Shown here piece by piece: positions 1 to 64,000 of a DNA stretch of 64,000 nt (position 1 is its first letter; every line of letters starts with the position of its first letter). The notes beneath the pieces were generated by a model. It worked only from the letters and a program-made list of their open reading frames with translations, made no database searches and was not told the origin of the DNA. A program made the translations under genes and the position numbers. This DNA is from Pseudonocardia lacus (lineage in GTDB: Bacteria > Actinomycetota > Actinomycetes > Mycobacteriales > Pseudonocardiaceae). The DNA is taken from NCBI RefSeq assembly GCF_018531445.1, contig NZ_JAHDTH010000007.1:1-64000 (forward strand), written 5' to 3'.

Positions 1-86
1 CGTCAGCGCACGTCGTCACCGCACGTCGGACTCATGCTTCGACGTCGCGCGGCGCGCGCCCAGGGCCGAGGGACGGGTCGCGCACA

Positions 87-100
87 GGCCGTCGGTCCCG
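87..100. promoter_or_regulatory. Putative DevR-type operator upstream of CBS gene
   Basis: GGCCGTCGGTCCCG is an imperfect inverted repeat of the kind seen before many genes here, about 118 bp upstream of the CBS-domain gene. A near-identical version (GGGTCGTCGGTCCG) lies 35 bp before the CBS-BON gene that starts at 47537. The assignment rests on similarity to the window-wide motif. Confidence 0.4.
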
Positions 101-218
101 CCGTTGCGGGCCGCTGCGCCCTGCCGGGGCGGGCGCGGGGCGGTCACGGTGGACGCCGACCGGGGAGCACCGGGCGGGCACCACCGCACCGGCCCCGCAG
201 GCGAAGGAGCGGTGCGAC

Positions 219-821
219 GTGTTGGTGCGCGAGGTGATGACGCGGCCGGTGGTGACGGTCCGGCCGGATACCCCGGTCCGGGCCGCGGCGGTCCTGCTGA
301 CCGGGCGGGGCTTCACCGCCCTGCCCGTGGTGGACGGCGACGGCGAGCTGGTCGGCATCGTGACCGAGGCCGATCTGCTGCGCGGCCGGGTGCGGCACGA
401 CGCGCGCTCGATGCTGCCTGAGGAGCTGGCGACGATCCCGCCGTCGCGGGTGGGCGAGGTGATGACGACGCAGGTGCTGACGGTCACGCCGATCACCGAC
501 GTCGCCGACGTGGTGGCCCGGATGCGGGCGTTGGGGATCCGGTCGGTGCCGGTGGTCCGGGCCGGTGCGGGGCTGGTCGGCATCGTGAGCCGCCGCGACG
601 TGCTGGCCACCTTCGCCCGGACCGACAGCGCGATCGCCGCCGAGGTGCGCCACCGGCTGGCCGCCTACGCCGGTCCGGGCCGGTGGGGGGTCGCGGTGCA
701 GGGCGGTCAGGTCACGTTGCGCGACGCGCTCGCCGACCCGGCCGAGGAGCACCCGGCCAGCGTCGTCGCGGCGTCCGTGCGCGGGGTGCTGCACGTGCAG
801 GTGCTGCCGGACGAGACCTGA
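219..821 (+). CDS. Tandem CBS-domain protein with BON-like tail
   Basis: A 200-residue protein with two CBS repeats (about residues 5-57 and 78-130), each showing the VMT...V.PD opening and the LPVV/VPVV...LVGIVT/LVGIVSRRDV strand-turn pattern of a Bateman module that binds adenosine nucleotides. Residues 140-198 (VAVQGGQVTLRD, then GVLHVQVL) look like a shortened BON domain. The GTG start is chosen because GAAGGAG sits about 10 nt upstream and the first CBS motif begins at once. A 24-bp palindrome follows the stop, so it is probably monocistronic. Cytosolic; a nucleotide or energy sensor by family. Ligand and partner are unknown. Confidence 0.85.
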   Translation: MLVREVMTRPVVTVRPDTPVRAAAVLLTGRGFTALPVVDGDGELVGIVTEADLLRGRVRHDARSMLPEELATIPPSRVGEVMTTQVLTVTPITDVADVVARMRALGIRSVPVVRAGAGLVGIVSRRDVLATFARTDSAIAAEVRHRLAAYAGPGRWGVAVQGGQVTLRDALADPAEEHPASVVAASVRGVLHVQVLPDET

Positions 822-840
822 CCGGGACCGCACGCCCTCC

Positions 841-864
841 GACCAGGGTCCGCGGACCCTGGTC
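841..864. promoter_or_regulatory. 24-bp perfect palindrome, probable DevR-type operator
   Basis: Positions 841-852 and 853-864 are exact reverse complements with no loop; the centre reads AGGGTCCGCGGACCCT. It lies 20 bp after the CBS stop and 51 bp before a universal stress gene start. A loopless palindrome is a poor terminator, and the core matches the GGGNCC...GGNCCC operator seen elsewhere, so an operator is favoured. It could do both jobs. Confidence 0.5.
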
Positions 865-915
865 GGGAACGGGCTGCCCGCCGACGCTGGGGCCAACCGC
901 CGTGAGGAGGCCGCC

Positions 916-1836
916 ATGACCAGCTCCACGTCGTCCCGCCCGCCGATCGTGGTGGGCGTCGACTCGTCCGACTCCGCGCGCGACGCCGCCGAGTGGGCGG
1001 CCGACCTGGCTGCCGTCCTGCGCTGCCCGCTGCACCTCGTGCACGTCGTCCCGGGCTATCCCCAGGACGCGGCCCCGGAGGGGGTGCCGGACTGGCTGCG
1101 GGAGATCGTGGACCGCGCCGTCCGGGCGGACGCTGAGGCCACCGACTCCGAGATCGTCGCCGGGGGGGACCGATCAGCTGCTGGTGCGACGGGCCGCGGG
1201 TGCCCGGCTGCTGGTGGTCGGCAGCTACGGCGAGGCCGCGTGGTCGGGCATGCTCGCCGGGCGGACCGGGTTGACCCTGATCGAGCGGGCTCCGTGCCCG
1301 GTCGCGGTGGTGCGGGGCAAGGCGCCCCTGGTTTCGCCGCCGCGCCGGGGACCCGTCGTGGTCGGGGTGGACGGCTCGCGGGCCTCGGTGCGCGCCCTGG
1401 TCCTGGGCGCCGACCTGGCCGCCGCGACCGGCGCTGAACTGCTCGCGGTGCATGCTTTCACCGACGTGTCCGAGGCCGGCGGCGCCCCGAGGCCGGCGGC
1501 GCCCCCCACCGGCGCCACGAGCAGTGGGCCCGGTTGGTCGCCGAGGCCGGGACCGAGCTCGACGACGCGCTGGCGCGGGCCCTCGACGACCGCCCGGAGG
1601 TGCGGTTCCACCGCCGGGTCGAGGCCGGCACGGCCCTGCGCGTGCTGATGGACCACGCGGCGTCGGCGCGGATGATCGTCGTGGGGCAGCGCGACGAGCG
1701 CGCCCCCGTCGGGGAGATGCTGCTCGGCTCCACCAGCCGCGGCCTCGTGGAGTTCGCGCCCTGCCCCTTCGTGGTGCTGCCGACCGCCGCGGCCCGCGGG
1801 ACCAACGACCTGCCGGCTGCGGTCCACGGCCACTGA
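916..1836 (+). pseudogene. Universal stress protein gene broken by two frameshifts
   Basis: Begins as a two-domain universal stress protein (PIVVGVDSSDSARDAAEWA) after a GAGGAG site. Near 1162-1168, a run of seven G shifts the frame: the family sequence GTDQLLVRRAAGARLLVVGS continues in the next frame and the original frame stops at 1435-1437. A 17-bp tandem duplication (1472-1505) then returns the frame, and the second domain (RMIVVGQRDERAPVGEMLLG, then LVEFAPCPFVVL) runs to 1836. The lesions sum to 18 nt, but the early stop precedes the second, so the product would be 173 residues with only half of domain 1 correct. Genuine decay, slippage, or a sequence error at the G run are all possible. 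Confidence 0.8.
1472..1505 (+). repeat. 17-bp tandem duplication inside universal stress gene
   Basis: The unit GAGGCCGGCGGCGCCCC occurs twice back to back (1472-1488 and 1489-1505). Seventeen is not a multiple of three, so the duplication changes the reading frame. It probably arose by replication slippage. Confidence 0.9.
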
Positions 1837-1894
1837 CCGTCGACCTCCGACGACGCGCACGGTGTGTGCGGAAGCAGCGTCCGAGGAGGAGAAG

Positions 1895-2776
1895 ATGACC
1901 GCATTCAGTGACCGGCCCGTCGTGGTCGGGATCGACGGGTCCGCCAGCGCGCTGGACGCCGCCCGGTGGGCCGCGCTCGAAGCACGCCGCCGTGGCGCAC
2001 CCCTGCGCCTGATGACGGCGTACCCGTGGACGCGTCAGTTCGACGGGGGCGTCGGGCTCGGCGAGTCGCACCGCAGCGACCTGCAGAAGCGCGCCGAGCG
2101 GGACCTGGACGCCGCACGGGAGGTGGTCGAGGCCGCCTTTCCCGGCGGCCGCATCGACAGCGAGGGCGTCGTCGGCTCCCCCGTCGACGTGCTGGTCGAG
2201 GAGGCGGCGCGCGCCCAGCTGCTGGTGCTCGGCAGCCGCGGCCGGGGCGGGCTGACCGGGCTCGTGCTCGGGTCGGTCGCCGTCGCGCTTTCGGTTGCGG
2301 CGGCGTGCCCGGTTGTCGTGGTCCGCGGCGACACCCACGAGGCCACAGGTCCGGCGCCAGTCGTCGTCGGCGTCGACGACTCCCCGTCCAGCGAGGCCGC
2401 CATCGCGTTCGCCTTCGCGGCGGCCACGAGCCGCGGAGCCCCGCTGGTCGCCGTGCACACCTGGCTGGAGCACGTCTACGACGCGCACGTCGCCGCCATG
2501 ATCGATTGGACCGCCCTGCGGGAGCAACAACGCACCAAGCTGGCCCAGCGCCTGGCCGGGTGGGCCGAGAAGCACCCCGAGGTGTCGCTCACCCAAGTCG
2601 TCGAGCGCGATTCGGCGGCGCACACGCTCGTCGAGCGCTCGCTCGACGCCCAGCTCGTCGTCGTGGGCTCTCGCGGGCGCGGCAACCTCGCCGGGCTCGT
2701 CATGGGCTCGGTCAGCCACGCCGTGCTGCAGCACGCCCACTGCCCGGTCGCGGTGGTGCGCCCGGAGGTGGGCTGA
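1895..2776 (+). CDS. Two-domain universal stress protein
   Basis: A 293-residue protein with two UspA domains (about 8-145 and 154-291). Both keep the ATP-binding pattern G-x2-G-x9-G-S: LGSRGRGGLTGLVLGS near residue 113 and VGSRGRGNLAGLVMGS near the C-terminus. This is the layout of mycobacterial Rv2005c/Rv2623-type proteins, ATP-binding cytosolic factors that slow growth in stress. The ATG at 1895 is preferred over an upstream in-frame GTG because GAGGAGG lies directly before it. The neighbours are also universal stress genes. Confidence 0.92.
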   Translation: MTAFSDRPVVVGIDGSASALDAARWAALEARRRGAPLRLMTAYPWTRQFDGGVGLGESHRSDLQKRAERDLDAAREVVEAAFPGGRIDSEGVVGSPVDVLVEEAARAQLLVLGSRGRGGLTGLVLGSVAVALSVAAACPVVVVRGDTHEATGPAPVVVGVDDSPSSEAAIAFAFAAATSRGAPLVAVHTWLEHVYDAHVAAMIDWTALREQQRTKLAQRLAGWAEKHPEVSLTQVVERDSAAHTLVERSLDAQLVVVGSRGRGNLAGLVMGSVSHAVLQHAHCPVAVVRPEVG

Positions 2777-2801
2777 GCGGGGGACCAGTGCCGTCGCGGA
2801 C

Positions 2802-2815
2802 GGACCGTTCGGCCC
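2802..2815. promoter_or_regulatory. Putative DevR-type operator
   Basis: GGACCGTTCGGCCC, about 76 bp upstream of the universal stress gene at 2892; one base longer in the centre than the commonest form of the motif. Confidence 0.45.
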
Positions 2816-2891
2816 GTCGTCGCGGCCGCGCGCCGGCGCGATGCTCGTCGCGTACCGGCAGGACGGCCGGCGACGGAGACAGGAGCGCGAG

Positions 2892-3371
2892 ATGACGGTC
2901 GAGAGGACAGCCGAGGAAGCCACCACCGGGGACGTCGTCGTCGGAATCGACGGCTCGCCCGGCTCGCGGGCTGCGGTCGAGTACGCGTTGGAGGAGGCCG
3001 CGCTGCGCGGGGCCGAGCTGCGGATCGTCGCCGTGGCGCCGGTACCCGACTACTGGGCGGTCACCTACGGGTTGAGCAGCCCTCCGCCACCGACAGAGAT
3101 CGTCGACCGGACCCGCGCGGAGGCGCGGAAGTTCGCCGACGAGGTGCTCGCGGCCCACCCGGAGACGGCCGCGAAGGTGGCGGTGACGGTGGAGGCGCGC
3201 ACCGGGGTCGCCTGGCACCAGCTGACCGAGGCGGCCAAGGGGGCGGCGCTGCTCGTCCTCGGGCACCGCGGACGCGGGGCGGTGACCAGCGCGCTGCTCG
3301 GGTCGGTGGGGCTGCAGTCGGTGCTGCACGCGACCTGCCCGGTCACGATCGTGCGGACCGACGCGCCCTGA
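2892..3371 (+). CDS. Single-domain universal stress protein
   Basis: A 159-residue single UspA domain. It opens with VVVGIDGSPGSRAAVEYAL and carries the ATP-site loop GHRGRGAVTSALLGSVG, ending in the typical TCPVTIVRT strand. The ATG at 2892 has AGGAG six bases upstream; an in-frame ATG at 2841 lacks such a site. Close paralogues start at 18979, 43685 and 48126, sharing the GHRGRG...SVGL motif and a longer loop after strand 2 (here PDYWAVTYG). A strong hairpin follows the stop. Probable cytosolic ATP-binding stress protein. Confidence 0.9.
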   Translation: MTVERTAEEATTGDVVVGIDGSPGSRAAVEYALEEAALRGAELRIVAVAPVPDYWAVTYGLSSPPPPTEIVDRTRAEARKFADEVLAAHPETAAKVAVTVEARTGVAWHQLTEAAKGAALLVLGHRGRGAVTSALLGSVGLQSVLHATCPVTIVRTDAP

Positions 3372-3397
3372 GCCCTGGACGTGCGCTGAACCGGTGA

Positions 3398-3437
3398 CAG
3401 CGGCCGGCCGGGTCCGCCGGGACCCGGCCGGCCGCTG
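3398..3437 (+). terminator. Strong rho-independent-type hairpin
   Basis: A perfect 17-bp inverted repeat (3398-3414 with 3421-3437) around a 6-nt loop, 27 bp after the stop of the universal stress gene. No T run follows, as is usual in actinomycetes. Confidence 0.75.
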
Positions 3438-3462
3438 CCGTTCCACCGGGTCCCGCGGGCCG

Positions 3463-3477
3463 GCGACCGAAGGCCCC
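3463..3477. promoter_or_regulatory. Putative DevR-type operator before alcohol dehydrogenase
   Basis: GCGACCGAAGGCCCC, the reverse-strand form of the GGGNCCTTCGGNCCC motif, 74 bp upstream of the dehydrogenase start. A related GGTCGAAGGGAC follows at 3479. Confidence 0.5.
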
Positions 3478-3551
3478 CGGTCGAAGGGACGTCGGGCTCT
3501 GATCGCGGCACGGGCTCCCGGGTCAGGGTGGACACCGACGAGAGGATGTCC

Positions 3552-4571
3552 ATGAACACCATGAAGGCCGCGGTCGTGCCCGCGCTGGGCGCCCCGCTGG
3601 AGATCCGCGACGTGGCCGTGCCCGAGCCGGGCCCGGGCCAGGTGCTGGTCCGCATGCTGGCCAGCGGCATCTGCCACACCGACATCCACGCCGCGCGCGG
3701 CGACTGGCCGGTGAAGCCCCAGCCGCCGTTCACCCCGGGGCACGAGGGTGTCGGCCTGGTCGAGCGGGTCGGCCCGGGTGCGGCGCAGCGCAGGGTCGGC
3801 GACCGGGTCGCCATCGCCTGGCTGGGTTCGGCGTGCGGGCGGTGCCGGTACTGCGTGTCGGGCCGGGAGACCCTGTGCGAGGCCCAGACCAACAGCGGCT
3901 ACTCCGTCGATGGGGCCTACGCCGAGTACGCCCTGGCCGACGAGCGGTTCGCCGTCCCCGTGCCGGACGCGGTGTCCTCCTTCGACGCCGCCCCGCTCAC
4001 CTGCGCGGGCGTCACCACGTTCAAGGCGATCAAGGCGGCCCGGGTGGAGCCGGGGGAGCGGGTCGGCGTGTTCGGCGTCGGCGGGCTGGGCCACCTCGCC
4101 GTGCAGTACGCGCGGATCGTCGGCGGGCTGGTGGTCGGCGTCGACGTCGAGGACGACAAGCTGGCGCTGGCCACCGAGCTGGGCGCCGACCACGTCGTCA
4201 ACGTCCGTACCGAGGACCCCGTCGCGAAGATCCGCGAGCTCGGCGGCCTCGACGTCGCCGTTGCCCTGGCCGCGGCACCGGAGTCGTTCGAACAGGCCTA
4301 CCGGTCGCTGCGCCGCGGCGGCCGGCTGGTCTGCGTCGGCCTTCCCGCCGAGGGAGCCCTGCACATCCCGATCTTCGACACCGTGCTCGGCGGCATCTCC
4401 GTCATCGGCTCCATCGTCGGGACCCGCCAGGACCTGGCCGACGTCTTCGCGCTGCACGCCGCGGGCCGCACCCGGGTGATCGCACGGTCGCGCAAGCTCG
4501 ACGAGGTCAACGCCTGCTTCGCCGAGGTGCTGTCCGGCTCGGTCCCGGCCCGCATCGTGCTGGAGTTCTGA
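3552..4571 (+). CDS. Zinc-dependent alcohol dehydrogenase (AdhP/AdhA-like)
   Basis: A 339-residue medium-chain dehydrogenase that interconverts alcohols and aldehydes with NAD(P). The catalytic-zinc region is GICHTDIHAARGDWP with GHEGVG; the structural-zinc cysteines lie in CGRCRYCVSGRETLC; the Rossmann motif is GVFGVGGLGHLAVQYAR. Three in-frame ATGs occur (3546, 3552, 3561); 3552 is favoured by GAGAGGA just upstream. A putative DevR-type site precedes it, and a second dehydrogenase (27624-28631) sits in the same island. This suggests fermentative NADH disposal during oxygen limitation, which is inference. Confidence 0.92.
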   Translation: MNTMKAAVVPALGAPLEIRDVAVPEPGPGQVLVRMLASGICHTDIHAARGDWPVKPQPPFTPGHEGVGLVERVGPGAAQRRVGDRVAIAWLGSACGRCRYCVSGRETLCEAQTNSGYSVDGAYAEYALADERFAVPVPDAVSSFDAAPLTCAGVTTFKAIKAARVEPGERVGVFGVGGLGHLAVQYARIVGGLVVGVDVEDDKLALATELGADHVVNVRTEDPVAKIRELGGLDVAVALAAAPESFEQAYRSLRRGGRLVCVGLPAEGALHIPIFDTVLGGISVIGSIVGTRQDLADVFALHAAGRTRVIARSRKLDEVNACFAEVLSGSVPARIVLEF

Positions 4572-4589
4572 GCGGGGAGGAGACGTGCC

Positions 4590-5510
4590 ATGGACAGCGC
4601 AGTCGTGGTCGAGGACCTGCGCAAGGCGTACGGCTCGAGGACGGCGCTCGAAGGGCTGAGCCTGTCGGTCGGCACCGGCGAGCTGGTCGCCGTCGTCGGC
4701 CCCAACGGGGCCGGCAAGACGACCGCCATGGAGCTACTGGAAGGCCACCGCCGCCGCGACGCGGGACGGGTGACGGTGCTCGGGTTCGACCCGCAAACCG
4801 GGGGCACGGCGTTCCGCGAGCGGATCGGGATCATGCTGCAGGACGCCGGGCTGGACGAGGCGTTCAGCACCCGCGAGCTGCTCACCCTCTACGCCGGCTT
4901 CTACCCCCGGCCGCGACCCGTCGATGACGTGCTCGCCCAGGTCGGGCTGGTCGACGCCGCCGACACCCGCACCGCGGCGCTGTCCGGCGGCCAGCGCCGG
5001 CGCGCCGACCTGGCCCTGGCCCTGATCGGCGACCCGGACCTGCTGTTCCTCGACGAGCCGACCACCGGGTTCGACCCGGCCGCCCGCCAGCACGCCTGGG
5101 ACGTCATCGACGGCCTGCGCGAGCACGGCACGACCGTGCTGCTGACCACGCACTACATGGAGGAGGCGCAGCGGTTGGCCGACCGGGTCGGCGTCCTCGT
5201 CGGCGGCCGGTTGGTCGCCCTGGGCACGCCTGCCGAACTGGCCGAACGGCACATGGCGGGCGGGTCGACGATCGGGTTCCGGCTCCCGGCCGGCGTCGGC
5301 ACGGCCCAGCTGCCCGACCTCGGCGACCGGCTGACGGTCACCGGCTCGGCCGTGCGGGTGCTCACCCGCGAGCCGACCCACGACCTGCACACCCTGACCT
5401 GGTGGGCGGTGGACCGCGGGGTCGAGCTGGAGGCGCTGAGCCTGGGGCGGCCGTCGCTGGAGGAGGTCTACCTCGACCTCGTGCGGGACGCGGAGCGGAC
5501 CGATGGCTGA
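4590..5510 (+). CDS. ABC transporter ATP-binding subunit (ABC-2 type)
   Basis: A 306-residue ATPase with Walker A GPNGAGKT at residues 37-44, signature LSGGQRRRADLA near 131, Walker B LLFLDEPTTG near 151 and the H-loop LLTTHYMEEAQ. The C-terminal 90 residues resemble the DrrA/NodI-type exporter extension. It starts 18 bp after the dehydrogenase stop and overlaps the permease gene by 8 bp, so translational coupling is likely. It powers the permease next to it; the exported substrate is unknown. Confidence 0.93.
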   Translation: MDSAVVVEDLRKAYGSRTALEGLSLSVGTGELVAVVGPNGAGKTTAMELLEGHRRRDAGRVTVLGFDPQTGGTAFRERIGIMLQDAGLDEAFSTRELLTLYAGFYPRPRPVDDVLAQVGLVDAADTRTAALSGGQRRRADLALALIGDPDLLFLDEPTTGFDPAARQHAWDVIDGLREHGTTVLLTTHYMEEAQRLADRVGVLVGGRLVALGTPAELAERHMAGGSTIGFRLPAGVGTAQLPDLGDRLTVTGSAVRVLTREPTHDLHTLTWWAVDRGVELEALSLGRPSLEEVYLDLVRDAERTDG

Positions 5511-7185
5511 GAAGACGGTTCCCGCGCGCCCGCGGCGCGCTGTGCTCGCGCACGCCCGGCACGCGGCGCGTTCCTTCCTGCGCACGCCGCTCGCGGCGTT
5601 CTTCACGCTGGCGTTCCCGCTGGGCTGGCTGGGCACCGTCGTGCTGGTCGTCGGGAACCAGGAGATCGGCCCGCCGGGCGCCGGGGTGCGCCTGGCCCAA
5701 CTGCTCACCCCGGTGGCCGCGGTGTTCGCCGTGGCGATGGCCGCGTTCGTCACGCCGGCGGTCACGATCGTGCTGGCCCGCGAGCGCGGTGAGCTCAAGC
5801 GCCTGCGGGGGACCCCCTCACCGCCCGCGGCCTTCCTGGCCGGGCAGGTCCTGTGCGCGACGGTCGTCGCCCTGCTCGGGACGGCGATCATGGTCGCCGC
5901 CGGCGTCCTGGCCTTCGGTGTGCGCGTCGACCTCGCCGAACTGCCCGGCGCGCTCGTCGTCCTGGTGGTCGGGATCGCGGCGCTGGCCGCGCTCGCCCTC
6001 GGCGTCGCCGCGCTCGTGCCCACCGGTGCGACCGCGCAGGCGGCCACCATCGGATCGGTCGTCGTGCTCGGGTTCGTCTCCGACATGTTCACTGCGGGCG
6101 GCGCGGCGCCGGGCTGGCTGGACGCGGTGGGCTGGTTCTTCCCGCTGCGGCACCTGGTGGCCGCGTTGCGCGACCCGTTCGACCCGTTCACCGCCGACGG
6201 CTTCGGGTGGGTGCACCTCGTGGTCGTGGCGGCATGGGGGCTGATGGGGGCCCTGGTGGCCTTGCGCGCCTTCCGGTGGGAACCCCACCGAGGTTCCCGA
6301 CGGGCCCACGCCGCGTGGGGCGCCGCGGCGCCGCGCCGCCGCTCCGCGCTCACCCTGATCCTCGGTCAGCTCTCCTACGCCGACCGGACGCAGTGGCGCG
6401 ACCCCGGCGCCTGGTTCTTCGCCGTGGTGTTCCCCGGGCTGCTGTTCGTGGTGCTCGGCGCCGTCTGGGGAGGCGCAGTGTTCGACGGGATCCCCTACCC
6501 GCAGGCGCTGGCCCCGGGCCTGGTCGCGTACGGCGTTGCGGTGACCGCCTTCGTCAACCTGCCCGAGGCGACGGCGGTGGCCCGCGACCGCGGGGTCCTG
6601 CGCAGGCTGCGCGGCACGCCGCTGCCGGCGTGGGCCTACCTCGCCGGTCGGGGGATGTCGGCCCTGGGCATGGGGGCGATCACCGCCGCGCTGGTGCTGG
6701 CCGCGGGGGTGGCGATGTTCGATGTGCGGATCGCCCCGCGCGGGGTCCCGGCGCTGCTGCTCGTACTGGTGCTGGGCACCGCCTGCCTGCTGGCCCTCGG
6801 CACGGCGCTGGCCGCGGCCATCCGCACGGGCAAGGCGTTCTCGGTGGTGTCGCTGGCCCTGCTGCTGCCGATGTCGTTCCTGTCCGGGCTCTTCCCGTTC
6901 GGTGCGCCGGAACCGGCCGTGGTGCGGGCGGTGGCCTCGGTGTTCCCGCTGCAGCATCTCGGCGACGCGCTCGACGAGGCCCTGCGGGCGGGCTCCTGGG
7001 CCCCGGTGGCCTGGCACCACCTGGCCGTGCTGCTGGTGTGGGGGCTGGTGGGCGCCGCGGTGGCGGCCCGGCTCCTGCGGCCCGGTCGCTCCTGGCGGGC
7101 CGTCGAACCCGCGCGGGCGCGCACCGGGCCCGACGGACACGGTCCGCGGCAGGTCGTCGCGGACCGCACCCACGAGGAGGTCTGA
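5503..7185 (+). CDS. ABC-2 type permease, two membrane domains fused
   Basis: A 560-residue membrane protein with two successive ABC2-membrane modules (about 1-255 and 285-545), each with about six hydrophobic segments and the linker pattern ARERGELKRLRGTP / ARDRGVLRRLRGTP, where the parallel sequences betray an internal duplication. Usual ABC-2 permeases hold one module of about 250 residues and dimerise; here both halves are in one chain. It overlaps the ATPase gene, which forms the transporter with it. Substrate (drug, lipid or polyketide) cannot be told. Confidence 0.9.
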   Translation: MAEKTVPARPRRAVLAHARHAARSFLRTPLAAFFTLAFPLGWLGTVVLVVGNQEIGPPGAGVRLAQLLTPVAAVFAVAMAAFVTPAVTIVLARERGELKRLRGTPSPPAAFLAGQVLCATVVALLGTAIMVAAGVLAFGVRVDLAELPGALVVLVVGIAALAALALGVAALVPTGATAQAATIGSVVVLGFVSDMFTAGGAAPGWLDAVGWFFPLRHLVAALRDPFDPFTADGFGWVHLVVVAAWGLMGALVALRAFRWEPHRGSRRAHAAWGAAAPRRRSALTLILGQLSYADRTQWRDPGAWFFAVVFPGLLFVVLGAVWGGAVFDGIPYPQALAPGLVAYGVAVTAFVNLPEATAVARDRGVLRRLRGTPLPAWAYLAGRGMSALGMGAITAALVLAAGVAMFDVRIAPRGVPALLLVLVLGTACLLALGTALAAAIRTGKAFSVVSLALLLPMSFLSGLFPFGAPEPAVVRAVASVFPLQHLGDALDEALRAGSWAPVAWHHLAVLLVWGLVGAAVAARLLRPGRSWRAVEPARARTGPDGHGPRQVVADRTHEEV

Positions 7186-7186
7186 G

Positions 7187-7432
7187 ATGGCGATCGGCAA
7201 CGCGCGGAGCTGGAGCGAACTGCCGCCGGCGGGGCGCGCCGGCGTGGTGGTCGGAGCGACGGTGCAGGTCGGACTGCTCGTCGCGGCACTGGCGGACCTG
7301 CGCCGGCGCCCCGCGGCGCAGGTGAACGGGCCGCGCTGGGCGTGGGCGCTCGCATCGTTCGTCAACTTCGTCGGACCACTGGCGTACTTCGCGTTCGGAC
7401 GGTGCGAACTGGGCCGCGGTCGGACGAGCTGA
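7187..7432 (+). CDS. Small two-helix membrane protein, PLDc_N type
   Basis: An 81-residue protein starting one base after the permease stop, so it is probably co-translated. It has a hydrophobic helix at about 18-38 (VVVGATVQVGLLVAALADL) and a second (WAWALASFVNFVGPLAYFAFG), the pattern of the phospholipase-D nuclease N-terminal (PLDc_N) family of small inner-membrane proteins. It may be an accessory of the exporter; the biochemical role is unknown. Confidence 0.75.
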   Translation: MAIGNARSWSELPPAGRAGVVVGATVQVGLLVAALADLRRRPAAQVNGPRWAWALASFVNFVGPLAYFAFGRCELGRGRTS

Positions 7433-7443
7433 TCGACGCGGCA

Positions 7444-7456
7444 GGACCAACGGCCC
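7444..7456. promoter_or_regulatory. Putative DevR-type operator
   Basis: GGACCAACGGCCC lies 130 bp before the flavodoxin start; a second half-site pair CGACCCAGGTCCCG follows at 7467. Confidence 0.35.
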
Positions 7457-7586
7457 GCGGCCGGTCGACCCAGGTCCCGCCGGTGACAGGCGATGCAGCC
7501 CTGCCGGTGGGCCCGGCCGAGGCGCAGGCTCGTGCTGCGCGAACAGGACCGCGAATGCGCTCGCGGAGGGTTGGAGGAGGGACGGC

Positions 7587-8129
7587 ATGGATGCGCTTGT
7601 CGTGGTGGAGTCGGTGTTCGGCAACACGCGCCGGATCGCCGAGGCCGTGGCCGCGGGGCTGGGGCAGCGGACGCACGTGCGGGTCGTCGACGTCGCGGAG
7701 GCGGTGGATGCGGAAGCGGCCGCCGTACGGTCGGCCGACCTGTTGGTGGTCGGCGGGCCGACGCACGCGTTCGGGATGACGCGCGCCTCGACGCGCCGGT
7801 CGGCGGCCGAGCAGGCCGGTGGCGGTGCCGTTCCGGCGGAGGTGGGGCTGCGCGAATGGTTGGCGGGCCTGCCGCCGGTCGAGGGCCGGCGGATCGCGGC
7901 GGCCTTCGACACCCGCGCGGACCGTCCGCGGTTGCCGGGTTCGGCGGCTGCTGCGGCGTTGCGCAGGTTGCGGCGGTTGGGCTTCGAGCGCGTCTGCGGG
8001 CCGGAGTCGTTCCGGGTGAGCGGGACCAAGGGCCCGCTGGTGGACGGCGAGGCGGAGCGGGCCCGGTTGTGGGGCGCGGCGCTTCTCGCCCGGGTCACGG
8101 CCCGCGAGGCGGAACGGAGCGGACGATGA
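7587..8129 (+). CDS. Flavodoxin-domain protein
   Basis: A 180-residue flavodoxin-like protein. The N-terminus VVVESVFGNTRRIAEAVAAGL holds the phosphate-binding (S/T)xxGNT loop, and LLVVGGPTHAFGMTR is the second FMN-contacting loop. It is slightly longer than classical flavodoxin and belongs to the flavodoxin/NO-synthase group of mycobacteria. GGAGG precedes the ATG. The stop overlaps the next start (ATGA at 8126), giving a tightly coupled operon with an SRPBCC and a DUF4389 membrane protein. Cytosolic electron carrier by family; partners unknown. Confidence 0.87.
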   Translation: MDALVVVESVFGNTRRIAEAVAAGLGQRTHVRVVDVAEAVDAEAAAVRSADLLVVGGPTHAFGMTRASTRRSAAEQAGGGAVPAEVGLREWLAGLPPVEGRRIAAAFDTRADRPRLPGSAAAAALRRLRRLGFERVCGPESFRVSGTKGPLVDGEAERARLWGAALLARVTAREAERSGR

Positions 8130-8890
8130 AGGATCTCGCAAGGACGATCACGGGAGCGCTCCGGCAGGCGCTCGTCGCGGAGGCGCTGGTGGTCGGCGCC
8201 GTGACCGCGGTGGCCGCGGCCGGGGTCGTGCTGCGGCGCTCGCGCGACTGGGGCGCGCTGCCCACCGAGACGGGCGCACCGCTGCCCGGCGACGACCTGG
8301 TCCCCGAGCCCGCGCGCACCACGACGCGGGCGGTCAACGTCGACGCCCCGGCCGCCGAGGTCTGGCGCTGGCTGGTGCAGATGGGACAGGGCCGCGGCGG
8401 GATGTACAGCTATGACCGGCTGGAGAACGCGATCGGCCTGGACATCCACAGCGCCGACCGGGTGCACGAGGAGTGGCAGGACCTGGCGATCGGCGACCGC
8501 ATCACCGTGGTGCCGCCGGGCTGGGGCCCGCTGCCCGACGGGTACGCGATGGTGGTGGCGCGCATCGAGCCCGAGCGGGTCCTCGTGCTGCGCCAGTCGC
8601 CGCCCGAGCACCCGTGGAACGCCGTCTGGACGTTCGAGATCGAACCGCTGGACGCCAGGAGTTGCCGGTTGCTGTCGCGCTCGCGCGCCCAACGGCCCGC
8701 GTCTCGGGCGCTGGGCCTGGCCACAGCGGCCATCGAGCCGGTCACCACCATCATGACCAGGCGGATGCTGCTGGGCGTCAAGCAGCGCGCCGAACGCGCC
8801 GTCTGGCCGGACGGGCGACAGGCGCCGCCGCGGCCCCGACCGGTGCGCAGCGCAACCACCGTCCTGGACGCCCCGGCGGGTGCGTCATGA
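8126..8890 (+). CDS. SRPBCC-fold protein with N-terminal membrane anchor
   Basis: A 254-residue protein whose N-terminal helix (about 10-32, LVAEALVVGAVTAVAAAGVVL) is probably a membrane anchor, followed by a START/SRPBCC-like domain beginning with RAVNVDAPAAEVWRWLVQMGQ and running to about 210 (typical of polyketide-cyclase-like proteins that bind hydrophobic ligands). The C-terminal 35 residues are proline- and arginine-rich. It overlaps flavodoxin upstream and the DUF4389 gene downstream by ATGA. Ligand unknown. Confidence 0.8.
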   Translation: MKDLARTITGALRQALVAEALVVGAVTAVAAAGVVLRRSRDWGALPTETGAPLPGDDLVPEPARTTTRAVNVDAPAAEVWRWLVQMGQGRGGMYSYDRLENAIGLDIHSADRVHEEWQDLAIGDRITVVPPGWGPLPDGYAMVVARIEPERVLVLRQSPPEHPWNAVWTFEIEPLDARSCRLLSRSRAQRPASRALGLATAAIEPVTTIMTRRMLLGVKQRAERAVWPDGRQAPPRPRPVRSATTVLDAPAGAS

Positions 8891-10347
8891 CCGCGGCGAC
8901 CACCGGCGGCCCGGTCCGCATCGACGCCCGGCTCGACGAGCACCTGAGCCGGTGGCTGTGGCTGGTCAAATGGGTGCTGGTGATCCCGCACCTGATCGTG
9001 CTGGCGCCGCTGTGGGTGGCGTTCGCGGTGCTGTCGGTCGTCGCGTTCGTGGCGATCCTGGCGACCGGCCGCTACCCGGAGTCGATCTTCGAGTTCACCA
9101 CGGGCGTGCTGCGCTGGACGTGGCGCGTCGCCTACTACGCCTACGGGGCGCTGGGCACCGATCGGTACCCGCCGTTCACCCTGGGCGAGGTGCCGGACTA
9201 CCCGGCCACCCTGCACATCACCCGGCCGGAGCACCTGTCCCGCGGCCTGGTCCTGGTCAAGTGGCTGCTCGCGCTGCCGCACTACCTCATCACCGCCTTC
9301 TTCGTCGGGGGCGGCACGTACGCGGTGTGGCGCCTCGGCGAGTCGAGCTCGCAAGCCGGCAGTTGGTCGACCACCGCCGCCGGCGGGCTGATCGGGCTGC
9401 TGGTGCTGATCGCCGGGATCGCCCTGTTGTTCACCGGGCGGTACCCGCGCGGCGTGTTCGACCTGGTGCTCGGCATGCACCGCTGGGTGCTGCGGGTGGT
9501 CGCGTACGCGGCGCTGATGACCGACGCCTACCCGCCGTTCCGGCTCGACACCGGCGGGACCGACCCCGCCTCGATCACGGTGACCGGGGCCGGACCGATC
9601 GACACCCCCGCGCCGACGGCGCCGACCGGGACGTCCGTCGCACCACCCCCTCCGACCCCACCCACCCACGGGTGGAACGCGGGCCGGGTCGTCTCGGTCG
9701 TGGTCGGGTCGGTGCTCGTCGCGGCGGCGCTGGGCATGGCGGTCGGTGGTGGCACCCTGCTCGCCGCCGACCGCGTCGGCCGCGACGCCGACGGCTTCCT
9801 CAGCACGCCGGACCGGTGGTTCACCAGCCCGGGCCACGCGCTGCAGTTCGACGCCGTCGACCTCGTCCCCGCCGACGGCTCCCAGGTCCGCTACGTCGAC
9901 CCGGCCTCGCTGCTCGGTGTCGTCCGCGTGCGGGCCGCCGCACGGGATGGGACCGTCTTCGTGGGCATCGGGCCGGCCGAGGACGTGCGGTCCTACCTCG
10001 GCGGTGTCGGCCGCGACGTGATCGGTGGCCCCGCCGCCGACGCCCGCCGCACGACCTGGGTGCCCGGCGGTGCCCCGGCCACTGCGCCCGGTGCGCAGGA
10101 CTTCTGGGCGGCGTCGGTGTCCGGTCCCGGCGTCCAGCAGTTGACCTGGACCGCGGTCGACGGCCGCTGGGCGGTCGTGGTCATGAACGCCGACGGCTCC
10201 CGGCCCGTCGACGCCCGGGTGTCCGGCGGTGCGACCGTGCCCGGCCTGCACTGGGTGTGGACCGGCCTGTTCATCGGGGCCGGTGCCACGCTGCTGGCGG
10301 GCGCGCTGCTGGTCGGCCTGGCCGTCCCGCGGCGACCGGTCGGCTGA
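8887..10347 (+). CDS. Large DUF4389 membrane protein
   Basis: A 486-residue protein with two tandem DUF4389-type halves: LVKWVLVIPHLIVL / TGRYPESIFEFTTGVLRW and LVKWLLALPHYLIT / TGRYPRGVFDLVLGMHRW. Each has paired membrane helices. A proline/threonine linker (about 238-262) and a further helix lead to a roughly 150-residue extracytoplasmic domain, closed by a last helix near the C-terminus. Such proteins occur in DevR-linked loci of actinomycetes but have no assigned function. Translationally coupled to the SRPBCC gene. Confidence 0.82.
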   Translation: MTAATTGGPVRIDARLDEHLSRWLWLVKWVLVIPHLIVLAPLWVAFAVLSVVAFVAILATGRYPESIFEFTTGVLRWTWRVAYYAYGALGTDRYPPFTLGEVPDYPATLHITRPEHLSRGLVLVKWLLALPHYLITAFFVGGGTYAVWRLGESSSQAGSWSTTAAGGLIGLLVLIAGIALLFTGRYPRGVFDLVLGMHRWVLRVVAYAALMTDAYPPFRLDTGGTDPASITVTGAGPIDTPAPTAPTGTSVAPPPPTPPTHGWNAGRVVSVVVGSVLVAAALGMAVGGGTLLAADRVGRDADGFLSTPDRWFTSPGHALQFDAVDLVPADGSQVRYVDPASLLGVVRVRAAARDGTVFVGIGPAEDVRSYLGGVGRDVIGGPAADARRTTWVPGGAPATAPGAQDFWAASVSGPGVQQLTWTAVDGRWAVVVMNADGSRPVDARVSGGATVPGLHWVWTGLFIGAGATLLAGALLVGLAVPRRPVG

Positions 10348-10387
10348 ACGGGTCGGGGTCCGGGCCCGATGTCGGGCGGCCCGGACC

Positions 10388-11041
10388 TCAGCCCGTGCGA
10401 CCCGTCTGCTTGCGCTCGGCGGCGTAGACGGCGGCCTCGGTGCGGCGCGACATCCCGAGCTTGTGCAGCAGGGACGAGACGTAGTTCTTCACCGTCTTCT
10501 CGGCCAGGAACATCTCGGCGCCGATCTGGCGGTTGGTCAGCCCGTCGGCGATCAGCCCGAGGATGCGCCGCTCCTGGGGGCTGAGCGAGGCGTAGCGCGG
10601 GTCCTCGGGTTCGTTGCCCTTGCGCAGCCGCTCGAGCACGGCGGCGGTGGCGCGGGGGTCGAGCAGTGAGCCGCCCGCGGCGACCGTGCGCACTGCGCCG
10701 ACCAGGTCGGTGCCTGCGACCTGCTTGAGCAGGTAACCCGCGGCGCCGGCCATGATCGCGCCGAAGAGGGCCTCGTCGTCGGAGTACGAGGTGAGCATCA
10801 GGCAGGCCGGTGGCGGGTCGATCGCGGCACGCACGTCGCGGCACACCGAGACGCCCTCGCCGTCGGGGAGGCGGACGTCGAGGATGGCGACGTCCGGGCG
10901 CAGGGCGGGGATGCGGGCGAGCGCCTGGGCGGCGGTTCCGGCCTCGCCGATGACCTGGATGTCGTCCTCGCTCTCCAGGAGCTGGGCGATGCCGCGCCGG
11001 ACGATCTCGTGGTCGTCGAGCAGGAACACGGTGGTGGTCAC
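10388..11041 (-). CDS. devR: DevR/DosR-like NarL-family response regulator
   Basis: A 217-residue regulator. The receiver domain has the acidic pair DD at 9-10, phospho-acceptor D55 in ILDVRLPDG, T84 and K106. The C-terminal LuxR-type helix-turn-helix (about 147-205) carries FLAEKTVKNYVSSLLHKLGM, nearly identical to the DNA-reading helix of M. tuberculosis DosR, including the K-T-V-K-N residues that contact the GGGAC half-site. By family it is the dormancy/hypoxia master activator, phosphorylated by DevS, whose gene is divergent at 11628. A DevR-type site lies 58 bp upstream, suggesting autoregulation. The stop side converges with the DUF4389 gene. Confidence 0.93.
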   Translation of the reverse strand: MTTTVFLLDDHEIVRRGIAQLLESEDDIQVIGEAGTAAQALARIPALRPDVAILDVRLPDGEGVSVCRDVRAAIDPPPACLMLTSYSDDEALFGAIMAGAAGYLLKQVAGTDLVGAVRTVAAGGSLLDPRATAAVLERLRKGNEPEDPRYASLSPQERRILGLIADGLTNRQIGAEMFLAEKTVKNYVSSLLHKLGMSRRTEAAVYAAERKQTGRTG

Positions 11042-11099
11042 GCCTGTGACGGTAGCCAGGTGCCCACCGGACCGGAAGGCGAGCAGGTCCCGCCGTGAA

Positions 11100-11114
11100 G
11101 GGACCTTCGACCCG
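11100..11114. promoter_or_regulatory. DevR-type operator upstream of devR
   Basis: GGGACCTTCGACCCG, 58 bp upstream of devR. Its first 14 bases recur exactly in reverse orientation at 17335-17348 before the PNPOx gene. It is one of the clearest copies of the motif. Confidence 0.6.
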
Positions 11115-11149
11115 CCGCCTGGCCGCCGTCCGCCCCCGATCGTGCCCGA

Positions 11150-11490
11150 CAGATCCCATCAGCGGCGCGGGCGGCCTCGGACCGCCGCGCGGTGCCGGGC
11201 ACACCCGCACCGGTCGGGCCAGCTCGCCGACGGTCGGCACCGCCCCACCGCGATCGCCTGCACGATGTCGGTCTCGACCACACGCCCGCGCACCGGGCGC
11301 CATCGAGCACCGGCAGGAGCCGGACGCCGGCGACGGCCATCAGCTGCAGCGCGGTGGGGAGCCCGGGGGTGACGGCGACGACCGTGGCGTCATAACCGCG
11401 GTGACCGGGGGGGTCGTCCAGGGTCTCGGGTGGGCGGCGAGATGCCCGACCTCGATGGCGGCCTCCCTGATCGTGCTGTCCTCCCCAGGA
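11150..11490 (-). pseudogene. Degenerate CBS-domain gene
   Basis: On the minus strand, pieces of one CBS gene can be read in different frames: DSTIREAAIEVGHLAAHPRP with TPPVTAVMT, then ATVVAVTPGLPTALQLMAV with GVRLLPVLDGARCAG, then VVETDIVQAIAVG. The joins need at least two frameshifts, one at a GTGTG doublet near the end of the CBS core. The order and motifs fit a single CBS domain with the N-terminus leading into VMT. It lies between devR and devS, with an operator copy (11516-11530) at its 5' end. The exact limits are uncertain. Confidence 0.5.
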
Positions 11491-11515
11491 TCTGCGCCGG
11501 ATGGCCGGCGGGGCA

Positions 11516-11530
11516 GGGCCGGAGGTCCCG
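11516..11530. promoter_or_regulatory. DevR-type operator upstream of devS
   Basis: GGGCCGGAGGTCCCG, identical over 15 bases to the copy at 40699-40713 and, in reverse, to 32474-32487. It is 97 bp before devS and just upstream of the decayed CBS gene on the other strand. Confidence 0.55.
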
Positions 11531-11594
11531 GTCCGAACGGCCGGACGGTTGCCCGGTGACGTCAGGTCGTGCCAGGCTCGGTCACGCCTGGTGA

Positions 11595-13349
<1,755 letters not shown>

Positions 13350-13496
13350 TCCGCGTCCCGCCGAGCCGTCGGACCACCGCGAACCGGGACGAACGGCCCT
13401 GCTCGACCGTCGTGGACCGGCGCAGGATCGCCGTGACGGCCGGAGAGCCCGGTCGCACCCGACGGGACGGGGGACATCCCGGGGAAGGACACCGAC

Positions 13497-13770
13497 ATGG
13501 TCCCCGAGGAGAAGGTACAGCCGACGACGGAGGAGGAGCTGCGCGAACGCAGGGTACAGCGATTGCGCAAGCAGGCCGAGTTCCGCACCCACCTGGTCGT
13601 CTTCCTGGCCACGAACGCGCTGCTGGTGGACGATGGGGGCGGCGTTCTTCTGGCCGGTATTCCCCATCTTCGGATGGGGCATCGGCCTGGTCGCCCACGG
13701 CTGGGAGGTGTTCGGTCGCGACCGCCTGACCGAGGAGCGCATCCGGGCGGAGATGGACCGGCTGCGCTAG
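13497..13770 (+). pseudogene. 2TM-domain small membrane protein, frameshifted
   Basis: An ATG after GGGGAAGGA opens a protein with a charged helix (EEELRERRVQRLRKQAEFR), then the first membrane helix THLVVFLATNALLV. At about 13626-13632, one extra G breaks the frame; in the next frame the expected second helix AAFFWPVFPIFGWGIGLVAH and the tail GWEVFGRDRLTEERIRAEM follow to a TAG at 13768. This is the 2TM (DUF2154-like, histidine-kinase-associated) arrangement of about 90 residues. A hairpin follows the expected stop. Whether the lesion is real or a sequence error cannot be told here. Confidence 0.75.
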
Positions 13771-13787
13771 GCCCGGACCGCGGCAAA

Positions 13788-13820
13788 CGGCCGCCCGACC
13801 GATCCGCGGTCGGACGGCCG
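13788..13820 (+). terminator. Hairpin after 2TM gene
   Basis: Arms 13788-13801 and 13807-13820 pair at 13 of 14 positions around a 5-nt loop, 18 bp after the expected stop. Confidence 0.6.
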
Positions 13821-13911
13821 CTGGTCGCGTGGACCGCGACGCGCTGCCGTGCCGCGCTGCCGTCCGGAGTCACCCTTCCGACTGCTGCCACAGTGATCGG
13901 AGGAGGTCGCG

Positions 13912-14766
13912 TTGTCCAGCTCTGACGTGCAACTGCCGCCGAGGGCGGCCGGATCCGGCCGGGGCGGCGGGCTGCTCGCCTACCTCGTGCTCGCCTACGG
14001 CCTGACGTGGGCCTGGCTCGCCCCGGTGTGGATCTCCGGTGGCGTGGTCTCGCCCGGTGACGGGTGGCCGACGCACTTCCCCGCGCTCCTCGGTCCGATG
14101 GTCGCGGCACTGCTCGTGGCGGCCCGCGCGGGCGAGCTGCGCGGGCTGGTGGCGCGGATGGTGCGCGTTCGCGTGCCCGCCCGGTGGTGGTTGGTCGCGG
14201 TGAGCCCGCTGGGCATGCTGCTGGTCGGCCTGCTCGTGGCCTCTGTGACCGGGGCCCCGCTGCCCGCGGTGGCGGACTTCGGGGTGATGTCCGGGCTGCC
14301 GGCGGCGTGGGGACCGCTGCTCGTCGGCCTGGTCGTCGTGGTGGTCAACGGAGTCGGCGAGGAGACCGGCTGGCGCGGGTTCGCGTTGCCGGCGCTGCAG
14401 CGCCGCCTCGCCCCGCTGGCCGCCATGCTGGTGCTCGCGGTCCTGTGGGCGGGGTGGCACGTCCCGATGTTCGGGCTCCTCACCTCCTTCCGGGAGTTCG
14501 ACGCCGCGACGGTCGTGGGCTGGCTGCTCGGGCTGACCGCCGGCTCGATCGTGCTGGGCTGGTTGGTCAACCGCAGCGGGAGCGTGGCGCTCGTCGCCCT
14601 GTGGCACGGCCTGTTCACCATCGCCAGCGGCACGGCGGCGGGCACCGGGACGGTGGCTGCGGTGGTCAGCGCGCTGGTGATGCTGTGGGCGGCGGTGCTG
14701 GTGCTGCTGGAGCTGCGCGCCCACCGCCACGGTACGGCGAGCGTGCTCGGGCCACCGCCGCGCTGA
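13912..14766 (+). CDS. CPBP-family intramembrane metalloprotease
   Basis: A 284-residue polytopic membrane protein with about eight hydrophobic segments. It carries the CPBP (Abi/Rce1-like) motifs EETGWRGFALPALQRR (EExxxR), WAGWHVPMF (FxxxH-type) and a third conserved stretch LVALWHGLF. Family members are zinc intramembrane endopeptidases involved in prenyl-protein processing or bacteriocin self-immunity. The TTG start at 13912 is chosen because GGAGGAGG ends six bases before it. It converges with the DGAT gene, with only 6 bp between stops. Substrate unknown. Confidence 0.85.
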   Translation: MSSSDVQLPPRAAGSGRGGGLLAYLVLAYGLTWAWLAPVWISGGVVSPGDGWPTHFPALLGPMVAALLVAARAGELRGLVARMVRVRVPARWWLVAVSPLGMLLVGLLVASVTGAPLPAVADFGVMSGLPAAWGPLLVGLVVVVVNGVGEETGWRGFALPALQRRLAPLAAMLVLAVLWAGWHVPMFGLLTSFREFDAATVVGWLLGLTAGSIVLGWLVNRSGSVALVALWHGLFTIASGTAAGTGTVAAVVSALVMLWAAVLVLLELRAHRHGTASVLGPPPR

Positions 14767-14772
14767 GCGCGG

Positions 14773-16107
14773 TCAGCGCGCCCCGTCCAGCTCCGCCTGC
14801 AGCGCGTGCGCGATGCCGTCGGTGTCCGGGACGTGGCGGGGGTCGGCGACGACGGTCACGACCAGCCCGCCGGCGTAGGAGAGAGCGACGAACTGCACGG
14901 TCATGTTGCCGGCTTCGCCGACCGACACCGGGATCATCTCGCGGATGGTCGCCCCGCCGAGCCGCAGCGCCTGTTCGGGGCCGCGCACGTTGCTGAGCAG
15001 CGTGTGCATGCGGTGCTGGTGGCTGAGGTAGGCGCGGTAGAGCCCGGTGCGCGCCACCAATCGGAACAGCGGCTGCAGCGCCCCGACGCCCGGGCTCCCG
15101 GCGGCTCCCGCGTCCGCGGCGGCGCGCACCGCGGGCACGGCACCGGCGATCCGCTCGACGCGGTCGCCGAGCGGGCCCCCGGCCGGCACCGCGACCACCA
15201 GCGGACCGGTCGCGTTCCCGGGTTCCTCCGGTGACGCCGTCCGCCGGCCAGCCGCCACGACCGCGATCCGCAGGCTCTCGACCGCTCGCTCCCCGCGGGT
15301 GACCAGCGCCCGCCGCAGCGCACCCGCGACAGCCGCGAGCAGCACGTCGTTCACGGTGCCGCCGTGGCGGTGCGCCGTGCGCCGCACGGCGGCCAGGTCG
15401 ACGCGCGCCACCGCCAGGCGCCGGTGCCGACCGGTGGGGTGCAGCAGGGACGTGGGGGTGAGCGTGCCCGGTACCCCACCGGCGGCTCGGACCCGGTGCA
15501 GCTCGCCGAAGACCGCGGGCAGCCCGATGGCGGCGCGGACGGCGTCGTGGGCGGCGTCGGCCGCGAGCACCCACCACCCCGGGACCGGCCGCGGGAAGTC
15601 CGCGCGGGGCCTTGCGCGCGCGGGGTCGAGGAGCCGCCCGAGCACGGCCAGCCCGCCGATGCCGTCGGCGACGCCGTGGTGCAGCACCAGCACGACACCC
15701 ACCCGGCCGCCCGTCACCGGCACGACCACGGCCCGCCACAGCGGCTGCGATCGGGGCAGGGGGCGGGTCGTGGCCCGCGCGGCGACGTCGAGCAGCGCCG
15801 GCTCGTCGAGCGGCTCCGCGCACTCCGGCGACCGGATGTGGCTCTCGGCGGCGAACGCAGCGTCGTCGACCCAGAGCGGCCGGCCCAGCCCCGGCGGGAG
15901 CACCCGCAGCCGCTGGCGCAACCGGGGGACGGCGGGCGCCCGGGCCGCGAGCGCCGCGCGGGCTGCGCGCACGTCCACGCCGGGGCCCGCGTCGAGCACC
16001 AGGACCACGCCGATCTGCCCGGGAGCGCCGCGGCGGCGATCCGCGGCCAGCACGGTCAGGTCGGCAGGGCTTGCCCGGTCCAGCGCGGGCAGCGCCGTGC
16101 CGCTCAC
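14773..16107 (-). CDS. Wax ester synthase / diacylglycerol acyltransferase
   Basis: A 444-residue WS/DGAT with the catalytic HHxxxDG motif as HHGVADG at residues 143-149, in VVLVLHHGVADGIGG, and the C-terminal WSD1 part with NVRGPEQALRLGG and VSVGEAGNMTVQFVALSY. It acylates diacylglycerol or fatty alcohol from acyl-CoA to form storage lipid, a hallmark of DosR dormancy (tgs1/Rv3130c). Its ATG overlaps the upstream CBS-BON stop (ATGA), so PNPOx, CBS-BON and DGAT form one minus-strand operon behind a DevR-type site. Another DGAT C-terminal remnant is at 49331-49478. Confidence 0.9.
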   Translation of the reverse strand: MSGTALPALDRASPADLTVLAADRRRGAPGQIGVVLVLDAGPGVDVRAARAALAARAPAVPRLRQRLRVLPPGLGRPLWVDDAAFAAESHIRSPECAEPLDEPALLDVAARATTRPLPRSQPLWRAVVVPVTGGRVGVVLVLHHGVADGIGGLAVLGRLLDPARARPRADFPRPVPGWWVLAADAAHDAVRAAIGLPAVFGELHRVRAAGGVPGTLTPTSLLHPTGRHRRLAVARVDLAAVRRTAHRHGGTVNDVLLAAVAGALRRALVTRGERAVESLRIAVVAAGRRTASPEEPGNATGPLVVAVPAGGPLGDRVERIAGAVPAVRAAADAGAAGSPGVGALQPLFRLVARTGLYRAYLSHQHRMHTLLSNVRGPEQALRLGGATIREMIPVSVGEAGNMTVQFVALSYAGGLVVTVVADPRHVPDTDGIAHALQAELDGAR

Positions 16108-16877
16108 CGGCGGCGGGCCAGCCCGCGGTCGTCGACGCGGAAGCCCAGGTTCGCGACGACGTCGACGACGCCGTCGAGCCGGCGCACCAGGCGCTCCGCG
16201 GCCTCAGCGGTGCTGCGCCGGTCGACGGTGCCGACCATCTCGACCACGCCGTCGCGCACCTGCACGTCCACCTCTGTTGGGTCGTCCCACAGCAGGTGCA
16301 CGAACACCTCGCCGAGCACGTCGGCGCGGATGTCGTCGTCGCTCCGTACGAACGCCTTGAGCAGGTCGTGCCGGCTCACCACGCCGACCACCCGGTCCTG
16401 GGCGTCGACGACCGGCAGGCGCTTCACCCCGTGGTCGGCCATCAGCCGGGCGGCCTGCGGGATGCTGCTGCCGGTGGCGATGGACACCGGCGCGGTGGAC
16501 ATCAGCCGGCCCGCGGTGTCGCCGGCAGCGCGGCGCACGGCGTCGCGCTGCTCCATCGGCTCCCACCAGTGCGGGCGCCGCGGGATCTGGTGGCCCTGCT
16601 TGAGGATCACGTCGGCCTCGGACACGACGCCGATCAGGCGGTCGTCGTCGTCCAGCACGGGCAGCGCGCTGACGCGGTGCTCGACCATGATCCGCGCGAG
16701 CTCCTTGACGGGCGTTCCGGCCCGGGCGGTGAGCACGCCCCGGGTCATGACGTCGGAAACGGTCAGGTTCTTCACGGTGCCATCGTCGACCGGCGGCGGC
16801 GGGGCGGGCAGGGGCTTCGGTCCGGATCCGACCGGGACCACGGCCCCGTGCCGTCCGGGCCCGCGCACCCCCGCCAT
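16104..16877 (-). CDS. CBS-pair protein with C-terminal BON domain
   Basis: A 257-residue protein. Two CBS repeats (NLTVSDVMTRGVLTARAGTP...LIGVVSEADVI and MSTAPVSIATG...VVGVVSRHDLLKAF) are followed by a BON domain (VDVQVRDGVVEMVGTVDRRS then GVVDVVANLGFRV). A near paralogue is at 46851-47537. The ATG at 16877 overlaps the PNPOx stop (TGATG), supporting coupling; a GTG at 16775 would give 223 residues starting right at the CBS core and matches the paralogue better. The 34-residue proline-rich extension keeps coding-like third positions. Probable adenylate-sensing regulator. Confidence 0.85.
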   Translation of the reverse strand: MAGVRGPGRHGAVVPVGSGPKPLPAPPPPVDDGTVKNLTVSDVMTRGVLTARAGTPVKELARIMVEHRVSALPVLDDDDRLIGVVSEADVILKQGHQIPRRPHWWEPMEQRDAVRRAAGDTAGRLMSTAPVSIATGSSIPQAARLMADHGVKRLPVVDAQDRVVGVVSRHDLLKAFVRSDDDIRADVLGEVFVHLLWDDPTEVDVQVRDGVVEMVGTVDRRSTAEAAERLVRRLDGVVDVVANLGFRVDDRGLARRR

Positions 16878-17302
16878 CAGCCCAGGCGGCGCCCGGTCAA
16901 CCGCTGCAGCGGGATGCTGATGACGTGCCCGGTGCGGCCGGTGGCCCACGGCGCCGGGATGCGCCCGGCGAGCTCGGCGAGCCGCTGCGGGTCGACGACC
17001 TCGTAGGCCTCGCCCACGCCGACCACGCTCCACCCCGTGCGGGTCACCGGGTCGAGGTCGTCGACCTCGAACGCGACGACGTGATGGCGCCCGGCCACCG
17101 CGAGCTTGCTGCCGCCGGAGGTCTGGAAAACGACCTCCTCGTCGTCGAGCAGGAAGCTGACCGGCTGGGCGGTGGGCAGCGCGGCCTCGGTGAAGATCAC
17201 CCGTCCGACGGCGGCCGTGCCCAGCAGGCGCAGGCACGCGGCGCGGTCGAGCTCGACGAGCTCGCGGGGTTCGTCGCGGGGTCGGGCGGATCGCTGCACC
17301 AC
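16877..17302 (-). CDS. Pyridoxamine 5'-phosphate oxidase-like flavin protein
   Basis: A 141-residue split-barrel flavoprotein. It begins near RELVELDRAACLRLLG, has VGRVIFTEAALPTAQPVSF, the HHVVAFEVDDLDPVTRTGWSV strand and the tail SIPLQRLTGRRLG, shared almost word for word with the paralogue at 51049-51513. This F420/FMN-binding group includes DosR-regulated Rv2003c/Rv3129-type proteins. The frame is open to an ATG at 17359, but an operator copy at 17335-17349 would then lie inside the gene; the GTG at 17302 (or 17299) puts it 32 bp upstream as for the paralogue, so it is preferred. First gene of the DGAT operon. Confidence 0.82.
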   Translation of the reverse strand: MVQRSARPRDEPRELVELDRAACLRLLGTAAVGRVIFTEAALPTAQPVSFLLDDEEVVFQTSGGSKLAVAGRHHVVAFEVDDLDPVTRTGWSVVGVGEAYEVVDPQRLAELAGRIPAPWATGRTGHVISIPLQRLTGRRLG

Positions 17303-17334
17303 CGAATACTGCGGCACGGCGGCCCTGTCCGCTG

Positions 17335-17349
17335 GGGTCGAAGGTCCCG
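17335..17349. promoter_or_regulatory. DevR-type operator of PNPOx-CBS-DGAT operon
   Basis: GGGTCGAAGGTCCCG; its first 14 bases are the exact reverse complement of those of the copy before devR. It lies 32 bp before the preferred GTG start. Confidence 0.55.
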
Positions 17350-17355
17350 TTCGGA

Positions 17356-18408
17356 TCATCCGAAGACCAGCCAGGGCTGGCGGCCCATCTCGGTGAAGAT
17401 CCAGCCGACGCTGTTGGCCGCGAACGGGGTGATCAGCGCGGCCAGCACGGCGACGTAGAACCAGCGGGGGACCGAGCGGGTCGCGCGGCGCCGGGTGAAC
17501 CACAGCCCGAGCACCGACACCAGCCCGGCCAGCGCCCCGAACCCGATCATCAACCGGAACGTCCAGTAGGTCGTCGGGATGTTCGGAGTGTAGTCGCCGG
17601 GCCCGTGCTGCTGCTCGGCCGGCGCCTGCAGGTCGTTGATGCCCTCGACCTCGCCGTCGAAGGAGCCGGCCATGAACGACAGCACCCGGGGGCACCCGGA
17701 TGCTCCAGACCTCTTGCGACCCCGTCCGGGGTGCCGATGCTGAACAGCGAGAACGACGCCGGGGCGACGGTGTCGTAGAGCGCCTCGGCCGCGGCCATCT
17801 TCATCGGCTGCTGCTCGGTCATCAGCCGGGCCTGCAGGTCGCCGGTGACGACCACGCCGACGCTCGCGATCAGCACCGTGCCCAGGCCGAGCCGCATGGA
17901 TGGCCGGAACACGTCGATGTCGCGGTCGCGGGCCAGGTGGTAGGGCTGATGGCCAGCACGAACACCCCGCCGGTGACGAAGCAGGTCGTGATGGTGTGCA
18001 GGAACGCCCCGACCGCGGTGGAGTTGGTCAGCACCGCGCCGATGTCGGTCAGCTCGGCCCGGCCGGTGGCGTCGTTGACGACCGAGCCGACAGGGTGCTG
18101 CATCCAGGAGTTGGCAGCCAGGATGAAGTAGGCCGACAGCACGGTGCCGATGGAGGCCAGCCAGATTCAGGCCAGGTGCACCGGCCTGGGCAGCCGGTCC
18201 CAACCGAAGATCCACAGTCCGAGGAAGGTGGACTCCAGGAAGAACGCCGGCAGGCCCTCGATGGCCAGCGGGGCGCCGAAGATGTCGCCGACAAGGCGGC
18301 TGTCTGCATGCCGGCGACCAGCAGCGACAGCCCGATCGTCAGCGGGACGAACAGGAAGTGGTACACGGTGGTGATCGCGAACTGCCACCGTGCGAGATCG
18401 AGGTTCAT
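17356..18408 (-). pseudogene. cydA: Decayed cytochrome bd oxidase subunit I (cydA)
   Basis: Starts well ([24 protein letters not shown], heme b595 histidine present) but has a deletion of roughly 50 codons after the second helix, joining MQTAAL to [15 protein letters not shown] in another frame. Further frameshifts separate ANSWMQHPVGSVVNDATGRAELTD, FLHTITTCFVTGGVF, VVVTGDLQARLMTEQQPMKM and YTPNIPTTYWTFRLMIGFGAL. It ends at TEMGRQPWLVFG, where a full CydA continues for about 80-100 more residues. Roughly 350 codons remain of about 470, and no cydB follows. An oxidase of the low-oxygen respiratory chain is thus lost here. Two operator-like sites remain upstream. Confidence 0.88.
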
Positions 18409-18505
18409 CGCTCCTCGGCAGGACCCGGCCGGCGCCCCGGCGCTCGTCGAAGAGCGTCGATCAGCACCCGGCGCGCAGGCAGGGGGCGACCGGGCCCGCC
18501 CGGCC

Positions 18506-18542
18506 GGACCAGCGGCCCGAACCCGACGGGCCGAACGGCCCT
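18506..18542. promoter_or_regulatory. Paired DevR-type operator sites before cydA remnant
   Basis: GGACCAGCGGCCC (18506-18518) and GGGCCGAACGGCCCT (18528-18542), 97 and 119 bp upstream of the cydA start and centred 23 bp apart, about two helical turns. Confidence 0.5.
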
Positions 18543-18561
18543 CAGTCGGCTTGCGGGCGGG

Positions 18562-18750
18562 TCAGCGCGCCCGGACGAGGTGGGCGTCGGGGCCGGGGAA
18601 GTACAGCGACTCGTGCCCGTCCTCCCAACGCACCCGGTAGTGCTCCCGCTCCCCGGTTCCGATGACCTCCACGATCCGGCCGCGCCGGCGCGGGACGTCC
18701 AGGGTCGTCGTGCCGATGACGATCTCGTCGCCCACGGTGGCGTTGAGCAT
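18562..18750 (-). CDS. DUF1918 small protein
   Basis: A 62-residue protein starting MLNATVGDEIVIGTTTLDVP and ending in VRWEDGHESLYFPGPDAHLV, the SH3-like DUF1918 fold common in actinomycetes. CGAGGAGGA stands directly before the ATG. It is divergent from the universal stress gene at 18979, with an operator copy in the shared upstream region. Function unknown; the fold suggests nucleic-acid or protein binding. Confidence 0.85.
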   Translation of the reverse strand: MLNATVGDEIVIGTTTLDVPRRRGRIVEVIGTGEREHYRVRWEDGHESLYFPGPDAHLVRAR

Positions 18751-18832
18751 CGCGTCCTCCTCGGTTCGGTCCACCGCGAGCAGGGTCCGCGGCCGGCCCC
18801 GCACGCGGCAGGGCCGCAGGGGTGCGCGGGGC

Positions 18833-18847
18833 GGGACCTTCGGCCTG
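18833..18847. promoter_or_regulatory. DevR-type operator between divergent genes
   Basis: GGGACCTTCGGCCTG, 82 bp upstream of the DUF1918 gene and 131 bp upstream of the universal stress gene. It could serve both. Confidence 0.55.
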
Positions 18848-18978
18848 CGGCGGGTCGTGCCCCGGTCGGGTGGCGGGTGCTCGGGACGAGGTGCCCCTGC
18901 CGAGGGGCCGATCGCCTCCTGCCCGCGCGGTCGCCCGACGGCCATCGTCGACCTCGAGACCGGCGACGGGAGGCCGAG

Positions 18979-19482
18979 ATGAGCAAGCAGCAGAAGATCG
19001 TGGTGGGCGTGGACGGCTCGGACCATTCGCGGGCCGCCGTGCGCCACGCCCTCGCCGAGGCGGCGCGCCGCGGGGCGCGGGTGGTCGCCGTGCGGGCCTT
19101 CCAGATGCCCGAGACCTGGTACGAGGGCTACGAGGTCGTGGTCGCCCCCAGCCCGAGCGAGGTCACCGCGAATGTGGAGTCGCGCACCCGCGGGATGCTC
19201 CGTGCCGTCGCCGAGGAGCTCGGCGGCACGGCCCTCGCGGTTCCGATCGAGGCCGTGGGTCTGCTCGGGTCGCCGGCGAAGGCACTGGTGGAGCAGTCCC
19301 ACGACGCGGACCTGCTGGTCGTCGGGCACCGCGGGCGCGGTGGCCTGGCCAGCCGGGTACTGGGTTCGGTGGGGCTGCACGTCCTGCTGCACGCGGCCTG
19401 CACGGTCACCGTCGTCCCGACGACGGCGGTCGAGGAGGCCGTGACCGAGCCGGCCGCCGACGCAGCGACCGCCCCGGCGTGA
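18979..19482 (+). CDS. Single-domain universal stress protein
   Basis: A 167-residue UspA domain: KIVVGVDGSDHSRAAVRHAL at the start, then an unusual loop with METWYEG-like sequence (MPETWYEGYEVV), and the ATP loop GHRGRGGLASRVLGSVG near residue 117. The C-terminal 20 residues are an Ala/Glu/Thr-rich tail outside the domain. It is closest to the copy at 48126 (RPETWFEG, GHRGRGAVASAVLGSVG). The ATG has GGGAGG upstream. Cytosolic ATP-binding stress protein by family. Confidence 0.9.
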   Translation: MSKQQKIVVGVDGSDHSRAAVRHALAEAARRGARVVAVRAFQMPETWYEGYEVVVAPSPSEVTANVESRTRGMLRAVAEELGGTALAVPIEAVGLLGSPAKALVEQSHDADLLVVGHRGRGGLASRVLGSVGLHVLLHAACTVTVVPTTAVEEAVTEPAADAATAPA

Positions 19483-19534
19483 CGGGCGCGGGGCGCACGG
19501 ACGCGGACGGGGCGGCGCGACCGGGGGAGCAGCG

Positions 19535-19790
19535 GTGAGGACGCTCTCGGCGCCGATAGGCCGGCTGCCGCCGGAGGCCGCGCGCGTCGGCGTCCGCGCC
19601 GCCGCGGCCGGCGCCGCACGCCCGACCGTGCGTAGGCTCGACGACCTGAGCGAGGCAGATGCCGCCGACGTCGGTGCGGCAGCCGTGGAACTCGCCCGGC
19701 TGGAGCGCGCCGGCCTGCCGGTGCACACCGGCTTCGCGGTGACCCGTGCCCCGAGCCGTGGCGGCAGATCGCTCAGCGGGCGAACGCGAC
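19535..19790 (+). pseudogene. N-terminal stub of PEP synthase-like gene
   Basis: Residues 32-70 (VRRLDDLSEADAADVG, then LARLERAGLPVHTGFAVT) match the opening of the PPDK/PEP-synthase ATP-grasp domain, where LGGKNASLGEL...GLPVPPGFAVT is usual; the KNASL core is lost. Homology ends near 19750, where the opposite-strand Gmad2 gene begins to overlap. A full enzyme has about 750-850 residues. PEP synthase genes occur in DosR-type regulons, so this fits a lost member. It could be a fragment carried by rearrangement. Confidence 0.55.
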
Positions 19791-20672
19791 GCGCACGACG
19801 GAGGCCGCCATCACGCTGCCGTCCATTGCGCTGTCGGAGGTGAGGACGACGGCGCCGCGCTCGGCGCGTGGCCGGCCGATCGCGACTGCGCCCTCGAAGG
19901 GGCGCAGCTCGTCCCCGCCCCCGGTCACCCAGCCCGTGCCCAGCGGCTCGGCGGAGGCGTCGTCGACGACGCTCACCGCGACGGTGCCCTCGAAGGCGAG
20001 CGCGCGGCCGGTGAGCGCGACCGACGGCGGCGCGAGCACGTCGCCGGCCCTCGGGGTGTCGAGCTGGATGTCGGCGGAGGCCGCGCCGAGCACCCACCAC
20101 CGGTCGTCGCTCATCCGGCGGACGAGGACGGTGGTGACCGGTCCGCGCCGGGTGGGGCGCACGTCGACCTCGCCTGAGCGGCTGTCGCCCGCTCGGTATG
20201 GGCCGACGACGGGGTCGGCGAAGCCGACGAACCGGGTCGCGAAGCCGCGGGCCGCGGCCAGCGGGTCGTCGTAGCGCGTCGCCACCGCGGCTGTCGGCCA
20301 CACCGCGGTGCTCGCGTCGGGCGGCACGACCGGCGGTGCGGTGGTGGGTGCCGCGGTGGGCGGTGTGGTTGCCGGTGGGGCGGTGGTCGGCACGACCGTG
20401 ACGGACGGGGCCGGCGCGGTGGTCGGGGCCGGTGCGGTCGCCGTGGGCGTCGGCGCTGGGGCCGCCGTCGTGGTCGGGACCGGGACCGGCGGCGGATCGG
20501 GCTCCGGCGCATCGCCCGCCAGCACGATCGCGAGGACCACGACCGAGACGGCCACCGCGATCGTGGCGAGGACCGCGGCGGCGGTGGCCCAGCGGCGCCG
20601 GGCCGGCGAGGGCGGCGGGGGTGGTTGGGGCGAGGGCTGCTGGTCCTGGTCGGGGGGCAGGATGACCGTCAT
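19773..20672 (-). CDS. Membrane-anchored Gmad2-domain protein
   Basis: A 299-residue protein: a proline-rich cytosolic start, one membrane helix (about 31-52, AVLATIAVAVSVVVLAIVLA), an 80-residue Pro/Thr/Ala linker, then an exported domain. The C-terminal 90 residues (DIQLDTPRAGDVLAPPSVALTG through to VVRVAFAR) are an immunoglobulin-like Gmad2 domain as in spore germination and lipoprotein families. The ATG at 20672 has GAGGAGG upstream. Its role is probably in the cell envelope; no substrate can be named. Confidence 0.8.
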   Translation of the reverse strand: MTVILPPDQDQQPSPQPPPPPSPARRRWATAAAVLATIAVAVSVVVLAIVLAGDAPEPDPPPVPVPTTTAAPAPTPTATAPAPTTAPAPSVTVVPTTAPPATTPPTAAPTTAPPVVPPDASTAVWPTAAVATRYDDPLAAARGFATRFVGFADPVVGPYRAGDSRSGEVDVRPTRRGPVTTVLVRRMSDDRWWVLGAASADIQLDTPRAGDVLAPPSVALTGRALAFEGTVAVSVVDDASAEPLGTGWVTGGGDELRPFEGAVAIGRPRAERGAVVLTSDSAMDGSVMAASVVRVAFAR

Positions 20673-20713
20673 GGCGGACCTCCTCGGGTGGGGCGGGGGC
20701 GGCTGGACCCCGG

Positions 20714-21628
20714 TCAGCCGGTGAGCAGGACCGGGCACGGCGCGTAGTGCAGGACCGCGTGGCTGACCGAGCCCAGCGGCACGCCGCGAAGGTGCGCCCG
20801 CCCGCGCCGGCCGACCACGAGCAGCCCGGCGCCGCGGGCGCGCTCGAGCAGCACGGCCGCGGGTCGGTCGACCGCGACGACGGTGCGCACCGGCACGTCC
20901 GGGTACTCGCGGCGGGCGTCGGCGAGCTCCCCGTCCAGCAGTGCCGCGGCCTTCGCCCGGACCAGACGCAGGTCGAGCCCGGGGAGCGCGCCGAGGGCGT
21001 CGACCGGCAGGTCCAGCCAGGCGTGCACGGCCTCCAGCGGGCGACCGTCGCGGGCCGCCGCGGCGAACGCGGCGTGCACCGCGGCGGCGGAGCAGGGGGA
21101 ACCGTCCACGCCGACGACGACCGGAGCGCCCGAGGGCGGGCCGGGGGGAACCCGGCGGACCACCGCCAGCGGGGTGACCACGCGGCGGCTCAGCTCGGCG
21201 GCGGTGGATCCGAGCAGCACGTCGGGGTGGGCGGTCTGACCGCAGGAGCCGACCACGAGCAGCGCGGCCTCGCCGGCCAGCTTCGCCAGCAGCTCGACCG
21301 GGTCGCCGACCAGTTCCTCGGCGTGCACGTCGAGGTCGGGGGCGGTGTCGCGGCAGGCGAGGACCGCGGCGTCGAGGGCCCCGCTCGCGGCGCGCTCGGC
21401 GTCGAGCACGTCCGGCGGCAGGTCCAGCCCGCTCAGCTCGGGGACCGGCCAGCGGCGGACGGTGGCGACGCGCAGCGGGCGGCCGGTCCCGGCCGCCGCC
21501 GCGGCCGCCCAGCGCGCCGCCACGTGGGCGGCGGCCGAACCGTCGTGGGCGAGCAGGACCGGGCGGTGGTCGACGGGATGCGCGGTGGTCGGGTGGTCGT
21601 GCGGGTGGGTGCTCGGGTCAGGGCGCAT
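20714..21628 (-). CDS. Two-domain universal stress protein, divergent
   Basis: A 304-residue protein with two UspA domains. Domain 2 is canonical in outline (PVVVGVDGSPCSAAAVHAAF; VGRRGRAHLRGVPLGSVSHA). Domain 1 is altered: the opening reads VLLAHDGSAAAHVAARWA, and the nucleotide loop is VGSCGQTAHPDVLLGS, so ATP binding there is uncertain. An extra N-terminal stretch is rich in His and Pro. The gene ends 42 bp before the Gmad2 gene on the same strand. Confidence 0.87.
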   Translation of the reverse strand: MRPDPSTHPHDHPTTAHPVDHRPVLLAHDGSAAAHVAARWAAAAAAGTGRPLRVATVRRWPVPELSGLDLPPDVLDAERAASGALDAAVLACRDTAPDLDVHAEELVGDPVELLAKLAGEAALLVVGSCGQTAHPDVLLGSTAAELSRRVVTPLAVVRRVPPGPPSGAPVVVGVDGSPCSAAAVHAAFAAAARDGRPLEAVHAWLDLPVDALGALPGLDLRLVRAKAAALLDGELADARREYPDVPVRTVVAVDRPAAVLLERARGAGLLVVGRRGRAHLRGVPLGSVSHAVLHYAPCPVLLTG

Positions 21629-22123
21629 ACCACCACGGTCGACCCGTGGTCGCCGTTCGTCCCGGGCCGCTGGGCCCGGTGCGGCGCGCCGCAGGTCCCG
21701 CGTCGCGCGCGCGTCGGGATAGTCGGTGCCGGAGCCGACGGCGGATGGTCGGCAGCACCCACGGCTCGGTGGTGCGTATCTGCGAGTGGATCCGCGACCT
21801 GCGGGCGCGGGCGTCCGCGGCGGAGTGCCGCGTGGTCGACCTGGACCCGGACCTGACCGGCGTCGAATGGTGCGTCGAGCTGGACACGCCGTAGGAACGC
21901 ATCGCGCCGGACCGAGCAGGTCGGTCGTGCCCGGAAGGCCCGCTGCCGGAGGCGATCGACCCGGAGCCGCACCCGTCGCGCTGCTGTCGGTCGATCCGCG
22001 TTCCGGAACCGGCGCGGGTCGAATGACCCTCAGACCGCGGCTCTCCAGCCCTGCGCGCGGCGCCGGGCCCTGGATAGCGTCGGACCGCGAGCAGGAAGTT
22101 CCGACTCGAGATCGGGGTGTCCC
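21629..22123. other. 495-bp stretch without a recognisable gene
   Basis: It contains an operator-like CGCCGCAGGTCCCG at 21687-21700, upstream of the minus-strand universal stress gene, and a short plus-strand frame (21744-21893) whose start GSTHGSVVRICEWIRDLRA faintly resembles a flavodoxin loop. Nothing else is supported. Confidence 0.4.
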
Positions 22124-22633
22124 ATGGGAACGATGGAGCAGGGCGGCCCGGCGTCCGCCGTCGCGCCCGACGGCTGGTACGCGCGGCTGATGCGGCGGAT
22201 GTACCGCGGCGGGCGGCCCGGCCGGGCCGCGCGGCTGATGAACCGGCCCTCGGAGCTGATCGGGCGCTGGGGTCTGCTGCCCTCGCGGCTGGTGTCGCTG
22301 GAGGTGGTCGGGCGTCGGTCGGGGCGAGTGGTGTCGCTGCCGCTGGTGCCGGTCCGCCTCGACGGCGAGGTGTACCTCGTGAGCATGCTCGGCGAGGCGA
22401 ACTGGGTGCGCAACGTGCGGGCGGCCGGCGGCGAGGCCGTGCTGGAGCACGGCCGCCGCGACGCCGTGCGGCTGCTGGAGCTGCCGGTCGAGCAGCGTGC
22501 CCCGATCATCGCCCGGTACCTGGAGCTCGCCCCGGGCGGGCGCCCGCACCTGCCGGTGCGCCGCGGTGCCCCGCTGGCCGAGATCGCCGCGGTCGCCGAC
22601 GCGATCCCGGTCTTCCGGGTCGTCCGGCGCTGA
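22124..22633 (+). CDS. Deazaflavin-dependent nitroreductase family (Ddn-like)
   Basis: A 169-residue split-barrel protein of the DUF385/Ddn group. Hallmarks are LVSLEVVGRRSGRVVSLPLVPV, VYLVSMLGEANWVRNVRAAGG and a final VFRVV strand. Family members bind F420 (a few bind other flavins) and reduce quinones or nitro compounds at the membrane. A paralogue with the same core is at 48626. Two in-frame ATGs (22124, 22133) are possible; neither has a strong ribosome site. It converges with sulP. Confidence 0.82.
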   Translation: MGTMEQGGPASAVAPDGWYARLMRRMYRGGRPGRAARLMNRPSELIGRWGLLPSRLVSLEVVGRRSGRVVSLPLVPVRLDGEVYLVSMLGEANWVRNVRAAGGEAVLEHGRRDAVRLLELPVEQRAPIIARYLELAPGGRPHLPVRRGAPLAEIAAVADAIPVFRVVRR

Positions 22634-22669
22634 CCGCGCACCGCTCCGGCGCCGCCCGCCGGATCGGCC

Positions 22670-24370
22670 TCAGGTCGGCTCCGGCAGGCCCCGGGCGGCG
22701 CGGTACGCCGCGACGGCGGTCGGCAGGGTCGGGAAGACGAGGTCCTCGCCGATCCGCCGGGCCAGCCCGCTGCTGCGCAGGTCGACCAGCAGGTCCTGCT
22801 TGGTCCGCGCCAGCGCGAGGGTGACCCCGCGCTGCTCGACGTCGTCGGCCAGCCGAGCGAGGGCGTCGACGGCGGTGATGTCGATGTCGGTAACGGCCTC
22901 GGTGTTGAGCAGCAGCCAGCGCGGGTCGGGATCGGAGTCCAGCGCGGCGAGCGCGCGCCGGCGGAAGTCCTCGGCGTTGGCGAAGCACAGCGGCGCGTCG
23001 TAGCGGTACACGACCAGGCCGGGCACCGTGCTGGCGAGCGGGTAGTCGTCGACGTCGTGCATGCCGGCGATGCCCGGGACGTAGCCGAGGATGCCGTCGT
23101 GCGGGCGGGAGACCCGGCGCAGCAGGTCGAGGATCGACAGCCCGATCGCGACCAGCACGCCGTAGAGCACGCCGAGGGCGAGCACCGCGACCGTGGTGAG
23201 CAGCGCGATGGCCAGCTCGGACCGGCGGAACCGGGCGAAGCGGCGCAGCTCACCGGCGTCGATCAGGCGCAGGGCGGCGTGCACGACCAGCGCGCCGAGC
23301 GCCGCAGCCGGGAACGCCGACAGCAGCGGCCCGGCGGCGACCAGCACGGCGAGCACGGTCACCGCGCTGACCAAGGACGTCAGTTGGGAGCGCCCCCCTG
23401 ACGCCTGCCCGATCGCGGTGCGGCTGCCGCTGCTGCTGGCTGGGAAGCCCTGGAAGAGGCCGGCGGCGACGTTGGCCGCACCCAGGGCCAGCAGCTCGCG
23501 GTCGGCGTCGATGTCCTCGCCGTCGCGCCTGCCGAACGCACGAGCGGTGAGCACGTCGTCGGAGTAGGCCACGACCGCCACGCCGATCGCCGGCAGCACG
23601 AGCGCGGCCACGTCGGACGCGCCGACCGCGGGCAGCGCGGGAACGGGCAGCCCGCCCGGGACGGTCCCGATGGTGCGCACGCCCAGCGCGTCGAGCGAGG
23701 CCACCGTGGTCACGGCGGCGGCCAGCACGACCGCGATGAGGGGTCCGGGCAGCCGCGGCAGCGCGGAACCGAGGAGCACGAGCAGCGCGAAGACGCCGGT
23801 CGCCACGGCCAGGGTGGGCGGGTGCGCGGTGCTCAGCCCGGTGGCGAACGAGGCCACCTCGGCCAGGATCGTCCCGCCCTCGACGTGCACCCCGGTGACG
23901 TTGCCGAGCTGTCCGACGATCATCACCAGGGCGATCCCGGCGAGGTATCCGACCAGCACCGGGCGCGACAGCAGATCGGCGAGGAAACCGAGCCGGACCA
24001 CCCGGGCGAGCAGGCACACGCCGCCGACCAGCAGGGTGAGCACCGCGGCGAGGGCCGCGTAGCGCGTGGCGTCCCCGCCGGCCAGCGGGGCCACCGCGAT
24101 CGCGGTCATCAGCGCGGTGGTGGACTCCGGCCCGGCCGACAGCCGCCGCGACGAGCCGAGCACGGCGTAGGCGACCAGGGCCACGACGGTGGCCCACAGC
24201 CCGGTCACCGGGGGCACCCCGGCCACGCCGGCGTAGGCGAGCACCTGCGGGACGAGGTACGCGGCCACTGTCACGCCGGCGACCACGTCGCCGCGCAGCG
24301 CGGGCGCGTCGCGCCGCCGCAGGGCCGTCAGGCCCGGCCGCAGCCCGGGACCGATCACCGTCGTCCGCAT
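22670..24370 (-). CDS. SulP-family anion transporter with STAS domain
   Basis: A 566-residue transporter with about 10-12 membrane helices and SulP motifs (DVVAGVTVAAYLVPQVLAYA, the conserved QGFPASSSGSRTAIGQASG loop). A cytosolic STAS domain follows from about 440 (GLVVYRYDAPLCFANAEDF, then DIDITAVDALARL). Family members carry sulfate, bicarbonate or C4-dicarboxylates with H+ or Na+; a dormancy-linked member is Rv1739c of M. tuberculosis, next to Rv1738 in the DosR regulon. The substrate is not evident from sequence. Confidence 0.92.
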   Translation of the reverse strand: MRTTVIGPGLRPGLTALRRRDAPALRGDVVAGVTVAAYLVPQVLAYAGVAGVPPVTGLWATVVALVAYAVLGSSRRLSAGPESTTALMTAIAVAPLAGGDATRYAALAAVLTLLVGGVCLLARVVRLGFLADLLSRPVLVGYLAGIALVMIVGQLGNVTGVHVEGGTILAEVASFATGLSTAHPPTLAVATGVFALLVLLGSALPRLPGPLIAVVLAAAVTTVASLDALGVRTIGTVPGGLPVPALPAVGASDVAALVLPAIGVAVVAYSDDVLTARAFGRRDGEDIDADRELLALGAANVAAGLFQGFPASSSGSRTAIGQASGGRSQLTSLVSAVTVLAVLVAAGPLLSAFPAAALGALVVHAALRLIDAGELRRFARFRRSELAIALLTTVAVLALGVLYGVLVAIGLSILDLLRRVSRPHDGILGYVPGIAGMHDVDDYPLASTVPGLVVYRYDAPLCFANAEDFRRRALAALDSDPDPRWLLLNTEAVTDIDITAVDALARLADDVEQRGVTLALARTKQDLLVDLRSSGLARRIGEDLVFPTLPTAVAAYRAARGLPEPT

Positions 24371-24526
24371 CCTGCGAGGATCGAGGTCGGCGCGGCGGGC
24401 CGACCAGCGGCCGCTCGTCCCGCGGCGCCAGGGGCGAAGGTCACGCGACCCGAGGGAGCACGCAGCAAGTCGGTGGCCTCGCGCGGCGTCGTGCGTTCGG
24501 CGCTGACGTGCACGGTCCGCGGGGCT

Positions 24527-25000
24527 TCACGGGCGCGGCACGACGAGCAGCGCGCACGGGGCGTACCGCGCGGCGCTGCGGGTCACCGGACCGAGCCGCT
24601 GCGGGTCGTCCGCCGGCGGACCGCCGATGACCAGCAGGTCGGCCTCCACCGGCGCGCCGACGAGCTCGTGCGGGCGGACCCGGACGAGCAGCGCCTCCTT
24701 CGGCGCCACCCCGGCCGCTGCCGCGCTCGCCGCCGCGGCGGCGAGCATGCGCTCGCCCCGGCGCACCGCCTCCTCCAACCCGACGCTGCGCTCGGCGAAG
24801 GACAGCGGCACCGCGTGGACCAGCACGAGCTCGCCGCCCATCCGCCGCGCGGCGGCCACGGCCTCGGCGAGGACCGGGCCGTCCCCGGGCAGCTCGTGCA
24901 GCGCGGCGACGACGCGCGGTGGTTCGTGCCGGCGGGGTCCGCCGATGCGCACGGTGTCGTCGGGGCCCAGCAGGGTGACGGTGCCGCGTCGGTAGGTCAT
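24527..25000 (-). CDS. Atypical universal stress-like protein
   Basis: A 157-residue UspA-like domain with an unusual N-terminal strand (IGGPRRHEPPRVVAALHELP) in place of VVVGVDGS, and IGGPPADDPQRLGPVTRSAA where the ATP loop G-x2-G-x9-GS should be. The last strand is YAPCALLVVPRP. It probably does not bind ATP in the standard way. GGAGGACC precedes the ATG. It is divergent from the universal stress gene at 25227; the 226 bp between them hold only weak operator-like sequences. Confidence 0.75.
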   Translation of the reverse strand: MTYRRGTVTLLGPDDTVRIGGPRRHEPPRVVAALHELPGDGPVLAEAVAAARRMGGELVLVHAVPLSFAERSVGLEEAVRRGERMLAAAAASAAAAGVAPKEALLVRVRPHELVGAPVEADLLVIGGPPADDPQRLGPVTRSAARYAPCALLVVPRP

Positions 25001-25226
25001 CTCGGTCCTCCGCTCGGCAGGTGCCCCAAGGGGGTGGGCAGGCAGTCGGGACGCCAGGGTCGCCCCGTCGCACCCCCGCGGGTAGGGGCGGAGCGCGGGC
25101 GGCCCGCCGGCCGGGGGACCCGGTCGGGGCAGGACGAACGACCCACCGATTCCCGGCCGGCCGCCACTGACCGGAGCACCGCACCGCGGCCCAGCATGGT
25201 CGTGAGCACATCGAGAGGAGACGGCG

Positions 25227-26126
25227 ATGACCGCGCAGGTCGCCACCGGTCGCCGACCCGTCGTGGTCGGCGCGGACGGTTCGGACAGCGCCTTGGAGGC
25301 GGTCCGGTGGGCCGCCGTCGAGGCCCGGCGCCGGGAGACCGGTTTGCGGGTGGTCACGGCCTTCGGCTGGGCACCCGACCACCACCACAGCGGCCGGACC
25401 GAGCGCTACCGGCATGAGCTGCTGGAGCGCACCCGCCGCCACGTGCTGGCCGGCGCGACCAGGGTGGCCGAGCGGACGGTCGACGGCGTGCCGATCTCCG
25501 CGGAGCTGGTGATCGGGTTCCCCGTCCGGGCGCTGCACGAGCGGTCGCGCGACGCACAGCTGCTCGTGCTGGGCAGCCGCGGGCTCGGCGGCCTGAGCGG
25601 ACTGCTGGTCGGCTCCGTCGCGGTCGCCATGGTGGCGGGCGCCGACTGCCCCGTCGTCGTCGTGCGCGGGGAGGACCGCGACGCCTCATCACCGGAACCG
25701 GTCGTCGTGGGCGTCGACGGCACACCGATGAGCGAGGCCGCGCTCGGCTTCGCCTTCGCCGCTGCCGCGGCCCGCCGCGTTCCGCTCGTGGCCGTGCACA
25801 CCTTCGGTGATCTGGTCCTCGACCCGCAGGTCGCCGCCCTGATCGACTGGGAGGCGCTGGCCGAGGACGCGCGCGCCGTGCTGGCCGACAGGCTGCGCCC
25901 CTGGACCGAGAAGTTCGCCGACGTCGAGGTCCGCCGGGTCGTCGTGCGGGGTCCCGCCGGCCGGGTGCTGGTGCAGGAGTCGGCGAAGGCCCAGCTGGTC
26001 GTCGTGGGCTCGCGCGGGCGCGGCAACCTCGCCGGCCTCGTGCTGGGCTCGGTCAGCCACGCCGTGCTGCACCGCAGCCACTGCCCCGTCGCCGTCGTCC
26101 GCCCGGACGCCGTTCCCGAGTCCTGA
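25227..26126 (+). CDS. Two-domain universal stress protein
   Basis: A 299-residue protein with two intact UspA domains: PVVVGADGSDSALEAVRWAA / GSRGLGGLSGLLVGS and PVVVGVDGTPMSEAALGFAF / GSRGRGNLAGLVLGSVSHA. GAGAGGAGA precedes the ATG. It is the first of a run of genes reading the same way (two stress proteins, CBS protein, alcohol dehydrogenase) with gaps of 5-110 bp, which may be one transcription unit. Confidence 0.92.
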   Translation: MTAQVATGRRPVVVGADGSDSALEAVRWAAVEARRRETGLRVVTAFGWAPDHHHSGRTERYRHELLERTRRHVLAGATRVAERTVDGVPISAELVIGFPVRALHERSRDAQLLVLGSRGLGGLSGLLVGSVAVAMVAGADCPVVVVRGEDRDASSPEPVVVGVDGTPMSEAALGFAFAAAAARRVPLVAVHTFGDLVLDPQVAALIDWEALAEDARAVLADRLRPWTEKFADVEVRRVVVRGPAGRVLVQESAKAQLVVVGSRGRGNLAGLVLGSVSHAVLHRSHCPVAVVRPDAVPES

Positions 26127-26147
26127 CCACGCGAGGAGAGAACGATC

Positions 26148-27065
26148 ATGTCCGCTCGGTTCGCGCCCGCCACGGGCCCCGTCGTCGTCGGTGTGGACGG
26201 CTCCGACAACGCCCTCACCGCCGTGCGCTGGGCCGCGGGCGAGGCGCGCCGCCGCCGCGCGGCGGTGCGCCTCGTCACCGCCTACGACGACGGGCCGGAG
26301 CACGTCGTGGGCATCCCGGCCCTGGGCGAGCAGCTCCGCCACGAGCAGCGCGCCGCCGCGCGGCGCGGCCTGGCCGCGGCCGTCGCCGCGGCCCGCGCCG
26401 CCGAACCCGATCTGGTCGTCGAGGACGAGCTGCGCGTCGGCTTCCCCGTCGGCCTACTGGCCGAGGAGGCCCGCCGGGCGCAGCTGCTGGTCGTGGGCAG
26501 CCGCGGGCTCGGGGGGCTGGCCGGGCTGTTGGTCGGCTCGGTCGCCGTCGGCCTCGCCGGACGCGCGCCCTGCCCGGTCGTGGTCGTGCGGGGCGAGCAC
26601 CGGGAGACCGGAGCGGATCGGCCGGTCGTCGTCGGCGTCGACGGCACGCCCACCAGCGAGGCCGCCATCGCATTCGCCTACGAGGCCGCGGCCGTGCGCG
26701 GGGCTCCCCTGGTGGCCCTGCACACCTGGGCGGCCACCGAGTACGCGCCCGGCCTGGCGCCGCTCGTGGAGTGGGACCCGATCGCCGCCGAGGAGGAGGA
26801 GATCCTCGCCGAGCGGCTCGCCGGTTGGGGCGAGAAGTACCCCGACGTGCGGGTGCGCCGGCTCGTCGGGCGCGACGGCGCCGCCCGTGCGCTGGTCGAC
26901 CTCTCGGCCGACGCTCAGCTCGTCGTCGTGGGGTCGCGGGGTCGCGGCGCCCTGCTCGGGATGCTGCTGGGCTCGGTCAGCCACGCCGTGCTGCACCGCA
27001 GCCACTGCCCGGTCGCGGTCGTGTCGCCGGAGACCCCCGGGGCCACTCCCGCGCGGGCCGGCTGA
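26148..27065 (+). CDS. Two-domain universal stress protein
   Basis: A 305-residue tandem UspA protein, closely parallel to the preceding gene. ATP loops are GSRGLGGLAGLLVGS and GSRGRGALLGMLLGSVSHA; the second domain opens PVVVGVDGTPTSEAAIAFAY. It starts 21 bp after the previous stop behind a GAGGAGA site, so the two are probably co-transcribed and arose by duplication. Confidence 0.92.
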   Translation: MSARFAPATGPVVVGVDGSDNALTAVRWAAGEARRRRAAVRLVTAYDDGPEHVVGIPALGEQLRHEQRAAARRGLAAAVAAARAAEPDLVVEDELRVGFPVGLLAEEARRAQLLVVGSRGLGGLAGLLVGSVAVGLAGRAPCPVVVVRGEHRETGADRPVVVGVDGTPTSEAAIAFAYEAAAVRGAPLVALHTWAATEYAPGLAPLVEWDPIAAEEEEILAERLAGWGEKYPDVRVRRLVGRDGAARALVDLSADAQLVVVGSRGRGALLGMLLGSVSHAVLHRSHCPVAVVSPETPGATPARAG

Positions 27066-27174
27066 TGCCGGCGCACGACGGCGGCCGGATCGTCGAGCCT
27101 GTCGCCCCCGCCGAGCGCCGTGCTCAGCTGCGGCGCCCCGGCGGAGGTGTCCACCGATCGGAAGGAGAAGGCCG

Positions 27175-27618
27175 ATGCTGGCCCGAGACGTGATGAGCAG
27201 CCCCGTGATCACGCTGCGGCCGGACGTGCCGGTGCACGCGGCGGCCGCACTGCTGGTCTCGCACGGCTTCACCGGCGCCCCGGTGGTCGACCGGGCGGAG
27301 CGCGTGATCGGGATCGTCACCGAGGCCGACCTGGTCCGCGGGCGGATCGTGCCCGACGGCTGGGCCGTCCCCGAGCAGCCCGAACCCACCGTCGCCGACG
27401 TCATGACACCGGCCCCGATCTCGATGCAACCCGACGCCGACCTGGCCGACGTCGTCGCCCTGATGCTCGACGAGGGCATCCGCTCGGTCCCCATCGTCTC
27501 CGATGGCCGGCTGGTCGGCGTGGTCAGCCGGCGCGACGCGCTGCGCGTCGTGGCCAACCGCGAGCTGACCTCCGACGAGGTGCGGCGCCGCCGCGGCATC
27601 CCGGCCGCGGGCCGGTAA
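27175..27618 (+). CDS. Tandem CBS-domain protein
   Basis: A 147-residue protein consisting of two CBS repeats only: [19 protein letters not shown]...[14 protein letters not shown] and [18 protein letters not shown]...[14 protein letters not shown]. It lacks the BON tail of the paralogues at 16104 and 46851, and it resembles the DosR-linked hypoxic response protein 1 (Rv2626c), which has the same size and make-up. GAAGGAGA lies before the ATG. Five bases separate its stop from the dehydrogenase start. Confidence 0.9.
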
Positions 27619-27623
27619 TCGGG

Positions 27624-28631
27624 GTGCGCGCCTGGGCGGTCGAGTGCCCCGGGCCGCTGGGTGGACCCGGGCCCGGTCCGCTGGAGCGGATCGCGCTGCC
27701 CGAGCAGGCCCCCGGCCGCGGGGAGGTCGCGGTGCGGGTACTGGCGTGTGGGGTCTGCCGCACCGACCTGCACCTCGCCGAGGGCGACCTGCCGCCGCGG
27801 CGCCCGTCGACGGTCCCCGGCCACGAGGTCGTCGGCGTCGTCGACGAGCTGGGTCCCGGGGCCGGTCGGTTCGCGCTCGGCGACCGCGTCGGCATCGCCT
27901 GGCTGCGCGGGACGTGCGGGGCGTGCCGGTGGTGCCGCACCGGGCGGGAGAACCTGTGCCCGACCGCGCGGTTCACCGGCTGGGACGCCGACGGCGGCTA
28001 CGCCGAGCGGACCGTCGTGCCCGAGGCGTTCGCCTACCGCCTGCCCGACGCGCTCGACGACGCCACCGCGGCACCGCTGCTGTGCGCGGGGATCGTCGGC
28101 TACCGTGCGCTGCGTCGCGCCGAGCTCCCGCCCGGAGGCCGGTTGGGCATCTACGGCTTCGGCGCGTCCGCGCACGTGGTGGCGCAGGTGGCCATCGCGC
28201 AGGGGGCGACGGTGCACGTCCTGACCCGCTCCGCGCCGGCCCGCGCCCTGGCGCTGCGGCTCGGTGCCGCCTCCGCCGGGCCGGCCGACGGCGCCCCACC
28301 GGAACCGCTGGACTCCGCCGTGCTGTTCGCCCCCGCGGGCGAGCTCGTGCCGGTGGCGCTGCGGGCCCTTGAGCGGGGCGGCACGCTCGCGGTGGCCGGC
28401 ATCCACCTCTCCGACGTCCCGGCCCTGGACTACGACGCGGAGCTGTTCCGGGAGAAGCAGTTGCGCAGCGTCACCGCCAACACCCGCGCCGATGGCGAGG
28501 AGTTCCTGCGGCTCGCCGCGGCGCTCGACGTCCGACCCGAGGTCACCCGCCGCCCGCTGGACGAGGCCGACCGCGTCCTGGCCGATCTGGCCGCCGACCG
28601 GATCACCGGAGCGGCCGTCCTCGTCCCCTGA
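27624..28631 (+). CDS. Zinc-binding alcohol dehydrogenase
   Basis: A 335-residue medium-chain dehydrogenase. Catalytic-zinc residues lie in [17 protein letters not shown] and PGHEVVG; the structural-zinc cysteines in [15 protein letters not shown]. The cofactor loop [19 protein letters not shown] replaces the usual GxGGLG, typical of the AdhA-like group that is paired with stress genes in actinomycetes. The GTG start sits five bases after the CBS stop, implying translational coupling. Likely reduces aldehydes or regenerates NAD in low oxygen; substrate unknown. Confidence 0.9.
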
Positions 28632-28646
28632 CGGTCCGCGCCGGTC

Positions 28647-28663
28647 GGGGGCCAAGGACCCCC
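28647..28663. promoter_or_regulatory. Operator-like inverted repeat
   Basis: Five G, CCAAGGA, five C: an inverted repeat like the DevR-type site but one base shorter in the middle, 74 bp before the next universal stress gene. It lies 16 bp after the dehydrogenase stop, so a terminator is an alternative. Confidence 0.4.
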
Positions 28664-28737
28664 GGCCGCGGGCCCTGCGCCGCTGCCGGCGCGGACGGCG
28701 ACGGCGCAGGCTGCCTGCTGAGACGAGGAGGTCGGAC

Positions 28738-29649
28738 ATGGACGCCGTACTGGGTACCGGGAGCATCCGCCGTGACGTGGTCGTCGGTGTCGACGGCTCC
28801 GCCGACGCACTGCGGGCCGTGCGGTGGGCCGCGCGCGAAGCGCGGCGCCGCGACCTGCCGCTGCGCGTCGTGGTGGCCCATGGAGCGGTCGGCGACGGCG
28901 CAGCCACGCACCGGATGAGCGAGCTGCGCTTCCGGGAGGTGCAGCGCCGCACCGCCGCCGATGCGGCCGCGGCCGCCGCGGCGGCCGCCGTCGAGGTGAC
29001 CCCGGGCATTGCCGTCGAGCAGCGCGTCGTCGCCGGCGCGCCCGCCGAGGTGCTGCGCCACGAGTCGCGCTCGGCCCGGCTGCTGGTGCTCGGCGACCGC
29101 GGCCGCGGCCGGCTGCGCGGTGCCGTCGCCGGGTCGGTGGCCGTGGCCGTGACGACGACCGCGCAGTGCCCGGTCGTCGTCGTGCGCGGTGGTCCTCACC
29201 TTGACGTGGAGTCGTCGCTGCCCGTCGTGCTCGGCGTAGACGGGTCGGCGACCAGCGAGGCCGCCACCGAGTTCGCCTTCGCCGCGGCCGACGCCCGCGG
29301 CGTCCCGCTCGTCGCCGTGCACACCTGGTGGGACCCCGTGATCGGCCCGGTGGTGGCGCGCGTGATCGACGTCGCGGCGATCGAGGCCGACGAGCGGCGG
29401 ATGCTCGTCGAGCGCCTGGTCGGCTGGAGCGAGAAGTACCCGCGGGTCGCGGTGGAGACGGTGGTCTCGCGCGACTTCCCGGCCCACGTCCTGCTGCGCC
29501 GGGCGACCCGCGCCCAGCTGCTCGTGCTCGGGTCCCGCGGGCTCGGCGAGCGCACCGGGCTGGTCCTCGGCTCGGTCAGCAACGCGGCCGTCCACCGCGC
29601 ACCGTGCCCGGTCGCGGTCGTGCGCCCCGACGGCTCGGGGAGGGCGTGA
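28738..29649 (+). CDS. Two-domain universal stress protein
   Basis: A 303-residue tandem UspA protein. Domain 1 opens DVVVGVDGSADALRAVRWAA and has GDRGRGRLRGAVAGSVAVA; domain 2 opens PVVLGVDGSATSEAATEFAF and has GSRGLGERTGLVLGSVSNA. An alanine run (about 80-88) sits in the variable helix of domain 1. GAGGAGG precedes the ATG. Its stop overlaps the next start (GTGA). Confidence 0.92.
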   Translation: MDAVLGTGSIRRDVVVGVDGSADALRAVRWAAREARRRDLPLRVVVAHGAVGDGAATHRMSELRFREVQRRTAADAAAAAAAAAVEVTPGIAVEQRVVAGAPAEVLRHESRSARLLVLGDRGRGRLRGAVAGSVAVAVTTTAQCPVVVVRGGPHLDVESSLPVVLGVDGSATSEAATEFAFAAADARGVPLVAVHTWWDPVIGPVVARVIDVAAIEADERRMLVERLVGWSEKYPRVAVETVVSRDFPAHVLLRRATRAQLLVLGSRGLGERTGLVLGSVSNAAVHRAPCPVAVVRPDGSGRA

Positions 29650-30224
29650 CCGTGGCGACGACGCGCAAGGCGCTGCCCCGTCGGGGAGTGGACCGGCTCG
29701 CGGACGCGCTCGCCGTGCTGACGGTGGTGGCGGCGTTCGCCTTGCTGCTCGCCGCGGGGGCGGCCGTGGTGGTGGTGCACGGTAAGGAGTCCCAGCGCGT
29801 CGCGGCCGAGCAGCAGGAACGCACGAGGGTCGGCGCAGTCCTGCTGGCCGACGCGACCCGGGAGGGCACCCCCGCCTCGGCCACCGCCGCCACGCCGGTC
29901 CGCGTGGCCGCGCGCTGGACCGACCCCGACGGGACACCCGTCACCGGCGAGGTGTTCGCACCGTTCGGGGCGGACGCCGGTCAGCAGGTGAACGGGTGGG
30001 TCGACGGAAACGGCCAACCGGTGACGGCTCCGGCGGACCAGGACGAGGTGTTCGCGTCGACCATCCTGACCGGGTTCTCGGTCATGGCGCTGGGAGGCAT
30101 GCTGCTGCTCGGCGCGGGGCTGGGCGTCGAGCAGCTCCTCGCGCTGGCGCGCGGCCGCTACTGGGAGCGGGAATGGGACCGGGTCGAGCCGATGTGGCGG
30201 CACGGCCGTGCCGGGCAGAGCTGA
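29646..30224 (+). CDS. Rv1733c-like two-helix membrane protein
   Basis: A 192-residue protein with a helix at about 22-46 (LAVLTVVAAFALLLAAGAAVVVV), a central exported loop holding VAARWTDPDGTPVTGEVFAP and GQQVNGWVDGNGQPVTAPAD, and a second helix near 140-165. This is the pattern of M. tuberculosis Rv1733c and its Streptomyces relatives, conserved DosR-regulon membrane proteins of unknown function. It overlaps the universal stress gene by 4 bp, so coupled translation is likely. Confidence 0.85.
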   Translation: MTVATTRKALPRRGVDRLADALAVLTVVAAFALLLAAGAAVVVVHGKESQRVAAEQQERTRVGAVLLADATREGTPASATAATPVRVAARWTDPDGTPVTGEVFAPFGADAGQQVNGWVDGNGQPVTAPADQDEVFASTILTGFSVMALGGMLLLGAGLGVEQLLALARGRYWEREWDRVEPMWRHGRAGQS

Positions 30225-30281
30225 CCCGAGCGGGTCCTCGAGCGCTGTAGCGACGGGGGTGAGTAGGGACATCCGGGGCCT

Positions 30282-30602
30282 ATGCGCGAGAGCTTCATCG
30301 GGTGTCGGTACGTGGAGAAGCCGGAGGAGGTCGAGGCGTTCTGTCGCGCCTTCGACGGCATGCGTGCGCAGGCGGTCCCCATCGAGGAGTTAGTACCTGG
30401 GATGATCGACGGCACCACGCCTTGGATCAAGGCGAGCATGAGCGACACCGGCACGTCCTGCGTCGAGCAGCGGCGTCACGAGGGCATGATCGAAGTCAGG
30501 GACACGAAGGACCGGGGAGGCCCGGTGCTGCGTTTCCGGCCTGACGAGTTTGTAGCCTCGCTCGATGGCGCGAAGCGCGGCGAGTTCGATCACTTGGCCT
30601 GA
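30282..30602 (+). CDS. DUF397 protein fused to a DUF5753 tail remnant
   Basis: A 106-residue frame. Residues 47-104 are a DUF397 domain (PWIKASMSDTGTSCVE, IEVRDTKDRGGPVLRF, then FVASLDGAKRGEFDHLA). Residues 1-38 (YVEKPEEVEAFCRAFDGMRAQAV) match the C-terminal helix of the DUF5753 region of XRE regulators, which normally stand as a separate gene just before DUF397. The DNA-binding part is missing and the tail runs in frame into DUF397. The true start may be the ATG at 30402 (66 residues). Base composition is less GC-rich than the neighbours and no operator copy precedes it. Confidence 0.72.
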   Translation: MRESFIGCRYVEKPEEVEAFCRAFDGMRAQAVPIEELVPGMIDGTTPWIKASMSDTGTSCVEQRRHEGMIEVRDTKDRGGPVLRFRPDEFVASLDGAKRGEFDHLA

Positions 30603-30669
30603 GCTCGCCAACCCGCGGCCCGGCGCCCGGCGGTCCCGGTCGGGCGCTCGGTGCCGAGCCGCGGTCGGG

Positions 30670-30879
30670 TCAGCGGGGCCGACTGCGGTGCGCCCCGACC
30701 ACCCCGGCGGTGGCGGTGACCACGCCGACCACCACCAGCAGGACGGGCAGGACGACGTCCCACCCGATCGGCAGCGCGTCGTAGGCCTGCAGCAGCAGCG
30801 CGACGCCGGCGAGCACTGCGCCCAGGCCGGTGCCCAGGACGGCGGCCGGGTGGCCGCGGCGGGTCTCACGGACGGACAT
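30670..30879 (-). CDS. Small two-helix membrane protein
   Basis: A 69-residue protein with two hydrophobic segments (AAVLGTGLGAVLAGVALLLQ and VVLPVLLVVVGVVTATAGVV) and a basic tail. GGAGGT precedes the ATG. It overlaps the end of the LiaF-like gene by 14 bp, the last member of a four-gene minus-strand operon headed by a CBS gene. Family not recognised. Confidence 0.72.
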   Translation of the reverse strand: MSVRETRRGHPAAVLGTGLGAVLAGVALLLQAYDALPIGWDVVLPVLLVVVGVVTATAGVVGAHRSRPR

Positions 30880-31504
30880 GACGGACCTCCACCTCACCGG
30901 CGCCGACGTCGACCACGGCGCTCGCCGCGCTGGTCGGGGGCCCCTGGGACCACCGCAGGTCGAAGCCCTCCCGGACGGTGCGGCCGTCGACCTCGACGGT
31001 GCCTGTCACGACGCGGACGTCGACGCGGACCGGCTCGTCGGCGGGCAGCCGCAGGACCACCGTGCCCGCGCCGACCGCCACGTGGGCACCGCCGGGCGGC
31101 AGGTCGCCCTGCACGAGGTCGAGCACCACCTCGCCGGCCGCCATCCGCACCGGGGCGGGCCAGCCGTCGCGCGCAGGCGCGATCGTCCGCTCGCCGGGCG
31201 GCCCGAGGTAGCGGTCCGCGCCCACCCCGACCGCGCTCGCGACCAGGAGCGCGAGGACGCCCACGACCACCAGGTCCGCCCGGCCGGTCCCGCCGGCCAG
31301 GCTGGCCAGCAGCGCGACGCCGATCACGATGAGCGCGGCGGCCGGTAGCGCGCGCCACGGCACGGCGACGCCGGCGTCGTCGAGCAGCCAGCCGACGCCC
31401 ACGGCGAGCAGCAGCAGGCCGAGGACGATGCGGTCCCAGCGGGGCCGGCGCCGGTCGTGCGCCGGTTCGGGGACCGTCGGGACGGGGTCGACCAGTGTGC
31501 TCAC
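30866..31504 (-). CDS. LiaF-like envelope stress membrane protein
   Basis: A 212-residue protein with about four hydrophobic segments in the first 95 residues (IVLGLLLLAVGVGWLLDDAG onward), then a beta-rich domain (VRMAAGEVVLDLVQGDLPP, VDVRVVTGTVEVDGRTV, VVDVGAGEVEVRHV) like the cell-wall-active antibiotic response domain of LiaF/YvqF. GTG start three bases after the PspC gene stop. It probably works with the PspC protein in sensing envelope stress, by analogy with Lia/Psp systems. Confidence 0.82.
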   Translation of the reverse strand: MSTLVDPVPTVPEPAHDRRRPRWDRIVLGLLLLAVGVGWLLDDAGVAVPWRALPAAALIVIGVALLASLAGGTGRADLVVVGVLALLVASAVGVGADRYLGPPGERTIAPARDGWPAPVRMAAGEVVLDLVQGDLPPGGAHVAVGAGTVVLRLPADEPVRVDVRVVTGTVEVDGRTVREGFDLRWSQGPPTSAASAVVDVGAGEVEVRHVRP

Positions 31505-31507
31505 GGC

Positions 31508-31954
31508 TCACCTCCGCGCCGAGACGAGCACGAGGATGCCGGCCGCGACGACGACCAGCGGCCAGAACAGGTGGGTGCCCAGGCCCGGGACCCAGGCCCG
31601 CAGCAGGAGCAGCGCCCCCATCCCGACGAGGCAGGACCCGACGGCGATGGCCACCGAGTGGCGGCTGGGCGGCGGGGCCTGCGGCACGGGGTCGTCGGCC
31701 CCATCGCCGCTGCCGGCCTCGGGGATCAGGATCCAGGCCGCCACGTAGGCGAGCACGCCGACGCCACCGGACAGGGCGAGCGCCACGGCGGCGATGCGCA
31801 GCAGGACGGCGTCGATGCCCAGCGAAGCGGCGATCCCGCCGCACACGCCGCCGATCATGCGGTCGGTGCGGCTGCGGCGGATGCGCCGGGGTCCGCCCGG
31901 TGGCGGCGTCGGCTCCGGCGTCGGGGCGGGAGACCGCGGGACGGGTCCGGTCAT
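31508..31954 (-). CDS. PspC-domain membrane protein
   Basis: A 148-residue protein: a proline-rich start, the PspC domain (RMIGGVCGGIAASLGIDAVLLRIAAV followed by GVLAYVAAWILIPE) at about 30-80, and two more hydrophobic segments. The ATG overlaps the upstream CBS stop (ATGA). PspC proteins are inner-membrane parts of phage-shock-type responses. A second, frameshifted PspC gene is at 49586. Confidence 0.88.
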   Translation of the reverse strand: MTGPVPRSPAPTPEPTPPPGGPRRIRRSRTDRMIGGVCGGIAASLGIDAVLLRIAAVALALSGGVGVLAYVAAWILIPEAGSGDGADDPVPQAPPPSRHSVAIAVGSCLVGMGALLLLRAWVPGLGTHLFWPLVVVAAGILVLVSARR

Positions 31955-32388
31955 TGTCGTCCTCCTCGGGTGGGCCCGGTGGTCCGGGCGGTCCACGGGC
32001 TGAGCAGCACCCCCAGCACGTCGCGGATGGAGACGATCCCGACGACCTGCTCGCCGTCGTGCAGCACGACGTGCCGGATCCCGGCGTCGAGCATCCGGGC
32101 GCCGACCTCGGCGATGCTGTCGCCGGGCGCCGCGGTGACCAGTTCGGTGGTCATCAGGTCGACGGCCTGCACGGTGCCCGGCTCGCCACCGGCGGCGACC
32201 ACGGCCGCCAGGTCGCGCTCGGAGATCAGCCCGCTGGGTCGGCCGGGGACGCGCACCACGACGGCGCCGATCTCGTCGGCGACGAGTTCCTCGGCGACCG
32301 CGCGGAGGGTCTGGGAGCTGTCGACCTCGGCGACGACGGTGGCCGCAATGGTCGCGATCGGGTCGGTGGGAGCGGTTGTCGTGTGCAC
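31951..32388 (-). CDS. CBS-domain protein heading PspC/LiaF operon
   Basis: A 145-residue tandem CBS protein. First repeat: TIAATVVAEVDSSQTLRAVA with GAVVVRVPGRPSGLISERDL; second: VDLMTTELVTAAPGDSIAEV with QVVGIVSIRDVLGVLL. The GTG start at 32388 has GAGGAG upstream. It is the first gene of the operon CBS, PspC, LiaF-like, small membrane protein and carries a DevR-type site 84 bp upstream, tying an envelope-stress module to the island. Confidence 0.87.
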   Translation of the reverse strand: MHTTTAPTDPIATIAATVVAEVDSSQTLRAVAEELVADEIGAVVVRVPGRPSGLISERDLAAVVAAGGEPGTVQAVDLMTTELVTAAPGDSIAEVGARMLDAGIRHVVLHDGEQVVGIVSIRDVLGVLLSPWTARTTGPTRGGRQ

Positions 32389-32472
32389 GGGGGACTCCTC
32401 GGTCGGGGCCTGTGGCGCCGACACTCGCACCGGCGGGTGCGCGGCGGACCGGTCGGCGGTCCCGGCTCGGCC

Positions 32473-32487
32473 GGGACCTCCGGCCCC
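32473..32487. promoter_or_regulatory. DevR-type operator of CBS-PspC-LiaF operon
   Basis: GGGACCTCCGGCCCC, the reverse complement of the 14-mer at 11516 and 40699, 84 bp before the CBS start. Confidence 0.55.
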
Positions 32488-32609
32488 CGCCAAGACCGTC
32501 CCGGACCCCACGGGCTGGTCCCACCAGGACGGACGAGAGCGGGCGGCGGGGCGTGGCGGCAGCCGTGCCTCGCCGACGGCCGGCCACCGGGTGAGGTACG
32601 ACCGCCCCG

Positions 32610-33095
32610 TCGGTCGGCTGCTCGGCGGTGGGCCAGCGCGGCCAGGTCGCGCAGCCAGGGGCGGTCGCCGGGTTCGTGCACGATGTGCAGCCAGGCGCCT
32701 CCTCCTGGGGGCGCGCCGCAGCGCGTACTGCTCGGGCAGGCCGACCGGGGCGTCGCTGAACGGGTGGCGGTTGGTGGGCCGTCGCCGCACGGCGTCGAGC
32801 AGCCGGCGCAGCTCCGCTGGATCGTGCGCCAGCGTGACGCGTGGGTGGATCACCGGCCGTGCAGCGCGAGGCGCAGGGTGAACAAGCGCGGCTCCGCAGG
32901 AGATCCGCAGCTCGCGGTCGTCGGGGTCGATCCCGGGCAGGCCCCACTCGTGGTCTACGACCAGCAGTATCGCCCCGGCTCGACGTGGAATCGCCACGGC
33001 TGCGCGTCGTGCAGCGACGGCGCCGCGGCCGCGGTGGCAAGCACCTCGTGCAGCTGTGCCCGGCTGAGGTCGAGGGCTCCCCGGTACTCGTTCAT
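32610..33095 (-). pseudogene. Acg-family nitroreductase remnant
   Basis: The start MNEYRGALDLSRAQLHEVLA with APSLHDAQPWRFHVEPG matches the opening of the intact Acg gene at 42483 (MNQYTG...APSVHNSQPWRW). The frame is then lost; LLVVDHEWGLPGIDPDDREL with ISCGAALVH appears in another frame, VIHPRVTLAHDPAELRRLLD in a third position, then RRPTNRHPFSDAPVG. At least two frameshifts are needed, and the C-terminal half is absent. The family binds FMN and is DosR-induced in mycobacteria. Confidence 0.8.
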
Positions 33096-33229
33096 GCGGC
33101 CGTCCGCGCGCTCGCCGTTCGTGTCGCGGCCGAGGCTGCCGCTCGCCGCGGCGGCGGTACGGCCCGGAAGCCCGTCCCGCTCGGGGCGACGGGCGTCCGG
33201 GGCCTCCGGCCGCACCCGGCGCACGGGGG

Positions 33230-33637
33230 TCAGCGCTCGGACCGGCACCCGGCCGCCTGCAGGCGGGCGACGCGCCGCGCCGTGAGCAGCGCGAGCACCG
33301 CGACGGCGGCCACGACCAGGACGAGCCGGTTGACGTCGACGGCCGGCTGCCAGCGGGCGGTCCCCTGGCTGAGCACGAAGGCACCGACCGGGCGCCCTCC
33401 GAAGCCGCCGCCGGAGCCGCCCTCCTCTCCCGGGCCCGTGCCGGAGCCCGCACCGCCGCCGCCGCCGACCCGCGCCGCGGTCACGATCGTGACGCCGTGG
33501 GCGTCGATCGGTTCCCCGAAGACCCGGTTCGCCCGGGCCGCTGCCTCGACGCCGTCGAGCAGGGTGCCCACGTCCGGGGCCGGGGCGCCCGCCGCGGGCG
33601 AGGGCCGGGCGTTCCTGCTGTGCATCGTCGTGTCCAT
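33230..33637 (-). CDS. GerW/YtfJ-family protein
   Basis: A 135-residue protein. VGTLLDGVEAAARANRVFGE then DAHGVTIVTAARVGGGGGAG and GFGGRPVGAFVLSQGTARW are typical of the GerW (sporulation protein YtfJ) family, including its glycine-rich loop. A C-terminal hydrophobic helix (LVLVVAAVAVLALLTA) could anchor it to the membrane. The ATG at 33637 has GAGGTG upstream; a second ATG at 33625 is possible. Actinomycete members have no known function. It is divergent from the GH65 gene with an operator copy in the shared region. Confidence 0.85.
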   Translation of the reverse strand: MDTTMHSRNARPSPAAGAPAPDVGTLLDGVEAAARANRVFGEPIDAHGVTIVTAARVGGGGGAGSGTGPGEEGGSGGGFGGRPVGAFVLSQGTARWQPAVDVNRLVLVVAAVAVLALLTARRVARLQAAGCRSER

Positions 33638-33716
33638 GACCCACCTCGATGTGGTCCGGGCGGTCGCGGTCGACCGCACCTGCCCCGATCGTGAGCGCGC
33701 GGCGGGCCGCTGCGCA

Positions 33717-33729
33717 GGGTCTTCGGTCC
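33717..33729. promoter_or_regulatory. DevR-type operator between GerW and GH65 genes
   Basis: GGGTCTTCGGTCC lies 58 bp before the GH65 start and 79 bp before the GerW start; one base shorter than the commonest form. Confidence 0.45.
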
Positions 33730-33787
33730 GCCTTCCCGGGGCGTTCGTCCCCTGCTCACGCACGGTGGTCGTCCCTACCCTGGCCCG

Positions 33788-36241
33788 ATGGCGACCGCCG
33801 CTCCCGCCGGGCCTCCGCCCGCGACCGACCCGTGGACCGTGGTGTTCGACGGGTGGGACCCGGCCGACGAGGGGCGCCGCGAGGCGCTGTGCACCCTCGG
33901 CAACGGACGGGTCGCGACCCGGGGAGCGGCCCCGGAGTCGGCGGCCGACGGGACGCACTACCCGGGCACCTACGCCGCCGGCTGCTACAACCGGCTGGTC
34001 GACGAGGTGGCCGGGGTCCGGGTGGAGAACGAGAGCCTGGTCAACCTGCCCAACTGGCTCGACCTGCGGATCGCGGTCGAGGACGGGCCGTGGGTGGCGA
34101 TGGCCGGGGTCCGAGTGCTGGAGCACCGGCTGGTCCTCGACCTGCGCCGCGGGCTGCTCAGCCGCGTCCTGCGGTTCGCCGACGGCGCGGGTCGGCGCAC
34201 CACCGTGCGCCAGCGCCGCTTCGTGCACATGGGCCGGCCGTTCCTGGCAGGCCTGCACACCGTCGTCACCGCGGAGGACTGGAGCGGGCGGCTGCGGGTG
34301 CGGTCGGGCATCGACGGGGCGGTTACCAACTCCGGTGTCGAGCGCTACCGCGACATGGCCGGCGCGCACCTCGCCGTGACCGCGACCGGTCGCCCCGAGC
34401 CCGACACCGTCGTCCTCGCCGCCCGCACCACCCAGTCCGGAACCGCGATCGCCACCGCCGCCCGCACCCGGTGCTCGACCGGCGGACCACCGGTGGCGGT
34501 GCACGAGGACGACCGGCGCATTGCGTTGGAGCTCGCGCTGCAGCTCAAGGCCGGCGAGCCGGTCGCGGTGGAGAAGGTGGCCGCGGTCGTCACCTCCCGG
34601 GACCCGGCGGTGTCCGAGCCGGTGGCCGCCGCCGTCGAGCTGCTCGCCGACGCCCCCGGCTTCGACGAGCTGTTGGCCTCCCACGAACTGGCCTGGGAGC
34701 AGCTGTGGCGGCGGTTCCGCATGGAACTCACCGACGGCAGCGCCGTCACCACCGCCGAGGTCCTGCGCAACCTGCGGCTGGGCGCCTTCCACCTGCTGCA
34801 GACGACCTCACCGCACAACCTCGATCTCGACGCCGGCATCCCCGCCCGGGGCCTGCACGGCGAGGCCTACCGCGGCCACGTGTTCTGGGACGAGCTGTTC
34901 GTGCTGCCCGTGCTGTCGCTGCGACTGCCGGGGCTGGCCCGGGCGCTGCTGCGCTACCGGACCCGTCGGCTCGAGGCTGCGCGCCGCGCGGCGCGCGCGG
35001 CCGGCCTCGCCGGGGCGATGTTCCCGTGGCAGTCGGGCAGCGACGGCCGCGAGGAGAGCCAGCGCGTGCACCTCAACCCGCGCTCCGGGCGCTGGCTGCC
35101 CGACATCAGCCACCTGCAGCGCCACATCGGCCTGGCCGTCGCCCACAACATCTGGCACTACCACCAGGCCACCGGCGACCTGGAGTTCCTGGCCGACCAC
35201 GGCGCGGAGGTGATCCTGGAGATCGCCCGGTTCTTCGCCGGCCTGGCGACCCACGACGCGGCCCGCGACCGGTTCCGCATCCGGGGGGTGATGGGCCCGG
35301 ACGAGTACAGCACCCGTTACCCGGGTGCCGAGCGGCCCGGGATCGACGACAACGCCTACACGAACGTGATGACCGTGTGGCTGCTTCACCGCGCCCGCGA
35401 CGTGCTCGACGTGCTGCCGCCGACGCGGCGCCGCGAGCTGGTCGAGTCCCTCGGACTCACCGCGGCCGAGCTGCTGCGCTGGCGCGACATCGGGCTGCGT
35501 ATGTTCGTGCCGATCGGCCTGGACGGGGTGATCAGCCAGTTCGAGGGCTACCGGGAGCTCGCCGAGCTGGACTGGGCCGACTACCGGGCCCGCTACGGGG
35601 ACATCCACCGCCTCGACCGCATCCTGGAGGCCGAGGGCCGCTCGGTGGACGAGTTCCAGGCGTCGAAGCAGGCCGACGTGCTGATGCTGTTCTTCCTGCT
35701 GTCCGCGGACGAGCTGCGCGACCTGCTGGGTGGGCTGGGCTACGCGCTGCCGCCGGAGGCCATCGTTCGCACCATCGAGTACTACACGGCGCGAACCGCG
35801 CACGGCTCGACCCTGTCCGCGCTCGTGCACGCGTGGGTGCTCGCCCGCGCCCACCGCGCGCAGGCGCTGGAGCACTTCGAGCGCGCCCTGCGCAGCGACG
35901 TCGCCGACATCCAGTCCGGCACGACGGCGGAGGGCGTGCACATCGGCGCCATGGCCGGCTGCGTCGACCTGCTGCAGCGCTGCTTCGCGGGCATGGAGGC
36001 CCGCCGCGACGCCCTTTGGTTCGACCCGCACTGGCCCCGCCGCTACGGCCGGCTGGAGTTCGCCGTGCAGTACCGCGGGCAGGCGCTGACCGTGCGCGTA
36101 ACCGGGCGGGAGGTGGAGATCGCCGCCGAGGCCGGGCCCGGCGGGCCGGTCCGGGTGGGCTGCGCGAGGGAGGTGCGCGCGCTGCGCCCCGGCGAGACGG
36201 TGCGGTTCGACGCCGCGGCCACCGGCGCCGACCAGCCGTAG
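33788..36241 (+). CDS. GH65 glycoside phosphorylase/hydrolase
   Basis: An 817-residue protein with the whole GH65 layout: N-terminal beta-sandwich (FDGWDPADEGRREALCTLGNGRV), linker helices, (alpha/alpha)6 catalytic barrel and a small C-terminal beta domain. The general acid is E506 in RGVMGPDEYSTRYPG; the barrel also has GEAYRGHVFWDELFVLPVL and MFPWQSGSDGREESQ, and the phosphate-site-like SAGA-type loop is near ARTAHGSTLSALVHA. Family members phosphorolyse maltose, trehalose, kojibiose or nigerose. There is no fused beta-phosphoglucomutase. Likely a reserve-sugar enzyme; substrate not assignable. Confidence 0.9.
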   Translation: MATAAPAGPPPATDPWTVVFDGWDPADEGRREALCTLGNGRVATRGAAPESAADGTHYPGTYAAGCYNRLVDEVAGVRVENESLVNLPNWLDLRIAVEDGPWVAMAGVRVLEHRLVLDLRRGLLSRVLRFADGAGRRTTVRQRRFVHMGRPFLAGLHTVVTAEDWSGRLRVRSGIDGAVTNSGVERYRDMAGAHLAVTATGRPEPDTVVLAARTTQSGTAIATAARTRCSTGGPPVAVHEDDRRIALELALQLKAGEPVAVEKVAAVVTSRDPAVSEPVAAAVELLADAPGFDELLASHELAWEQLWRRFRMELTDGSAVTTAEVLRNLRLGAFHLLQTTSPHNLDLDAGIPARGLHGEAYRGHVFWDELFVLPVLSLRLPGLARALLRYRTRRLEAARRAARAAGLAGAMFPWQSGSDGREESQRVHLNPRSGRWLPDISHLQRHIGLAVAHNIWHYHQATGDLEFLADHGAEVILEIARFFAGLATHDAARDRFRIRGVMGPDEYSTRYPGAERPGIDDNAYTNVMTVWLLHRARDVLDVLPPTRRRELVESLGLTAAELLRWRDIGLRMFVPIGLDGVISQFEGYRELAELDWADYRARYGDIHRLDRILEAEGRSVDEFQASKQADVLMLFFLLSADELRDLLGGLGYALPPEAIVRTIEYYTARTAHGSTLSALVHAWVLARAHRAQALEHFERALRSDVADIQSGTTAEGVHIGAMAGCVDLLQRCFAGMEARRDALWFDPHWPRRYGRLEFAVQYRGQALTVRVTGREVEIAAEAGPGGPVRVGCAREVRALRPGETVRFDAAATGADQP

Positions 36242-36274
36242 CCCAGCCGCCCATGCCCGCCGCGACCCGGCCGC

Positions 36275-36288
36275 GGGCCGATCGGCCC
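36275..36288. promoter_or_regulatory. Operator-like palindrome
   Basis: GGGCCGATCGGCCC is a perfect 14-bp palindrome, 90 bp before the secreted-protein gene and 34 bp after the GH65 stop. Confidence 0.45.
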
Positions 36289-36378
36289 TGGTCGGTGCGA
36301 CCCGGTGGGACGACCGTGGACGCGCCGGCCCCGCCGGGCGCGGGTCGGTCACCGAGCGCGGGAGCGAGGGAGGCCCCC

Positions 36379-37072
36379 GTGAGGCACATCGACGGCAAGG
36401 CGTGGACGTACATCGCGGCGGTCCTGGCCGCCGCACCGGTCGTCGTCCTCGCGTCCCTGTTCGGCCCGGCTCCGCGGCCGGCGACCGCCCCGCCGACCAG
36501 CGGGCCGACCACGACGGCACCCGCGACGGCGTCTACGGAGGGCCCTGCGTCGACCGCCCGAACACGAGCCCCTGCCGCACCCGCTCCGGTGGCGCCCCCG
36601 TCGACCACGCGGCTGCCCGCCCATGACGGTGTCATCGAGGACGCCGGGTACCTCGTCGCGTGCGCGAGGACGGCGACGGCCTGACCGTCGTCGTCGATCG
36701 CGTGATCTTCCTGACCGGCGACGACGCCGTGGTCGCCAACGGTGGGGTGCCGCCCGACAACGACCACCTGATCATCAACCGGAACGACCGGCTGCGGACC
36801 TACGCCGTGGCCCGCGACGCCGACCTGCGCGGGGTGGACCAACTCGGCGGGGACGACAGCGCGGTGAGCGCCGAGGCGAACACACCCGAGCAGTTCATCG
36901 AGCGCACCCGCGTGCTCTCGACCGCGGCAGCGGACCCCTGGTCGACGTCCGGCACCGCTCGACGCACGACGCGACGGTCGTCGCGATCCACGAGCGCCAC
37001 GTGCCGTGGGGCACGGCGCGAGCGGTGGGGTGCCCGGCGGGCGCGAACACGATGGAGCCCGAGGGCAGCTGA
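36379..37072 (+). pseudogene. Anchored secreted protein gene with two frameshifts
   Basis: A GTG start opens a membrane helix (WTYIAAVLAAAPVVVLASLF) and a Pro/Thr/Ala linker. Near 36655 the frame ends (YLVACARTATA); the next frame continues VREDGDGLTVVVDRVIFLTG, VPPDNDHLIINRNDRLRTYA and ADLRGVDQLGG. Near 36940 a second shift leads to LVDVRHRSTHDATVVAIHER and the end at 37072. The core resembles small actinomycete exported proteins of unknown function that contain a D.L.VDR..FLTG motif. Both shifts go the same way, as in the next gene. Confidence 0.7.
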
Positions 37073-37104
37073 GCGGCCGGGACGATCGGGAGGGGAGGCG
37101 GCCG

Positions 37105-37570
37105 GTGTCCGTCGCGGAGATCGGGCTGGCGCTGGGCATCCTGTCCGGCGGGCTGTTCGCCGGCCTCATGATGACCCTGTCGTGCTGCTGGACCCGATGT
37201 GGCGCGCGCCGGCGCCACAGGAGTACGTGCGGGCAATGCGGGCCTTCTTACCCGCGGCCAAGGGCAACCCGGTGATCACGCTGATCACCATGGCGCAGTT
37301 CCTCGCCCCGGTGCCCGCGCTGGTCGAGGCCATCGTCGTCGGGGACGTGGTGCGGGCGGTGCTGCTCGGGGCCGGTGTGCTGCTCGCGCTCGCGCCGCTG
37401 GTGGTCACCGTGCGGGCCAACTTCCCGATCTACGCCGCAGTGGTCGGCTGACCGGACGTGCCGCCCCCGGGTGGCGGGCCCTGCGCGGCCGGTTCCGGAC
37501 GCTGAACGCGGTGCGGTTCGTGCTGGCGGCCGCGGCCACCGCTGCGTACCTCGTCGCGGCGCTGGGCTGA
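37105..37570 (+). pseudogene. DUF1772-like membrane protein gene with two frameshifts
   Basis: VAEIGLALGILSGGLFAGLMM reads from a GTG behind GGGGAGG; near 37180 a frameshift moves to VVLLDPMWRAPAPQEYVRAM, FLPAAKGNPVITLITMAQFL and VVTVRANFPIYAAVVG, which meets a stop at 37449; after a further shift GWRALRGRFRTLNAVRFVL with AATAAYLVAALG ends at 37570. Read together it is a four-helix DUF1772 (anthrone-oxygenase-like) protein of about 155 residues with the typical RFRTLNAVR segment. Function in this group is unknown. Confidence 0.72.
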
Positions 37571-37696
37571 GGTCCCGGGTCGGACGTCGGGCTGTCGTCA
37601 GCCCTTCGACCCTGGGGCACGCTCGGGTGGCGCGGGAGGCTCACGGGTGCGGGGCGCGGCGGTGCCCGCGGTGCCGCCGACCGAGGGAGCGAGGCG

Positions 37697-37981
37697 GTGG
37701 CGATGAGGCACTGGATCGACGGGATGCCCGGTTGGGGCAACGTGATCATGATGACGGGCACGCTGGTGTTCTGGGCCGTGATACTGCTGATCGTCGTGGC
37801 GGCGGCGCTGCGGCTGCCTCGGGAGGACGGGAGCCGCGGCGGGCGCAGGGACCGACGGCCCGACGCCGAGCGGATGCTGGCCGAGCGGTTCGCGCGCGGC
37901 GGCATCGACGAGGCCGAGTACCGGGCCCGGCTGGACGTGCTGCGCCACGGCACGGCCGGGACGACCGGACCGCGCACCTGA
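37697..37981 (+). CDS. SHOCT-domain membrane protein
   Basis: A 94-residue protein with one membrane helix (VIMMTGTLVFWAVILLIVVAAAL) and a C-terminal SHOCT motif (AERMLAERFARGGIDEAEYRARLDVL). GGGAG lies seven bases before the GTG; the ATG at 37703 is an alternative. Such proteins are common stress-linked membrane proteins in actinomycetes; the SHOCT tail mediates oligomerisation. A half-match to the operator (CAGCCCTTCGACCCTGG) is at 37599. Confidence 0.82.
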   Translation: MAMRHWIDGMPGWGNVIMMTGTLVFWAVILLIVVAAALRLPREDGSRGGRRDRRPDAERMLAERFARGGIDEAEYRARLDVLRHGTAGTTGPRT

Positions 37982-37984
37982 CGC

Positions 37985-38000
37985 GGGGCCTTCGAACCCC
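37985..38000. promoter_or_regulatory. Operator-like inverted repeat
   Basis: GGGGCCTTCGAACCCC, directly after the SHOCT stop and before the ATP-grasp stub. It fits the DevR-type motif; a terminator role for the SHOCT gene is an alternative. Confidence 0.45.
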
Positions 38001-38012
38001 GCCCAGGGGCAC

Positions 38013-38207
38013 GGGCAGGGCCGGCGAGCGGCCGTCCGCGACGTCGCCCGCCGGCTGGCCTGGCTGGCCGAGCAGTCCCCGAAGGTGGCGGAGGCCGAGG
38101 TGAACCCGCTGGTCCTGCGGGACGACGGGCCCGTCGCGGTAAACCTGCGGATCCGGGTGGAACCCGCGCCGGTCATCGACCCGTGGCTGCGCGCCCTCCC
38201 GGTCTGA
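38013..38207 (+). pseudogene. C-terminal stub of ATP-grasp acyl-CoA ligase
   Basis: An in-frame stretch VRDVARRLAWLAEQSPKVAE then EVNPLVLRDDGPVAVNLRIR and VIDPWLRALPV ends at a TGA at 38205. It matches the last 55-60 residues of ATP-grasp domains of ADP-forming acyl-CoA synthetases or Pat-type GNAT fusions (usual form AELDLNPV.....G..AVDARI). No start or upstream homology is present, so only the end of a roughly 700-900-residue gene remains. Confidence 0.65.
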
Positions 38208-38257
38208 CTCCTGGCGGGTCCGCCGCGAGCTGCGGACCGCTCAGCCCTCGGTCCAGC

Positions 38258-38987
38258 TCAGCCCCGGTCCAGCTCGACGACCTCGACGCCGCCGACCGCG
38301 TGGATGCTGCGCCCGCTCGTCCGCTCCGCGACGAGCACCAGGACGAAGGGGCGCGGCTCGCGCACCCACGCCACGGGTCGACGAGGCGGGCCAGCCGCTC
38401 GGCCAGATCCTCGTCGTCCACCTCGTCGAGGGTGCCGTCGACGAGCACGGTCCACCCGCTGCGCAGGCCGGGTTCGATGTCCTCCACCTGGAACGCGACC
38501 CGCGACCGCGCACGGGCCACGGCGAGCAGGTCGGTGTCGCCGGTGCGCAGGACCACGGTGCGGCCGTCGAGCCCGTAGTTGACCGGGACGACGAGGATGC
38601 GGCCGTCCGGCGCCACCCACGCGAGCCGGCCGACGCCGGCCCGGGGGAGCAGCGCCCAGCAGGCGGCCTCACCGAGGACGGCGATGCCCACGCCGGCGAG
38701 GCCGAGCATGAAGAGCCAGTTGGCCCACCAGGTGCCGGCGATGGTCTGGAAGGTGGTGTCGAAGGGTCCGACTTCGACGCTGCTGAGGAAGCCCTTGGTG
38801 GGGGATCCGCGTTGATCCAGGCTCGTTCGGTGGTGGTGGCGTAGCCGAGGCCGAATAGCTTGTCGAGGAAGGCCCAGAGGAAGACGAGGCCGGTGGTGAT
38901 GCGCAGCACCGCCAGCGACCGGGCCGCCGCGCTCGCCGGGACGACGGCCGCGGAGGTGGCGTTCTCGGGTGTGCGTCGGATGGTCAT
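38258..38987 (-). pseudogene. DoxX / PNPOx chimera with two frameshifts
   Basis: It starts as a DoxX-like membrane protein (SLAVLRITTGLVFLWAFLDK, FGLGYATTTERAWIN); a frameshift near 38812 leads to GSPTKGFLSSVEVGPFDTTF and WWANWLFMLGLAGVGIAVLG. There, without a stop, the sequence becomes a pyridoxamine-oxidase-like protein: EAACWALLPRAGVGRLAWVA, PVNYGLDGRTVVLRTGDTDL, VAFQVEDIEPGLRSGWTVLV. A second frameshift near 38380 precedes WVREPRPFVLVLVAERTSGR and the stop at 38258. The DoxX half lacks its last two helices and the PNPOx half its first residues, as expected of a deletion joining two genes. Confidence 0.8.
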
Positions 38988-39085
38988 CGATGTGCTCCTC
39001 GCGCTCTACCTTGCGCTCCGCCTCGAGCAGGAGAACCATCCCGCCGCGGCACCCCCCCGCGCCTGCGCAACAGCCCGGATCCACC

Positions 39086-39100
39086 GGACCGAAGGTCACC
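39086..39100. promoter_or_regulatory. DevR-type operator before DoxX chimera
   Basis: GGACCGAAGGTCACC, 98 bp upstream of the DoxX start. A further copy, GGGACCTCCGGCCG, is at 39143-39156. Confidence 0.45.
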
Positions 39101-39168
39101 GGCTGCGCTCCTCCGGAGGGGGCCGAGCGGTACCGCGCGGGCGGGACCTCCGGCCGTGCCCGGTGGCC

Positions 39169-40662
39169 CTACGCGCCCGTGCCGTCGCGCCACGCGGCGG
39201 CGGCGCGATCGACCGCCGCGGCCACGGTCCCCCCGGTCGGGATCGTGGTGGCGGTGGGCCAGGGGTCGGCCGCGGCCGCCATCGCCGCGGCGATCGCCGG
39301 CGTCGCGTCGGACGGCCCGCCCGTCCGCTCCAGGATCCGCCGCCGCGCCAGCGCTGCGTCGGCCTCGCAGCGCAGCTCGACCTCCCGGCTGGACGTGCGC
39401 CGGGCGAGATCACCCGCGCGTTGCCGCAGCGTCGCCGACGTCCAGGACGCGTCGAGCACCACCGACTCGCCGCGCCCCAGCAGGACCTCGGCCCGGTGCA
39501 GCAGCTCGGCGTGCAGCGCCTCCGTGCGGGCCGGGGAGTAGATGCCCTCCGCGTAGCCCGCGCCCGCCGGTGAGCCCGGGTCGAGCCCGGCCAGCTCCTT
39601 GCGGAGCCGGTCGCTGGACAGCACGACCGCGCCGAACCGGTCCGCCAGGGCGGTCGCCACCGTCGTCTTGCCGGTCCCGGGCAGCCCGCCGACCAGCACG
39701 AGCCTGACCTCGCCCGCGCGCAGGTGACGCAGCGCGAGCTCGGCGTGCGCCACCGCGTCGACGGCCGCGGCCGGCTCGCCCTGGGCGTGGCGCAGGCAGG
39801 CGACCTTCGCCCGCACGCCCGCCCGGTAGGCCACGTAGTGGTGGCGCAGGGCGGGCGGGGCGGGGTCGCCGGAGAACTCGACGTAGGCGTCGAGGAAAGC
39901 GGCGGCGAGGTCGGGCCGGTCGTGGCGCTCCAGGTCCATGACCAGGAAGGCCGCGTCGTCCAGGACGTCGACGTGGCGCAGCCGGTCGTCGAAGTCGAGG
40001 CAGTCCAGCAGCTGCGGACCGCGGTCCAGGCAGAACACGTCGTCGGCCAGCAGGTCGCCGTGCCCGTCGACGATCCGGCCCCGGGCCACCCGGTCGGCCA
40101 GCAACGGACCGCGCCCGGACAGGAACCGGCGCGCCCCCGTGGCGACGGCGTCGACCAGCCCGGGAGCGAGGACGGTACCGCGTTGAGCGGTGATATCGGC
40201 GAGGTTGGCCTCCCACCGGGCAGCGAGCGCGTCGCGCCCGCCGTCGGCGTCGATCTCGACGCTGCGGTCAGCGCGGGCGTGGAAGGCGACGAGCAGCCTG
40301 GCGACGGCGCGCAGCGCGTCCTCGGCGGGCGCGCCGGTGCGCAGGAGCTCGGAGAGCCGCCGGTCTTCGGGCATCCGCCGCATGACCAGCACGGGCTCCC
40401 CGGCAGCGCGGTACGGATCGCCGGCTCGGTCCTCGACGTCCCGGTCGTCGAGCGACGGGGGAGACAGGTGGGCGATCCCCAGGTAGGGCCAGGGCGCGAG
40501 GCGGCGGTTGAGCCGGAGCTCGCGGCGCAGCGCGGCGGAGCGCAGGGCGGGGGTGGTGAAGTCGAGGTAGGCGGTCCGCACCGGCTTCTTGACCTTGTAG
40601 GCGAGGTCGCCGACCAGCAGGACCAGGCCGGCGTGGGTCTCGCGGACAACCGCGTCGATCAT
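39169..40662 (-). CDS. Two-domain kinase: APH-like plus AAA P-loop
   Basis: A 497-residue protein. The N-terminal 310 residues are aminoglycoside-phosphotransferase-like (VGDLAYKVKKPVRTAYLDF with the ATP-site Lys; catalytic loop IVDGHGDLLADDVFCL; metal site LDCLDFDDRLRHVDVLDD). The C-terminal 170 residues are a P-loop kinase (VLVGGLPGTGKTTVATALAD, then VLSSDRLRKELAG). This fusion is widespread in bacteria near stress and PEP-synthase genes, with unknown substrate. ATG at 40662 is preferred over a GTG at 40734 because the operator copy at 40699-40713 lies between them. Confidence 0.87.
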   Translation of the reverse strand: MIDAVVRETHAGLVLLVGDLAYKVKKPVRTAYLDFTTPALRSAALRRELRLNRRLAPWPYLGIAHLSPPSLDDRDVEDRAGDPYRAAGEPVLVMRRMPEDRRLSELLRTGAPAEDALRAVARLLVAFHARADRSVEIDADGGRDALAARWEANLADITAQRGTVLAPGLVDAVATGARRFLSGRGPLLADRVARGRIVDGHGDLLADDVFCLDRGPQLLDCLDFDDRLRHVDVLDDAAFLVMDLERHDRPDLAAAFLDAYVEFSGDPAPPALRHHYVAYRAGVRAKVACLRHAQGEPAAAVDAVAHAELALRHLRAGEVRLVLVGGLPGTGKTTVATALADRFGAVVLSSDRLRKELAGLDPGSPAGAGYAEGIYSPARTEALHAELLHRAEVLLGRGESVVLDASWTSATLRQRAGDLARRTSSREVELRCEADAALARRRILERTGGPSDATPAIAAAMAAAADPWPTATTIPTGGTVAAAVDRAAAAWRDGTGA

Positions 40663-40698
40663 GCGACCAGGGTCGTCCGCGCGCCCGGGCCGTCGGCA

Positions 40699-40713
40699 GG
40701 GCCGGAGGTCCCG
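40699..40713. promoter_or_regulatory. DevR-type operator between divergent genes
   Basis: GGGCCGGAGGTCCCG, identical over 15 bases to 11516-11530. It is 36 bp before the kinase start and 101 bp before the Acg-like fragment start. Confidence 0.55.
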
Positions 40714-40814
40714 TCGGGCGCCGCCGGAGGCCACCGCCGCGTCGGAGCGAACGGCGGGGGATGCCGGGCCCGCCGGCCGTCGACCGCACGGGCGGGCGGT
40801 CGGACACTCGCGCG

Positions 40815-41412
40815 ATGACCCCTTCGCAGGTGAGGCGCAGCGTCGGTGGCGGCGTCGGTGGCCTCGTCGGCGACAGCGCGGCCATGCGGGCCGCGGTCGC
40901 CGGGGCCGTTGCGGTGCCGGGGGCCAAGCGGTGGTGGATCGAGCCGATCAGCGGCGGGGTGGAGGTGCATGGCGAGGTCACCGCGGGCGGGGGCGGTTTG
41001 TGGGTCCCCGACACCCGCCTCGCTGCTGGCTCCGGGCTGTTCGCCGTGCACCTGGAGGTCGTCGTGCGCGCCGTGCGCCCGGTCATCTCGTTGGCGCCGC
41101 GCACCCGGCGCCCGAGCCTGCTGGCGGTGCTGCGCTACGGAGCCGAGGCACCGCCCACGCCGACCGAGCGCACCCTGCAGGCCGTCCTGGCCGGGGCCCG
41201 GCCGCGCCCGCGCGTCGAGCTGCCCGGCATCCGGGCGCACCTGCGCCGGGCCGCCGAGGCCGAGGCCACCTGGGTGCGCAGCGCGGTCGAGCCCGGCGAG
41301 CGCGCCGCGGTGGGCGCCCTGCTCTCCCGCGGCGGCGCGGACCTCGACCCGGAGGCGATGCTGGTGCTGGTGGCCAGCCCGCACGACCTGCCGCCAGCCA
41401 ACCCCGCACACC
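40815..41412 (+). pseudogene. Acg-like nitroreductase fragment, C-terminally truncated
   Basis: From an ATG, about 200 codons read like a divergent Acg-type protein: RRWWIEPISGGVEVHGEV-type sequence (KRWWIEPISGGVEVHG), TRRPSLLAVLRYGAEAPPTP, LRRAAEAEATWVRSAVEPGE and DPEAMLVLVASPHDLPPA. Homology stops there, the point where the intact protein continues for about 120 residues; the frame has no stop and runs through the hairpin at 41414. The FMN-contact opening (APSxHNxQPWR) is also degraded to VGDSAAMRAAVAG. Assignment is moderate. Confidence 0.55.
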
Positions 41413-41413
41413 C

Positions 41414-41449
41414 ACGGCTCCTGCCGACCACGCGGTCGGCAGGAGCCGT
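41414..41449. terminator. Bidirectional hairpin terminator
   Basis: A perfect 16-bp inverted repeat (41414-41429 with 41434-41449) with a 4-nt loop ACGC, 17 bp after the stop of the convergent Acg gene. It suits both strands. Confidence 0.75.
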
Positions 41450-41466
41450 CGAGCGTTCGGACGCGG

Positions 41467-42483
41467 TCAGCGCGGCATGCGCTCGATGGTGTCGTCGACG
41501 GCACGCCGCGGCGTCGCCGGCAACGGCTTGCCGCCCGGGGCCCACCCCACGCGCAGCACCAGCTGCGGGGACAGCGTCCCGCCCAGCACGCGGTCGCGGA
41601 CCACGATCCGGGTCTCGCCGACCTCCAGCGGCTGGCTCAGGGGGCAGGTCGCCAGACCGAGCCGGGTCGCGTGCAGCATCACCGCGCTGGCGGCCTCACC
41701 GGCCCGCAGCTGCGAGAGGGTGTCGTCGGACGCGGTGCCCAGCACGAGCAGCAGCGCCCCGTCGCCCGCTCCCTCGCCGTCGGGGCCCGGGCCCTGGTCC
41801 AGCGTGCCCGGGGTGAACCGGCGGGCGGTGTCGCCGCCCGTGCCGACCGGGTCGCGCAGCAGGTTGCGCGGCGGGACGCCGAGCCCGTCGACGGCCATGC
41901 CGGTCCACGCCGCGGTCTCCGCGCGGTAGCGCGGATCGCTCTCCTGGATGCGGGCGGCGTCGCGGATGGCGCCGAGCAGCACGCGGCGCGAGTAGCCGTC
42001 GGACACCACCCGCAGCACCGCGCCCTGCTCCGCCGCCCGCGCGACCATCTCGTCGACGAAGGCGGAGGGGACGTCCCACGAGCCGTAGCGCCGACGGTCG
42101 GTGCGCCGTTCGGAGATGGCGATGGCCAGCCCCAGGTCGGCTTCGGCGACCGCGCCGGTGCCCTTCGCCGCCCGCAACGTGACGGCGGCCAGGTGGTCGC
42201 CCTCGTCGGGGTTGGGCAGTCGGTGCACCTCGGCGGCCAGCCCGGCCGCGGAGAGCGCGACGCGCAGGTGGTGCAGGACCGCGCCGCAGCTCAGCGCCAT
42301 GTCTCGGCCGTCGGCGTCGGTGGCGGGCAGCCAGCGCCGCAGGTCGGCGTAGAGGTGCACGCTGCGCGGGCCGACGACCCACCGCCACGGCTGGCTGTTG
42401 TGCACCGACGGCGCTCTCGACGCCAGGTCGATGGCCGCGCGGACGGTCCGCTCGTCCACGGCCGGACCGGTGTACTGGTTCAT
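41467..42483 (-). CDS. Acg-family FMN-binding nitroreductase
   Basis: A 338-residue protein of the Acg (Rv2032) family. Start MNQYTGPAVDERTVRAAIDL, then RAPSVHNSQPWRWVVG, the phosphate-contacting ALSCGAVLHHLRVAL and SERRTDRRRYG, and the C-terminal ATRLGLATCPLSQPLEVGE. Acg has a nitroreductase fold with a lid that closes over FMN and may store flavin during dormancy; it is a classic DosR target. It begins 13 bp after the stop of the universal stress gene upstream, so the two form an operon. Two broken copies occur at 32610 and 40815. Confidence 0.92.
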   Translation of the reverse strand: MNQYTGPAVDERTVRAAIDLASRAPSVHNSQPWRWVVGPRSVHLYADLRRWLPATDADGRDMALSCGAVLHHLRVALSAAGLAAEVHRLPNPDEGDHLAAVTLRAAKGTGAVAEADLGLAIAISERRTDRRRYGSWDVPSAFVDEMVARAAEQGAVLRVVSDGYSRRVLLGAIRDAARIQESDPRYRAETAAWTGMAVDGLGVPPRNLLRDPVGTGGDTARRFTPGTLDQGPGPDGEGAGDGALLLVLGTASDDTLSQLRAGEAASAVMLHATRLGLATCPLSQPLEVGETRIVVRDRVLGGTLSPQLVLRVGWAPGGKPLPATPRRAVDDTIERMPR

Positions 42484-42496
42484 GACCCCTCCTCCT

Positions 42497-43423
42497 TCAG
42501 GTCCGCGGTGCGGGCGCTGTCGAGCCGGGCACCGCTGAGCGTGTCGAGCTGCGCACGTCCGGGTCGACGACCAGGACCGGGACCGGGCTGTGGCGCAGCA
42601 CCGCCCGGCTGTGCGAGCCGAACAGCGTGCGGGCGGTGGCGCCCCGCCTGCGGGCCCCGACCACCAGCACCCGGGCCGCGTGCGCCGCGGTGAGCAAGGC
42701 GCTGGTGGGGTCCGCCCCGGGTGTGCGCAGGTCCACCGCGACCCGCGGGTACCGCCGCGACCACTCGGCGAGCGCCGCGCGCAGGTGCGCCGTGCGCTCC
42801 TCGTCGTGGGCGGCGTGGCCGGGTAGGTGCTCGCGCAGGCCGGCTCGCGCCTGCAGCACGACCACTCCGACCCCGTGCAGCGCGGCCTCGGCGAACGCCA
42901 CGGCGAGCGCGGCGGCGTCGGCCCCCGGGTCGTCGACGCCGACGAGCACGGGCTCGGACCCGCTGCGGGTCCGACCGCGCACCACGGCGACCGGGCACGA
43001 GGTGTGGCCGACAACGGCGAACGCCACCGAGGTCGGCAGGACGTCGTAGGACGACTGGTCCGGGCGGTGCGGGATGCCCACGACCAGCAGCTGCGCCGTC
43101 TCGGCCGCGGCGACCAGCGCATCGGCCGGTCCCGCGGGCGAGGAGGCCGTGGACACCTCGACGTCGGGTGCGGTCCGGCGCGCGACCGTGTAGGCCACGC
43201 CCAGGATCGACCGGACCCGCGCGGCCGCGTGGCGGTCGCCGTCCACCGCGTAGGGCGCGGCGTGCACGATGCGCAGCGCGGCACCGCGGGCGCCGGCCTC
43301 GACGACGGCCCAACGCACGGCGTCGAGCGCACCGCGGCCGCCGTCGACACCGACGACGATCTTGTCAGCGGGGCCGGGAGGTTGGGGGGTGTTGCGTCGC
43401 TCAGGACGGGACGTGGTCTGCAC
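42497..43423 (-). CDS. Two-domain universal stress protein, domain 1 atypical
   Basis: A 308-residue tandem UspA protein. Domain 1 opens KIVVGVDGGRGALDAVRWAV but has VGIPHRPDQSSYDVLPTSVA in place of the ATP loop. Domain 2 opens VLVGVDDPGADAAALAVAFA and has VGARRRGATARTLFGSHSRA, close to the standard loop. The GTG start at 43423 follows GGAAGGAGG. It leads the operon with the Acg gene; operator-like sites lie upstream at 43506. Confidence 0.87.
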   Translation of the reverse strand: MQTTSRPERRNTPQPPGPADKIVVGVDGGRGALDAVRWAVVEAGARGAALRIVHAAPYAVDGDRHAAARVRSILGVAYTVARRTAPDVEVSTASSPAGPADALVAAAETAQLLVVGIPHRPDQSSYDVLPTSVAFAVVGHTSCPVAVVRGRTRSGSEPVLVGVDDPGADAAALAVAFAEAALHGVGVVVLQARAGLREHLPGHAAHDEERTAHLRAALAEWSRRYPRVAVDLRTPGADPTSALLTAAHAARVLVVGARRRGATARTLFGSHSRAVLRHSPVPVLVVDPDVRSSTRSAVPGSTAPAPRT

Positions 43424-43505
43424 GGCCGACCTCCTTCCGGTTCGGTCGGGTCCGAGCATCGGCCGCCGCGCCGCCCCCCGGCAGGTCCGCAGGGCCCGGA
43501 CCCGC

Positions 43506-43519
43506 GGGCCGTGAGTCCC
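43506..43519. promoter_or_regulatory. Putative DevR-type operator (minus-strand gene)
   Basis: GGGCCGTGAGTCCC, 82 bp upstream of the universal stress-Acg operon; 11 of 14 positions agree with the GGGCCGGAGGTCCC form. Confidence 0.4.
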
Positions 43520-43590
43520 TTCGGCGGCCCCGTCGCCGCGGCCCCGCGCTGCCCGCGCACCGGACCCGGGACCACCGGCCGCGTGCATCC

Positions 43591-43604
43591 GGGACTTCCG
43601 CCCG
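43591..43604. promoter_or_regulatory. Putative DevR-type operator (plus-strand gene)
   Basis: GGGACTTCCGCCCG, 80 bp upstream of the universal stress gene at 43685. The GGGACTT half is the exact mycobacterial DosR half-site. Confidence 0.45.
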
Positions 43605-43684
43605 TCGTGCGGGCGAGCCGGGTGCGCCACCGTGGCGCTGTCCCGGTGGACCGGGGCGTCGGCGGACGTGGAGGGAGCGCGGAG

Positions 43685-44182
43685 ATGGACCGCACCGGCC
43701 TGGTCGTGGTGGGGATCGACGGATCGCCTGGGTCGCGGGCAGCGGCGGAGCACGCCCTGGCCGACGCCGCTCGCCGGGGAGCGCGCCTGCTGGCGGTCGC
43801 CGCGGCGCCGCAGCCCGAGGTCTGGTCACTCGAGTACGGCATCACCGCGTCGCCGTCCCTCGCCGAGGTGCTGGAGAGGGTGCGGATCGGGGCGCAGGAG
43901 CAGTTGCGCGAGCTCCTCGAAGCGCACCCCGACCTGGCAGTGAAGGTCGACGCCTCGGTCGAGGTGCACACCGGCGTCCCCGGTGACGTGCTGACGGCCG
44001 CGGCCGCGCACGCCGACCTGCTCGTCGTCGGGCACCGCGGGCGCGGTGCGCTGGCCAGCGCGCTGCTGGGCTCGGTCGGCCTGCACTGCGTTCTGCACGC
44101 CACCTGCCCGGTGACCGTGGTGCGGCCCAACGGTGACGCCGCGGTGGCGGCGGGTACCGACACCGCCGCCGCGCGCGCCTGA
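43685..44182 (+). CDS. Single-domain universal stress protein
   Basis: A 165-residue UspA domain: LVVVGIDGSPGSRAAAEHAL at the start, a loop with PEVWSLEYGITASPSL, and the ATP loop GHRGRGALASALLGSVGL near 118. Very like the gene at 2892 in both the GSPGSRAA opening and the loop. GGGAGCGCGGAG precedes the ATG. An alanine-rich tail follows the domain. Confidence 0.9.
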   Translation: MDRTGLVVVGIDGSPGSRAAAEHALADAARRGARLLAVAAAPQPEVWSLEYGITASPSLAEVLERVRIGAQEQLRELLEAHPDLAVKVDASVEVHTGVPGDVLTAAAAHADLLVVGHRGRGALASALLGSVGLHCVLHATCPVTVVRPNGDAAVAAGTDTAAARA

Positions 44183-44214
44183 CCGGCGACCGGCCGGGAC
44201 CGGCCGTTCCGCTG

Positions 44215-44664
44215 TCAGGTGCGGTCGGTGCCGCCGCCCCGGGCGAGCACCACTCCGGCGGTCAGCACGCCGATCGCTGCGCCGACCATCCCGAGCACGA
44301 GCAGCACGCGCACGACGACCGCCCAGTCGAAGCCCGCGGGGTCGAACCGGAACGGGAACACCTGCCACACCCGCGCGGCCACGACCACCCCCATGGCGGA
44401 GGTCGCGACGTCACCCGCTGCGCGCAGCCGGGGACCGTCGATCAGGGCGTCGAGCGCCTGCACGACCATCGTGAGGACCAGCGACCCGGTGAACACGCCG
44501 AGCACCTGCGTGGTGGCCGGCGTCAGGAACGGCACGGCGGTCCACCCCGGCCAGACGTGCACGGCGACCAGCGTCACCGCGCTCAGCACCACGAGCAGCA
44601 GCGAACCGATCCGCCGGCCCGAGCTCGTCCGCTCGCGCATCGTCCCGCGGCCCGGGACAGTCAT
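44215..44664 (-). CDS. Four-helix membrane protein
   Basis: A 149-residue protein with hydrophobic segments at about 20-38, 48-70, 82-100 and 118-140 (SLLLVVLSAVTLVAVHVWPG; LGVFTGSLVLTMVVQALDAL; VVVRVLLVLGMVGAAIGVLT). GGAGGTCATC lies before the ATG. It follows the DUF1876 gene by 40 bp on the same strand and is likely co-transcribed. Family not recognised. Confidence 0.72.
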   Translation of the reverse strand: MTVPGRGTMRERTSSGRRIGSLLLVVLSAVTLVAVHVWPGWTAVPFLTPATTQVLGVFTGSLVLTMVVQALDALIDGPRLRAAGDVATSAMGVVVAARVWQVFPFRFDPAGFDWAVVVRVLLVLGMVGAAIGVLTAGVVLARGGGTDRT

Positions 44665-44704
44665 GATGACCTCCTCGTCGCTCTCCTCGCCCCGGACCGG
44701 TCGG

Positions 44705-44968
44705 TCACACGTGGACGTCGCCCTCGTGGGTGTTCTCGCCGATGTCGGCGGCCGCCGCGCCCAGCAGTTGGTCGCCGAGGTCGGTCAGCGCTCGCGCGAC
44801 CGCGAGCTCGTCGCCGATCTCGGGCACCTCGTGGTCGGCGGGGTTGCACCGGGCCAGGCCGACGCCGACCCGCTCGCCGTCACGGGTGCGCAGGCGGGCC
44901 GTGGCCCGCGTGCGGCCGTCGTGCTCGTCGATGGTGATCACGATGTTCCACCGCTTGGCCTCGATCAT
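44705..44968 (-). CDS. DUF1876 protein, Rv1738 homologue
   Basis: An 87-residue protein. [40 protein letters not shown] and [16 protein letters not shown] are nearly the same as in M. tuberculosis Rv1738, one of the most strongly induced DosR genes; its structure resembles ribosome hibernation factors, so it may help to switch off translation in dormancy. The ATG at 44968 follows CAGGAGGA. Two operator-like sites lie within 90 bp upstream, the best of them a near-perfect palindrome. Confidence 0.92.
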
Positions 44969-45006
44969 GGCGTCCTCCTGGTGGTCGAACTGCGGTCGGA
45001 GTGGTC

Positions 45007-45057
45007 GGGACCGCATGGTCCCGCCGTCCCGGCGGCGCGGGAGCGGTCCTTGGGCCC
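45007..45057. promoter_or_regulatory. Double DevR-type operator before DUF1876 gene
   Basis: GGGACCGCATGGTCCC (45007-45022), two exact 6-bp arms around GCAT, lies 38 bp before the start; GGTCCTTGGGCCC (45045-45057) lies 76 bp before it. Two boxes upstream of the Rv1738-like gene is the arrangement known from mycobacterial DosR promoters. Confidence 0.6.
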
Positions 45058-45072
45058 ACGACACCGGGACCG

Positions 45073-45510
45073 TTAGGCACCGGCGCTGCGGTGCGAGTCG
45101 GGGGCCTCGGGAGCGTCGGCGAGCCACTCCAGCAGGTGCTCGGCGAGCAGGTCGGGCACCTGCAGTTGGGGCACGTGCCCGACACCGCGCAGCTCCACAT
45201 ACCGCCACGCCGGGTGCCGCCGGGCCACCGCCCGCGCCGCGGCGACCGGCACGAGCCGGTCCCGGTCGCCGTGCACGAGCAGCACCGGCACGGCGATCGA
45301 GGACATCGCCGCGTGGTACACGCCCGAGCGCAGCAGCGCCCACAACAGCGACCGGGTGGCGGACAGGAAAGCCCGCTCCATGCCGGCGACGTCGTCGCGG
45401 TCCTCCACCAGCGCGACGGAACGCTCGACCAGCCCCGTCGGCAGCTGCGACGGGTCGACCCGCGCAGCCGCAGCGTGGCCGTCACCGTGCCGCGGGCGCC
45501 GTAGCGGCGC
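45073..45510 (-). pseudogene. Alpha/beta hydrolase, C-terminal half only
   Basis: Readable from about [20 protein letters not shown] through [20 protein letters not shown] to the hydrolase core [20 protein letters not shown] (the Asp of the triad) and [20 protein letters not shown] (the His). The nucleophile elbow and the first 150-180 residues are missing; the sequence breaks near 45510 against the plus-strand membrane gene. An internal ATG at 45408 could give a 111-residue product, but it would lack the nucleophile. Confidence 0.7.
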
Positions 45511-45548
45511 CGCCGCAAGTCGGTCAGCAGCTCGCCGAGCTGGCGTGG

Positions 45549-45947
45549 GTGGCGGGCTGGTCGGCGCTGCTGGTGGTGGCCCTGCTCAACGGGACACTGC
45601 GGCAGCTGGTCACCCAGCCGCTGCTCGGCGAGCAGGCTGCCCGCAGGCTGGCCACGCTGCTGCTGCTCGTGGTGCTCACGTCCTGGGCGTGGTGGTTGCA
45701 CCACCGCTGGCCCATCCGGGGTCCGGGCGCGGCGTGGGCCATCGGCGGGGTCTGGGTGGCGCTGACGCTGGGTTTCGAGGTCGGCTTCGGGCGCCTCGTC
45801 GAAGGGCTGAGCTGGTCCGCCGTCTTCGCGGACTACGACCTCACGGCGGGTCGGATCTGGGTCCTGGTGCCGCTGTGGATGCTGGTGCTGCCCTCGGTGG
45901 TGCGGCTGCTGCAGGTCGAGACCCGGTACCCGGTGGGACGACGCTGA
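45549..45947 (+). CDS. Four-helix membrane protein, possibly 5'-truncated
   Basis: A 132-residue protein from a GTG: WSALLVVALLNGTLRQLVTQ, a second helix LATLLLLVVLTSWAWWLHHR, a third AAWAIGGVWVALTLGFEVGF and a fourth ILVPLWMLVLPSVVRLL-type segment. Family members usually begin with a short extra N-terminal stretch of the first helix, and the frame is open further upstream into the hydrolase remnant, so the start may have been lost at the same junction. Function unknown. Confidence 0.6.
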   Translation: MAGWSALLVVALLNGTLRQLVTQPLLGEQAARRLATLLLLVVLTSWAWWLHHRWPIRGPGAAWAIGGVWVALTLGFEVGFGRLVEGLSWSAVFADYDLTAGRIWVLVPLWMLVLPSVVRLLQVETRYPVGRR

Positions 45948-45996
45948 CCGGTCGGTCAGCGCCGTCCCGTTGGTCAGCGCCGTCCCGCCGACCCGG

Positions 45997-46821
45997 TCAG
46001 CGGGTGAACGCGACCGGGCAGCGGGCGTGGTGCAGGGCCGCCTGCCCGACCGGGCCGAGGCGCTGCCCACCGAGGACACCGCGCCCGTGCGAGCCGACCA
46101 CCAGCAGCCGGGCGTGGGCGGACGCGTCGGTCAGCAGCCGTGCCGGGTGCCGCGGCTCGACCCGCACGCTCACGGAGGCCTCCGGGTACTTCGCCGACCA
46201 CGTCGCCACGGCAGCGGCGATCGCCTCCTCGCGCTTCGCCTGCTCCTGATCGACGGCGCCGGGGCGGCCGCTCGTGCCGTGCAGCACGGTGACGGTCAGC
46301 CCCTCGCGGGCGGCGGCCTCCAGCGCGAAGCGCAGGGCCGTCTCCGCGCCGGGCGACCCGTCCGCCCCGACGACGACCCGCGCGGCAACCGGGTCGGCCG
46401 ACTCGCGCACGACCACGAGCGGGGACGCCGCGTGGTGGGCCAGGTGCAGGCTCACCGAGCCGACCAGCAGTTCGTAGCCGATCGAGTGCGCTCGCGCGCC
46501 GACGACGGTCAGCAGGGCGTCGCCGGACGCGCTCACCAGCGCCGGTGCGGCGGGCTGGTCGTCGATCTCCGACGACACCGGTCGGGAGAACCCGAACGGC
46601 AGTACTGCGCGGGCCGAGTCGAGGACCCGTTCGCCGCGGTGGCGCAGCCGGCGGTACTCCCGGGTGGTGGGCGGGAGCTCGCGGTAGCCGACGTCGAGGG
46701 CGTGCACCAGGTGCAGCGGCGCGGCGCGGCGGTCGGCTTCGTCGGCGGCCCAGCGCACTGCCAGCCGCGCGTCCGGTGCGTCCTCGACGCCGACGACGAC
46801 GGCACCACGGGGTGTGCGCAT
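45997..46821 (-). CDS. Two-domain universal stress protein
   Basis: A 274-residue tandem UspA protein. Domain 1 is divergent: AVVVGVEDAPDARLAVRWAA and VGARAHSIGYELLVGSVSLH. Domain 2 opens RVVVGADGSPGAETALRFAL and has VGSHGRGVLGGQRLGPVGQA, with Pro in place of the usual Ser of the ATP loop. The ATG at 46821 has GAGAGGAGG upstream. It follows the CBS-BON gene by 29 bp on the same strand, probably as one operon behind the operator at 47573. Confidence 0.87.
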   Translation of the reverse strand: MRTPRGAVVVGVEDAPDARLAVRWAADEADRRAAPLHLVHALDVGYRELPPTTREYRRLRHRGERVLDSARAVLPFGFSRPVSSEIDDQPAAPALVSASGDALLTVVGARAHSIGYELLVGSVSLHLAHHAASPLVVVRESADPVAARVVVGADGSPGAETALRFALEAAAREGLTVTVLHGTSGRPGAVDQEQAKREEAIAAAVATWSAKYPEASVSVRVEPRHPARLLTDASAHARLLVVGSHGRGVLGGQRLGPVGQAALHHARCPVAFTR

Positions 46822-46850
46822 CCTCGTACCTCCTCTCCCTCGCCTGGCCG

Positions 46851-47537
46851 TCACCGCCGGTGCAGCACCGGCGGTCGATCGTTCACGCCCCCGTCGTCCA
46901 GGGCGTAGACCAGCTCGTTGGTGACGTCGACGACGCCGTCCATCCGGCGGACCAGGCGCTCGGCGATCTCGACCTCGCTGCGGCGCTGCAGCTGGCCGGC
47001 CAGCACGACGATCCCGTGGTCGACGGACACACGCACCGCGTTCGCATCGGCCAGCAGGATGTGCACGAACACCTCCTCGACGACCGTCCGGCGCATGTCG
47101 GCGTCGCTGCGCAGGAAGCGCCGGACGAGGTCACCGCGGCTGATCACGCCGACCAGCCGGCCGTCGTCGAGCACGGGCAGGTGCTTGACCTCGTGGCGGA
47201 CCATCAGGTCCGCGGCCTCGGCGAGGAGGGCAGTGGGCCGGATGGTGAGCGCGGGCGCGGTCATCACGTCGCCGACGGTGTCGCCCCGGGCCCGGCGGAC
47301 CTCGGCGCGGGTCCGACGGCGCTGCCACCAGCGGGCGGGATCGGTCAGCGGGCGGGCCTGCTTGGACAGCAGATCGCGCTCGGACACCATCCCGACGACC
47401 CGGTCGTCGGCGTCGAGCACGGGCAGGGCGCTGAGTCCGTACCGGGCGAGCGACCGAGCCAGGTCCTTGATCGGCATCGCGGGGCGCGCGGTGCGGACGG
47501 TGGTGGTCATGACGTGGGCGACAGTGGCGTTTCGCAT
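46851..47537 (-). CDS. CBS-pair protein with C-terminal BON domain
   Basis: A 228-residue paralogue of the protein at 16104. First CBS: TVAHVMTTTVRTARPAMPIK with RVVGMVSERDLLSKQ; second: VGDVMTAPALTIRPTALLAE with RLVGVISRGDLVRRFL; BON: AVRVSVDHGIVVLAGQLQRR then DGVVDVTNELVYALD. ATG at 47537; the operator copy 47573-47586 is 35 bp upstream. Likely a nucleotide-sensing protein that may associate with membranes through BON. Confidence 0.9.
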   Translation of the reverse strand: MRNATVAHVMTTTVRTARPAMPIKDLARSLARYGLSALPVLDADDRVVGMVSERDLLSKQARPLTDPARWWQRRRTRAEVRRARGDTVGDVMTAPALTIRPTALLAEAADLMVRHEVKHLPVLDDGRLVGVISRGDLVRRFLRSDADMRRTVVEEVFVHILLADANAVRVSVDHGIVVLAGQLQRRSEVEIAERLVRRMDGVVDVTNELVYALDDGGVNDRPPVLHRR

Positions 47538-47572
47538 GACCGCATGGTCGCCCCGGGCCCGGTGACCGGGCA

Positions 47573-47586
47573 GGGTCGTCGGTCCG
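47573..47586. promoter_or_regulatory. DevR-type operator of CBS-BON / USP operon
   Basis: GGGTCGTCGGTCCG, 35 bp before the CBS-BON start; same variant form as at 87-100. Confidence 0.45.
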
Positions 47587-47649
47587 GGACCGCGGGGGCC
47601 GTCCGCCCTCCGGCCCGGCCGGCACCGCGTGCGGTCAGCCGCGACCCCG

Positions 47650-47935
47650 GACGCGGCCAGCGGGCACCCGGCGCCAGCTGGGCGGAGCTGCCCAGGGTGA
47701 TCAGGTCGACCACTGCGCGTTGGGTGAGCTCGCCGGTCGGGTGCACCCCGACCATCCGCCCGAGGTGCAGCACCGCGACGCGGTCGGAGACCCGGAAGAC
47801 GTCGTTCAGGTTGTGCGAAATGACAAGCACGGCCAAACCCCGGTCGGCCAGCCGGCGGATCTGGGTGAGCACGACCTCGGTCCGGGGCCCTGGACTGCGG
47901 CGCGCTGCTGCCCGCCGAGCGCAGGGCCGCTGGAC
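47650..47935 (-). pseudogene. Sugar ABC transporter ATPase remnant
   Basis: A minus-strand stretch PRTEVVLTQIRRLADRGLAV, VISHNLNDVFRVSDRVAVLH, LGRMVGVHPTGELTQRAVVD matches the end of XylG/MglA-type sugar ABC ATPases (H-loop histidine in VISHN). Just upstream, in another frame, SGPALGGQQRAAV is the degenerate ABC signature; the Walker B region that should lie between has been deleted. The first half of the gene is gone and no permease or binding protein is nearby. Confidence 0.75.
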
Positions 47936-48125
47936 GTCCTGACCGACGTCGCCCGGCGCGTCCTGGCCGTCGCCGGTTTCGCCCGTTACCCCGCAGAGCG
48001 ATGAGCCGTGCGCGTGGAGGGCCGCTCGAGGGGTGACGAGGTGCCCGCGCTGGCGGGTCCTGCGCCTCATGTCCCGCCGCCACCTGCGGGGCATCGTGGC
48101 ACCGAGAACCCAGGAGGAGGTCGCG

Positions 48126-48629
48126 ATGACCGCGCAGCGAACGGTCGTAGTGGGTGTGGACGGCTCGCCGAACTCTCTGACCGCGGTGCGCCACGCCGCC
48201 GCGGAGGCCGCGCTCCGCGGCGCCGCGCTCGTCGCGGTCCAGGCGTACGAGCGACCCGAGACCTGGTTCGAGGGCTCACGGCCGATCACCGGACCCAGCG
48301 CGGGCGAGATGACGATCGGCATCGAGACGCGCCTGCGCCGCAAGGTCGGCGAGGTCCTGGCGGAGATGGGCGGCGCGGCGCGGCAGGTGCCCTACGACGT
48401 CATGGGCATCGTCGGCCGGCCGGGAGCTGTCCTGGTGGACCGCTCGCGCGGAGCCGAACTGCTCGTGATCGGGCACCGTGGACGTGGTGCGGTGGCAAGC
48501 GCTGTGCTCGGCTCGGTCGGGCTGCACTGCGTGCTGCACGCGACCTGCCCGGTGACCGTCGTGCCGCTGCGCCCGACGGCGGACAGATCGACGCCCGTCG
48601 TCGCCGCGGCGGCGGGTCGGTCGCGATGA
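48126..48629 (+). CDS. Single-domain universal stress protein
   Basis: A 167-residue UspA domain: TVVVGVDGSPNSLTAVRHAA, a loop with ERPETWFEGSRPITGPS, ATP loop GHRGRGAVASAVLGSVG and TCPVTVVPL. Best paralogue match is the gene at 18979. AGGAGGTCGCG stands just before the ATG. Its stop overlaps the next start (ATGA), so it is coupled to the Ddn-like gene. Confidence 0.9.
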   Translation: MTAQRTVVVGVDGSPNSLTAVRHAAAEAALRGAALVAVQAYERPETWFEGSRPITGPSAGEMTIGIETRLRRKVGEVLAEMGGAARQVPYDVMGIVGRPGAVLVDRSRGAELLVIGHRGRGAVASAVLGSVGLHCVLHATCPVTVVPLRPTADRSTPVVAAAAGRSR

Positions 48630-49120
48630 CTCCGGCCTGGAGCGGCCGTGCGGTCAACGGCCTGGTGGACGTGCTGCTGCGGACCCAGCGCGGCGGAGCT
48701 CTGGGGCGCTCGCTGTTGCTGCTCACCGTGACCGGCCGTCGGACGGGCAGGCGCTACCGGCTGCCGGTGCAGTACGCCCGCGACGGCGACGCGCTGTGGG
48801 TCCTGGTCGGTGACCACCCCGCGAAGACCTGGTGGCGCAACCTGACCACTGCCGCACCGGTCGAGCTTCACTTGTGCGGGATCCGCCGCCCGGGGTGGGG
48901 GCGCGCCGTCGACGGCGGCGTCGAACCGGACCTCGCCGAGCAGGGCCTGCGGGTCTGGCTGCGGCGGTTCCCCGCGGCGGCCCGGACGATGCGGGCCACC
49001 GACGAGGCCGGGATGCACGCCGTGGCCAAGCGGCTGCTGCTCGTGCGGGTCGATCTGGCGCCGGACCGCTCCGGTGCGGGCGCCGCGAACCGTGGACGAT
49101 CCGAGGGAGGTGCGCGGTGA
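48626..49120 (+). CDS. Deazaflavin-dependent nitroreductase family (Ddn-like)
   Basis: A 164-residue DUF385 protein: SLLLLTVTGRRTGRRYRLPV, ALWVLVGDHPAKTWWRNLTT and VELHLCGIRR are the hallmark strands around the F420 site. It overlaps the universal stress gene upstream (ATGA) and the truncated CBS gene downstream (GTGA), so three products are coupled. The family includes Ddn (Rv3547) and DosR-regulated Rv3131/Rv3127 neighbours. Probable F420H2-dependent reductase; substrate unknown. Confidence 0.85.
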   Translation: MTPAWSGRAVNGLVDVLLRTQRGGALGRSLLLLTVTGRRTGRRYRLPVQYARDGDALWVLVGDHPAKTWWRNLTTAAPVELHLCGIRRPGWGRAVDGGVEPDLAEQGLRVWLRRFPAAARTMRATDEAGMHAVAKRLLLVRVDLAPDRSGAGAANRGRSEGGAR

Positions 49121-49410
49121 CGCCGCGCGTGAAGGACGTCATGACGACCCCCGTGCTGAGCGTGCGCGAGGAATGGTCGGCGGCGCAGGCCGCGGACCTG
49201 CTCGCCCGGCACGGGTTCATCCTGCTGCCGGTCGTCGACGACCACGACCGGCTGCTGGGCGTCGTCGGCGAGTCGGACCTGCTGGAGGACCCCCTGAGCG
49301 GGCGCCGCGGCGCCCGGCCGCGCACGATCGGTGGGCCGCGGGCCAGCACGTCGACGTCACCGGCGCTGTCGTGGTCGCCGGTGACGCCGAACACCACGCG
49401 GTCGCGGTAG
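49117..49410 (+). CDS. Truncated CBS-domain protein
   Basis: A 97-residue frame. Residues 3-58 are one CBS repeat (RVKDVMTTPVLSVREEWSAA, LARHGFILLPVVDDHDRLLG, VGESDLLEDPL). A second repeat should follow, but from about 49310 the frame reads antisense through a WS/DGAT remnant and stops at 49410 with a low-complexity Thr/Ser tail. The GTG start overlaps the Ddn-like stop. A single CBS could still pair as a dimer, yet this is more likely a gene cut by rearrangement. Confidence 0.65.
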   Translation: MTPRVKDVMTTPVLSVREEWSAAQAADLLARHGFILLPVVDDHDRLLGVVGESDLLEDPLSGRRGARPRTIGGPRASTSTSPALSWSPVTPNTTRSR

Positions 49411-49478
49411 CTGAGGATCGACACCCCGGTGCGAACCGTCGAGGCGATGGGGACGTAGGGGATGATCTCGCGCGCGGC
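49331..49478 (-). pseudogene. WS/DGAT C-terminal remnant
   Basis: On the minus strand, REIIPYVPIASTVRTGVSIL then SYRDRVVFGVTGDHDSAGDV and DVLARG match the last 50 residues of WS/DGAT enzymes, where the form is YPYVPIA..LR.GVAI.SY...V.FG...D. It differs from the end of the intact gene at 14773 (ISVGEAGNMTVQF), so it comes from another copy. Nothing of the catalytic part remains. Confidence 0.68.
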
Positions 49479-49536
49479 CCCAGGGCCGCTCGACGCGTGC
49501 GACCGGGTCGGAAGACCCCTCGCCGGAGGCGGTGGC

Positions 49537-49550
49537 GGGTCCTTCGGCCC
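49537..49550. promoter_or_regulatory. DevR-type operator before PspC gene
   Basis: GGGTCCTTCGGCCC, one base from the consensus, 35 bp upstream of the PspC start. Confidence 0.55.
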
Positions 49551-49585
49551 TGTGCGCCCGTCCGGTGCCGCGGCAGCGTGGACCC

Positions 49586-50138
49586 ATGTCCGAAGACAGG
49601 AGTACCGCGAGTTCCGCTCCCTCGCCCAGGCCCCCGCTGCGCCGTCCGCCGGACGGCGTCCTCGGTGGCGTGTGCGCCGCGGTCGCGGACCGCACCGGTG
49701 TGGCCGTCGCACTGGTCCGCCTGGCCGCGATCGCGCTGCTGGTCGTCAGCGGGGGGGTCGGTGGTGGTGGCCTACGTCATCGCCTGGGTCCTCATCCCAC
49801 GGTCCGGAGCGACGGCAGCCCGCCCGGCTCCGTCGGCCGGCGGTGCGGCCAGGCCCGGCGTCCGCGAGGCGTGGCGCACGGTCGGCACGGAGCTGCGCTC
49901 GCTCGGCGGCGCGTTGCGGCCGGCGCGGGTTCCCGCCGACGGGGCCGCTCCGGCGACCTCCGCTGGACGCGGTCCGATCCGGGCCGCGGACGCGGTGCTG
50001 AGCGGCCTGGGGGAGCGGCTGCGCACTCCCGAGGTCCGCGAGCGCGCCCGCCGGGCGGTCGACAGCGTGTCGACGGCGGTGGGCGCGAGCATCGACAGCG
50101 TCGACCGCCGCGGCCGCGGTGGTGACCGCCCGACCTGA
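49586..50138 (+). pseudogene. PspC-domain gene with a frameshift at a G7 run
   Basis: ATG, then RRPPDGVLGGVCAAVADRTG and VAVALVRLAAIALLVVSGG. At 49751-49757 seven G move the frame; the next frame continues SVVVAYVIAWVLIPRSG, completing the PspC motif, and a 110-residue tail (VREAWRTVGTELRSLGGALR, RRAVDSVSTAVGASIDSVD) to the stop at 50138. Removing one G would give a normal 183-residue protein. The lesion is of the same kind as in the universal stress gene at 1162. Confidence 0.8.
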
Positions 50139-50178
50139 CGGGATCTCACGGGCGGAGGACTTCCGCGCCGCACGGGAC

Positions 50179-50192
50179 GGGACCTTCGCCCC
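50179..50192. promoter_or_regulatory. DevR-type operator
   Basis: GGGACCTTCGCCCC, 55 bp before the membrane protein gene at 50248; one base from consensus. Confidence 0.55.
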
Positions 50193-50247
50193 GGGGCCGG
50201 ATCGGTGGCGGGCGGGATGCTGGAGGCGTCCGACGGAGGTGAGGACC

Positions 50248-50628
50248 ATGAGGTTCACCGGAAAGGACGTCGCTGCGACCGTGCTGGTCGCCGCCATCGT
50301 GGTGCCGTACGTGGGGTACCTGCTGGGCTGGGACGTGCCGCTTGTCCAGGACCCGCGGGGCATGGGCGCCATCGGTCTCGTCCTCGGCATGCTCGCCGCT
50401 CTGCTGGCCGGGCGTGCCGCGTTCGACGCCGAGCCCTGGCACCGCACCGCCCTGGTGACGGGGGTGGGTGCGTTCGGCCTCGGCGTCGCCGCGGTGTGGA
50501 CGGAGAATGAGTACGTGCTGGCCGTGTTCGTGATCGCCATCGTGGCGACCTGGGCGCTGGCCACGCTCGTCGACACCGCGGTCCTGCCGCCCACGAGGAC
50601 GGCGGGACGGGCGCACGGTCACGTCTGA
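50248..50628 (+). CDS. Four-helix membrane protein
   Basis: A 126-residue protein with four hydrophobic segments (VAATVLVAAIVVPYVGYLLG, IGLVLGMLAALLAGRAAF, TALVTGVGAFGLGVAAVW, VLAVFVIAIVATWALATLVD). GGAGGTGAGG precedes the ATG. It has its own operator copy and a hairpin after the stop, so it is a single-gene unit. Family not recognised; similar small membrane proteins accompany stress genes in related actinomycetes. Confidence 0.8.
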   Translation: MRFTGKDVAATVLVAAIVVPYVGYLLGWDVPLVQDPRGMGAIGLVLGMLAALLAGRAAFDAEPWHRTALVTGVGAFGLGVAAVWTENEYVLAVFVIAIVATWALATLVDTAVLPPTRTAGRAHGHV

Positions 50629-50641
50629 CGGTGCGCCCGGA

Positions 50642-50669
50642 GCCCCGATCCGGTTCGCCGGGTCGGGGC
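50642..50669. terminator. Hairpin with TTCG loop between convergent genes
   Basis: Arms 50642-50653 and 50658-50669 pair at 11 of 12 positions around a TTCG tetraloop, midway between convergent stops at 50628 and 50691. Confidence 0.7.
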
Positions 50670-50690
50670 CCCGCGCCGTCCGGACGGGGC

Positions 50691-50960
50691 TCAGGCCCGC
50701 GGGAGCGGTCGGGTTCCGGTGCCGGTCTGCACGAGGTCGCGGGCGATCCGCAGCGACAGCACGTGCACGTAGAGGTGGATGCGGGCATCGGCGAACTCCG
50801 CGAGCGCCGCGCGGGCGGTCGCCGCGAGGACGGTGGCGTCGACCCCGGGGAAGTCCCGGACCAGCTCCGCGAGCAGCCGGCGCGACGGCTCGTCCGCCGT
50901 CTCGACTGCATCGGCGGAGCCGGCGGCGCGGGGACCGGTGACGGTCTCGGAGCGGGCCAT
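50691..50960 (-). CDS. Three-helix-bundle dimerisation-type small protein
   Basis: An 89-residue protein: after a loose start, SRRLLAELVRDFPGVDATVL, ATARAALAEFADARIHLYVH and VLSLRIARDLVQ form three helices as in the short three-helix-bundle (DUF3562-like) family of actinomycetes. Function unknown. An operator copy (51020-51033) is 59 bp upstream. Confidence 0.78.
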   Translation of the reverse strand: MARSETVTGPRAAGSADAVETADEPSRRLLAELVRDFPGVDATVLAATARAALAEFADARIHLYVHVLSLRIARDLVQTGTGTRPLPRA

Positions 50961-51019
50961 GCCCCGATGGTCGGTGCGCTGCCAGCACGATGGACAGGGG
51001 CGACGGTCCGGGATCGTCC

Positions 51020-51033
51020 GGGTCCTCCGCCCC
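51020..51033. promoter_or_regulatory. DevR-type operator
   Basis: GGGTCCTCCGCCCC, 59 bp before the small helical protein gene (start 50960). Confidence 0.5.
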
Positions 51034-51048
51034 CTCCCAGCACGACGA

Positions 51049-51513
51049 TCAGGACGCCTGCCGCCGCGGCACGTCGCGGGGCGCCGCGCTGCGGCGGACC
51101 CGGCGACCGGTCAACCGCTGCAGCGGGATGGAGAACGCCCGCTGCGCGGGTCCCGGCGTCCACGGTGGCGGGAGCCGCTCGGCCAACCAGGCCAGGCGGA
51201 CCGGTTCGAGGATCTCGTAGGCCTCGCCGACCCCCAGCACGCTCCAGCCCGTCCACGTCGGATCATCGAGCTCATCGACCTCGAAGGCGACGACGTGGTG
51301 GCAGGTGGCGTCGGCCAGCGCGCTCAGGGCCGGGGTGGCGAAGACGACCTCCTCGTCGTCGACGAGGTAGGCCACAGGCTGCGCGGCCGGCAGGGCGGAC
51401 TCGGTGAACACGACCCGCCCGATGCGGCGCGAGCCGAGCAGGCGCAGGCACTCGGCCCGGTCGAGGTCCACGAGCTCACGCCCTCCGGGGTCATGGTGGT
51501 TGAGCATCTGCAT
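51049..51513 (-). CDS. Pyridoxamine 5'-phosphate oxidase-like flavin protein
   Basis: A 154-residue paralogue of the protein ending at 16877: RELVDLDRAECLRLLGSRRI, GRVVFTESALPAAQPVAYLV, HHVVAFEVDELDDPTWTGWS and FSIPLQRLTGRRV. Two in-frame ATGs (51513, 51507); the first is chosen. An operator-like site (51549-51562) is 35 bp upstream, the same spacing as for the paralogue. Probable FMN or F420 split-barrel protein, substrate unknown. Confidence 0.87.
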   Translation of the reverse strand: MQMLNHHDPGGRELVDLDRAECLRLLGSRRIGRVVFTESALPAAQPVAYLVDDEEVVFATPALSALADATCHHVVAFEVDELDDPTWTGWSVLGVGEAYEILEPVRLAWLAERLPPPWTPGPAQRAFSIPLQRLTGRRVRRSAAPRDVPRRQAS

Positions 51514-52290
51514 CCCGCCATGGTCGGGTCGTCCCCGATCCGGGACCGGTGTCGGAGGTCCCGCGGGCGAGCGGCGTTGGCCCTGTCCGGGTCGTCCACC
51601 GGCCGCGCCCGGGAGCGGGCGCCCGGTGGCGCAGGGTGAGCCAGGCCAGCGCACCGACCGGGATCGGCGCCCAGTAGCTGACCAACCGCCACCCCAGCAC
51701 CGCGACCGCGGCCGCCTCCAGCGGCGTCCCGAACCCCACCAGCGCGGGCACCAGGACGCCCTCGACCACGTCGATGCCGCCCGGGGTCAGGGGCAGCACG
51801 CCCAGGACCCCGGGCAGGGCGTAGGCGACGAAGAGCTCCAGCGGATCGGCCGGGTGGCCGGTCCCGGCCAGGACGACGCCGAGCGCCGCCGCGTCGAGCA
51901 GTCAGTTGGCCGCGCCCCACCCGCACGCCACGGCCAGCCGCGCCGGGTCGCTGCCCAGTGCCCGCAGGTTGCTCGGCCTCCCGCACGACCACGTCCTCGA
52001 CCCGCTGCGGGTCGACGCGCGGGATCCACGAGGCCAACCGCCGCACACCGCGCCGCGTCCGGGACCCCTGCCCGGGTGAGCACGACCACGACACCGCACG
52101 CCACCGCGATCAGCGCGGCGCCGGCGGTGGCCGCGCCGACGTAGAGGTCGCCGTGATCGGCGCCGTGCAGGGGGATCGAGACCAGCAGGGCCACGGAGAG
52201 CATGACGTGCGGCGGCAACGCCGAGCCGGTCCCGCACCCCTTACGGCCGAGGCCCTGGGCTGGCAGGCGGCACGTGGCCATGCCGGACGA
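51491..52290 (-). pseudogene. YbhN/UPF0104-type flippase gene, multiply frameshifted
   Basis: Segments in different minus-strand frames line up as one polytopic protein: VMLSVALLVSIPLHGADHGD and AALIAVACGVVVVLTRAG, then VRRLASWIPRVDPQRVEDVV, then ALGSDPARLAVACGWGAAN, LLDAAALGVVLAGTGHPADP with LFVAYALPGVLGV, and PLTPGGIDVVEGVLVPALVG with WRLVSYWAPIPVGALAWL. The PLTPGGIGxxE motif is diagnostic of the UPF0104/lysylphosphatidylglycerol-synthase-like flippase family. At least three frameshifts and an in-frame stop are present, and the N-terminal 80 or so residues are missing. Confidence 0.78.
51549..51562. promoter_or_regulatory. DevR-type operator before PNPOx-like gene
   Basis: GTGTCGGAGGTCCC, 35 bp before the start; a GGGACC half-site also stands at 51542. 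Two mismatches to GGGCCGGAGGTCCC. Confidence 0.4.
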
Positions 52291-52895
52291 CCGTGTGGCG
52301 GCTGCGTTGTCGGGGCCCTGCCGCCGGCCTTCAGAGCGGCACCTGACACGTGCTCCGAGATGGTGGGCCGGTTCGCCGAGGCCTGAACCGCTTTGGCGCA
52401 GGCCGCGGAGGAACGTCCGGGAGTCGCTGGTGGTGTCGGTTGTCGAGCCGCTGGCCGTGCTGGCGGTCGAGGCGACCCGTGGTGGGCCCCGACGGAGCGG
52501 GGCAGAAGTAGTTCACGTTGTGGTAGGCGGTCTGGTCGCGGCGGGACCGAGCTTGAGCGACATGCTCGCGCCCTCGGGTAAGCGGATTCACCAGCCCGAT
52601 CGGGACGGCGTCAACTCTGGCAGGGATCCGATCGCGGACTCTCGGTCCACAGTCGACGGTCTTGTGGCACATCTGTGGCACGAGAGCGCGGAAACCGCTG
52701 GTCAGATATGGCAGATGTCGCAAGATGTCCGGAGCATCGTCTGTAGTCGTCGACGCTCGAGTGCAGATCACGGAGCGACCTGAATTGCATGTTCGATCTG
52801 TGGTCGGTGTCGTCGACGATCATGGACGTCGACTCGACCGCAGGCCCGGCTCCGACGGTCACGAAGCCCTCGGACCTGCGGCGATGGTGCGCTGC
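52291..52895. other. 605-bp boundary region without a recognisable gene
   Basis: The sequence from about 52500 is less GC-rich than its surroundings and has open frames on both strands without recognisable domains. It holds a short direct repeat, TGTGGCAC at 52671 and again at 52682 (TGTGGCACA TCTGTGGCAC), a pattern that I have seen near integrase or attachment sites, but no integrase or tRNA is visible. It separates the operator-rich island from the intact catabolic region. Confidence 0.45.
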
Positions 52896-53411
52896 TCAGT
52901 GCACCATCCACCCGCCCCGGCGGCGCACCGTCCGGTCGAGGATTCCCAGCGTGGCCTTCAGCGACGCCTCGGAGATGATCGGGAAGATGCCGCGCTCGCG
53001 CCACCGCTGGGAGATCTCCGACCAGTCGTAGTACTGCGTGACCAGCGTGCCGCCCTCGACGGGTTCGAGCCGGTAGCCGTAGACGTGCCCGATCGGCGGC
53101 CGCGCGACGCCGACGATGGTCCAGGCGATCTCGCGGTCCTGCTCGTAGGTGCGGATGCTCACCGTCACGTCGTACGTGCCGAGCTCGGGGAAGTCGCCGA
53201 GGGCCTCGCGGTCCATGTGCACGACGAACTGGTCACCCACGGCCGAGACCGGCTCGCCGGTGGCGTCCATCAGCATCCCCGAGGCGTCGATGTCGACGTG
53301 GCCCTGCGGGTCGCGCAGCACCGCGAACACGGCCGCTGGCCCGGCCGGGATCGTGCGGGACACCTCGATGCGCTCGCGCTGCGCTGTCTGGTCGTGCGGT
53401 GCCTCGGTCAC
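52896..53411 (-). CDS. SRPBCC-family protein
   Basis: A 171-residue START/SRPBCC protein: IEVSRTIPAGPAAVFAVLRD opens the fold, GDQFVVHMDREALGDFPELG and IAWTIVGVARPPIGHVYGYR are central strands, and the long C-terminal helix is ISEASLKATLGILDRTV. Such proteins bind hydrophobic ligands, or act as cyclases or aromatases. Its ATG overlaps the stop of the EamA gene (ATGA), so the two are coupled. Ligand unknown. Confidence 0.85.
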   Translation of the reverse strand: MTEAPHDQTAQRERIEVSRTIPAGPAAVFAVLRDPQGHVDIDASGMLMDATGEPVSAVGDQFVVHMDREALGDFPELGTYDVTVSIRTYEQDREIAWTIVGVARPPIGHVYGYRLEPVEGGTLVTQYYDWSEISQRWRERGIFPIISEASLKATLGILDRTVRRRGGWMVH

Positions 53412-54376
53412 CGGCGTGACACTGCCACGTGATCGCGGGCGGCGCAGCGGTGATCGGCCGCCGCCGGGTCGCGGCCGGCCGGCCGCAGCCCCTGCACGAT
53501 CGCGACGCAGGACAGCACCAGCAGGCCGCCGAGCACCTGCACCGGGGTGAGGAACTCACCGAGCGCCAGCGTCGCCAGCGCCGTCGTCACGACGGGCTCG
53601 AAGGTCGACAGGATGGCCGCCGACGACGGGCCGACCCGGCGCAGCCCGGCGAAGAAGGCCAGCATCGCCACCACCGTCGACACGACCGCGATGCAGGCCA
53701 GCCAGAACCACGCCGCCGGCCCGAAGCCGAGGTCGATGCCGCCGGTCACCAGGCCGCGCACGGTGAGGGTGACCGCGGCCCCGGTCATCACCAGCGCCGC
53801 CAGCAGCACCGGCGGCAACCGGCCGACCACGCCGTCCGCGACGAGGATGTAGACGGTGTAGGCGAGCGCCGTGCCGAAGCCCAGCGCGGCGCCCACCGGG
53901 TCGACGTCCAGCCCGCCCGCGCCGGCGAGCACGAGCACGAGCCCGCCGGACGCGGCCGCCAGCGCCGCGCACCGACCCGCCGTCAGGCGGTCGCGGCCCA
54001 GCAGCACCGCCCCCAGGGTGACCAGCAGCGGGTAGCTGTAGAAGATCAGCGACAGCAGCGAGGCGCCCATCCGTTCGAGCGCCGCGAAGTACAGGCTGGC
54101 CTGGGTGGCGTACCCGACCGCTCCCAGCGCGAAGGCCGTGGCCAGCACCCCGATGGCCGCGCGGCCGCGCGGGGTCCGGGTGCCCGTCGGCATCGCGCGC
54201 AGACCCGGGCGCACGACCAGCAGCACCGCGAGCAGCACTGCGGCCAGTGCGAACCGCACCAGGACCAGGGCATCGGGGGAGACGCCCTCGGCGTAGGCGA
54301 GCTTGCCGAACACGGCCATCGCCCCGAAGCACGCCGCGGACAGCAGGCACAGAGCGGCTCCCATGCCGCCGAGCAT
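53408..54376 (-). CDS. EamA-family (DMT) exporter
   Basis: A 322-residue membrane protein with ten hydrophobic segments in two EamA repeats (GAALCLLSAACFGAMAVFGK... and AALGFGTALAYTVYILVADG...), with the conserved SLIFYSYPLLVTLGAVLLG and SSAAILSTFEPVVTTALATL, LGEFLTPVQVLGGLLVL near each repeat end. DMT proteins export amino acids or other metabolites. It is divergent from a LysR regulator 61 bp away, a common exporter-regulator pairing. Confidence 0.9.
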   Translation of the reverse strand: MLGGMGAALCLLSAACFGAMAVFGKLAYAEGVSPDALVLVRFALAAVLLAVLLVVRPGLRAMPTGTRTPRGRAAIGVLATAFALGAVGYATQASLYFAALERMGASLLSLIFYSYPLLVTLGAVLLGRDRLTAGRCAALAAASGGLVLVLAGAGGLDVDPVGAALGFGTALAYTVYILVADGVVGRLPPVLLAALVMTGAAVTLTVRGLVTGGIDLGFGPAAWFWLACIAVVSTVVAMLAFFAGLRRVGPSSAAILSTFEPVVTTALATLALGEFLTPVQVLGGLLVLSCVAIVQGLRPAGRDPAAADHRCAARDHVAVSRR

Positions 54377-54437
54377 CAGCGGCGGAAAGCTCCACGTCCA
54401 GTGACGATAAGTGGAGGTGAATGGTTAGCATCTGTGG

Positions 54438-55388
54438 ATGGTCAGCTTCGACCTGCGCCGACTGCGACTGCTGCACGAGCTGCGGGAGCGCGGCACGCTC
54501 GGCGCGGTCGCCGCCGCGCTGGGCTACAGCCCGTCGGCGGTCTCCCAGCAGTTGGCGGTGCTGGAGAAGGAGGTCGGCGAGCGGCTGCTGGAGAAGGCCG
54601 GCCGCGGCGTGCGGCTGACCGACGCCGGGCTGCTGCTGGCCGGGCACGCGCGGACCCTGCTGGCCGCGGCCGAGGCGGCCGCCGCCGACCTGGCCGCGCT
54701 GGCCGGCGACGTGCGCGGCACGGTACGCGCCTGCGGCCTGCAGTCGGCCACGCGCCACATCCTGGTGCCCGTCGTGGCCCGGCTGATGGCCGAGTACCCC
54801 CTGGTGCGCACGGAGGTCTCGGAGACCGAGCTGGAGCAGGCGCTGCCCGAGCTGCGGCTGGGCGCGGTCGACGTGGTCATCAGCGACGAGTACGACGGCC
54901 ACCCGCGCCCCCGCCCACCCGGGCTGCGCTTCGCGCTGCTGCACGAGGAACCGCTGCGGCTGGTGCTGCCGACCGCGCACCCGCTGGCCGCGGCCGGGGA
55001 CCCCGTCGCGGTCTCCGCGCTGCGCGACGACGTGTGGGCCGCGTCCGACGCGGGCACGGGCCACCACGACATGGTCGTCGGGACGTGCCGGTCGCTGGGC
55101 GGCTACGAGCCCGACGTGCGCCACCGCTCCAACGACGCCGACGTCCAGCTGGAGCTGGTCCGGCGCACCGGCGCCGTCGCGCTGCTGCCCGAGCTGACCC
55201 TGCCGACCGGCGACCCGACCGTCGCGGTCCGCGAGGTCGCCGAGGTCGACGTGCGCCGGCGCCTGGTCGTCGTCACCCGCGACGGGCCGGCGGCCCCCGC
55301 GCTGACCGCCTTCCTGGCCGCCACGACGGACCAGGTCGCGTTGCTCCCAACAGGCGCCGGTGTTGATCGTGGAGACCCGAACGGGTAG
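54438..55388 (+). CDS. LysR-family transcriptional regulator
   Basis: A 316-residue regulator. The helix-turn-helix is at 3-62 (LRRLRLLHELRERGTLGAVA, GYSPSAVSQQLAVLEKEVGE); the substrate-binding domain follows from about 92 (VRACGLQSATRHILVPVVAR, DVVISDEYDGHP). It probably controls the divergent EamA-SRPBCC operon, from the 61-bp gap, which is AT-richer (GACGATAAGTGG...AATGGTTAGCAT). The inducer is unknown. Confidence 0.9.
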   Translation: MVSFDLRRLRLLHELRERGTLGAVAAALGYSPSAVSQQLAVLEKEVGERLLEKAGRGVRLTDAGLLLAGHARTLLAAAEAAAADLAALAGDVRGTVRACGLQSATRHILVPVVARLMAEYPLVRTEVSETELEQALPELRLGAVDVVISDEYDGHPRPRPPGLRFALLHEEPLRLVLPTAHPLAAAGDPVAVSALRDDVWAASDAGTGHHDMVVGTCRSLGGYEPDVRHRSNDADVQLELVRRTGAVALLPELTLPTGDPTVAVREVAEVDVRRRLVVVTRDGPAAPALTAFLAATTDQVALLPTGAGVDRGDPNG

Positions 55389-55418
55389 ACGTCGAACCCG
55401 GGAGCGGGGCCGACGACG

Positions 55419-56618
55419 ATGGGGTGGGTCGACGACGTGGCAGTACTCGACGGAATCCGGGTCGTCGACCTGGGCCGTTTCATCGCGGGCCCGTACTGCG
55501 CCGCGCTGCTCGCCGATCTCGGCGCCGACGTCATCCGGGTGGAACGGGTGGGCGGCGGCGAGGACCGCTGGGTGGCCCCGGTCACCGAGGACGGCGTGGG
55601 CGCGACGTTCCTGCAGTGCAACCGGGGCAAGCGCTGCCTCACCCTGGACGTGGTCGCGCCGCGGGGCCGGGCGGTCGTCGAGCGGCTGGTGCGCACGGCG
55701 GACGTGGTGGTCGCCAACCTGCCCCCGAAGACCCTCACGACGATGGGCCTGGACCACGCCTCGCTGAAGGCGATCAAGCCCGACATCATCCTGACCACGG
55801 TCAACGCCTTCGGCTCCGGCGGCGACTGGAGCAACAAGGTGGGCTTCGACGGCCTCGCCCAGGCCGCGTCGGGCAACATGCACCTGACCGGCCCCGAGGG
55901 CAGCCCCTCCCGCGCGTGGGTGCCCTACGTCGACTTCTCGACCGCCGCCCTGGCCGCGCTGTCGACGCTGGCCGCCCTGATGCACCGCGAGCGCACGGGG
56001 GAGGGCCAGCTCGTCGAGGCCGCGCTGCTGCGCACGGCCCTGACCTGGAACAGCGGCACCCTCATCGAGGAGGCGATGCTCGGCCTCGACCGCGTCACCT
56101 CCCACAACCGGGGCCAGACCGCGGGCCCGGTCGACGTGCACCGCAGCCGCGACGGCTGGGTGATGTGCTTCGTCGTCGGCCGCTCCCAGTTCGCCCGCTG
56201 GGCGACGATGATCGGCCGCCCCGACCTCGTCGACGACGACCGCTTCACCGACGACCTGGCCCGCGGCGAGAACGGCGCGGCCCTGTCGGCCTACATGGGC
56301 GCGTGGTGCGCCGACCGCACCACCGAGCAGTGCCTGTCGGAGATGGAGCGGCACAAGGTCCCCGGCGGCCCGGTGCTCTCCCCGCGCCAGGTGCTCGACC
56401 TGCCCCACGTCGACCAGATCGGCGTGTTCGAGCCCGTCGAGTACCCGACCGCCGCCACCCCCGTGCCGTTGGCGAGGTTCCCGACCGTGCTGTCGGCGTC
56501 CCCGGGTGTGATCCGCGGGCGGGCGCCACAGTTGGGCGAGCACACCGACGAGGTCCTGGCGGAGCTGGGCTACGGCGTCGATGAGGTGAGCGCCTTGCGG
56601 GAGGCGCGGATCGTGTAG
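55419..56618 (+). CDS. CaiB/BaiF class III CoA-transferase
   Basis: A 399-residue enzyme: LDGIRVVDLGRFIAGPYCAA, LADLGADVIRVERVGGGEDR and NRGKRCLTLDVVAPRGRAVV are the N-terminal CoA-binding motifs; the catalytic aspartate is near residue 172 in YVDFSTAALAALS; HKVPGGPVLSPRQVLDLPHV is the C-terminal signature. It moves CoA between carboxylic acids (class III, formyl- or carnitine-CoA transferase type). A GTG at 55437 is another possible start. It follows the LysR gene by 30 bp; substrates are unknown. Confidence 0.9.
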   Translation: MGWVDDVAVLDGIRVVDLGRFIAGPYCAALLADLGADVIRVERVGGGEDRWVAPVTEDGVGATFLQCNRGKRCLTLDVVAPRGRAVVERLVRTADVVVANLPPKTLTTMGLDHASLKAIKPDIILTTVNAFGSGGDWSNKVGFDGLAQAASGNMHLTGPEGSPSRAWVPYVDFSTAALAALSTLAALMHRERTGEGQLVEAALLRTALTWNSGTLIEEAMLGLDRVTSHNRGQTAGPVDVHRSRDGWVMCFVVGRSQFARWATMIGRPDLVDDDRFTDDLARGENGAALSAYMGAWCADRTTEQCLSEMERHKVPGGPVLSPRQVLDLPHVDQIGVFEPVEYPTAATPVPLARFPTVLSASPGVIRGRAPQLGEHTDEVLAELGYGVDEVSALREARIV

Positions 56619-56664
56619 CGCGGGCTCGGGCTCCGAGGATTGGTGGGTGCACGCGCCCCACAAC

Positions 56665-57993
56665 TCAGCGACCGGCATGGGTGAGCCTCCGAGCGGGCTC
56701 GGCCTGAATCGGGCACGGTGGATCCGGATCCGGTGCGATTCTCGGATGCCGGCGTGGTGTGCGATTTGCATCGACCCAGGCGGGAGGGATGAACTCCGGT
56801 AGTCCGTCGGCCGCGATTTTCACCGTCCAGGCGGTGGAATGGATTTCGCGGTGATGCAGCCGGCACAGCATGACCAGGTTGTCGACCCGGGTGGCTCCGC
56901 CTTGTGACCATTCGCGGATGTGGTGGATCTCCGACCAGCTCGGTGGTCGGTCACATCCGGGGTGGGCGCATCCGCGGTCCCGGGCGGTGATGGCCTTCCG
57001 GATGGCCGGTGGGATGATCCGCTGGGTGCGTCCGACGTCGAGGGGTTTCCCGGTGCCGTTCATGACGATCGGGGTGACCGCGGCGTCGCAGCACAGCATC
57101 CGCAGCCCGGCCGGGTCGAGGTGGCCGCCGAAGTCCAGGCAGGCGGCCTGGGCCCGGTTCTCCAGATCGCTCAACTCGACGGTGAGCAGCAGGTGCGGGC
57201 GCCATCCGCCGGTGCTGGGCAGGGTCTTGTCGCCGTGGTCGGCGACGAACCCGCACACCTCGGCCAGCGCGTCGGCGGCCCGCTCGGGGCCGGTGCGCTG
57301 GTCTTCCGCGGTCCGCGGCGCGGCTTTGGCGTCGATCACGGCGGCGATCGAAGCGAACCGGACCGGGTCTTCGATGATCCCGTGGATCTTCCCGCCACCA
57401 CCGGGTAGTGGGGTCAGGTGCAGTTCGTTGACCTGCACCGGCTCCCGGTCCTCGTCGGAATCGACCCGGTCGTAGGCGTGCACCAGTTCGGTGCCGTACT
57501 TGGCCAGCTCGCGGGTGGTGCTGGTGCCCGCGGCGGCGGCGATCTGCTCTTCGATCCCGGCCCAGGCATCGGCCGGAAGTCGCCGCGCCGCAGTCGAGTC
57601 GGCGAGCTGGGCGATCCGGTCGACCTGCTCCAGGCTCGCGGCCCCCGCGCGGAATGCGGCGGCCATGGCAGGCAGTACCTCGCCCTGCCCGTCGTGCTGC
57701 GGCGTCACGTGTTCGGCAGCGCGCACGATCTCCCGTGCCCGCCCACGGTCGACCCCGAGCACCGAGGCGACAGCCGACTCCGGCCGAGCATGCCCGGCAG
57801 CGGCGAACGCCCCGCTGCGCCTGAGGTCGGCCACGATCTCGACCTGCACCTGCGACACCAGTCGGGACAGTTCCCGGGTGGCGGCGAGACCGGAGATCTT
57901 GTCCTGGTCGGATATCCCGGAATCGTTCTCGCGTAAACGCGCGGCGACCTCGCGGAGGAGGTCGCCGGCGGCGGCGAGTTCGGTCGGGATCAT
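56665..57993 (-). CDS. DUF222 / HNH endonuclease domain protein (13E12 type)
   Basis: A 442-residue member of the 13E12 repeat family: N-terminal DUF222 (ATRELSRLVSQVQVEIVADL; SVASVLGVDRGRAREIV) and C-terminal HNH nuclease (CAHPGCDRPPSWSEIHHIRE, then DNLVMLCRLHHREIH). The two Cys and the HH pair form the metal-binding site. Usually multicopy in actinomycetes and induced by DNA damage through LexA in mycobacteria. The ATG at 57993 is chosen because a TAGAAT-like -10 box and a probable LexA box lie just upstream. Base composition is lower in GC than the neighbours, hinting at mobility. Confidence 0.9.
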   Translation of the reverse strand: MIPTELAAAGDLLREVAARLRENDSGISDQDKISGLAATRELSRLVSQVQVEIVADLRRSGAFAAAGHARPESAVASVLGVDRGRAREIVRAAEHVTPQHDGQGEVLPAMAAAFRAGAASLEQVDRIAQLADSTAARRLPADAWAGIEEQIAAAAGTSTTRELAKYGTELVHAYDRVDSDEDREPVQVNELHLTPLPGGGGKIHGIIEDPVRFASIAAVIDAKAAPRTAEDQRTGPERAADALAEVCGFVADHGDKTLPSTGGWRPHLLLTVELSDLENRAQAACLDFGGHLDPAGLRMLCCDAAVTPIVMNGTGKPLDVGRTQRIIPPAIRKAITARDRGCAHPGCDRPPSWSEIHHIREWSQGGATRVDNLVMLCRLHHREIHSTAWTVKIAADGLPEFIPPAWVDANRTPRRHPRIAPDPDPPCPIQAEPARRLTHAGR

Positions 57994-58008
57994 GTCTTCG
58001 ATTCTACT

Positions 58009-58022
58009 CGCACAAACGTTCG
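58009..58022 (-). promoter_or_regulatory. Probable LexA (SOS) box and -10 region
   Basis: On the minus strand, CGAACGTTTGTGCG differs by one base from the actinobacterial SOS consensus CGAAC-N4-GTTCG. It lies 15 bp upstream of the HNH ATG, with TAGAAT (58001-58006) as the likely -10 element just downstream, so LexA would block polymerase. Confidence 0.6.
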
Positions 58023-58318
58023 GAGTCGAGGATTTATGCAGCGGGACAACAAGCGAGTCTTCGCGCAAGCAAATGGTGTGTGCGCACGCGAAATGAGCCC
58101 CTCCTGGGGTACGGCTCGCAGCGCAACCACGCTATCGATAAAACCCAACCGGACCACCGCGCAAACGCAACGGGAGCGAACTAAGAAGGACCACCCACCA
58201 GGCCCGCCCACAGTAGCCCGCCCTACGAGGCAGGTTCCCCACCCCACGACGCGCCACCAGCGCGCTGCGAGGACAAGTCCAGGGCTGCACGGTGTGCGTG
58301 CTCGGCGAGAATGACCGC
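58023..58318. other. Upstream region of HNH and YchJ-like genes
   Basis: About 300 bp with no coding signal, lower GC than average, and A-rich patches (GAAATGAGC, ACTAAGAAGGACC). No hairpin or operator was recognised apart from the LexA box at its left edge. Confidence 0.5.
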
Positions 58319-58699
58319 ATGGAAGACGCCTGCCCGTGCGGCTCCGGCACGCCGTACGGCCGATGCTGCGGTCCGGCCCACGCCGGGACCCCGGCGCGGA
58401 CCGCGGAGGCGCTCATGCGCTCGCGGTACTCGGCCTTCGCGCTGGGCGACGTGGCGTACCTGCTCGCGAGCTGGCACCCGTCGACCCGCCCGTCCGACCT
58501 CACTCCCGACGACGACGTGACGTGGCGGCGCCTGCAGATCGTCGACGCCGTCGCCGGCGGGCCGGACGCCACCGAGGGCGTCGTCGAGTTCCGGGCGTCC
58601 TACCGCACACCGACAGGCGCGGGCCTGCTGCACGAGCGCAGCCGCTTCGTCCGCGAGGACGGGCGCTGGTTCTACGTCGACGGCGACGACCTCTCCTGA
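58319..58699 (+). CDS. YchJ/UPF0225-family protein
   Basis: A 126-residue protein with the SEC-C-like zinc motif CPCGSGTPYGRCCGP at residues 5-19, then ALMRSRYSAFALGDVAYLLA and the tail RSRFVREDGRWFYVDGD, typical of YchJ. The family has an NTF2-like middle domain (about 28-125) and unknown function; the zinc motif is shared with SecA tails. ATG at 58319; a GTG-like upstream extension has no similarity. Confidence 0.9.
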   Translation: MEDACPCGSGTPYGRCCGPAHAGTPARTAEALMRSRYSAFALGDVAYLLASWHPSTRPSDLTPDDDVTWRRLQIVDAVAGGPDATEGVVEFRASYRTPTGAGLLHERSRFVREDGRWFYVDGDDLS

Positions 58700-58814
58700 C
58701 CCCGCAGGCGGGCCGCCTCGAGCGTGCACATGTGTCCCGCCCTCCTCTCCGATGTGGTGACTGGCGACCGCCCGGGGCCCGGTTGCCGGAGCAGTCCCTC
58801 GGGTACCTCCCGGC

Positions 58815-59018
58815 ATGGCCGAGACCCACCCGACCCCGCGCCGGCGTTCGGCGCCGGCCCGGGCGCTCGTCGTGGTGTTCCTGGTGCTGGGGCTCGTGTC
58901 GGTCGGGCTCGCGCTGTGGCTGCAGACCTGGTGGATGTGGCTGATCGCGGCGGTGAACCTCGGCACCGCCTACCAGTTCTTCGCCGCGGGCACCGGCGGG
59001 AGGTCATCCACCCGCTGA
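58815..59018 (+). CDS. Small two-helix membrane protein
   Basis: A 67-residue protein: a basic start ([15 protein letters not shown]), helix ALVVVFLVLGLVSVGLALWL and a second helix WWMWLIAAVNLGTAYQFFAA. It overlaps the end of the convergent LysR gene by 15 bp. Function unknown. Confidence 0.65.
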   Translation: MAETHPTPRRRSAPARALVVVFLVLGLVSVGLALWLQTWWMWLIAAVNLGTAYQFFAAGTGGRSSTR

Positions 59019-59942
59019 TCCGCGCGCCAGCTCGGGCAGCTCGGTGGCGCAGACGTGGCGCAGGGCGGCGAGGCCGGCGGCGATGGCGGGCCGGTCCGCC
59101 GATCCGGCCCGCACCGCGGTGAGGACGTGCCTCGTGGGCAGTGGGGGACCGGCGACGGGGATGCGACGCGTGTCGTGGCGGCCGGGTAGCTCCGCCAGGC
59201 GCGGCACGAGGGCGACCCCGAACCCCCGGGCGACCAGCGCCGCCCCGGTGTCCCACTCGTCGGCGTGGTGGGCGACGGCCGGCTGGAAGCCCGCGCTGGT
59301 GCAGGCCATCGTGACCAGCTGGTGGTAGGCACCGCCGGGGGTGCCGACGATCCAGGGGTCGCCGGCGACCTCGGGCAGGGCGACGGCGTCGCGGTCGGCC
59401 AGCGGGTGCGCCGGCCCGACCAGGACGTCGAGGGGCTCGGCGTAGAGCGGATGCTGCTCGAACGCGGCGTCCGACCTCGGGGGGATGTCCGGGGTGGCCA
59501 CGACGACGGCGATGTCGACGTCGCCCGCCGCGAGGAGGTCGAACGCACGGGCGGGCTCGCTCTCGCGGAGCTGGACCCGCAGGGCCGGGTACCGCTCGCG
59601 CAGCAGGACGAGCGCCTGCGGGGCGACGACCGCGGCGGCGGTGGAGAAGCCGGAAAGGCGCAGCGACCCAATGAGGTCGCCCGCGCGGTGCGCGGCGAGG
59701 TCGGCCTGGGCCCTCTCCCACGCGGCGGAGAGCTCGGTTGCGTGGTCGAGGAGGGTGCGGGCGGCGGCGGTGAGCCGCACCGTGCGTCCCACGGGCTCCA
59801 GCAGGACCACGTCGAGCTCGCGGGCCAGTGCCTGCATCTGGTGCGACACCGCCGACGGCGTCAGCCGGCAGACCTCGGCGGCGGCGGTCACGGTGCCGTG
59901 GCGCGCGATCGCCTGCAGGACCCGCAGTCGCCGGTCAATCAT
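59004..59942 (-). CDS. LysR-family regulator of the divergent oxidase operon
   Basis: A 312-residue regulator with the helix-turn-helix at 3-60 (RLRVLQAIARHGTVTAAAEV, RLTPSAVSHQMQALARELDV) and a binding domain from about 88 (GSLRLSGFSTAAAVVAPQAL; DIAVVVATPDIPP). Divergent from the sarcosine-oxidase-like gene at 60054 with a 111-bp gap that contains an 11-bp inverted repeat, so it most likely controls that operon and itself. The inducer is perhaps an N-methylated compound, by context only. Confidence 0.9.
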   Translation of the reverse strand: MIDRRLRVLQAIARHGTVTAAAEVCRLTPSAVSHQMQALARELDVVLLEPVGRTVRLTAAARTLLDHATELSAAWERAQADLAAHRAGDLIGSLRLSGFSTAAAVVAPQALVLLRERYPALRVQLRESEPARAFDLLAAGDVDIAVVVATPDIPPRSDAAFEQHPLYAEPLDVLVGPAHPLADRDAVALPEVAGDPWIVGTPGGAYHQLVTMACTSAGFQPAVAHHADEWDTGAALVARGFGVALVPRLAELPGRHDTRRIPVAGPPLPTRHVLTAVRAGSADRPAIAAGLAALRHVCATELPELARGSAGG

Positions 59943-59999
59943 GCGAGAACCGTACAAGATCAGCTGTAGGAACTTGCGATGGACGTGAACGGTTCTCGC
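59943..59999. promoter_or_regulatory. LysR-type operator: spaced inverted repeat
   Basis: GCGAGAACCGT (59943-59953) and ACGGTTCTCGC (59989-59999) are exact reverse complements 35 bp apart, one next to the LysR start and one 54 bp before the oxidase start. Between them is CAAG...CTTG. This suits a LysR tetramer that binds two sites and bends the DNA. Confidence 0.6.
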
Positions 60000-60053
60000 C
60001 GCCGACACTCCTCCCAGGGGCACGGCCGTCCGCGAGACCGTCAGGAGTCCGGT

Positions 60054-61238
60054 GTGGACAGTTATCGCGCGATCGTCGTCGGCTGCGGGGGTCTGGGATC
60101 GGCGGCGCTGTACCGGTTGGCCCGCGAGCTGGGGCCCGGCGTGCTGGGGCTGGAGCAGTTCGAGCTGGGGCACGGCCGCGGGGCCTCCCAGGACCACTCG
60201 CGGATCATCCGACTCGCCCAGCACCAGCCCCGGTACGCGGCGCTGGCCAGGGCGGCGTACCGGGCGTGGGCCGAGGTGGAGGCCGAGTCGCTGCAGACGC
60301 TGGTGGTGCGCACCGGCGGGCTGGTCATCGAGGACCGCGACGCGCGGCAGGGCCTGGCGACCGGGACGCGCAACATCGAGGGCTACACCGAGGTGTTCCA
60401 CCGCTTCGGCGTCGACCACGAGGTCCTCGACGCCGACGAGGTCATGGCCAGGTGGCCGCAGTTCCGCCTCGACGGCGGCGAGCGGGCCGTCCACCAGTCC
60501 GAGTCCGGGATCGTCGACGCCGCGCGCGCCAACGCCGTGCACATCGCGCTCGCCCGGGCCCACGGGGCGCACGTCCGCGAACGCGCCGCCGTGCGGGCGG
60601 TGCGCCCGGACGGGGCCGGCGTGGTGGTGGAGACCGACGACCGGACCTACCGCGCCGACCGCGTCGTCGTCGCCGCCGACGCCTGGACCAACCGGGTGCT
60701 GCGGGAGTGCGGACTGCGCCTGCCGCTGACCGTCCTGCAGGAGCAGGTCACCTACTACGCCACCCCGCACCTGGCGGAGTTCGCCCCGTCGCGGTTCCCG
60801 GTGTTCATGTGGCACGGCGAGCACAACTTCTACGGCTTCCCGGTCCACGGCGAGGTCGCCACGAAGCTCGGCCAGCACATGGGCGGGCACGAGACCTCGG
60901 CCGACGAGCGCACCTTCGAGCCCGACCCGGTGCGCCGCAAGCGCTACGAGCTGTTCGTCCAGCGGTACCTGCCGCGCTTCGGCGGGCCCGAGCTGTACAC
61001 GAAGACCTGCCTGTACACCGTGCCGCCCGACCAGGACTTCGTGCTCGACACCGTCCCGGACCACCCCCAGGTCACGGTCGCGGTCGGGGCCGGGCACGCC
61101 TACAAGTTCGCCGCGCTCATCGGCGAGGTGCTCGCCGATCTGGCCATGGGACGTCGGCCCGCGCACCCGATCGACGACTTCTCGCTGACCCGCCCGGCGC
61201 TGACCGACCCCGCCTTCCCGCGTTCCTTCCACGTCTGA
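60054..61238 (+). CDS. Monomeric sarcosine / N-methyl-amino-acid oxidase-like enzyme
   Basis: A 394-residue FAD enzyme of the MSOX/SolA family. The dinucleotide motif is IVVGCGGLGSAALYRLAREL (GxGxxG at 10-15); HGRGASQDHSRIIRLAQHQP is the conserved region of MSOX; the covalent-FAD cysteine is kept as C319 in TKTCLYTVPPDQDFVLD; VAVGAGHAYKFAALIGEVLA closes the FAD site. It oxidatively demethylates N-methyl amino acids (sarcosine, N-methyltryptophan) with O2. GTG at 60054 with GGAG upstream is preferred to an ATG at 59979 whose extension has no similarity. Confidence 0.9.
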   Translation: MDSYRAIVVGCGGLGSAALYRLARELGPGVLGLEQFELGHGRGASQDHSRIIRLAQHQPRYAALARAAYRAWAEVEAESLQTLVVRTGGLVIEDRDARQGLATGTRNIEGYTEVFHRFGVDHEVLDADEVMARWPQFRLDGGERAVHQSESGIVDAARANAVHIALARAHGAHVRERAAVRAVRPDGAGVVVETDDRTYRADRVVVAADAWTNRVLRECGLRLPLTVLQEQVTYYATPHLAEFAPSRFPVFMWHGEHNFYGFPVHGEVATKLGQHMGGHETSADERTFEPDPVRRKRYELFVQRYLPRFGGPELYTKTCLYTVPPDQDFVLDTVPDHPQVTVAVGAGHAYKFAALIGEVLADLAMGRRPAHPIDDFSLTRPALTDPAFPRSFHV

Positions 61239-61260
61239 GCCGAAGGGGAGACCGATCGCG

Positions 61261-62559
61261 ATGACGACCGAGGCCACCGATCCGCACGCGGCGCTCCCGG
61301 CCCGCCCCGTCGACCCGGCGCGGTTCACCGACGAGCGCCTTTACGCGCACACCAGGCTGCCGGTGGAGCTGGCCTCCACGCTGCTGCCCGACGCCTACAC
61401 CAGCCCCGAGTTCTTCGCCCTGGAGCGGGAGAAGGTCTTCGCCGACGGGTGGGTCGCCGTCGCGTGCACCGCCGAGGTCGACCGGCCCGGGGCCTGCACG
61501 GTCGTCCAGGTGGCCGGGCGCTCGGTCATCGTCACCCGCAACCGGGACGGCGAGCTGCGGGCGTTCCACAACGTCTGCCGGCACCGGGCGACCGCGCTGC
61601 TCGCGCCCGACGCCGCGCACGTCGGGCGGGGCGAGCGGATCCGCTGCCCGTACCACGCCTGGGCCTACGACCTCGACGGCGCGTGCCTGGGCACCCCGCT
61701 GTTCGAGGGCTCCGACATCCCCGCCGGTCAGGAGGCGATCTTCGACACCTCGCCGGCCAGGGCGTTCGACCGGGCCGACCACGGCCTGCTGCCCGTCGCG
61801 GTGGACAGCTGGGGCTTCCTGGTGTTCGTCAACCTCGCCGCCGACCCGGCGCCGCTGGTCGAGCACCTCGGCGACCTGCCGGAGCGGTTCGCCGGCTACC
61901 GGCTCGAGCAGTGGCTGCCCCGGCGGCGGCGCAGCTACGACGTGGCGGCCAACTACAAGCTCGTCGGCGAGAACTTCATGGAGTACTACCACCTGCCCTG
62001 GGTGCACCCCGAGCTGAGCAGGGTCTCGAAGTTCTCCGACCACTACCGCTGGCAGGGCCCGGGCATGTACACGGGGATGTGCACCACCCCCGTCTCGGGC
62101 AACGGCGACGCGGGCGGCTGGGACGGGTTGGCCCCGGTCGAGGGGCTGACCGGGTCGGACGCCGACAGCGGCCGGTTCGTCTGGCTCTTCCCGAGCACCG
62201 CGATCTCGGTGCTGCCCAACCACGCCTTCGTCCTGTTCAACCGCCCCGTCGGGCCCGCGCGGACCGTGGAGACCGCGGTGATCCTGGCCCACCCCGACTC
62301 CGTGGCCGGCCCCGACGGCGAGGACGGCCTGGACCAGCTGGAGAAGTTCTGGGACCTGGTCAACCGCCAGGACCTGGAGATCGTGCAGCGGGTCCAGGAG
62401 GGCATCGCGAACCCGGCCTACCGCGGCGGGCGGATGTGCTTCCGGTTCGAGGAGCCGCTGCACCGCTTCCAGAACATGGTCGTCGACCGGATGGTCGGCG
62501 CGCGGCGGGTGCCCGGCGGCGACGCCGAGACCGCGACCCGGATGCTCCCGGAGGTCTGA
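61261..62559 (+). CDS. Rieske non-heme iron oxygenase, alpha subunit
   Basis: A 432-residue oxygenase. The Rieske ligands are C106, H108, C129 and H132 in CRHRATALL and RCPYHAW; the catalytic iron histidines are H244 and H249 in ENFMEYYHLPWVHPEL. The length and the NFMEYYHLPWVHP form fit the quaternary-ammonium group (glycine-betaine, stachydrine and carnitine oxygenases) more than classic ring dioxygenases. A reductase gene is needed but absent here. It starts 22 bp after the oxidase stop: an N-demethylation route in which one enzyme feeds the other is the natural reading, by inference. Confidence 0.88.
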   Translation: MTTEATDPHAALPARPVDPARFTDERLYAHTRLPVELASTLLPDAYTSPEFFALEREKVFADGWVAVACTAEVDRPGACTVVQVAGRSVIVTRNRDGELRAFHNVCRHRATALLAPDAAHVGRGERIRCPYHAWAYDLDGACLGTPLFEGSDIPAGQEAIFDTSPARAFDRADHGLLPVAVDSWGFLVFVNLAADPAPLVEHLGDLPERFAGYRLEQWLPRRRRSYDVAANYKLVGENFMEYYHLPWVHPELSRVSKFSDHYRWQGPGMYTGMCTTPVSGNGDAGGWDGLAPVEGLTGSDADSGRFVWLFPSTAISVLPNHAFVLFNRPVGPARTVETAVILAHPDSVAGPDGEDGLDQLEKFWDLVNRQDLEIVQRVQEGIANPAYRGGRMCFRFEEPLHRFQNMVVDRMVGARRVPGGDAETATRMLPEV

Positions 62560-62591
62560 GTCTCGGCCCGGTGCCCCCGGCCCGGCGTGTG

Positions 62592-62599
62592 TAACGTTA
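62592..62599. promoter_or_regulatory. TAACGTTA palindrome before MFS gene
   Basis: An 8-bp perfect palindrome in a locally AT-rich stretch six bases before the MFS ATG; possible operator or promoter part. Weak on its own. Confidence 0.25.
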
Positions 62600-62604
62600 A
62601 ACGG

Positions 62605-63762
62605 ATGCAGCTCGACACGGGTTTCCGCCGCGATCGGCTCACCTGGATCGCCTACCTGATGCTGGCCTGGTTCGCCTTTCTGCAGGCGGCGCCCGGGCTG
62701 GTCATCGTGCACCTGCGCACGGAGCTCGACCTGAGCTACGCCGTCGGAGGGCTGCACGTCGCGGGGTTCGCCGCCGGCAGCATGGTCGCGGGCCTCACCT
62801 CCGCGCGGTTGGAACGCGCGCTCGGGCGGCGCACGCTGTTCTGGGCGTCATCGGCGGTGATGGCCGTCGGGACGATCGGGCTGGTGGTGGGGCCGGCCGC
62901 ACCGGTGACCGTCGGGTCCGTGCTGGTCATGGGACTGGGCGGCGGACTGCTGCTGGCCACGATCCAGGCCGCGCTCGCCGACCACCACGGCCCGCGCGGC
63001 GCCGTCGCGCTGGCCGAGGCCAACGTCGCCGCGGGCCTGTCCTACGTCGTGCTGATCGGCGGGCTGTCGCTCGCCGCGGCGCTGCACGTCGGCTGGCGGG
63101 CCGCGGTGCTGGCCTCGCTCGCGGTGCCGGTGCTCGCCTGGTGGGCCAACCGGCGGCTGGCGATCGACGCCCCGCCGCCGCCGTCGTCGTCGGTGGCGCA
63201 CGGCCGGCTGCCGGCCGCGTTCTGGATCGGCGCCGCGATGCTGTTCTGCATGACCGCGGCCGAGTGGTGCGTCACCGCCTGGGCCGCGACCTACGTCGGC
63301 ACCGCCACCGCCGTCACGGCGGACACGGCCGTCACGCTGATGTTCGGCTACTTCGGCGGCGTGGTGCTGGGCCGGCTGGTGGGCAGCCGGCTGGCCCGCC
63401 GGTACGACCCGGCCCGACTGCTCGCGCTCGCCCTCGTCGTGGCCGGCGCCGGCTTCGCGGTGCTGTGGCCGTCGACGGCGCCCGTGCCGGCGCTGGTCGG
63501 CCTGGCCCTGCTCGGTATCGGGCTGGGCAACCTGTTCCCGATGGGCGTGTCCCTGACGGTCGCGCTCGCCCCGGGCCGCGCGGTGCTGGCGAGCGGACGG
63601 GTGGTGGGCGTGACGTCGTTCTCGGTGCTGCTCGCGCCGCTCACGGTCGGCGCGCTGGCCGACGCGACGTCGCTGGCGGCCGCACTCTGGGTCGTCCCGG
63701 CCTTCCTCGCACTGGCCGCCGTCGGCCTGGCCTTCGCCCGCCCGCCCTCGGTCAGCGCATGA
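62605..63762 (+). CDS. Major facilitator superfamily transporter
   Basis: A 385-residue membrane protein with twelve hydrophobic segments. It has the MFS A-like loop SARLERALGRRTLFW after helix 2 and its repeat SRLARRYDPARLLALAL after helix 8. ATG at 62605 is preferred over a GTG 18 bases upstream. It follows the Rieske gene by 45 bp and is likely part of the same operon, importing the substrate or exporting a product. The cargo cannot be named. Confidence 0.88.
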   Translation: MQLDTGFRRDRLTWIAYLMLAWFAFLQAAPGLVIVHLRTELDLSYAVGGLHVAGFAAGSMVAGLTSARLERALGRRTLFWASSAVMAVGTIGLVVGPAAPVTVGSVLVMGLGGGLLLATIQAALADHHGPRGAVALAEANVAAGLSYVVLIGGLSLAAALHVGWRAAVLASLAVPVLAWWANRRLAIDAPPPPSSSVAHGRLPAAFWIGAAMLFCMTAAEWCVTAWAATYVGTATAVTADTAVTLMFGYFGGVVLGRLVGSRLARRYDPARLLALALVVAGAGFAVLWPSTAPVPALVGLALLGIGLGNLFPMGVSLTVALAPGRAVLASGRVVGVTSFSVLLAPLTVGALADATSLAAALWVVPAFLALAAVGLAFARPPSVSA

Positions 63763-64000
63763 GCTCGGCCAGCGCCACCATCTCGGCCTCCGGGTCGACC
63801 ACCGGCTGGATGACGATCTCGGTGAGGCCCGCCGCCTCCAGCCCGGCGATCCGCTCGCGCACCTCGTCGCGCGTGCCGACCAGGGCGAGCTTGTCGACGA
63901 ACGACCCGATCACCAGGTCGCGGTCGGCGGGGTCGATCCGGCCCAGGTAGTTGCGGTAGAGCGTGGCGTGCCGGTCGGGGGACGTGGCGGTGGTGCCGCG
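63752..64000 (-). CDS. Luciferase-like (LLM) oxidoreductase, C-terminal part
   Basis: The window ends inside this gene; 82 codons are visible. ATLYRNYLGRIDPADRDLVI, KLALVGTRDEVRERIAGLEA and AGLTEIVIQPVVDPEAEMVA are the typical end of F420- or FMN-dependent luciferase-like enzymes (GTPDEVAERLA.L.AAGVTH motif). It is convergent with the MFS gene, and the two overlap by 11 bp. Cofactor (F420 likely in actinomycetes) and substrate are not shown by this part. Confidence 0.8.
   Translation of the reverse strand, partial: RGTTATSPDRHATLYRNYLGRIDPADRDLVIGSFVDKLALVGTRDEVRERIAGLEAAGLTEIVIQPVVDPEAEMVALAELMR

Follow-up and report, generated by a model that had tools for sequence, protein, structure and literature searches.

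A 51-kb island of dormancy-type and stress genes, arranged around devRS in a soil actinobacterium, contains a short inverted repeat in about two dozen copies, which raises the question of what this repeat is and which genes it governs. The island lies in the window analysed here, a stretch of 64,000 nucleotides from Pseudonocardia lacus (75.4% GC). An earlier note on this DNA had proposed the repeat as a candidate operator of DevR, uniting the island in one regulon. We consider it very probable that the repeat (core ~GGGNCSWWSGNCCC) is the operator of DevR (= DosR, OsdR), through which the promoters of the island, and others on contig C468, would be switched on.

The inverted repeat in the island and in the genome

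With up to three mismatches allowed, the window contains 53 copies of the core inverted repeat; dinucleotide shuffles give 28.0 (sd 5.9), and none of 100 reached 53. The 14-mer reported earlier, with up to one mismatch, has 15 matches in the 8.06-Mb genome, eight of them inside the window (0.8% of the genome; binomial 1e-13), and its backwards control pattern has 13 genome-wide. For GGGWCSWWSGNCCC, 8 of 29 distinct genomic sites fall inside the window, the genome search giving 34 rows versus 11 for the backwards pattern. Over 150 genomes of the family the backwards control of the 14-mer was equal or higher in many rows; these counts were uninformative, and matrix scans of fetched stretches were therefore used instead.

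The island matrix was seeded from nine of the ten example positions of the earlier note (45007 was excluded), which makes a check of those examples partly circular. The cut for site lists was a score of 9, the genome background consisted of fetched stretches of the genome scanned with the matrix, and genes and starts were called with a home-made gene caller, several island genes being broken. Eight of the ten examples score at least 11.6 and 51020 scores about 9.0, just below the cut; 45007 (-3.1), a 16-bp palindrome with two additional central bases, is rejected as a site. The identical 14-mers pointed out before are indeed present, GGGCCGGAGGTCCC at 11516, 40699 and, reversed, 32473, and GGGTCGAAGGTCCC at 17335 and, reversed, 11100.

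Evidence free of this circularity comes from a matrix built from Streptomyces coelicolor sites only, which at score 10 finds 3.48 sites per 10 kb in the island and 0.91 elsewhere and, in intergenic DNA, 11 sites in 13.3 kb versus 2 in 34.9 kb (p 3e-5), so that the putative operators are concentrated in the island. Matrices made from each half of the island also predict the opposite half (2.72 and 3.46 versus 0.19 and 0.05 per 10 kb at score 12). Among the 37 island sites scoring at least 11, 24 lie outside called genes, where non-genic DNA is 27% of the island (p 2e-6), and 13 inside; stretches elsewhere in the same genome (about 0.52 Mb, partly picked for matches) hold 54 such boxes, 10 of them outside called genes. 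The motif is thus commoner in the island than in the same-genome background, especially outside genes. The statement that it is absent beyond 52 kb holds in the sense that all ten matches scoring at least 8 between 51.7 and 78.0 kb fall within genes.

A 75% GC island could by composition alone be rich in such words, and the loose motif pattern does have 1140 matches genome-wide; the shuffles, the same-genome background, the backwards patterns and the reversed-matrix controls speak, at the thresholds used, against this reading, which we regard as the least probable of all. It is also very improbable that the boxes, being GC-rich palindromes, are hairpins acting as terminators, or copies of a dispersed repeat. 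Within the window the boxes show no avoidance of convergent gaps (2 in 1.2 kb, versus 6 in 2.4 kb of divergent and 15 in 9.9 kb of co-directional gaps), a point in favour of this reading, but they do avoid such gaps in 80 named loci (1 in 40.0 kb versus 84 in 180.2 kb) and, with less contrast, in 14 stretches from relatives, where the counts are 2 in 10.9 kb versus 23 in 38.0 kb. Moreover, the flanks of 37 island sites share a single 19-bp match, overlapping neighbours aside, and the register that the boxes keep with -10-like hexamers (see below) is against both versions. Shuffles, matrix enrichment and gap orientation together disfavour the terminator, dispersed-repeat and composition readings, and the repeat can be taken, as the earlier note had it, for a real recurrent element.

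The regulator, its kinase and the published operators

The devR gene (10388-11041, - strand) encodes a NarL/LuxR-type response regulator whose best PDB match is DevR, 3c3w (E 1.3e-73). In that alignment D54, T82, K179, K182 and N183 (numbered along the chain) are kept; in excerpts of the M. tuberculosis literature (PMC3029386, PMC4082495, PMC4973870) the Asp is the site of phosphorylation and K179, K182 and N183 contact DNA. By its sequence the protein is a close relative of M. tuberculosis DevR. The nearby devS (11664-13349, + strand) encodes a sensor kinase with two GAF domains, HisKA_3 and HATPase (Pfam), the GAF domains matching the structures 2vzw (DosT; E 1.5e-54) and 2y8h (DevS), and is its predicted cognate kinase, with a putative haem-type GAF domain.

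The genome holds a second DevR, 94% identical, at C114:98461-99099 on another contig, among unrelated genes. The boxes might then be DevR-family operators whose main binder is this second protein, or which both share, a possibility to be kept in mind at somewhat less than even weight. In its favour, the second gene has boxes of its own 66 and 87 bp upstream of its start, with TACCGT at +54. Against it, the window devR sits inside the island, adjoins devS and has its own box, and inspection of the gene list by eye showed no kinase gene next to the C114 copy.

The predicted palindromic operator matches the published DevR/DosR/OsdR consensus, so that it is not a new candidate element as first proposed. 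Excerpts of Urem et al. 2016 (PMC5069765) describe the OsdR/OsdK regulon of S. coelicolor, region SCO0167-SCO0219, with the same operator: three rows of their Table 1 contain GGGACCTTCGGCCC, the 14-mer found here, and the SCO5978-SCO5979 region, which carries one such site, was bound in EMSA. Their consensus is AGGGCCGATCGGCCCT; in our genome position 4 of the core is more often A or T. As far as those excerpts go, the two systems also share a box ahead of the regulator gene and the clustering of Usp, nitroreductase, PNPOx and ADH genes around two-component genes. Unlike the S. coelicolor regulon, no nitrate reductase was found among the scanned island proteins. Likeness to M. tuberculosis, in the excerpts cited above, lies in the five DevR residues, the GAF-type kinase, the tightly spaced box pairs whose proximal member overlaps -35, and the shared Usp, sulfate transporter (cf. 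Rv1739c) and Rv1733c families; the differences are a GC-richer box here and the gathering of many genes in one island. The system is thus known in kind and its operator equals published OsdR sites; what is added here is a rule of placement.

Placement of boxes relative to -10-like hexamers

It had been suggested that distances from box to start codon follow steps of about 20 bp. This was not borne out (p 0.77 at 20 bp for 26 distances of score-11 boxes in this genome; p 0.18 for 34 of score 9), the score-11 distances giving p 0.003 at 22.5 bp and a best period of 24 (p 0.023 over all periods). The constant distance in the predicted promoters is instead that from box to -10-like hexamer, and the step is the 22-23 bp between boxes, a weaker second box often lying at this distance from a strong one. 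Of the 38 site-gene pairs in this genome, 25 have a hexamer NANNNT at +29 to +31 or +51 to +54 from the box centre, as do 28 of 42 pairs in relatives of the genus and 84 of 149 elsewhere, against 8 of 56 and 82 of 421 in the two controls; pseudo-sites show a slight excess at +51 to +54 (49/421, p 0.003), far lower than real sites. The registers were first noticed in devR promoters with TANCGT and then counted with NANNNT on all pairs, the hexamer form being chosen on the way; TANNNT at a single exact offset gave no -10 signal, and the looser [TC]A..[GC]T gave 3 of 36 at two adjacent offsets. Boxes in these two registers would therefore fall at about -42 and -64, the positions expected of an activator. 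By sequence, paired boxes are thus predicted, the proximal overlapping the putative -35. In this genome 13 of the 38 oriented pairs are without an in-register hexamer.

The devR promoter itself carries the distal box (11100-11113, -; score 17.4; about -64, 65 bp before devR), with a GGGAC half-box 22 bp downstream and TACCGT at +52 from the centre. Toward devS, the box 141 bp before the gene (11516-11529, +; 14.8) has no hexamer at +29 to +31 or +51 to +54 and one at +50. At lower coordinates than devR, boxes precede a CBS-domain gene, 219-821 (86-99, +; 12.9; weak partners at -23 and +22); a Usp-domain ORF with a Usp match, 916-1437 (846-859, +; 12.6; NANNNT +30, partner -22); a tandem-Usp gene, 1895-2776 (1798-1811, +; 15.5; NANNNT +30 and +53); a Usp gene, 2892-3371 (2802-2815, +; 11.5; GATGCT +31); ADH and ABC-transporter genes, 3552-7185 (3486-3499, +; 11.4; CAGGGT +31, partner -23); and flavodoxin, unknown and DUF4389 genes, 7587-10347 (7443-7456, +; 14.4; no in-register hexamer). 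The 1798 box sits within the 3' end of the preceding ORF.

Beyond devS, a box (13386-13399, +; 17.2; CAGGAT +30) precedes ORF 13633-13770, which has a 2TM match and a provisional start; ORF 13497-13925, considered as the 2TM protein, had no Pfam match and was rejected. Others precede the PNPOx, CBS/BON and DGAT genes (Pfam) running from 17317 down to 14773 (17335-17348, -; 14.2; CAGTAT +30) and, by 132 bp, the first fragment of a disrupted cydA (18528-18541, -; 15.6; partner at -23 scoring 6.5; no in-register hexamer). Between the divergent DUF1918 (18562-18750, -) and Usp (18979-19482, +) genes, the box at 18833-18846 (14.4) has GACCCT at +52 on the minus strand and none on the plus.

In the second part of the island, boxes stand before an F420-quinone-reductase-like gene, 22133-22633 (22016-22029, +; 14.1; TAGCGT +52), and a SulP transporter gene, 22670-24358 (24431-24444, -; 11.4; partner -23; GATCCT at +55, narrowly beyond the counted register). 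Between divergent Usp genes (24527-25000, -; 25227-26126, +) the box at 25131-25144 (13.3) has partners at -23 and +23, with CAGCAT at +54 on the plus strand and none on the minus. Tandem boxes 23 bp apart (32450 and 32473, spanning 32450-32486, -; 10.4 and 11.6) precede a CBS gene, 31951-32388, a single GAGTGT standing at +30 from one centre and at +53 from the other. Two boxes 21 bp apart (33717 and 33738, spanning 33717-33751; 5.7 and 11.9) separate gene 33230-33637 (-) from a GH65 gene, 33839-36241 (+), with TACCCT at +31 on the plus strand and CACGAT at +51 on the minus. The box at 36275-36288 (+; 15.4; GACCGT +30) matches the published OsdR consensus exactly over its core. Further boxes precede a kinase-fusion gene, 39169-40662 (40699-40712, -; 14.8; GACCCT +31), and a CBS/BON gene, 46851-47510 (47573-47586, -; 12.0; partner +23; GACCAT +30, CACTGT +53). 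Three boxes (49483, 49505 and 49537, spanning 49483-49550, +; 8.0, 10.2 and 15.8) have CAGCGT at +30 of the last. Gene 50248-50628, with no match in Pfam or NCBIfam, has a box at 50179-50192 (+; 14.3; GATGCT +30), and a PNPOx gene, 51049-51471, has the island's final box outside called genes (51549-51562, -; 9.9; partner +22; GACCAT +30). The 23 places listed, three of them between divergent genes, agree with the earlier count of about twenty units.

In this lineage 13 box pairs are spaced by 23 bp and 3 by 22 bp, versus 12 and 33, respectively, in other actinobacteria. Taking these observations jointly, we tentatively suggest, as a reading with rather less than even chances, one positional grammar across Actinobacteria, whose 22-bp lattice favours boxes at about -42 and -64 only and is stretched to 23 bp in this lineage, perhaps with an altered DevR dimer-dimer contact, and two near-identical DevRs use the same boxes. 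The box spacing may well have been published already, since our literature search reached few subscription papers; the words 'tandem' and 'spacing' are absent from the main text of PMC5069765, excerpts of PMC12919924 and PMC10034137 hold nothing on it, and the same search found no literature on DosR dormancy in Pseudonocardia.

Extent of the probable regulon and its meaning

With the island matrix, boxes are found before 21 of 79 devR orthologues of named organisms (58 have none scoring at least 11), and before none with the reversed matrix; these loci were found with the peptide KTVKNYVS as seed, and its identity across them is circular. At the same loci 37.6% of 202 homologues of island genes have a site versus 15.6% of 1355 called genes, a test whose control is thin (2 homologues of genes at 53-64 kb). 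In the same test some families have no sites (ABC ATPase 0/16, CydA 0/8), and DevS has them in 7/38. The island families comprise Usp, CBS, WS/DGAT, PNPOx, nitroreductase, Rv2632c-like, SulP and Rv1733c; Rv2632c-like proteins belong to the M. tuberculosis DevR/DosR regulon. For most of the genes of unknown function claimed as members, an adjacent site is the one piece of support: near devR, DUF4389 has one homologue, with a site, the kinase fusion one, without, and GH65 two, neither with a site, and the homologue test found none for PspC, 2TM and several other such families. The motif search also revealed a second dormancy cluster carrying the motif on contig C468 (C468:1-8041), so that the predicted regulon extends past the island to which it had been limited. 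That it is one DevR regulon is supported by the identity of DevR and DevS, the non-circular enrichment, the conservation upstream of devR and the placement relative to -10-like hexamers.

In the mechanism that we propose, DevS, a GAF-domain kinase, would sense low oxygen or NO and phosphorylate DevR, whose dimers would bind the strong box and then, through cooperativity, occupy the weak one at a distance of two helical turns. Overlapping the -35 region, the box near -42 would recruit RNA polymerase, and some two dozen island promoters (perhaps 35-40 genes, by estimate) would be switched on together with a further set on C468, devR activating itself.

In a Pseudonocardia-like bacterium, the sequence by itself would thus be enough to recognise a tuberculosis-type dormancy switch, including its promoter layout. 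The rule of two registers, in which the box centre lies about 30 or 52 bp upstream of a -10-like hexamer, should outperform the motif alone in predicting members, and it would draw several genes of unknown function into the regulon. The isolated second copy of DevR, in turn, raises the question of how two near-identical regulators share one operator.

Occurrence of the putative DevR box

In an assembly of 8.06 Mb (501 contigs, 99% complete, 4.4% contamination), the window forms bases 1-64000 of contig C477 (78,014 bases). It contains 53 copies of GGGACCTTCGGCCC at up to three mismatches, whereas shuffled sequences average 28.0 (sd 5.9) and none of 100 reached 53. The repeated motif described in an earlier note is therefore present, and is commoner than base composition predicts. 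With at most one mismatch the genome holds 15 matches, of which the window has 8; across the whole genome the backwards control finds 13. Exact GGGWCSWWSGNCCC gives 34 rows, or 29 distinct sites, genome-wide, against 11 for the backwards pattern; the window accounts for 10 rows, or 8 distinct sites. Allowing one mismatch in a looser pattern costs much of the specificity (1140 hits vs 690 for its control).

In Urem et al. 2016 (PMC5069765), the 14-mer of the earlier note lies inside three Streptomyces coelicolor OsdR rows of Table 1, preceding SCO5979, SCO0167 and narG2 (SCO0216), and the SCO5978-SCO5979 region is bound by OsdR in EMSA. The 26 OsdR sites printed in that paper served to build a palindromised matrix, with which we compared the island, the first 51.7 kb of the contig (C477) around devRS, with a 208-kb background made of the starts of every 25th contig. 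At score 10, this non-circular matrix finds 18 sites in the island (11 of them intergenic), 19 in the background (2 intergenic) and a single one between 51.7 and 64 kb, bearing out the island enrichment that the earlier note proposed to check by a matrix scan; genes were called with a home-made codon model, and some of them are broken. Lowering the cut-off to score 7 shrinks the contrast (11.4 vs 6.2 per 10 kb). Matrices from the two island halves, cross-tested at score 12, find 2.72 and 3.46 sites per 10 kb, where the background yields 0.19 and 0.05. Absence of the motif past 52 kb holds for gene-free DNA, as all 10 matches scoring at least 8 between 51.7 and 78.0 kb fall within genes. The proposed example at 45007, GGGACCGCATGGTCCC, is unlike the DevR boxes: its 16 bp form a perfect palindrome whose half-sites are separated by two more bases.

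Promoter geometry

Intergenic boxes are enriched for a weaker second box, whose offset, 22 bp in relatives, is 23 bp in this genome. Counting unique pairs with a second box scoring at least 2, the 30 sites of this genome give 3 pairs at 22 bp and 13 at 23 bp (mean 0.6 at other offsets), 27 sites of genus relatives give 8 and 5, and 132 sites of other actinobacteria give 33 and 12 (mean 2.0 at other offsets). The preference differs between this genome and the others (Fisher p 2e-4), though less clearly against genus relatives alone (p 0.03).

A -10-like hexamer often stands in register with the boxes. TANCGT lies 52-54 bp past the best-box centre in 9 of 14 devR upstreams (a fifteenth, from genome G139, was too short and left out), against a shuffled expectation of 0.05 per sequence. 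Its carriers are nine of the ten upstreams from this genome, named Pseudonocardia, locus L041 and same-genus relatives, and seven of the nine bear a GGGNC half-box 22-23 bp downstream. The more general NANNNT, at +29..31 or +51..54 from the box centre, occurs in 25/38 site-gene pairs of this genome, 28/42 of genus relatives and 84/149 of others (site cut-offs 9, 10 and 11), compared with 8/56 for reversed-matrix sites and 82/421 for pseudo-sites at matching distances from other genes; a site between divergent genes counts as two pairs, and tandem boxes may have one hexamer in common. The window pairs alone give 17/24, and removing the two devR promoters (three pairs) from this genome's set leaves 23/35. 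The matrix was trained on the island, yet the same geometry is seen again in independent genomes. In and beside a SHOCT-domain ORF, a 285-bp stretch carries three strong boxes (37848, 37958 and 38119) that have no -10-like hexamer in register.

If the hexamer is a -10 element, box centres would lie near -42 and -64. For M. tuberculosis, boxes are reported to be closely packed, with the proximal one overlapping the -35 and binding being cooperative (PMC3029386). The 20-bp steps that the earlier note saw in distances to start codons find no support (p 0.77), a period of 22.5 bp giving a better fit (p 0.003); 131 distances in relatives fit best at 10.5 bp (p 0.005; 0.05 at 20 bp). These periods probably arise from the box lattice combined with a preferred box-to-hexamer distance.

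Island genes and their conservation

DevR (10388-11041, minus strand) matches M. tuberculosis DevR (3c3w, E 1.3e-73) across residues 4-213 and retains D54, T82, K179, K182 and N183; its best five named relatives, one Pseudonocardiales MAG and four Pseudonocardia, are 81-92% identical, which suggests a source in Pseudonocardia or close to it. DevS (11664-13349) has GAF domains resembling 2vzw and DevS, as well as HisKA_3 and HATPase domains. We infer that DevR binds the boxes and activates the genes behind them, with hypoxia or NO as the presumed signal. The island has many Usp genes, besides CBS, CBS-BON, WS/DGAT, PNPOx, nitroreductase, Rv2632c-like, Rv1733c-family, SulP, GH65 and other genes. 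Behind the box at 18528, cydA (cytochrome bd subunit I; 17356-18396, minus strand) survives as four pieces only, and a full-length cydA match sits on contig C324. Also apparently broken, through either decay or sequencing error, are a Usp gene in two pieces (916-1836, plus strand), a gene at 40830-41816 (plus strand) resembling by eye one on contig C468 (L001:6902-7705), and an LPG-synthase-TM-like piece just below the Pfam cut-off (51491-51799, minus strand). A tRNA-Asp gene lies within the island at 32750-32841.

The boxes are partly conserved. Among 80 devR loci of named actinobacteria, one dropped for its short upstream, a box scoring at least 11 with the island matrix lies within 260 bp upstream of devR in 21 of 79 and is missing from the other 58; the reversed matrix finds 0/79. 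Over these 80 loci and 14 further stretches of relatives, sites scoring at least 10 precede 37.6% of 202 island-gene homologues vs 15.6% of 1355 called genes, with the highest shares at PNPOx (22/40) and nitroreductase (15/28) and none at ABC ATPase (0/16) or CydA (0/8); many island genes have no homologue in this set.

Extent of the probable regulon

Contig C468 (L001), picked solely on its motif matches, opens with a second dormancy cluster (1-8041, about 8 kb) that has boxes and relatives of window genes. Its boxes precede PNPOx, an S30AE-type, ribosome-hibernation-like gene, a tandem-Usp pair, hemerythrin and two nitroreductase genes. The cluster starts at the contig end, so further genes may be missing; we looked for an overlap with the start of C477 and found none. 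A second DevR, 94% identical (C114:98461-99099; L122:18452-19105), has unrelated neighbours and is preceded, at 66 and 87 bp, by boxes of its own, and a lone strong box (C465:70382) lies upstream of a gene without Pfam match. As evidence on the other side, further sampled stretches of this genome (about 0.52 Mb, half selected for pattern matches) hold 54 more boxes scoring at least 11, counted by hand, 44 of them inside called genes. The regulon is wider than the island to which the earlier note had confined it, a limit contradicted by the C468 boxes. That the island is a DevR/OsdR regulon, ordinary in kind, is well supported, and its promoter layout is sharper than in those parts of the published accounts of DevR/OsdR promoters that were available to us.
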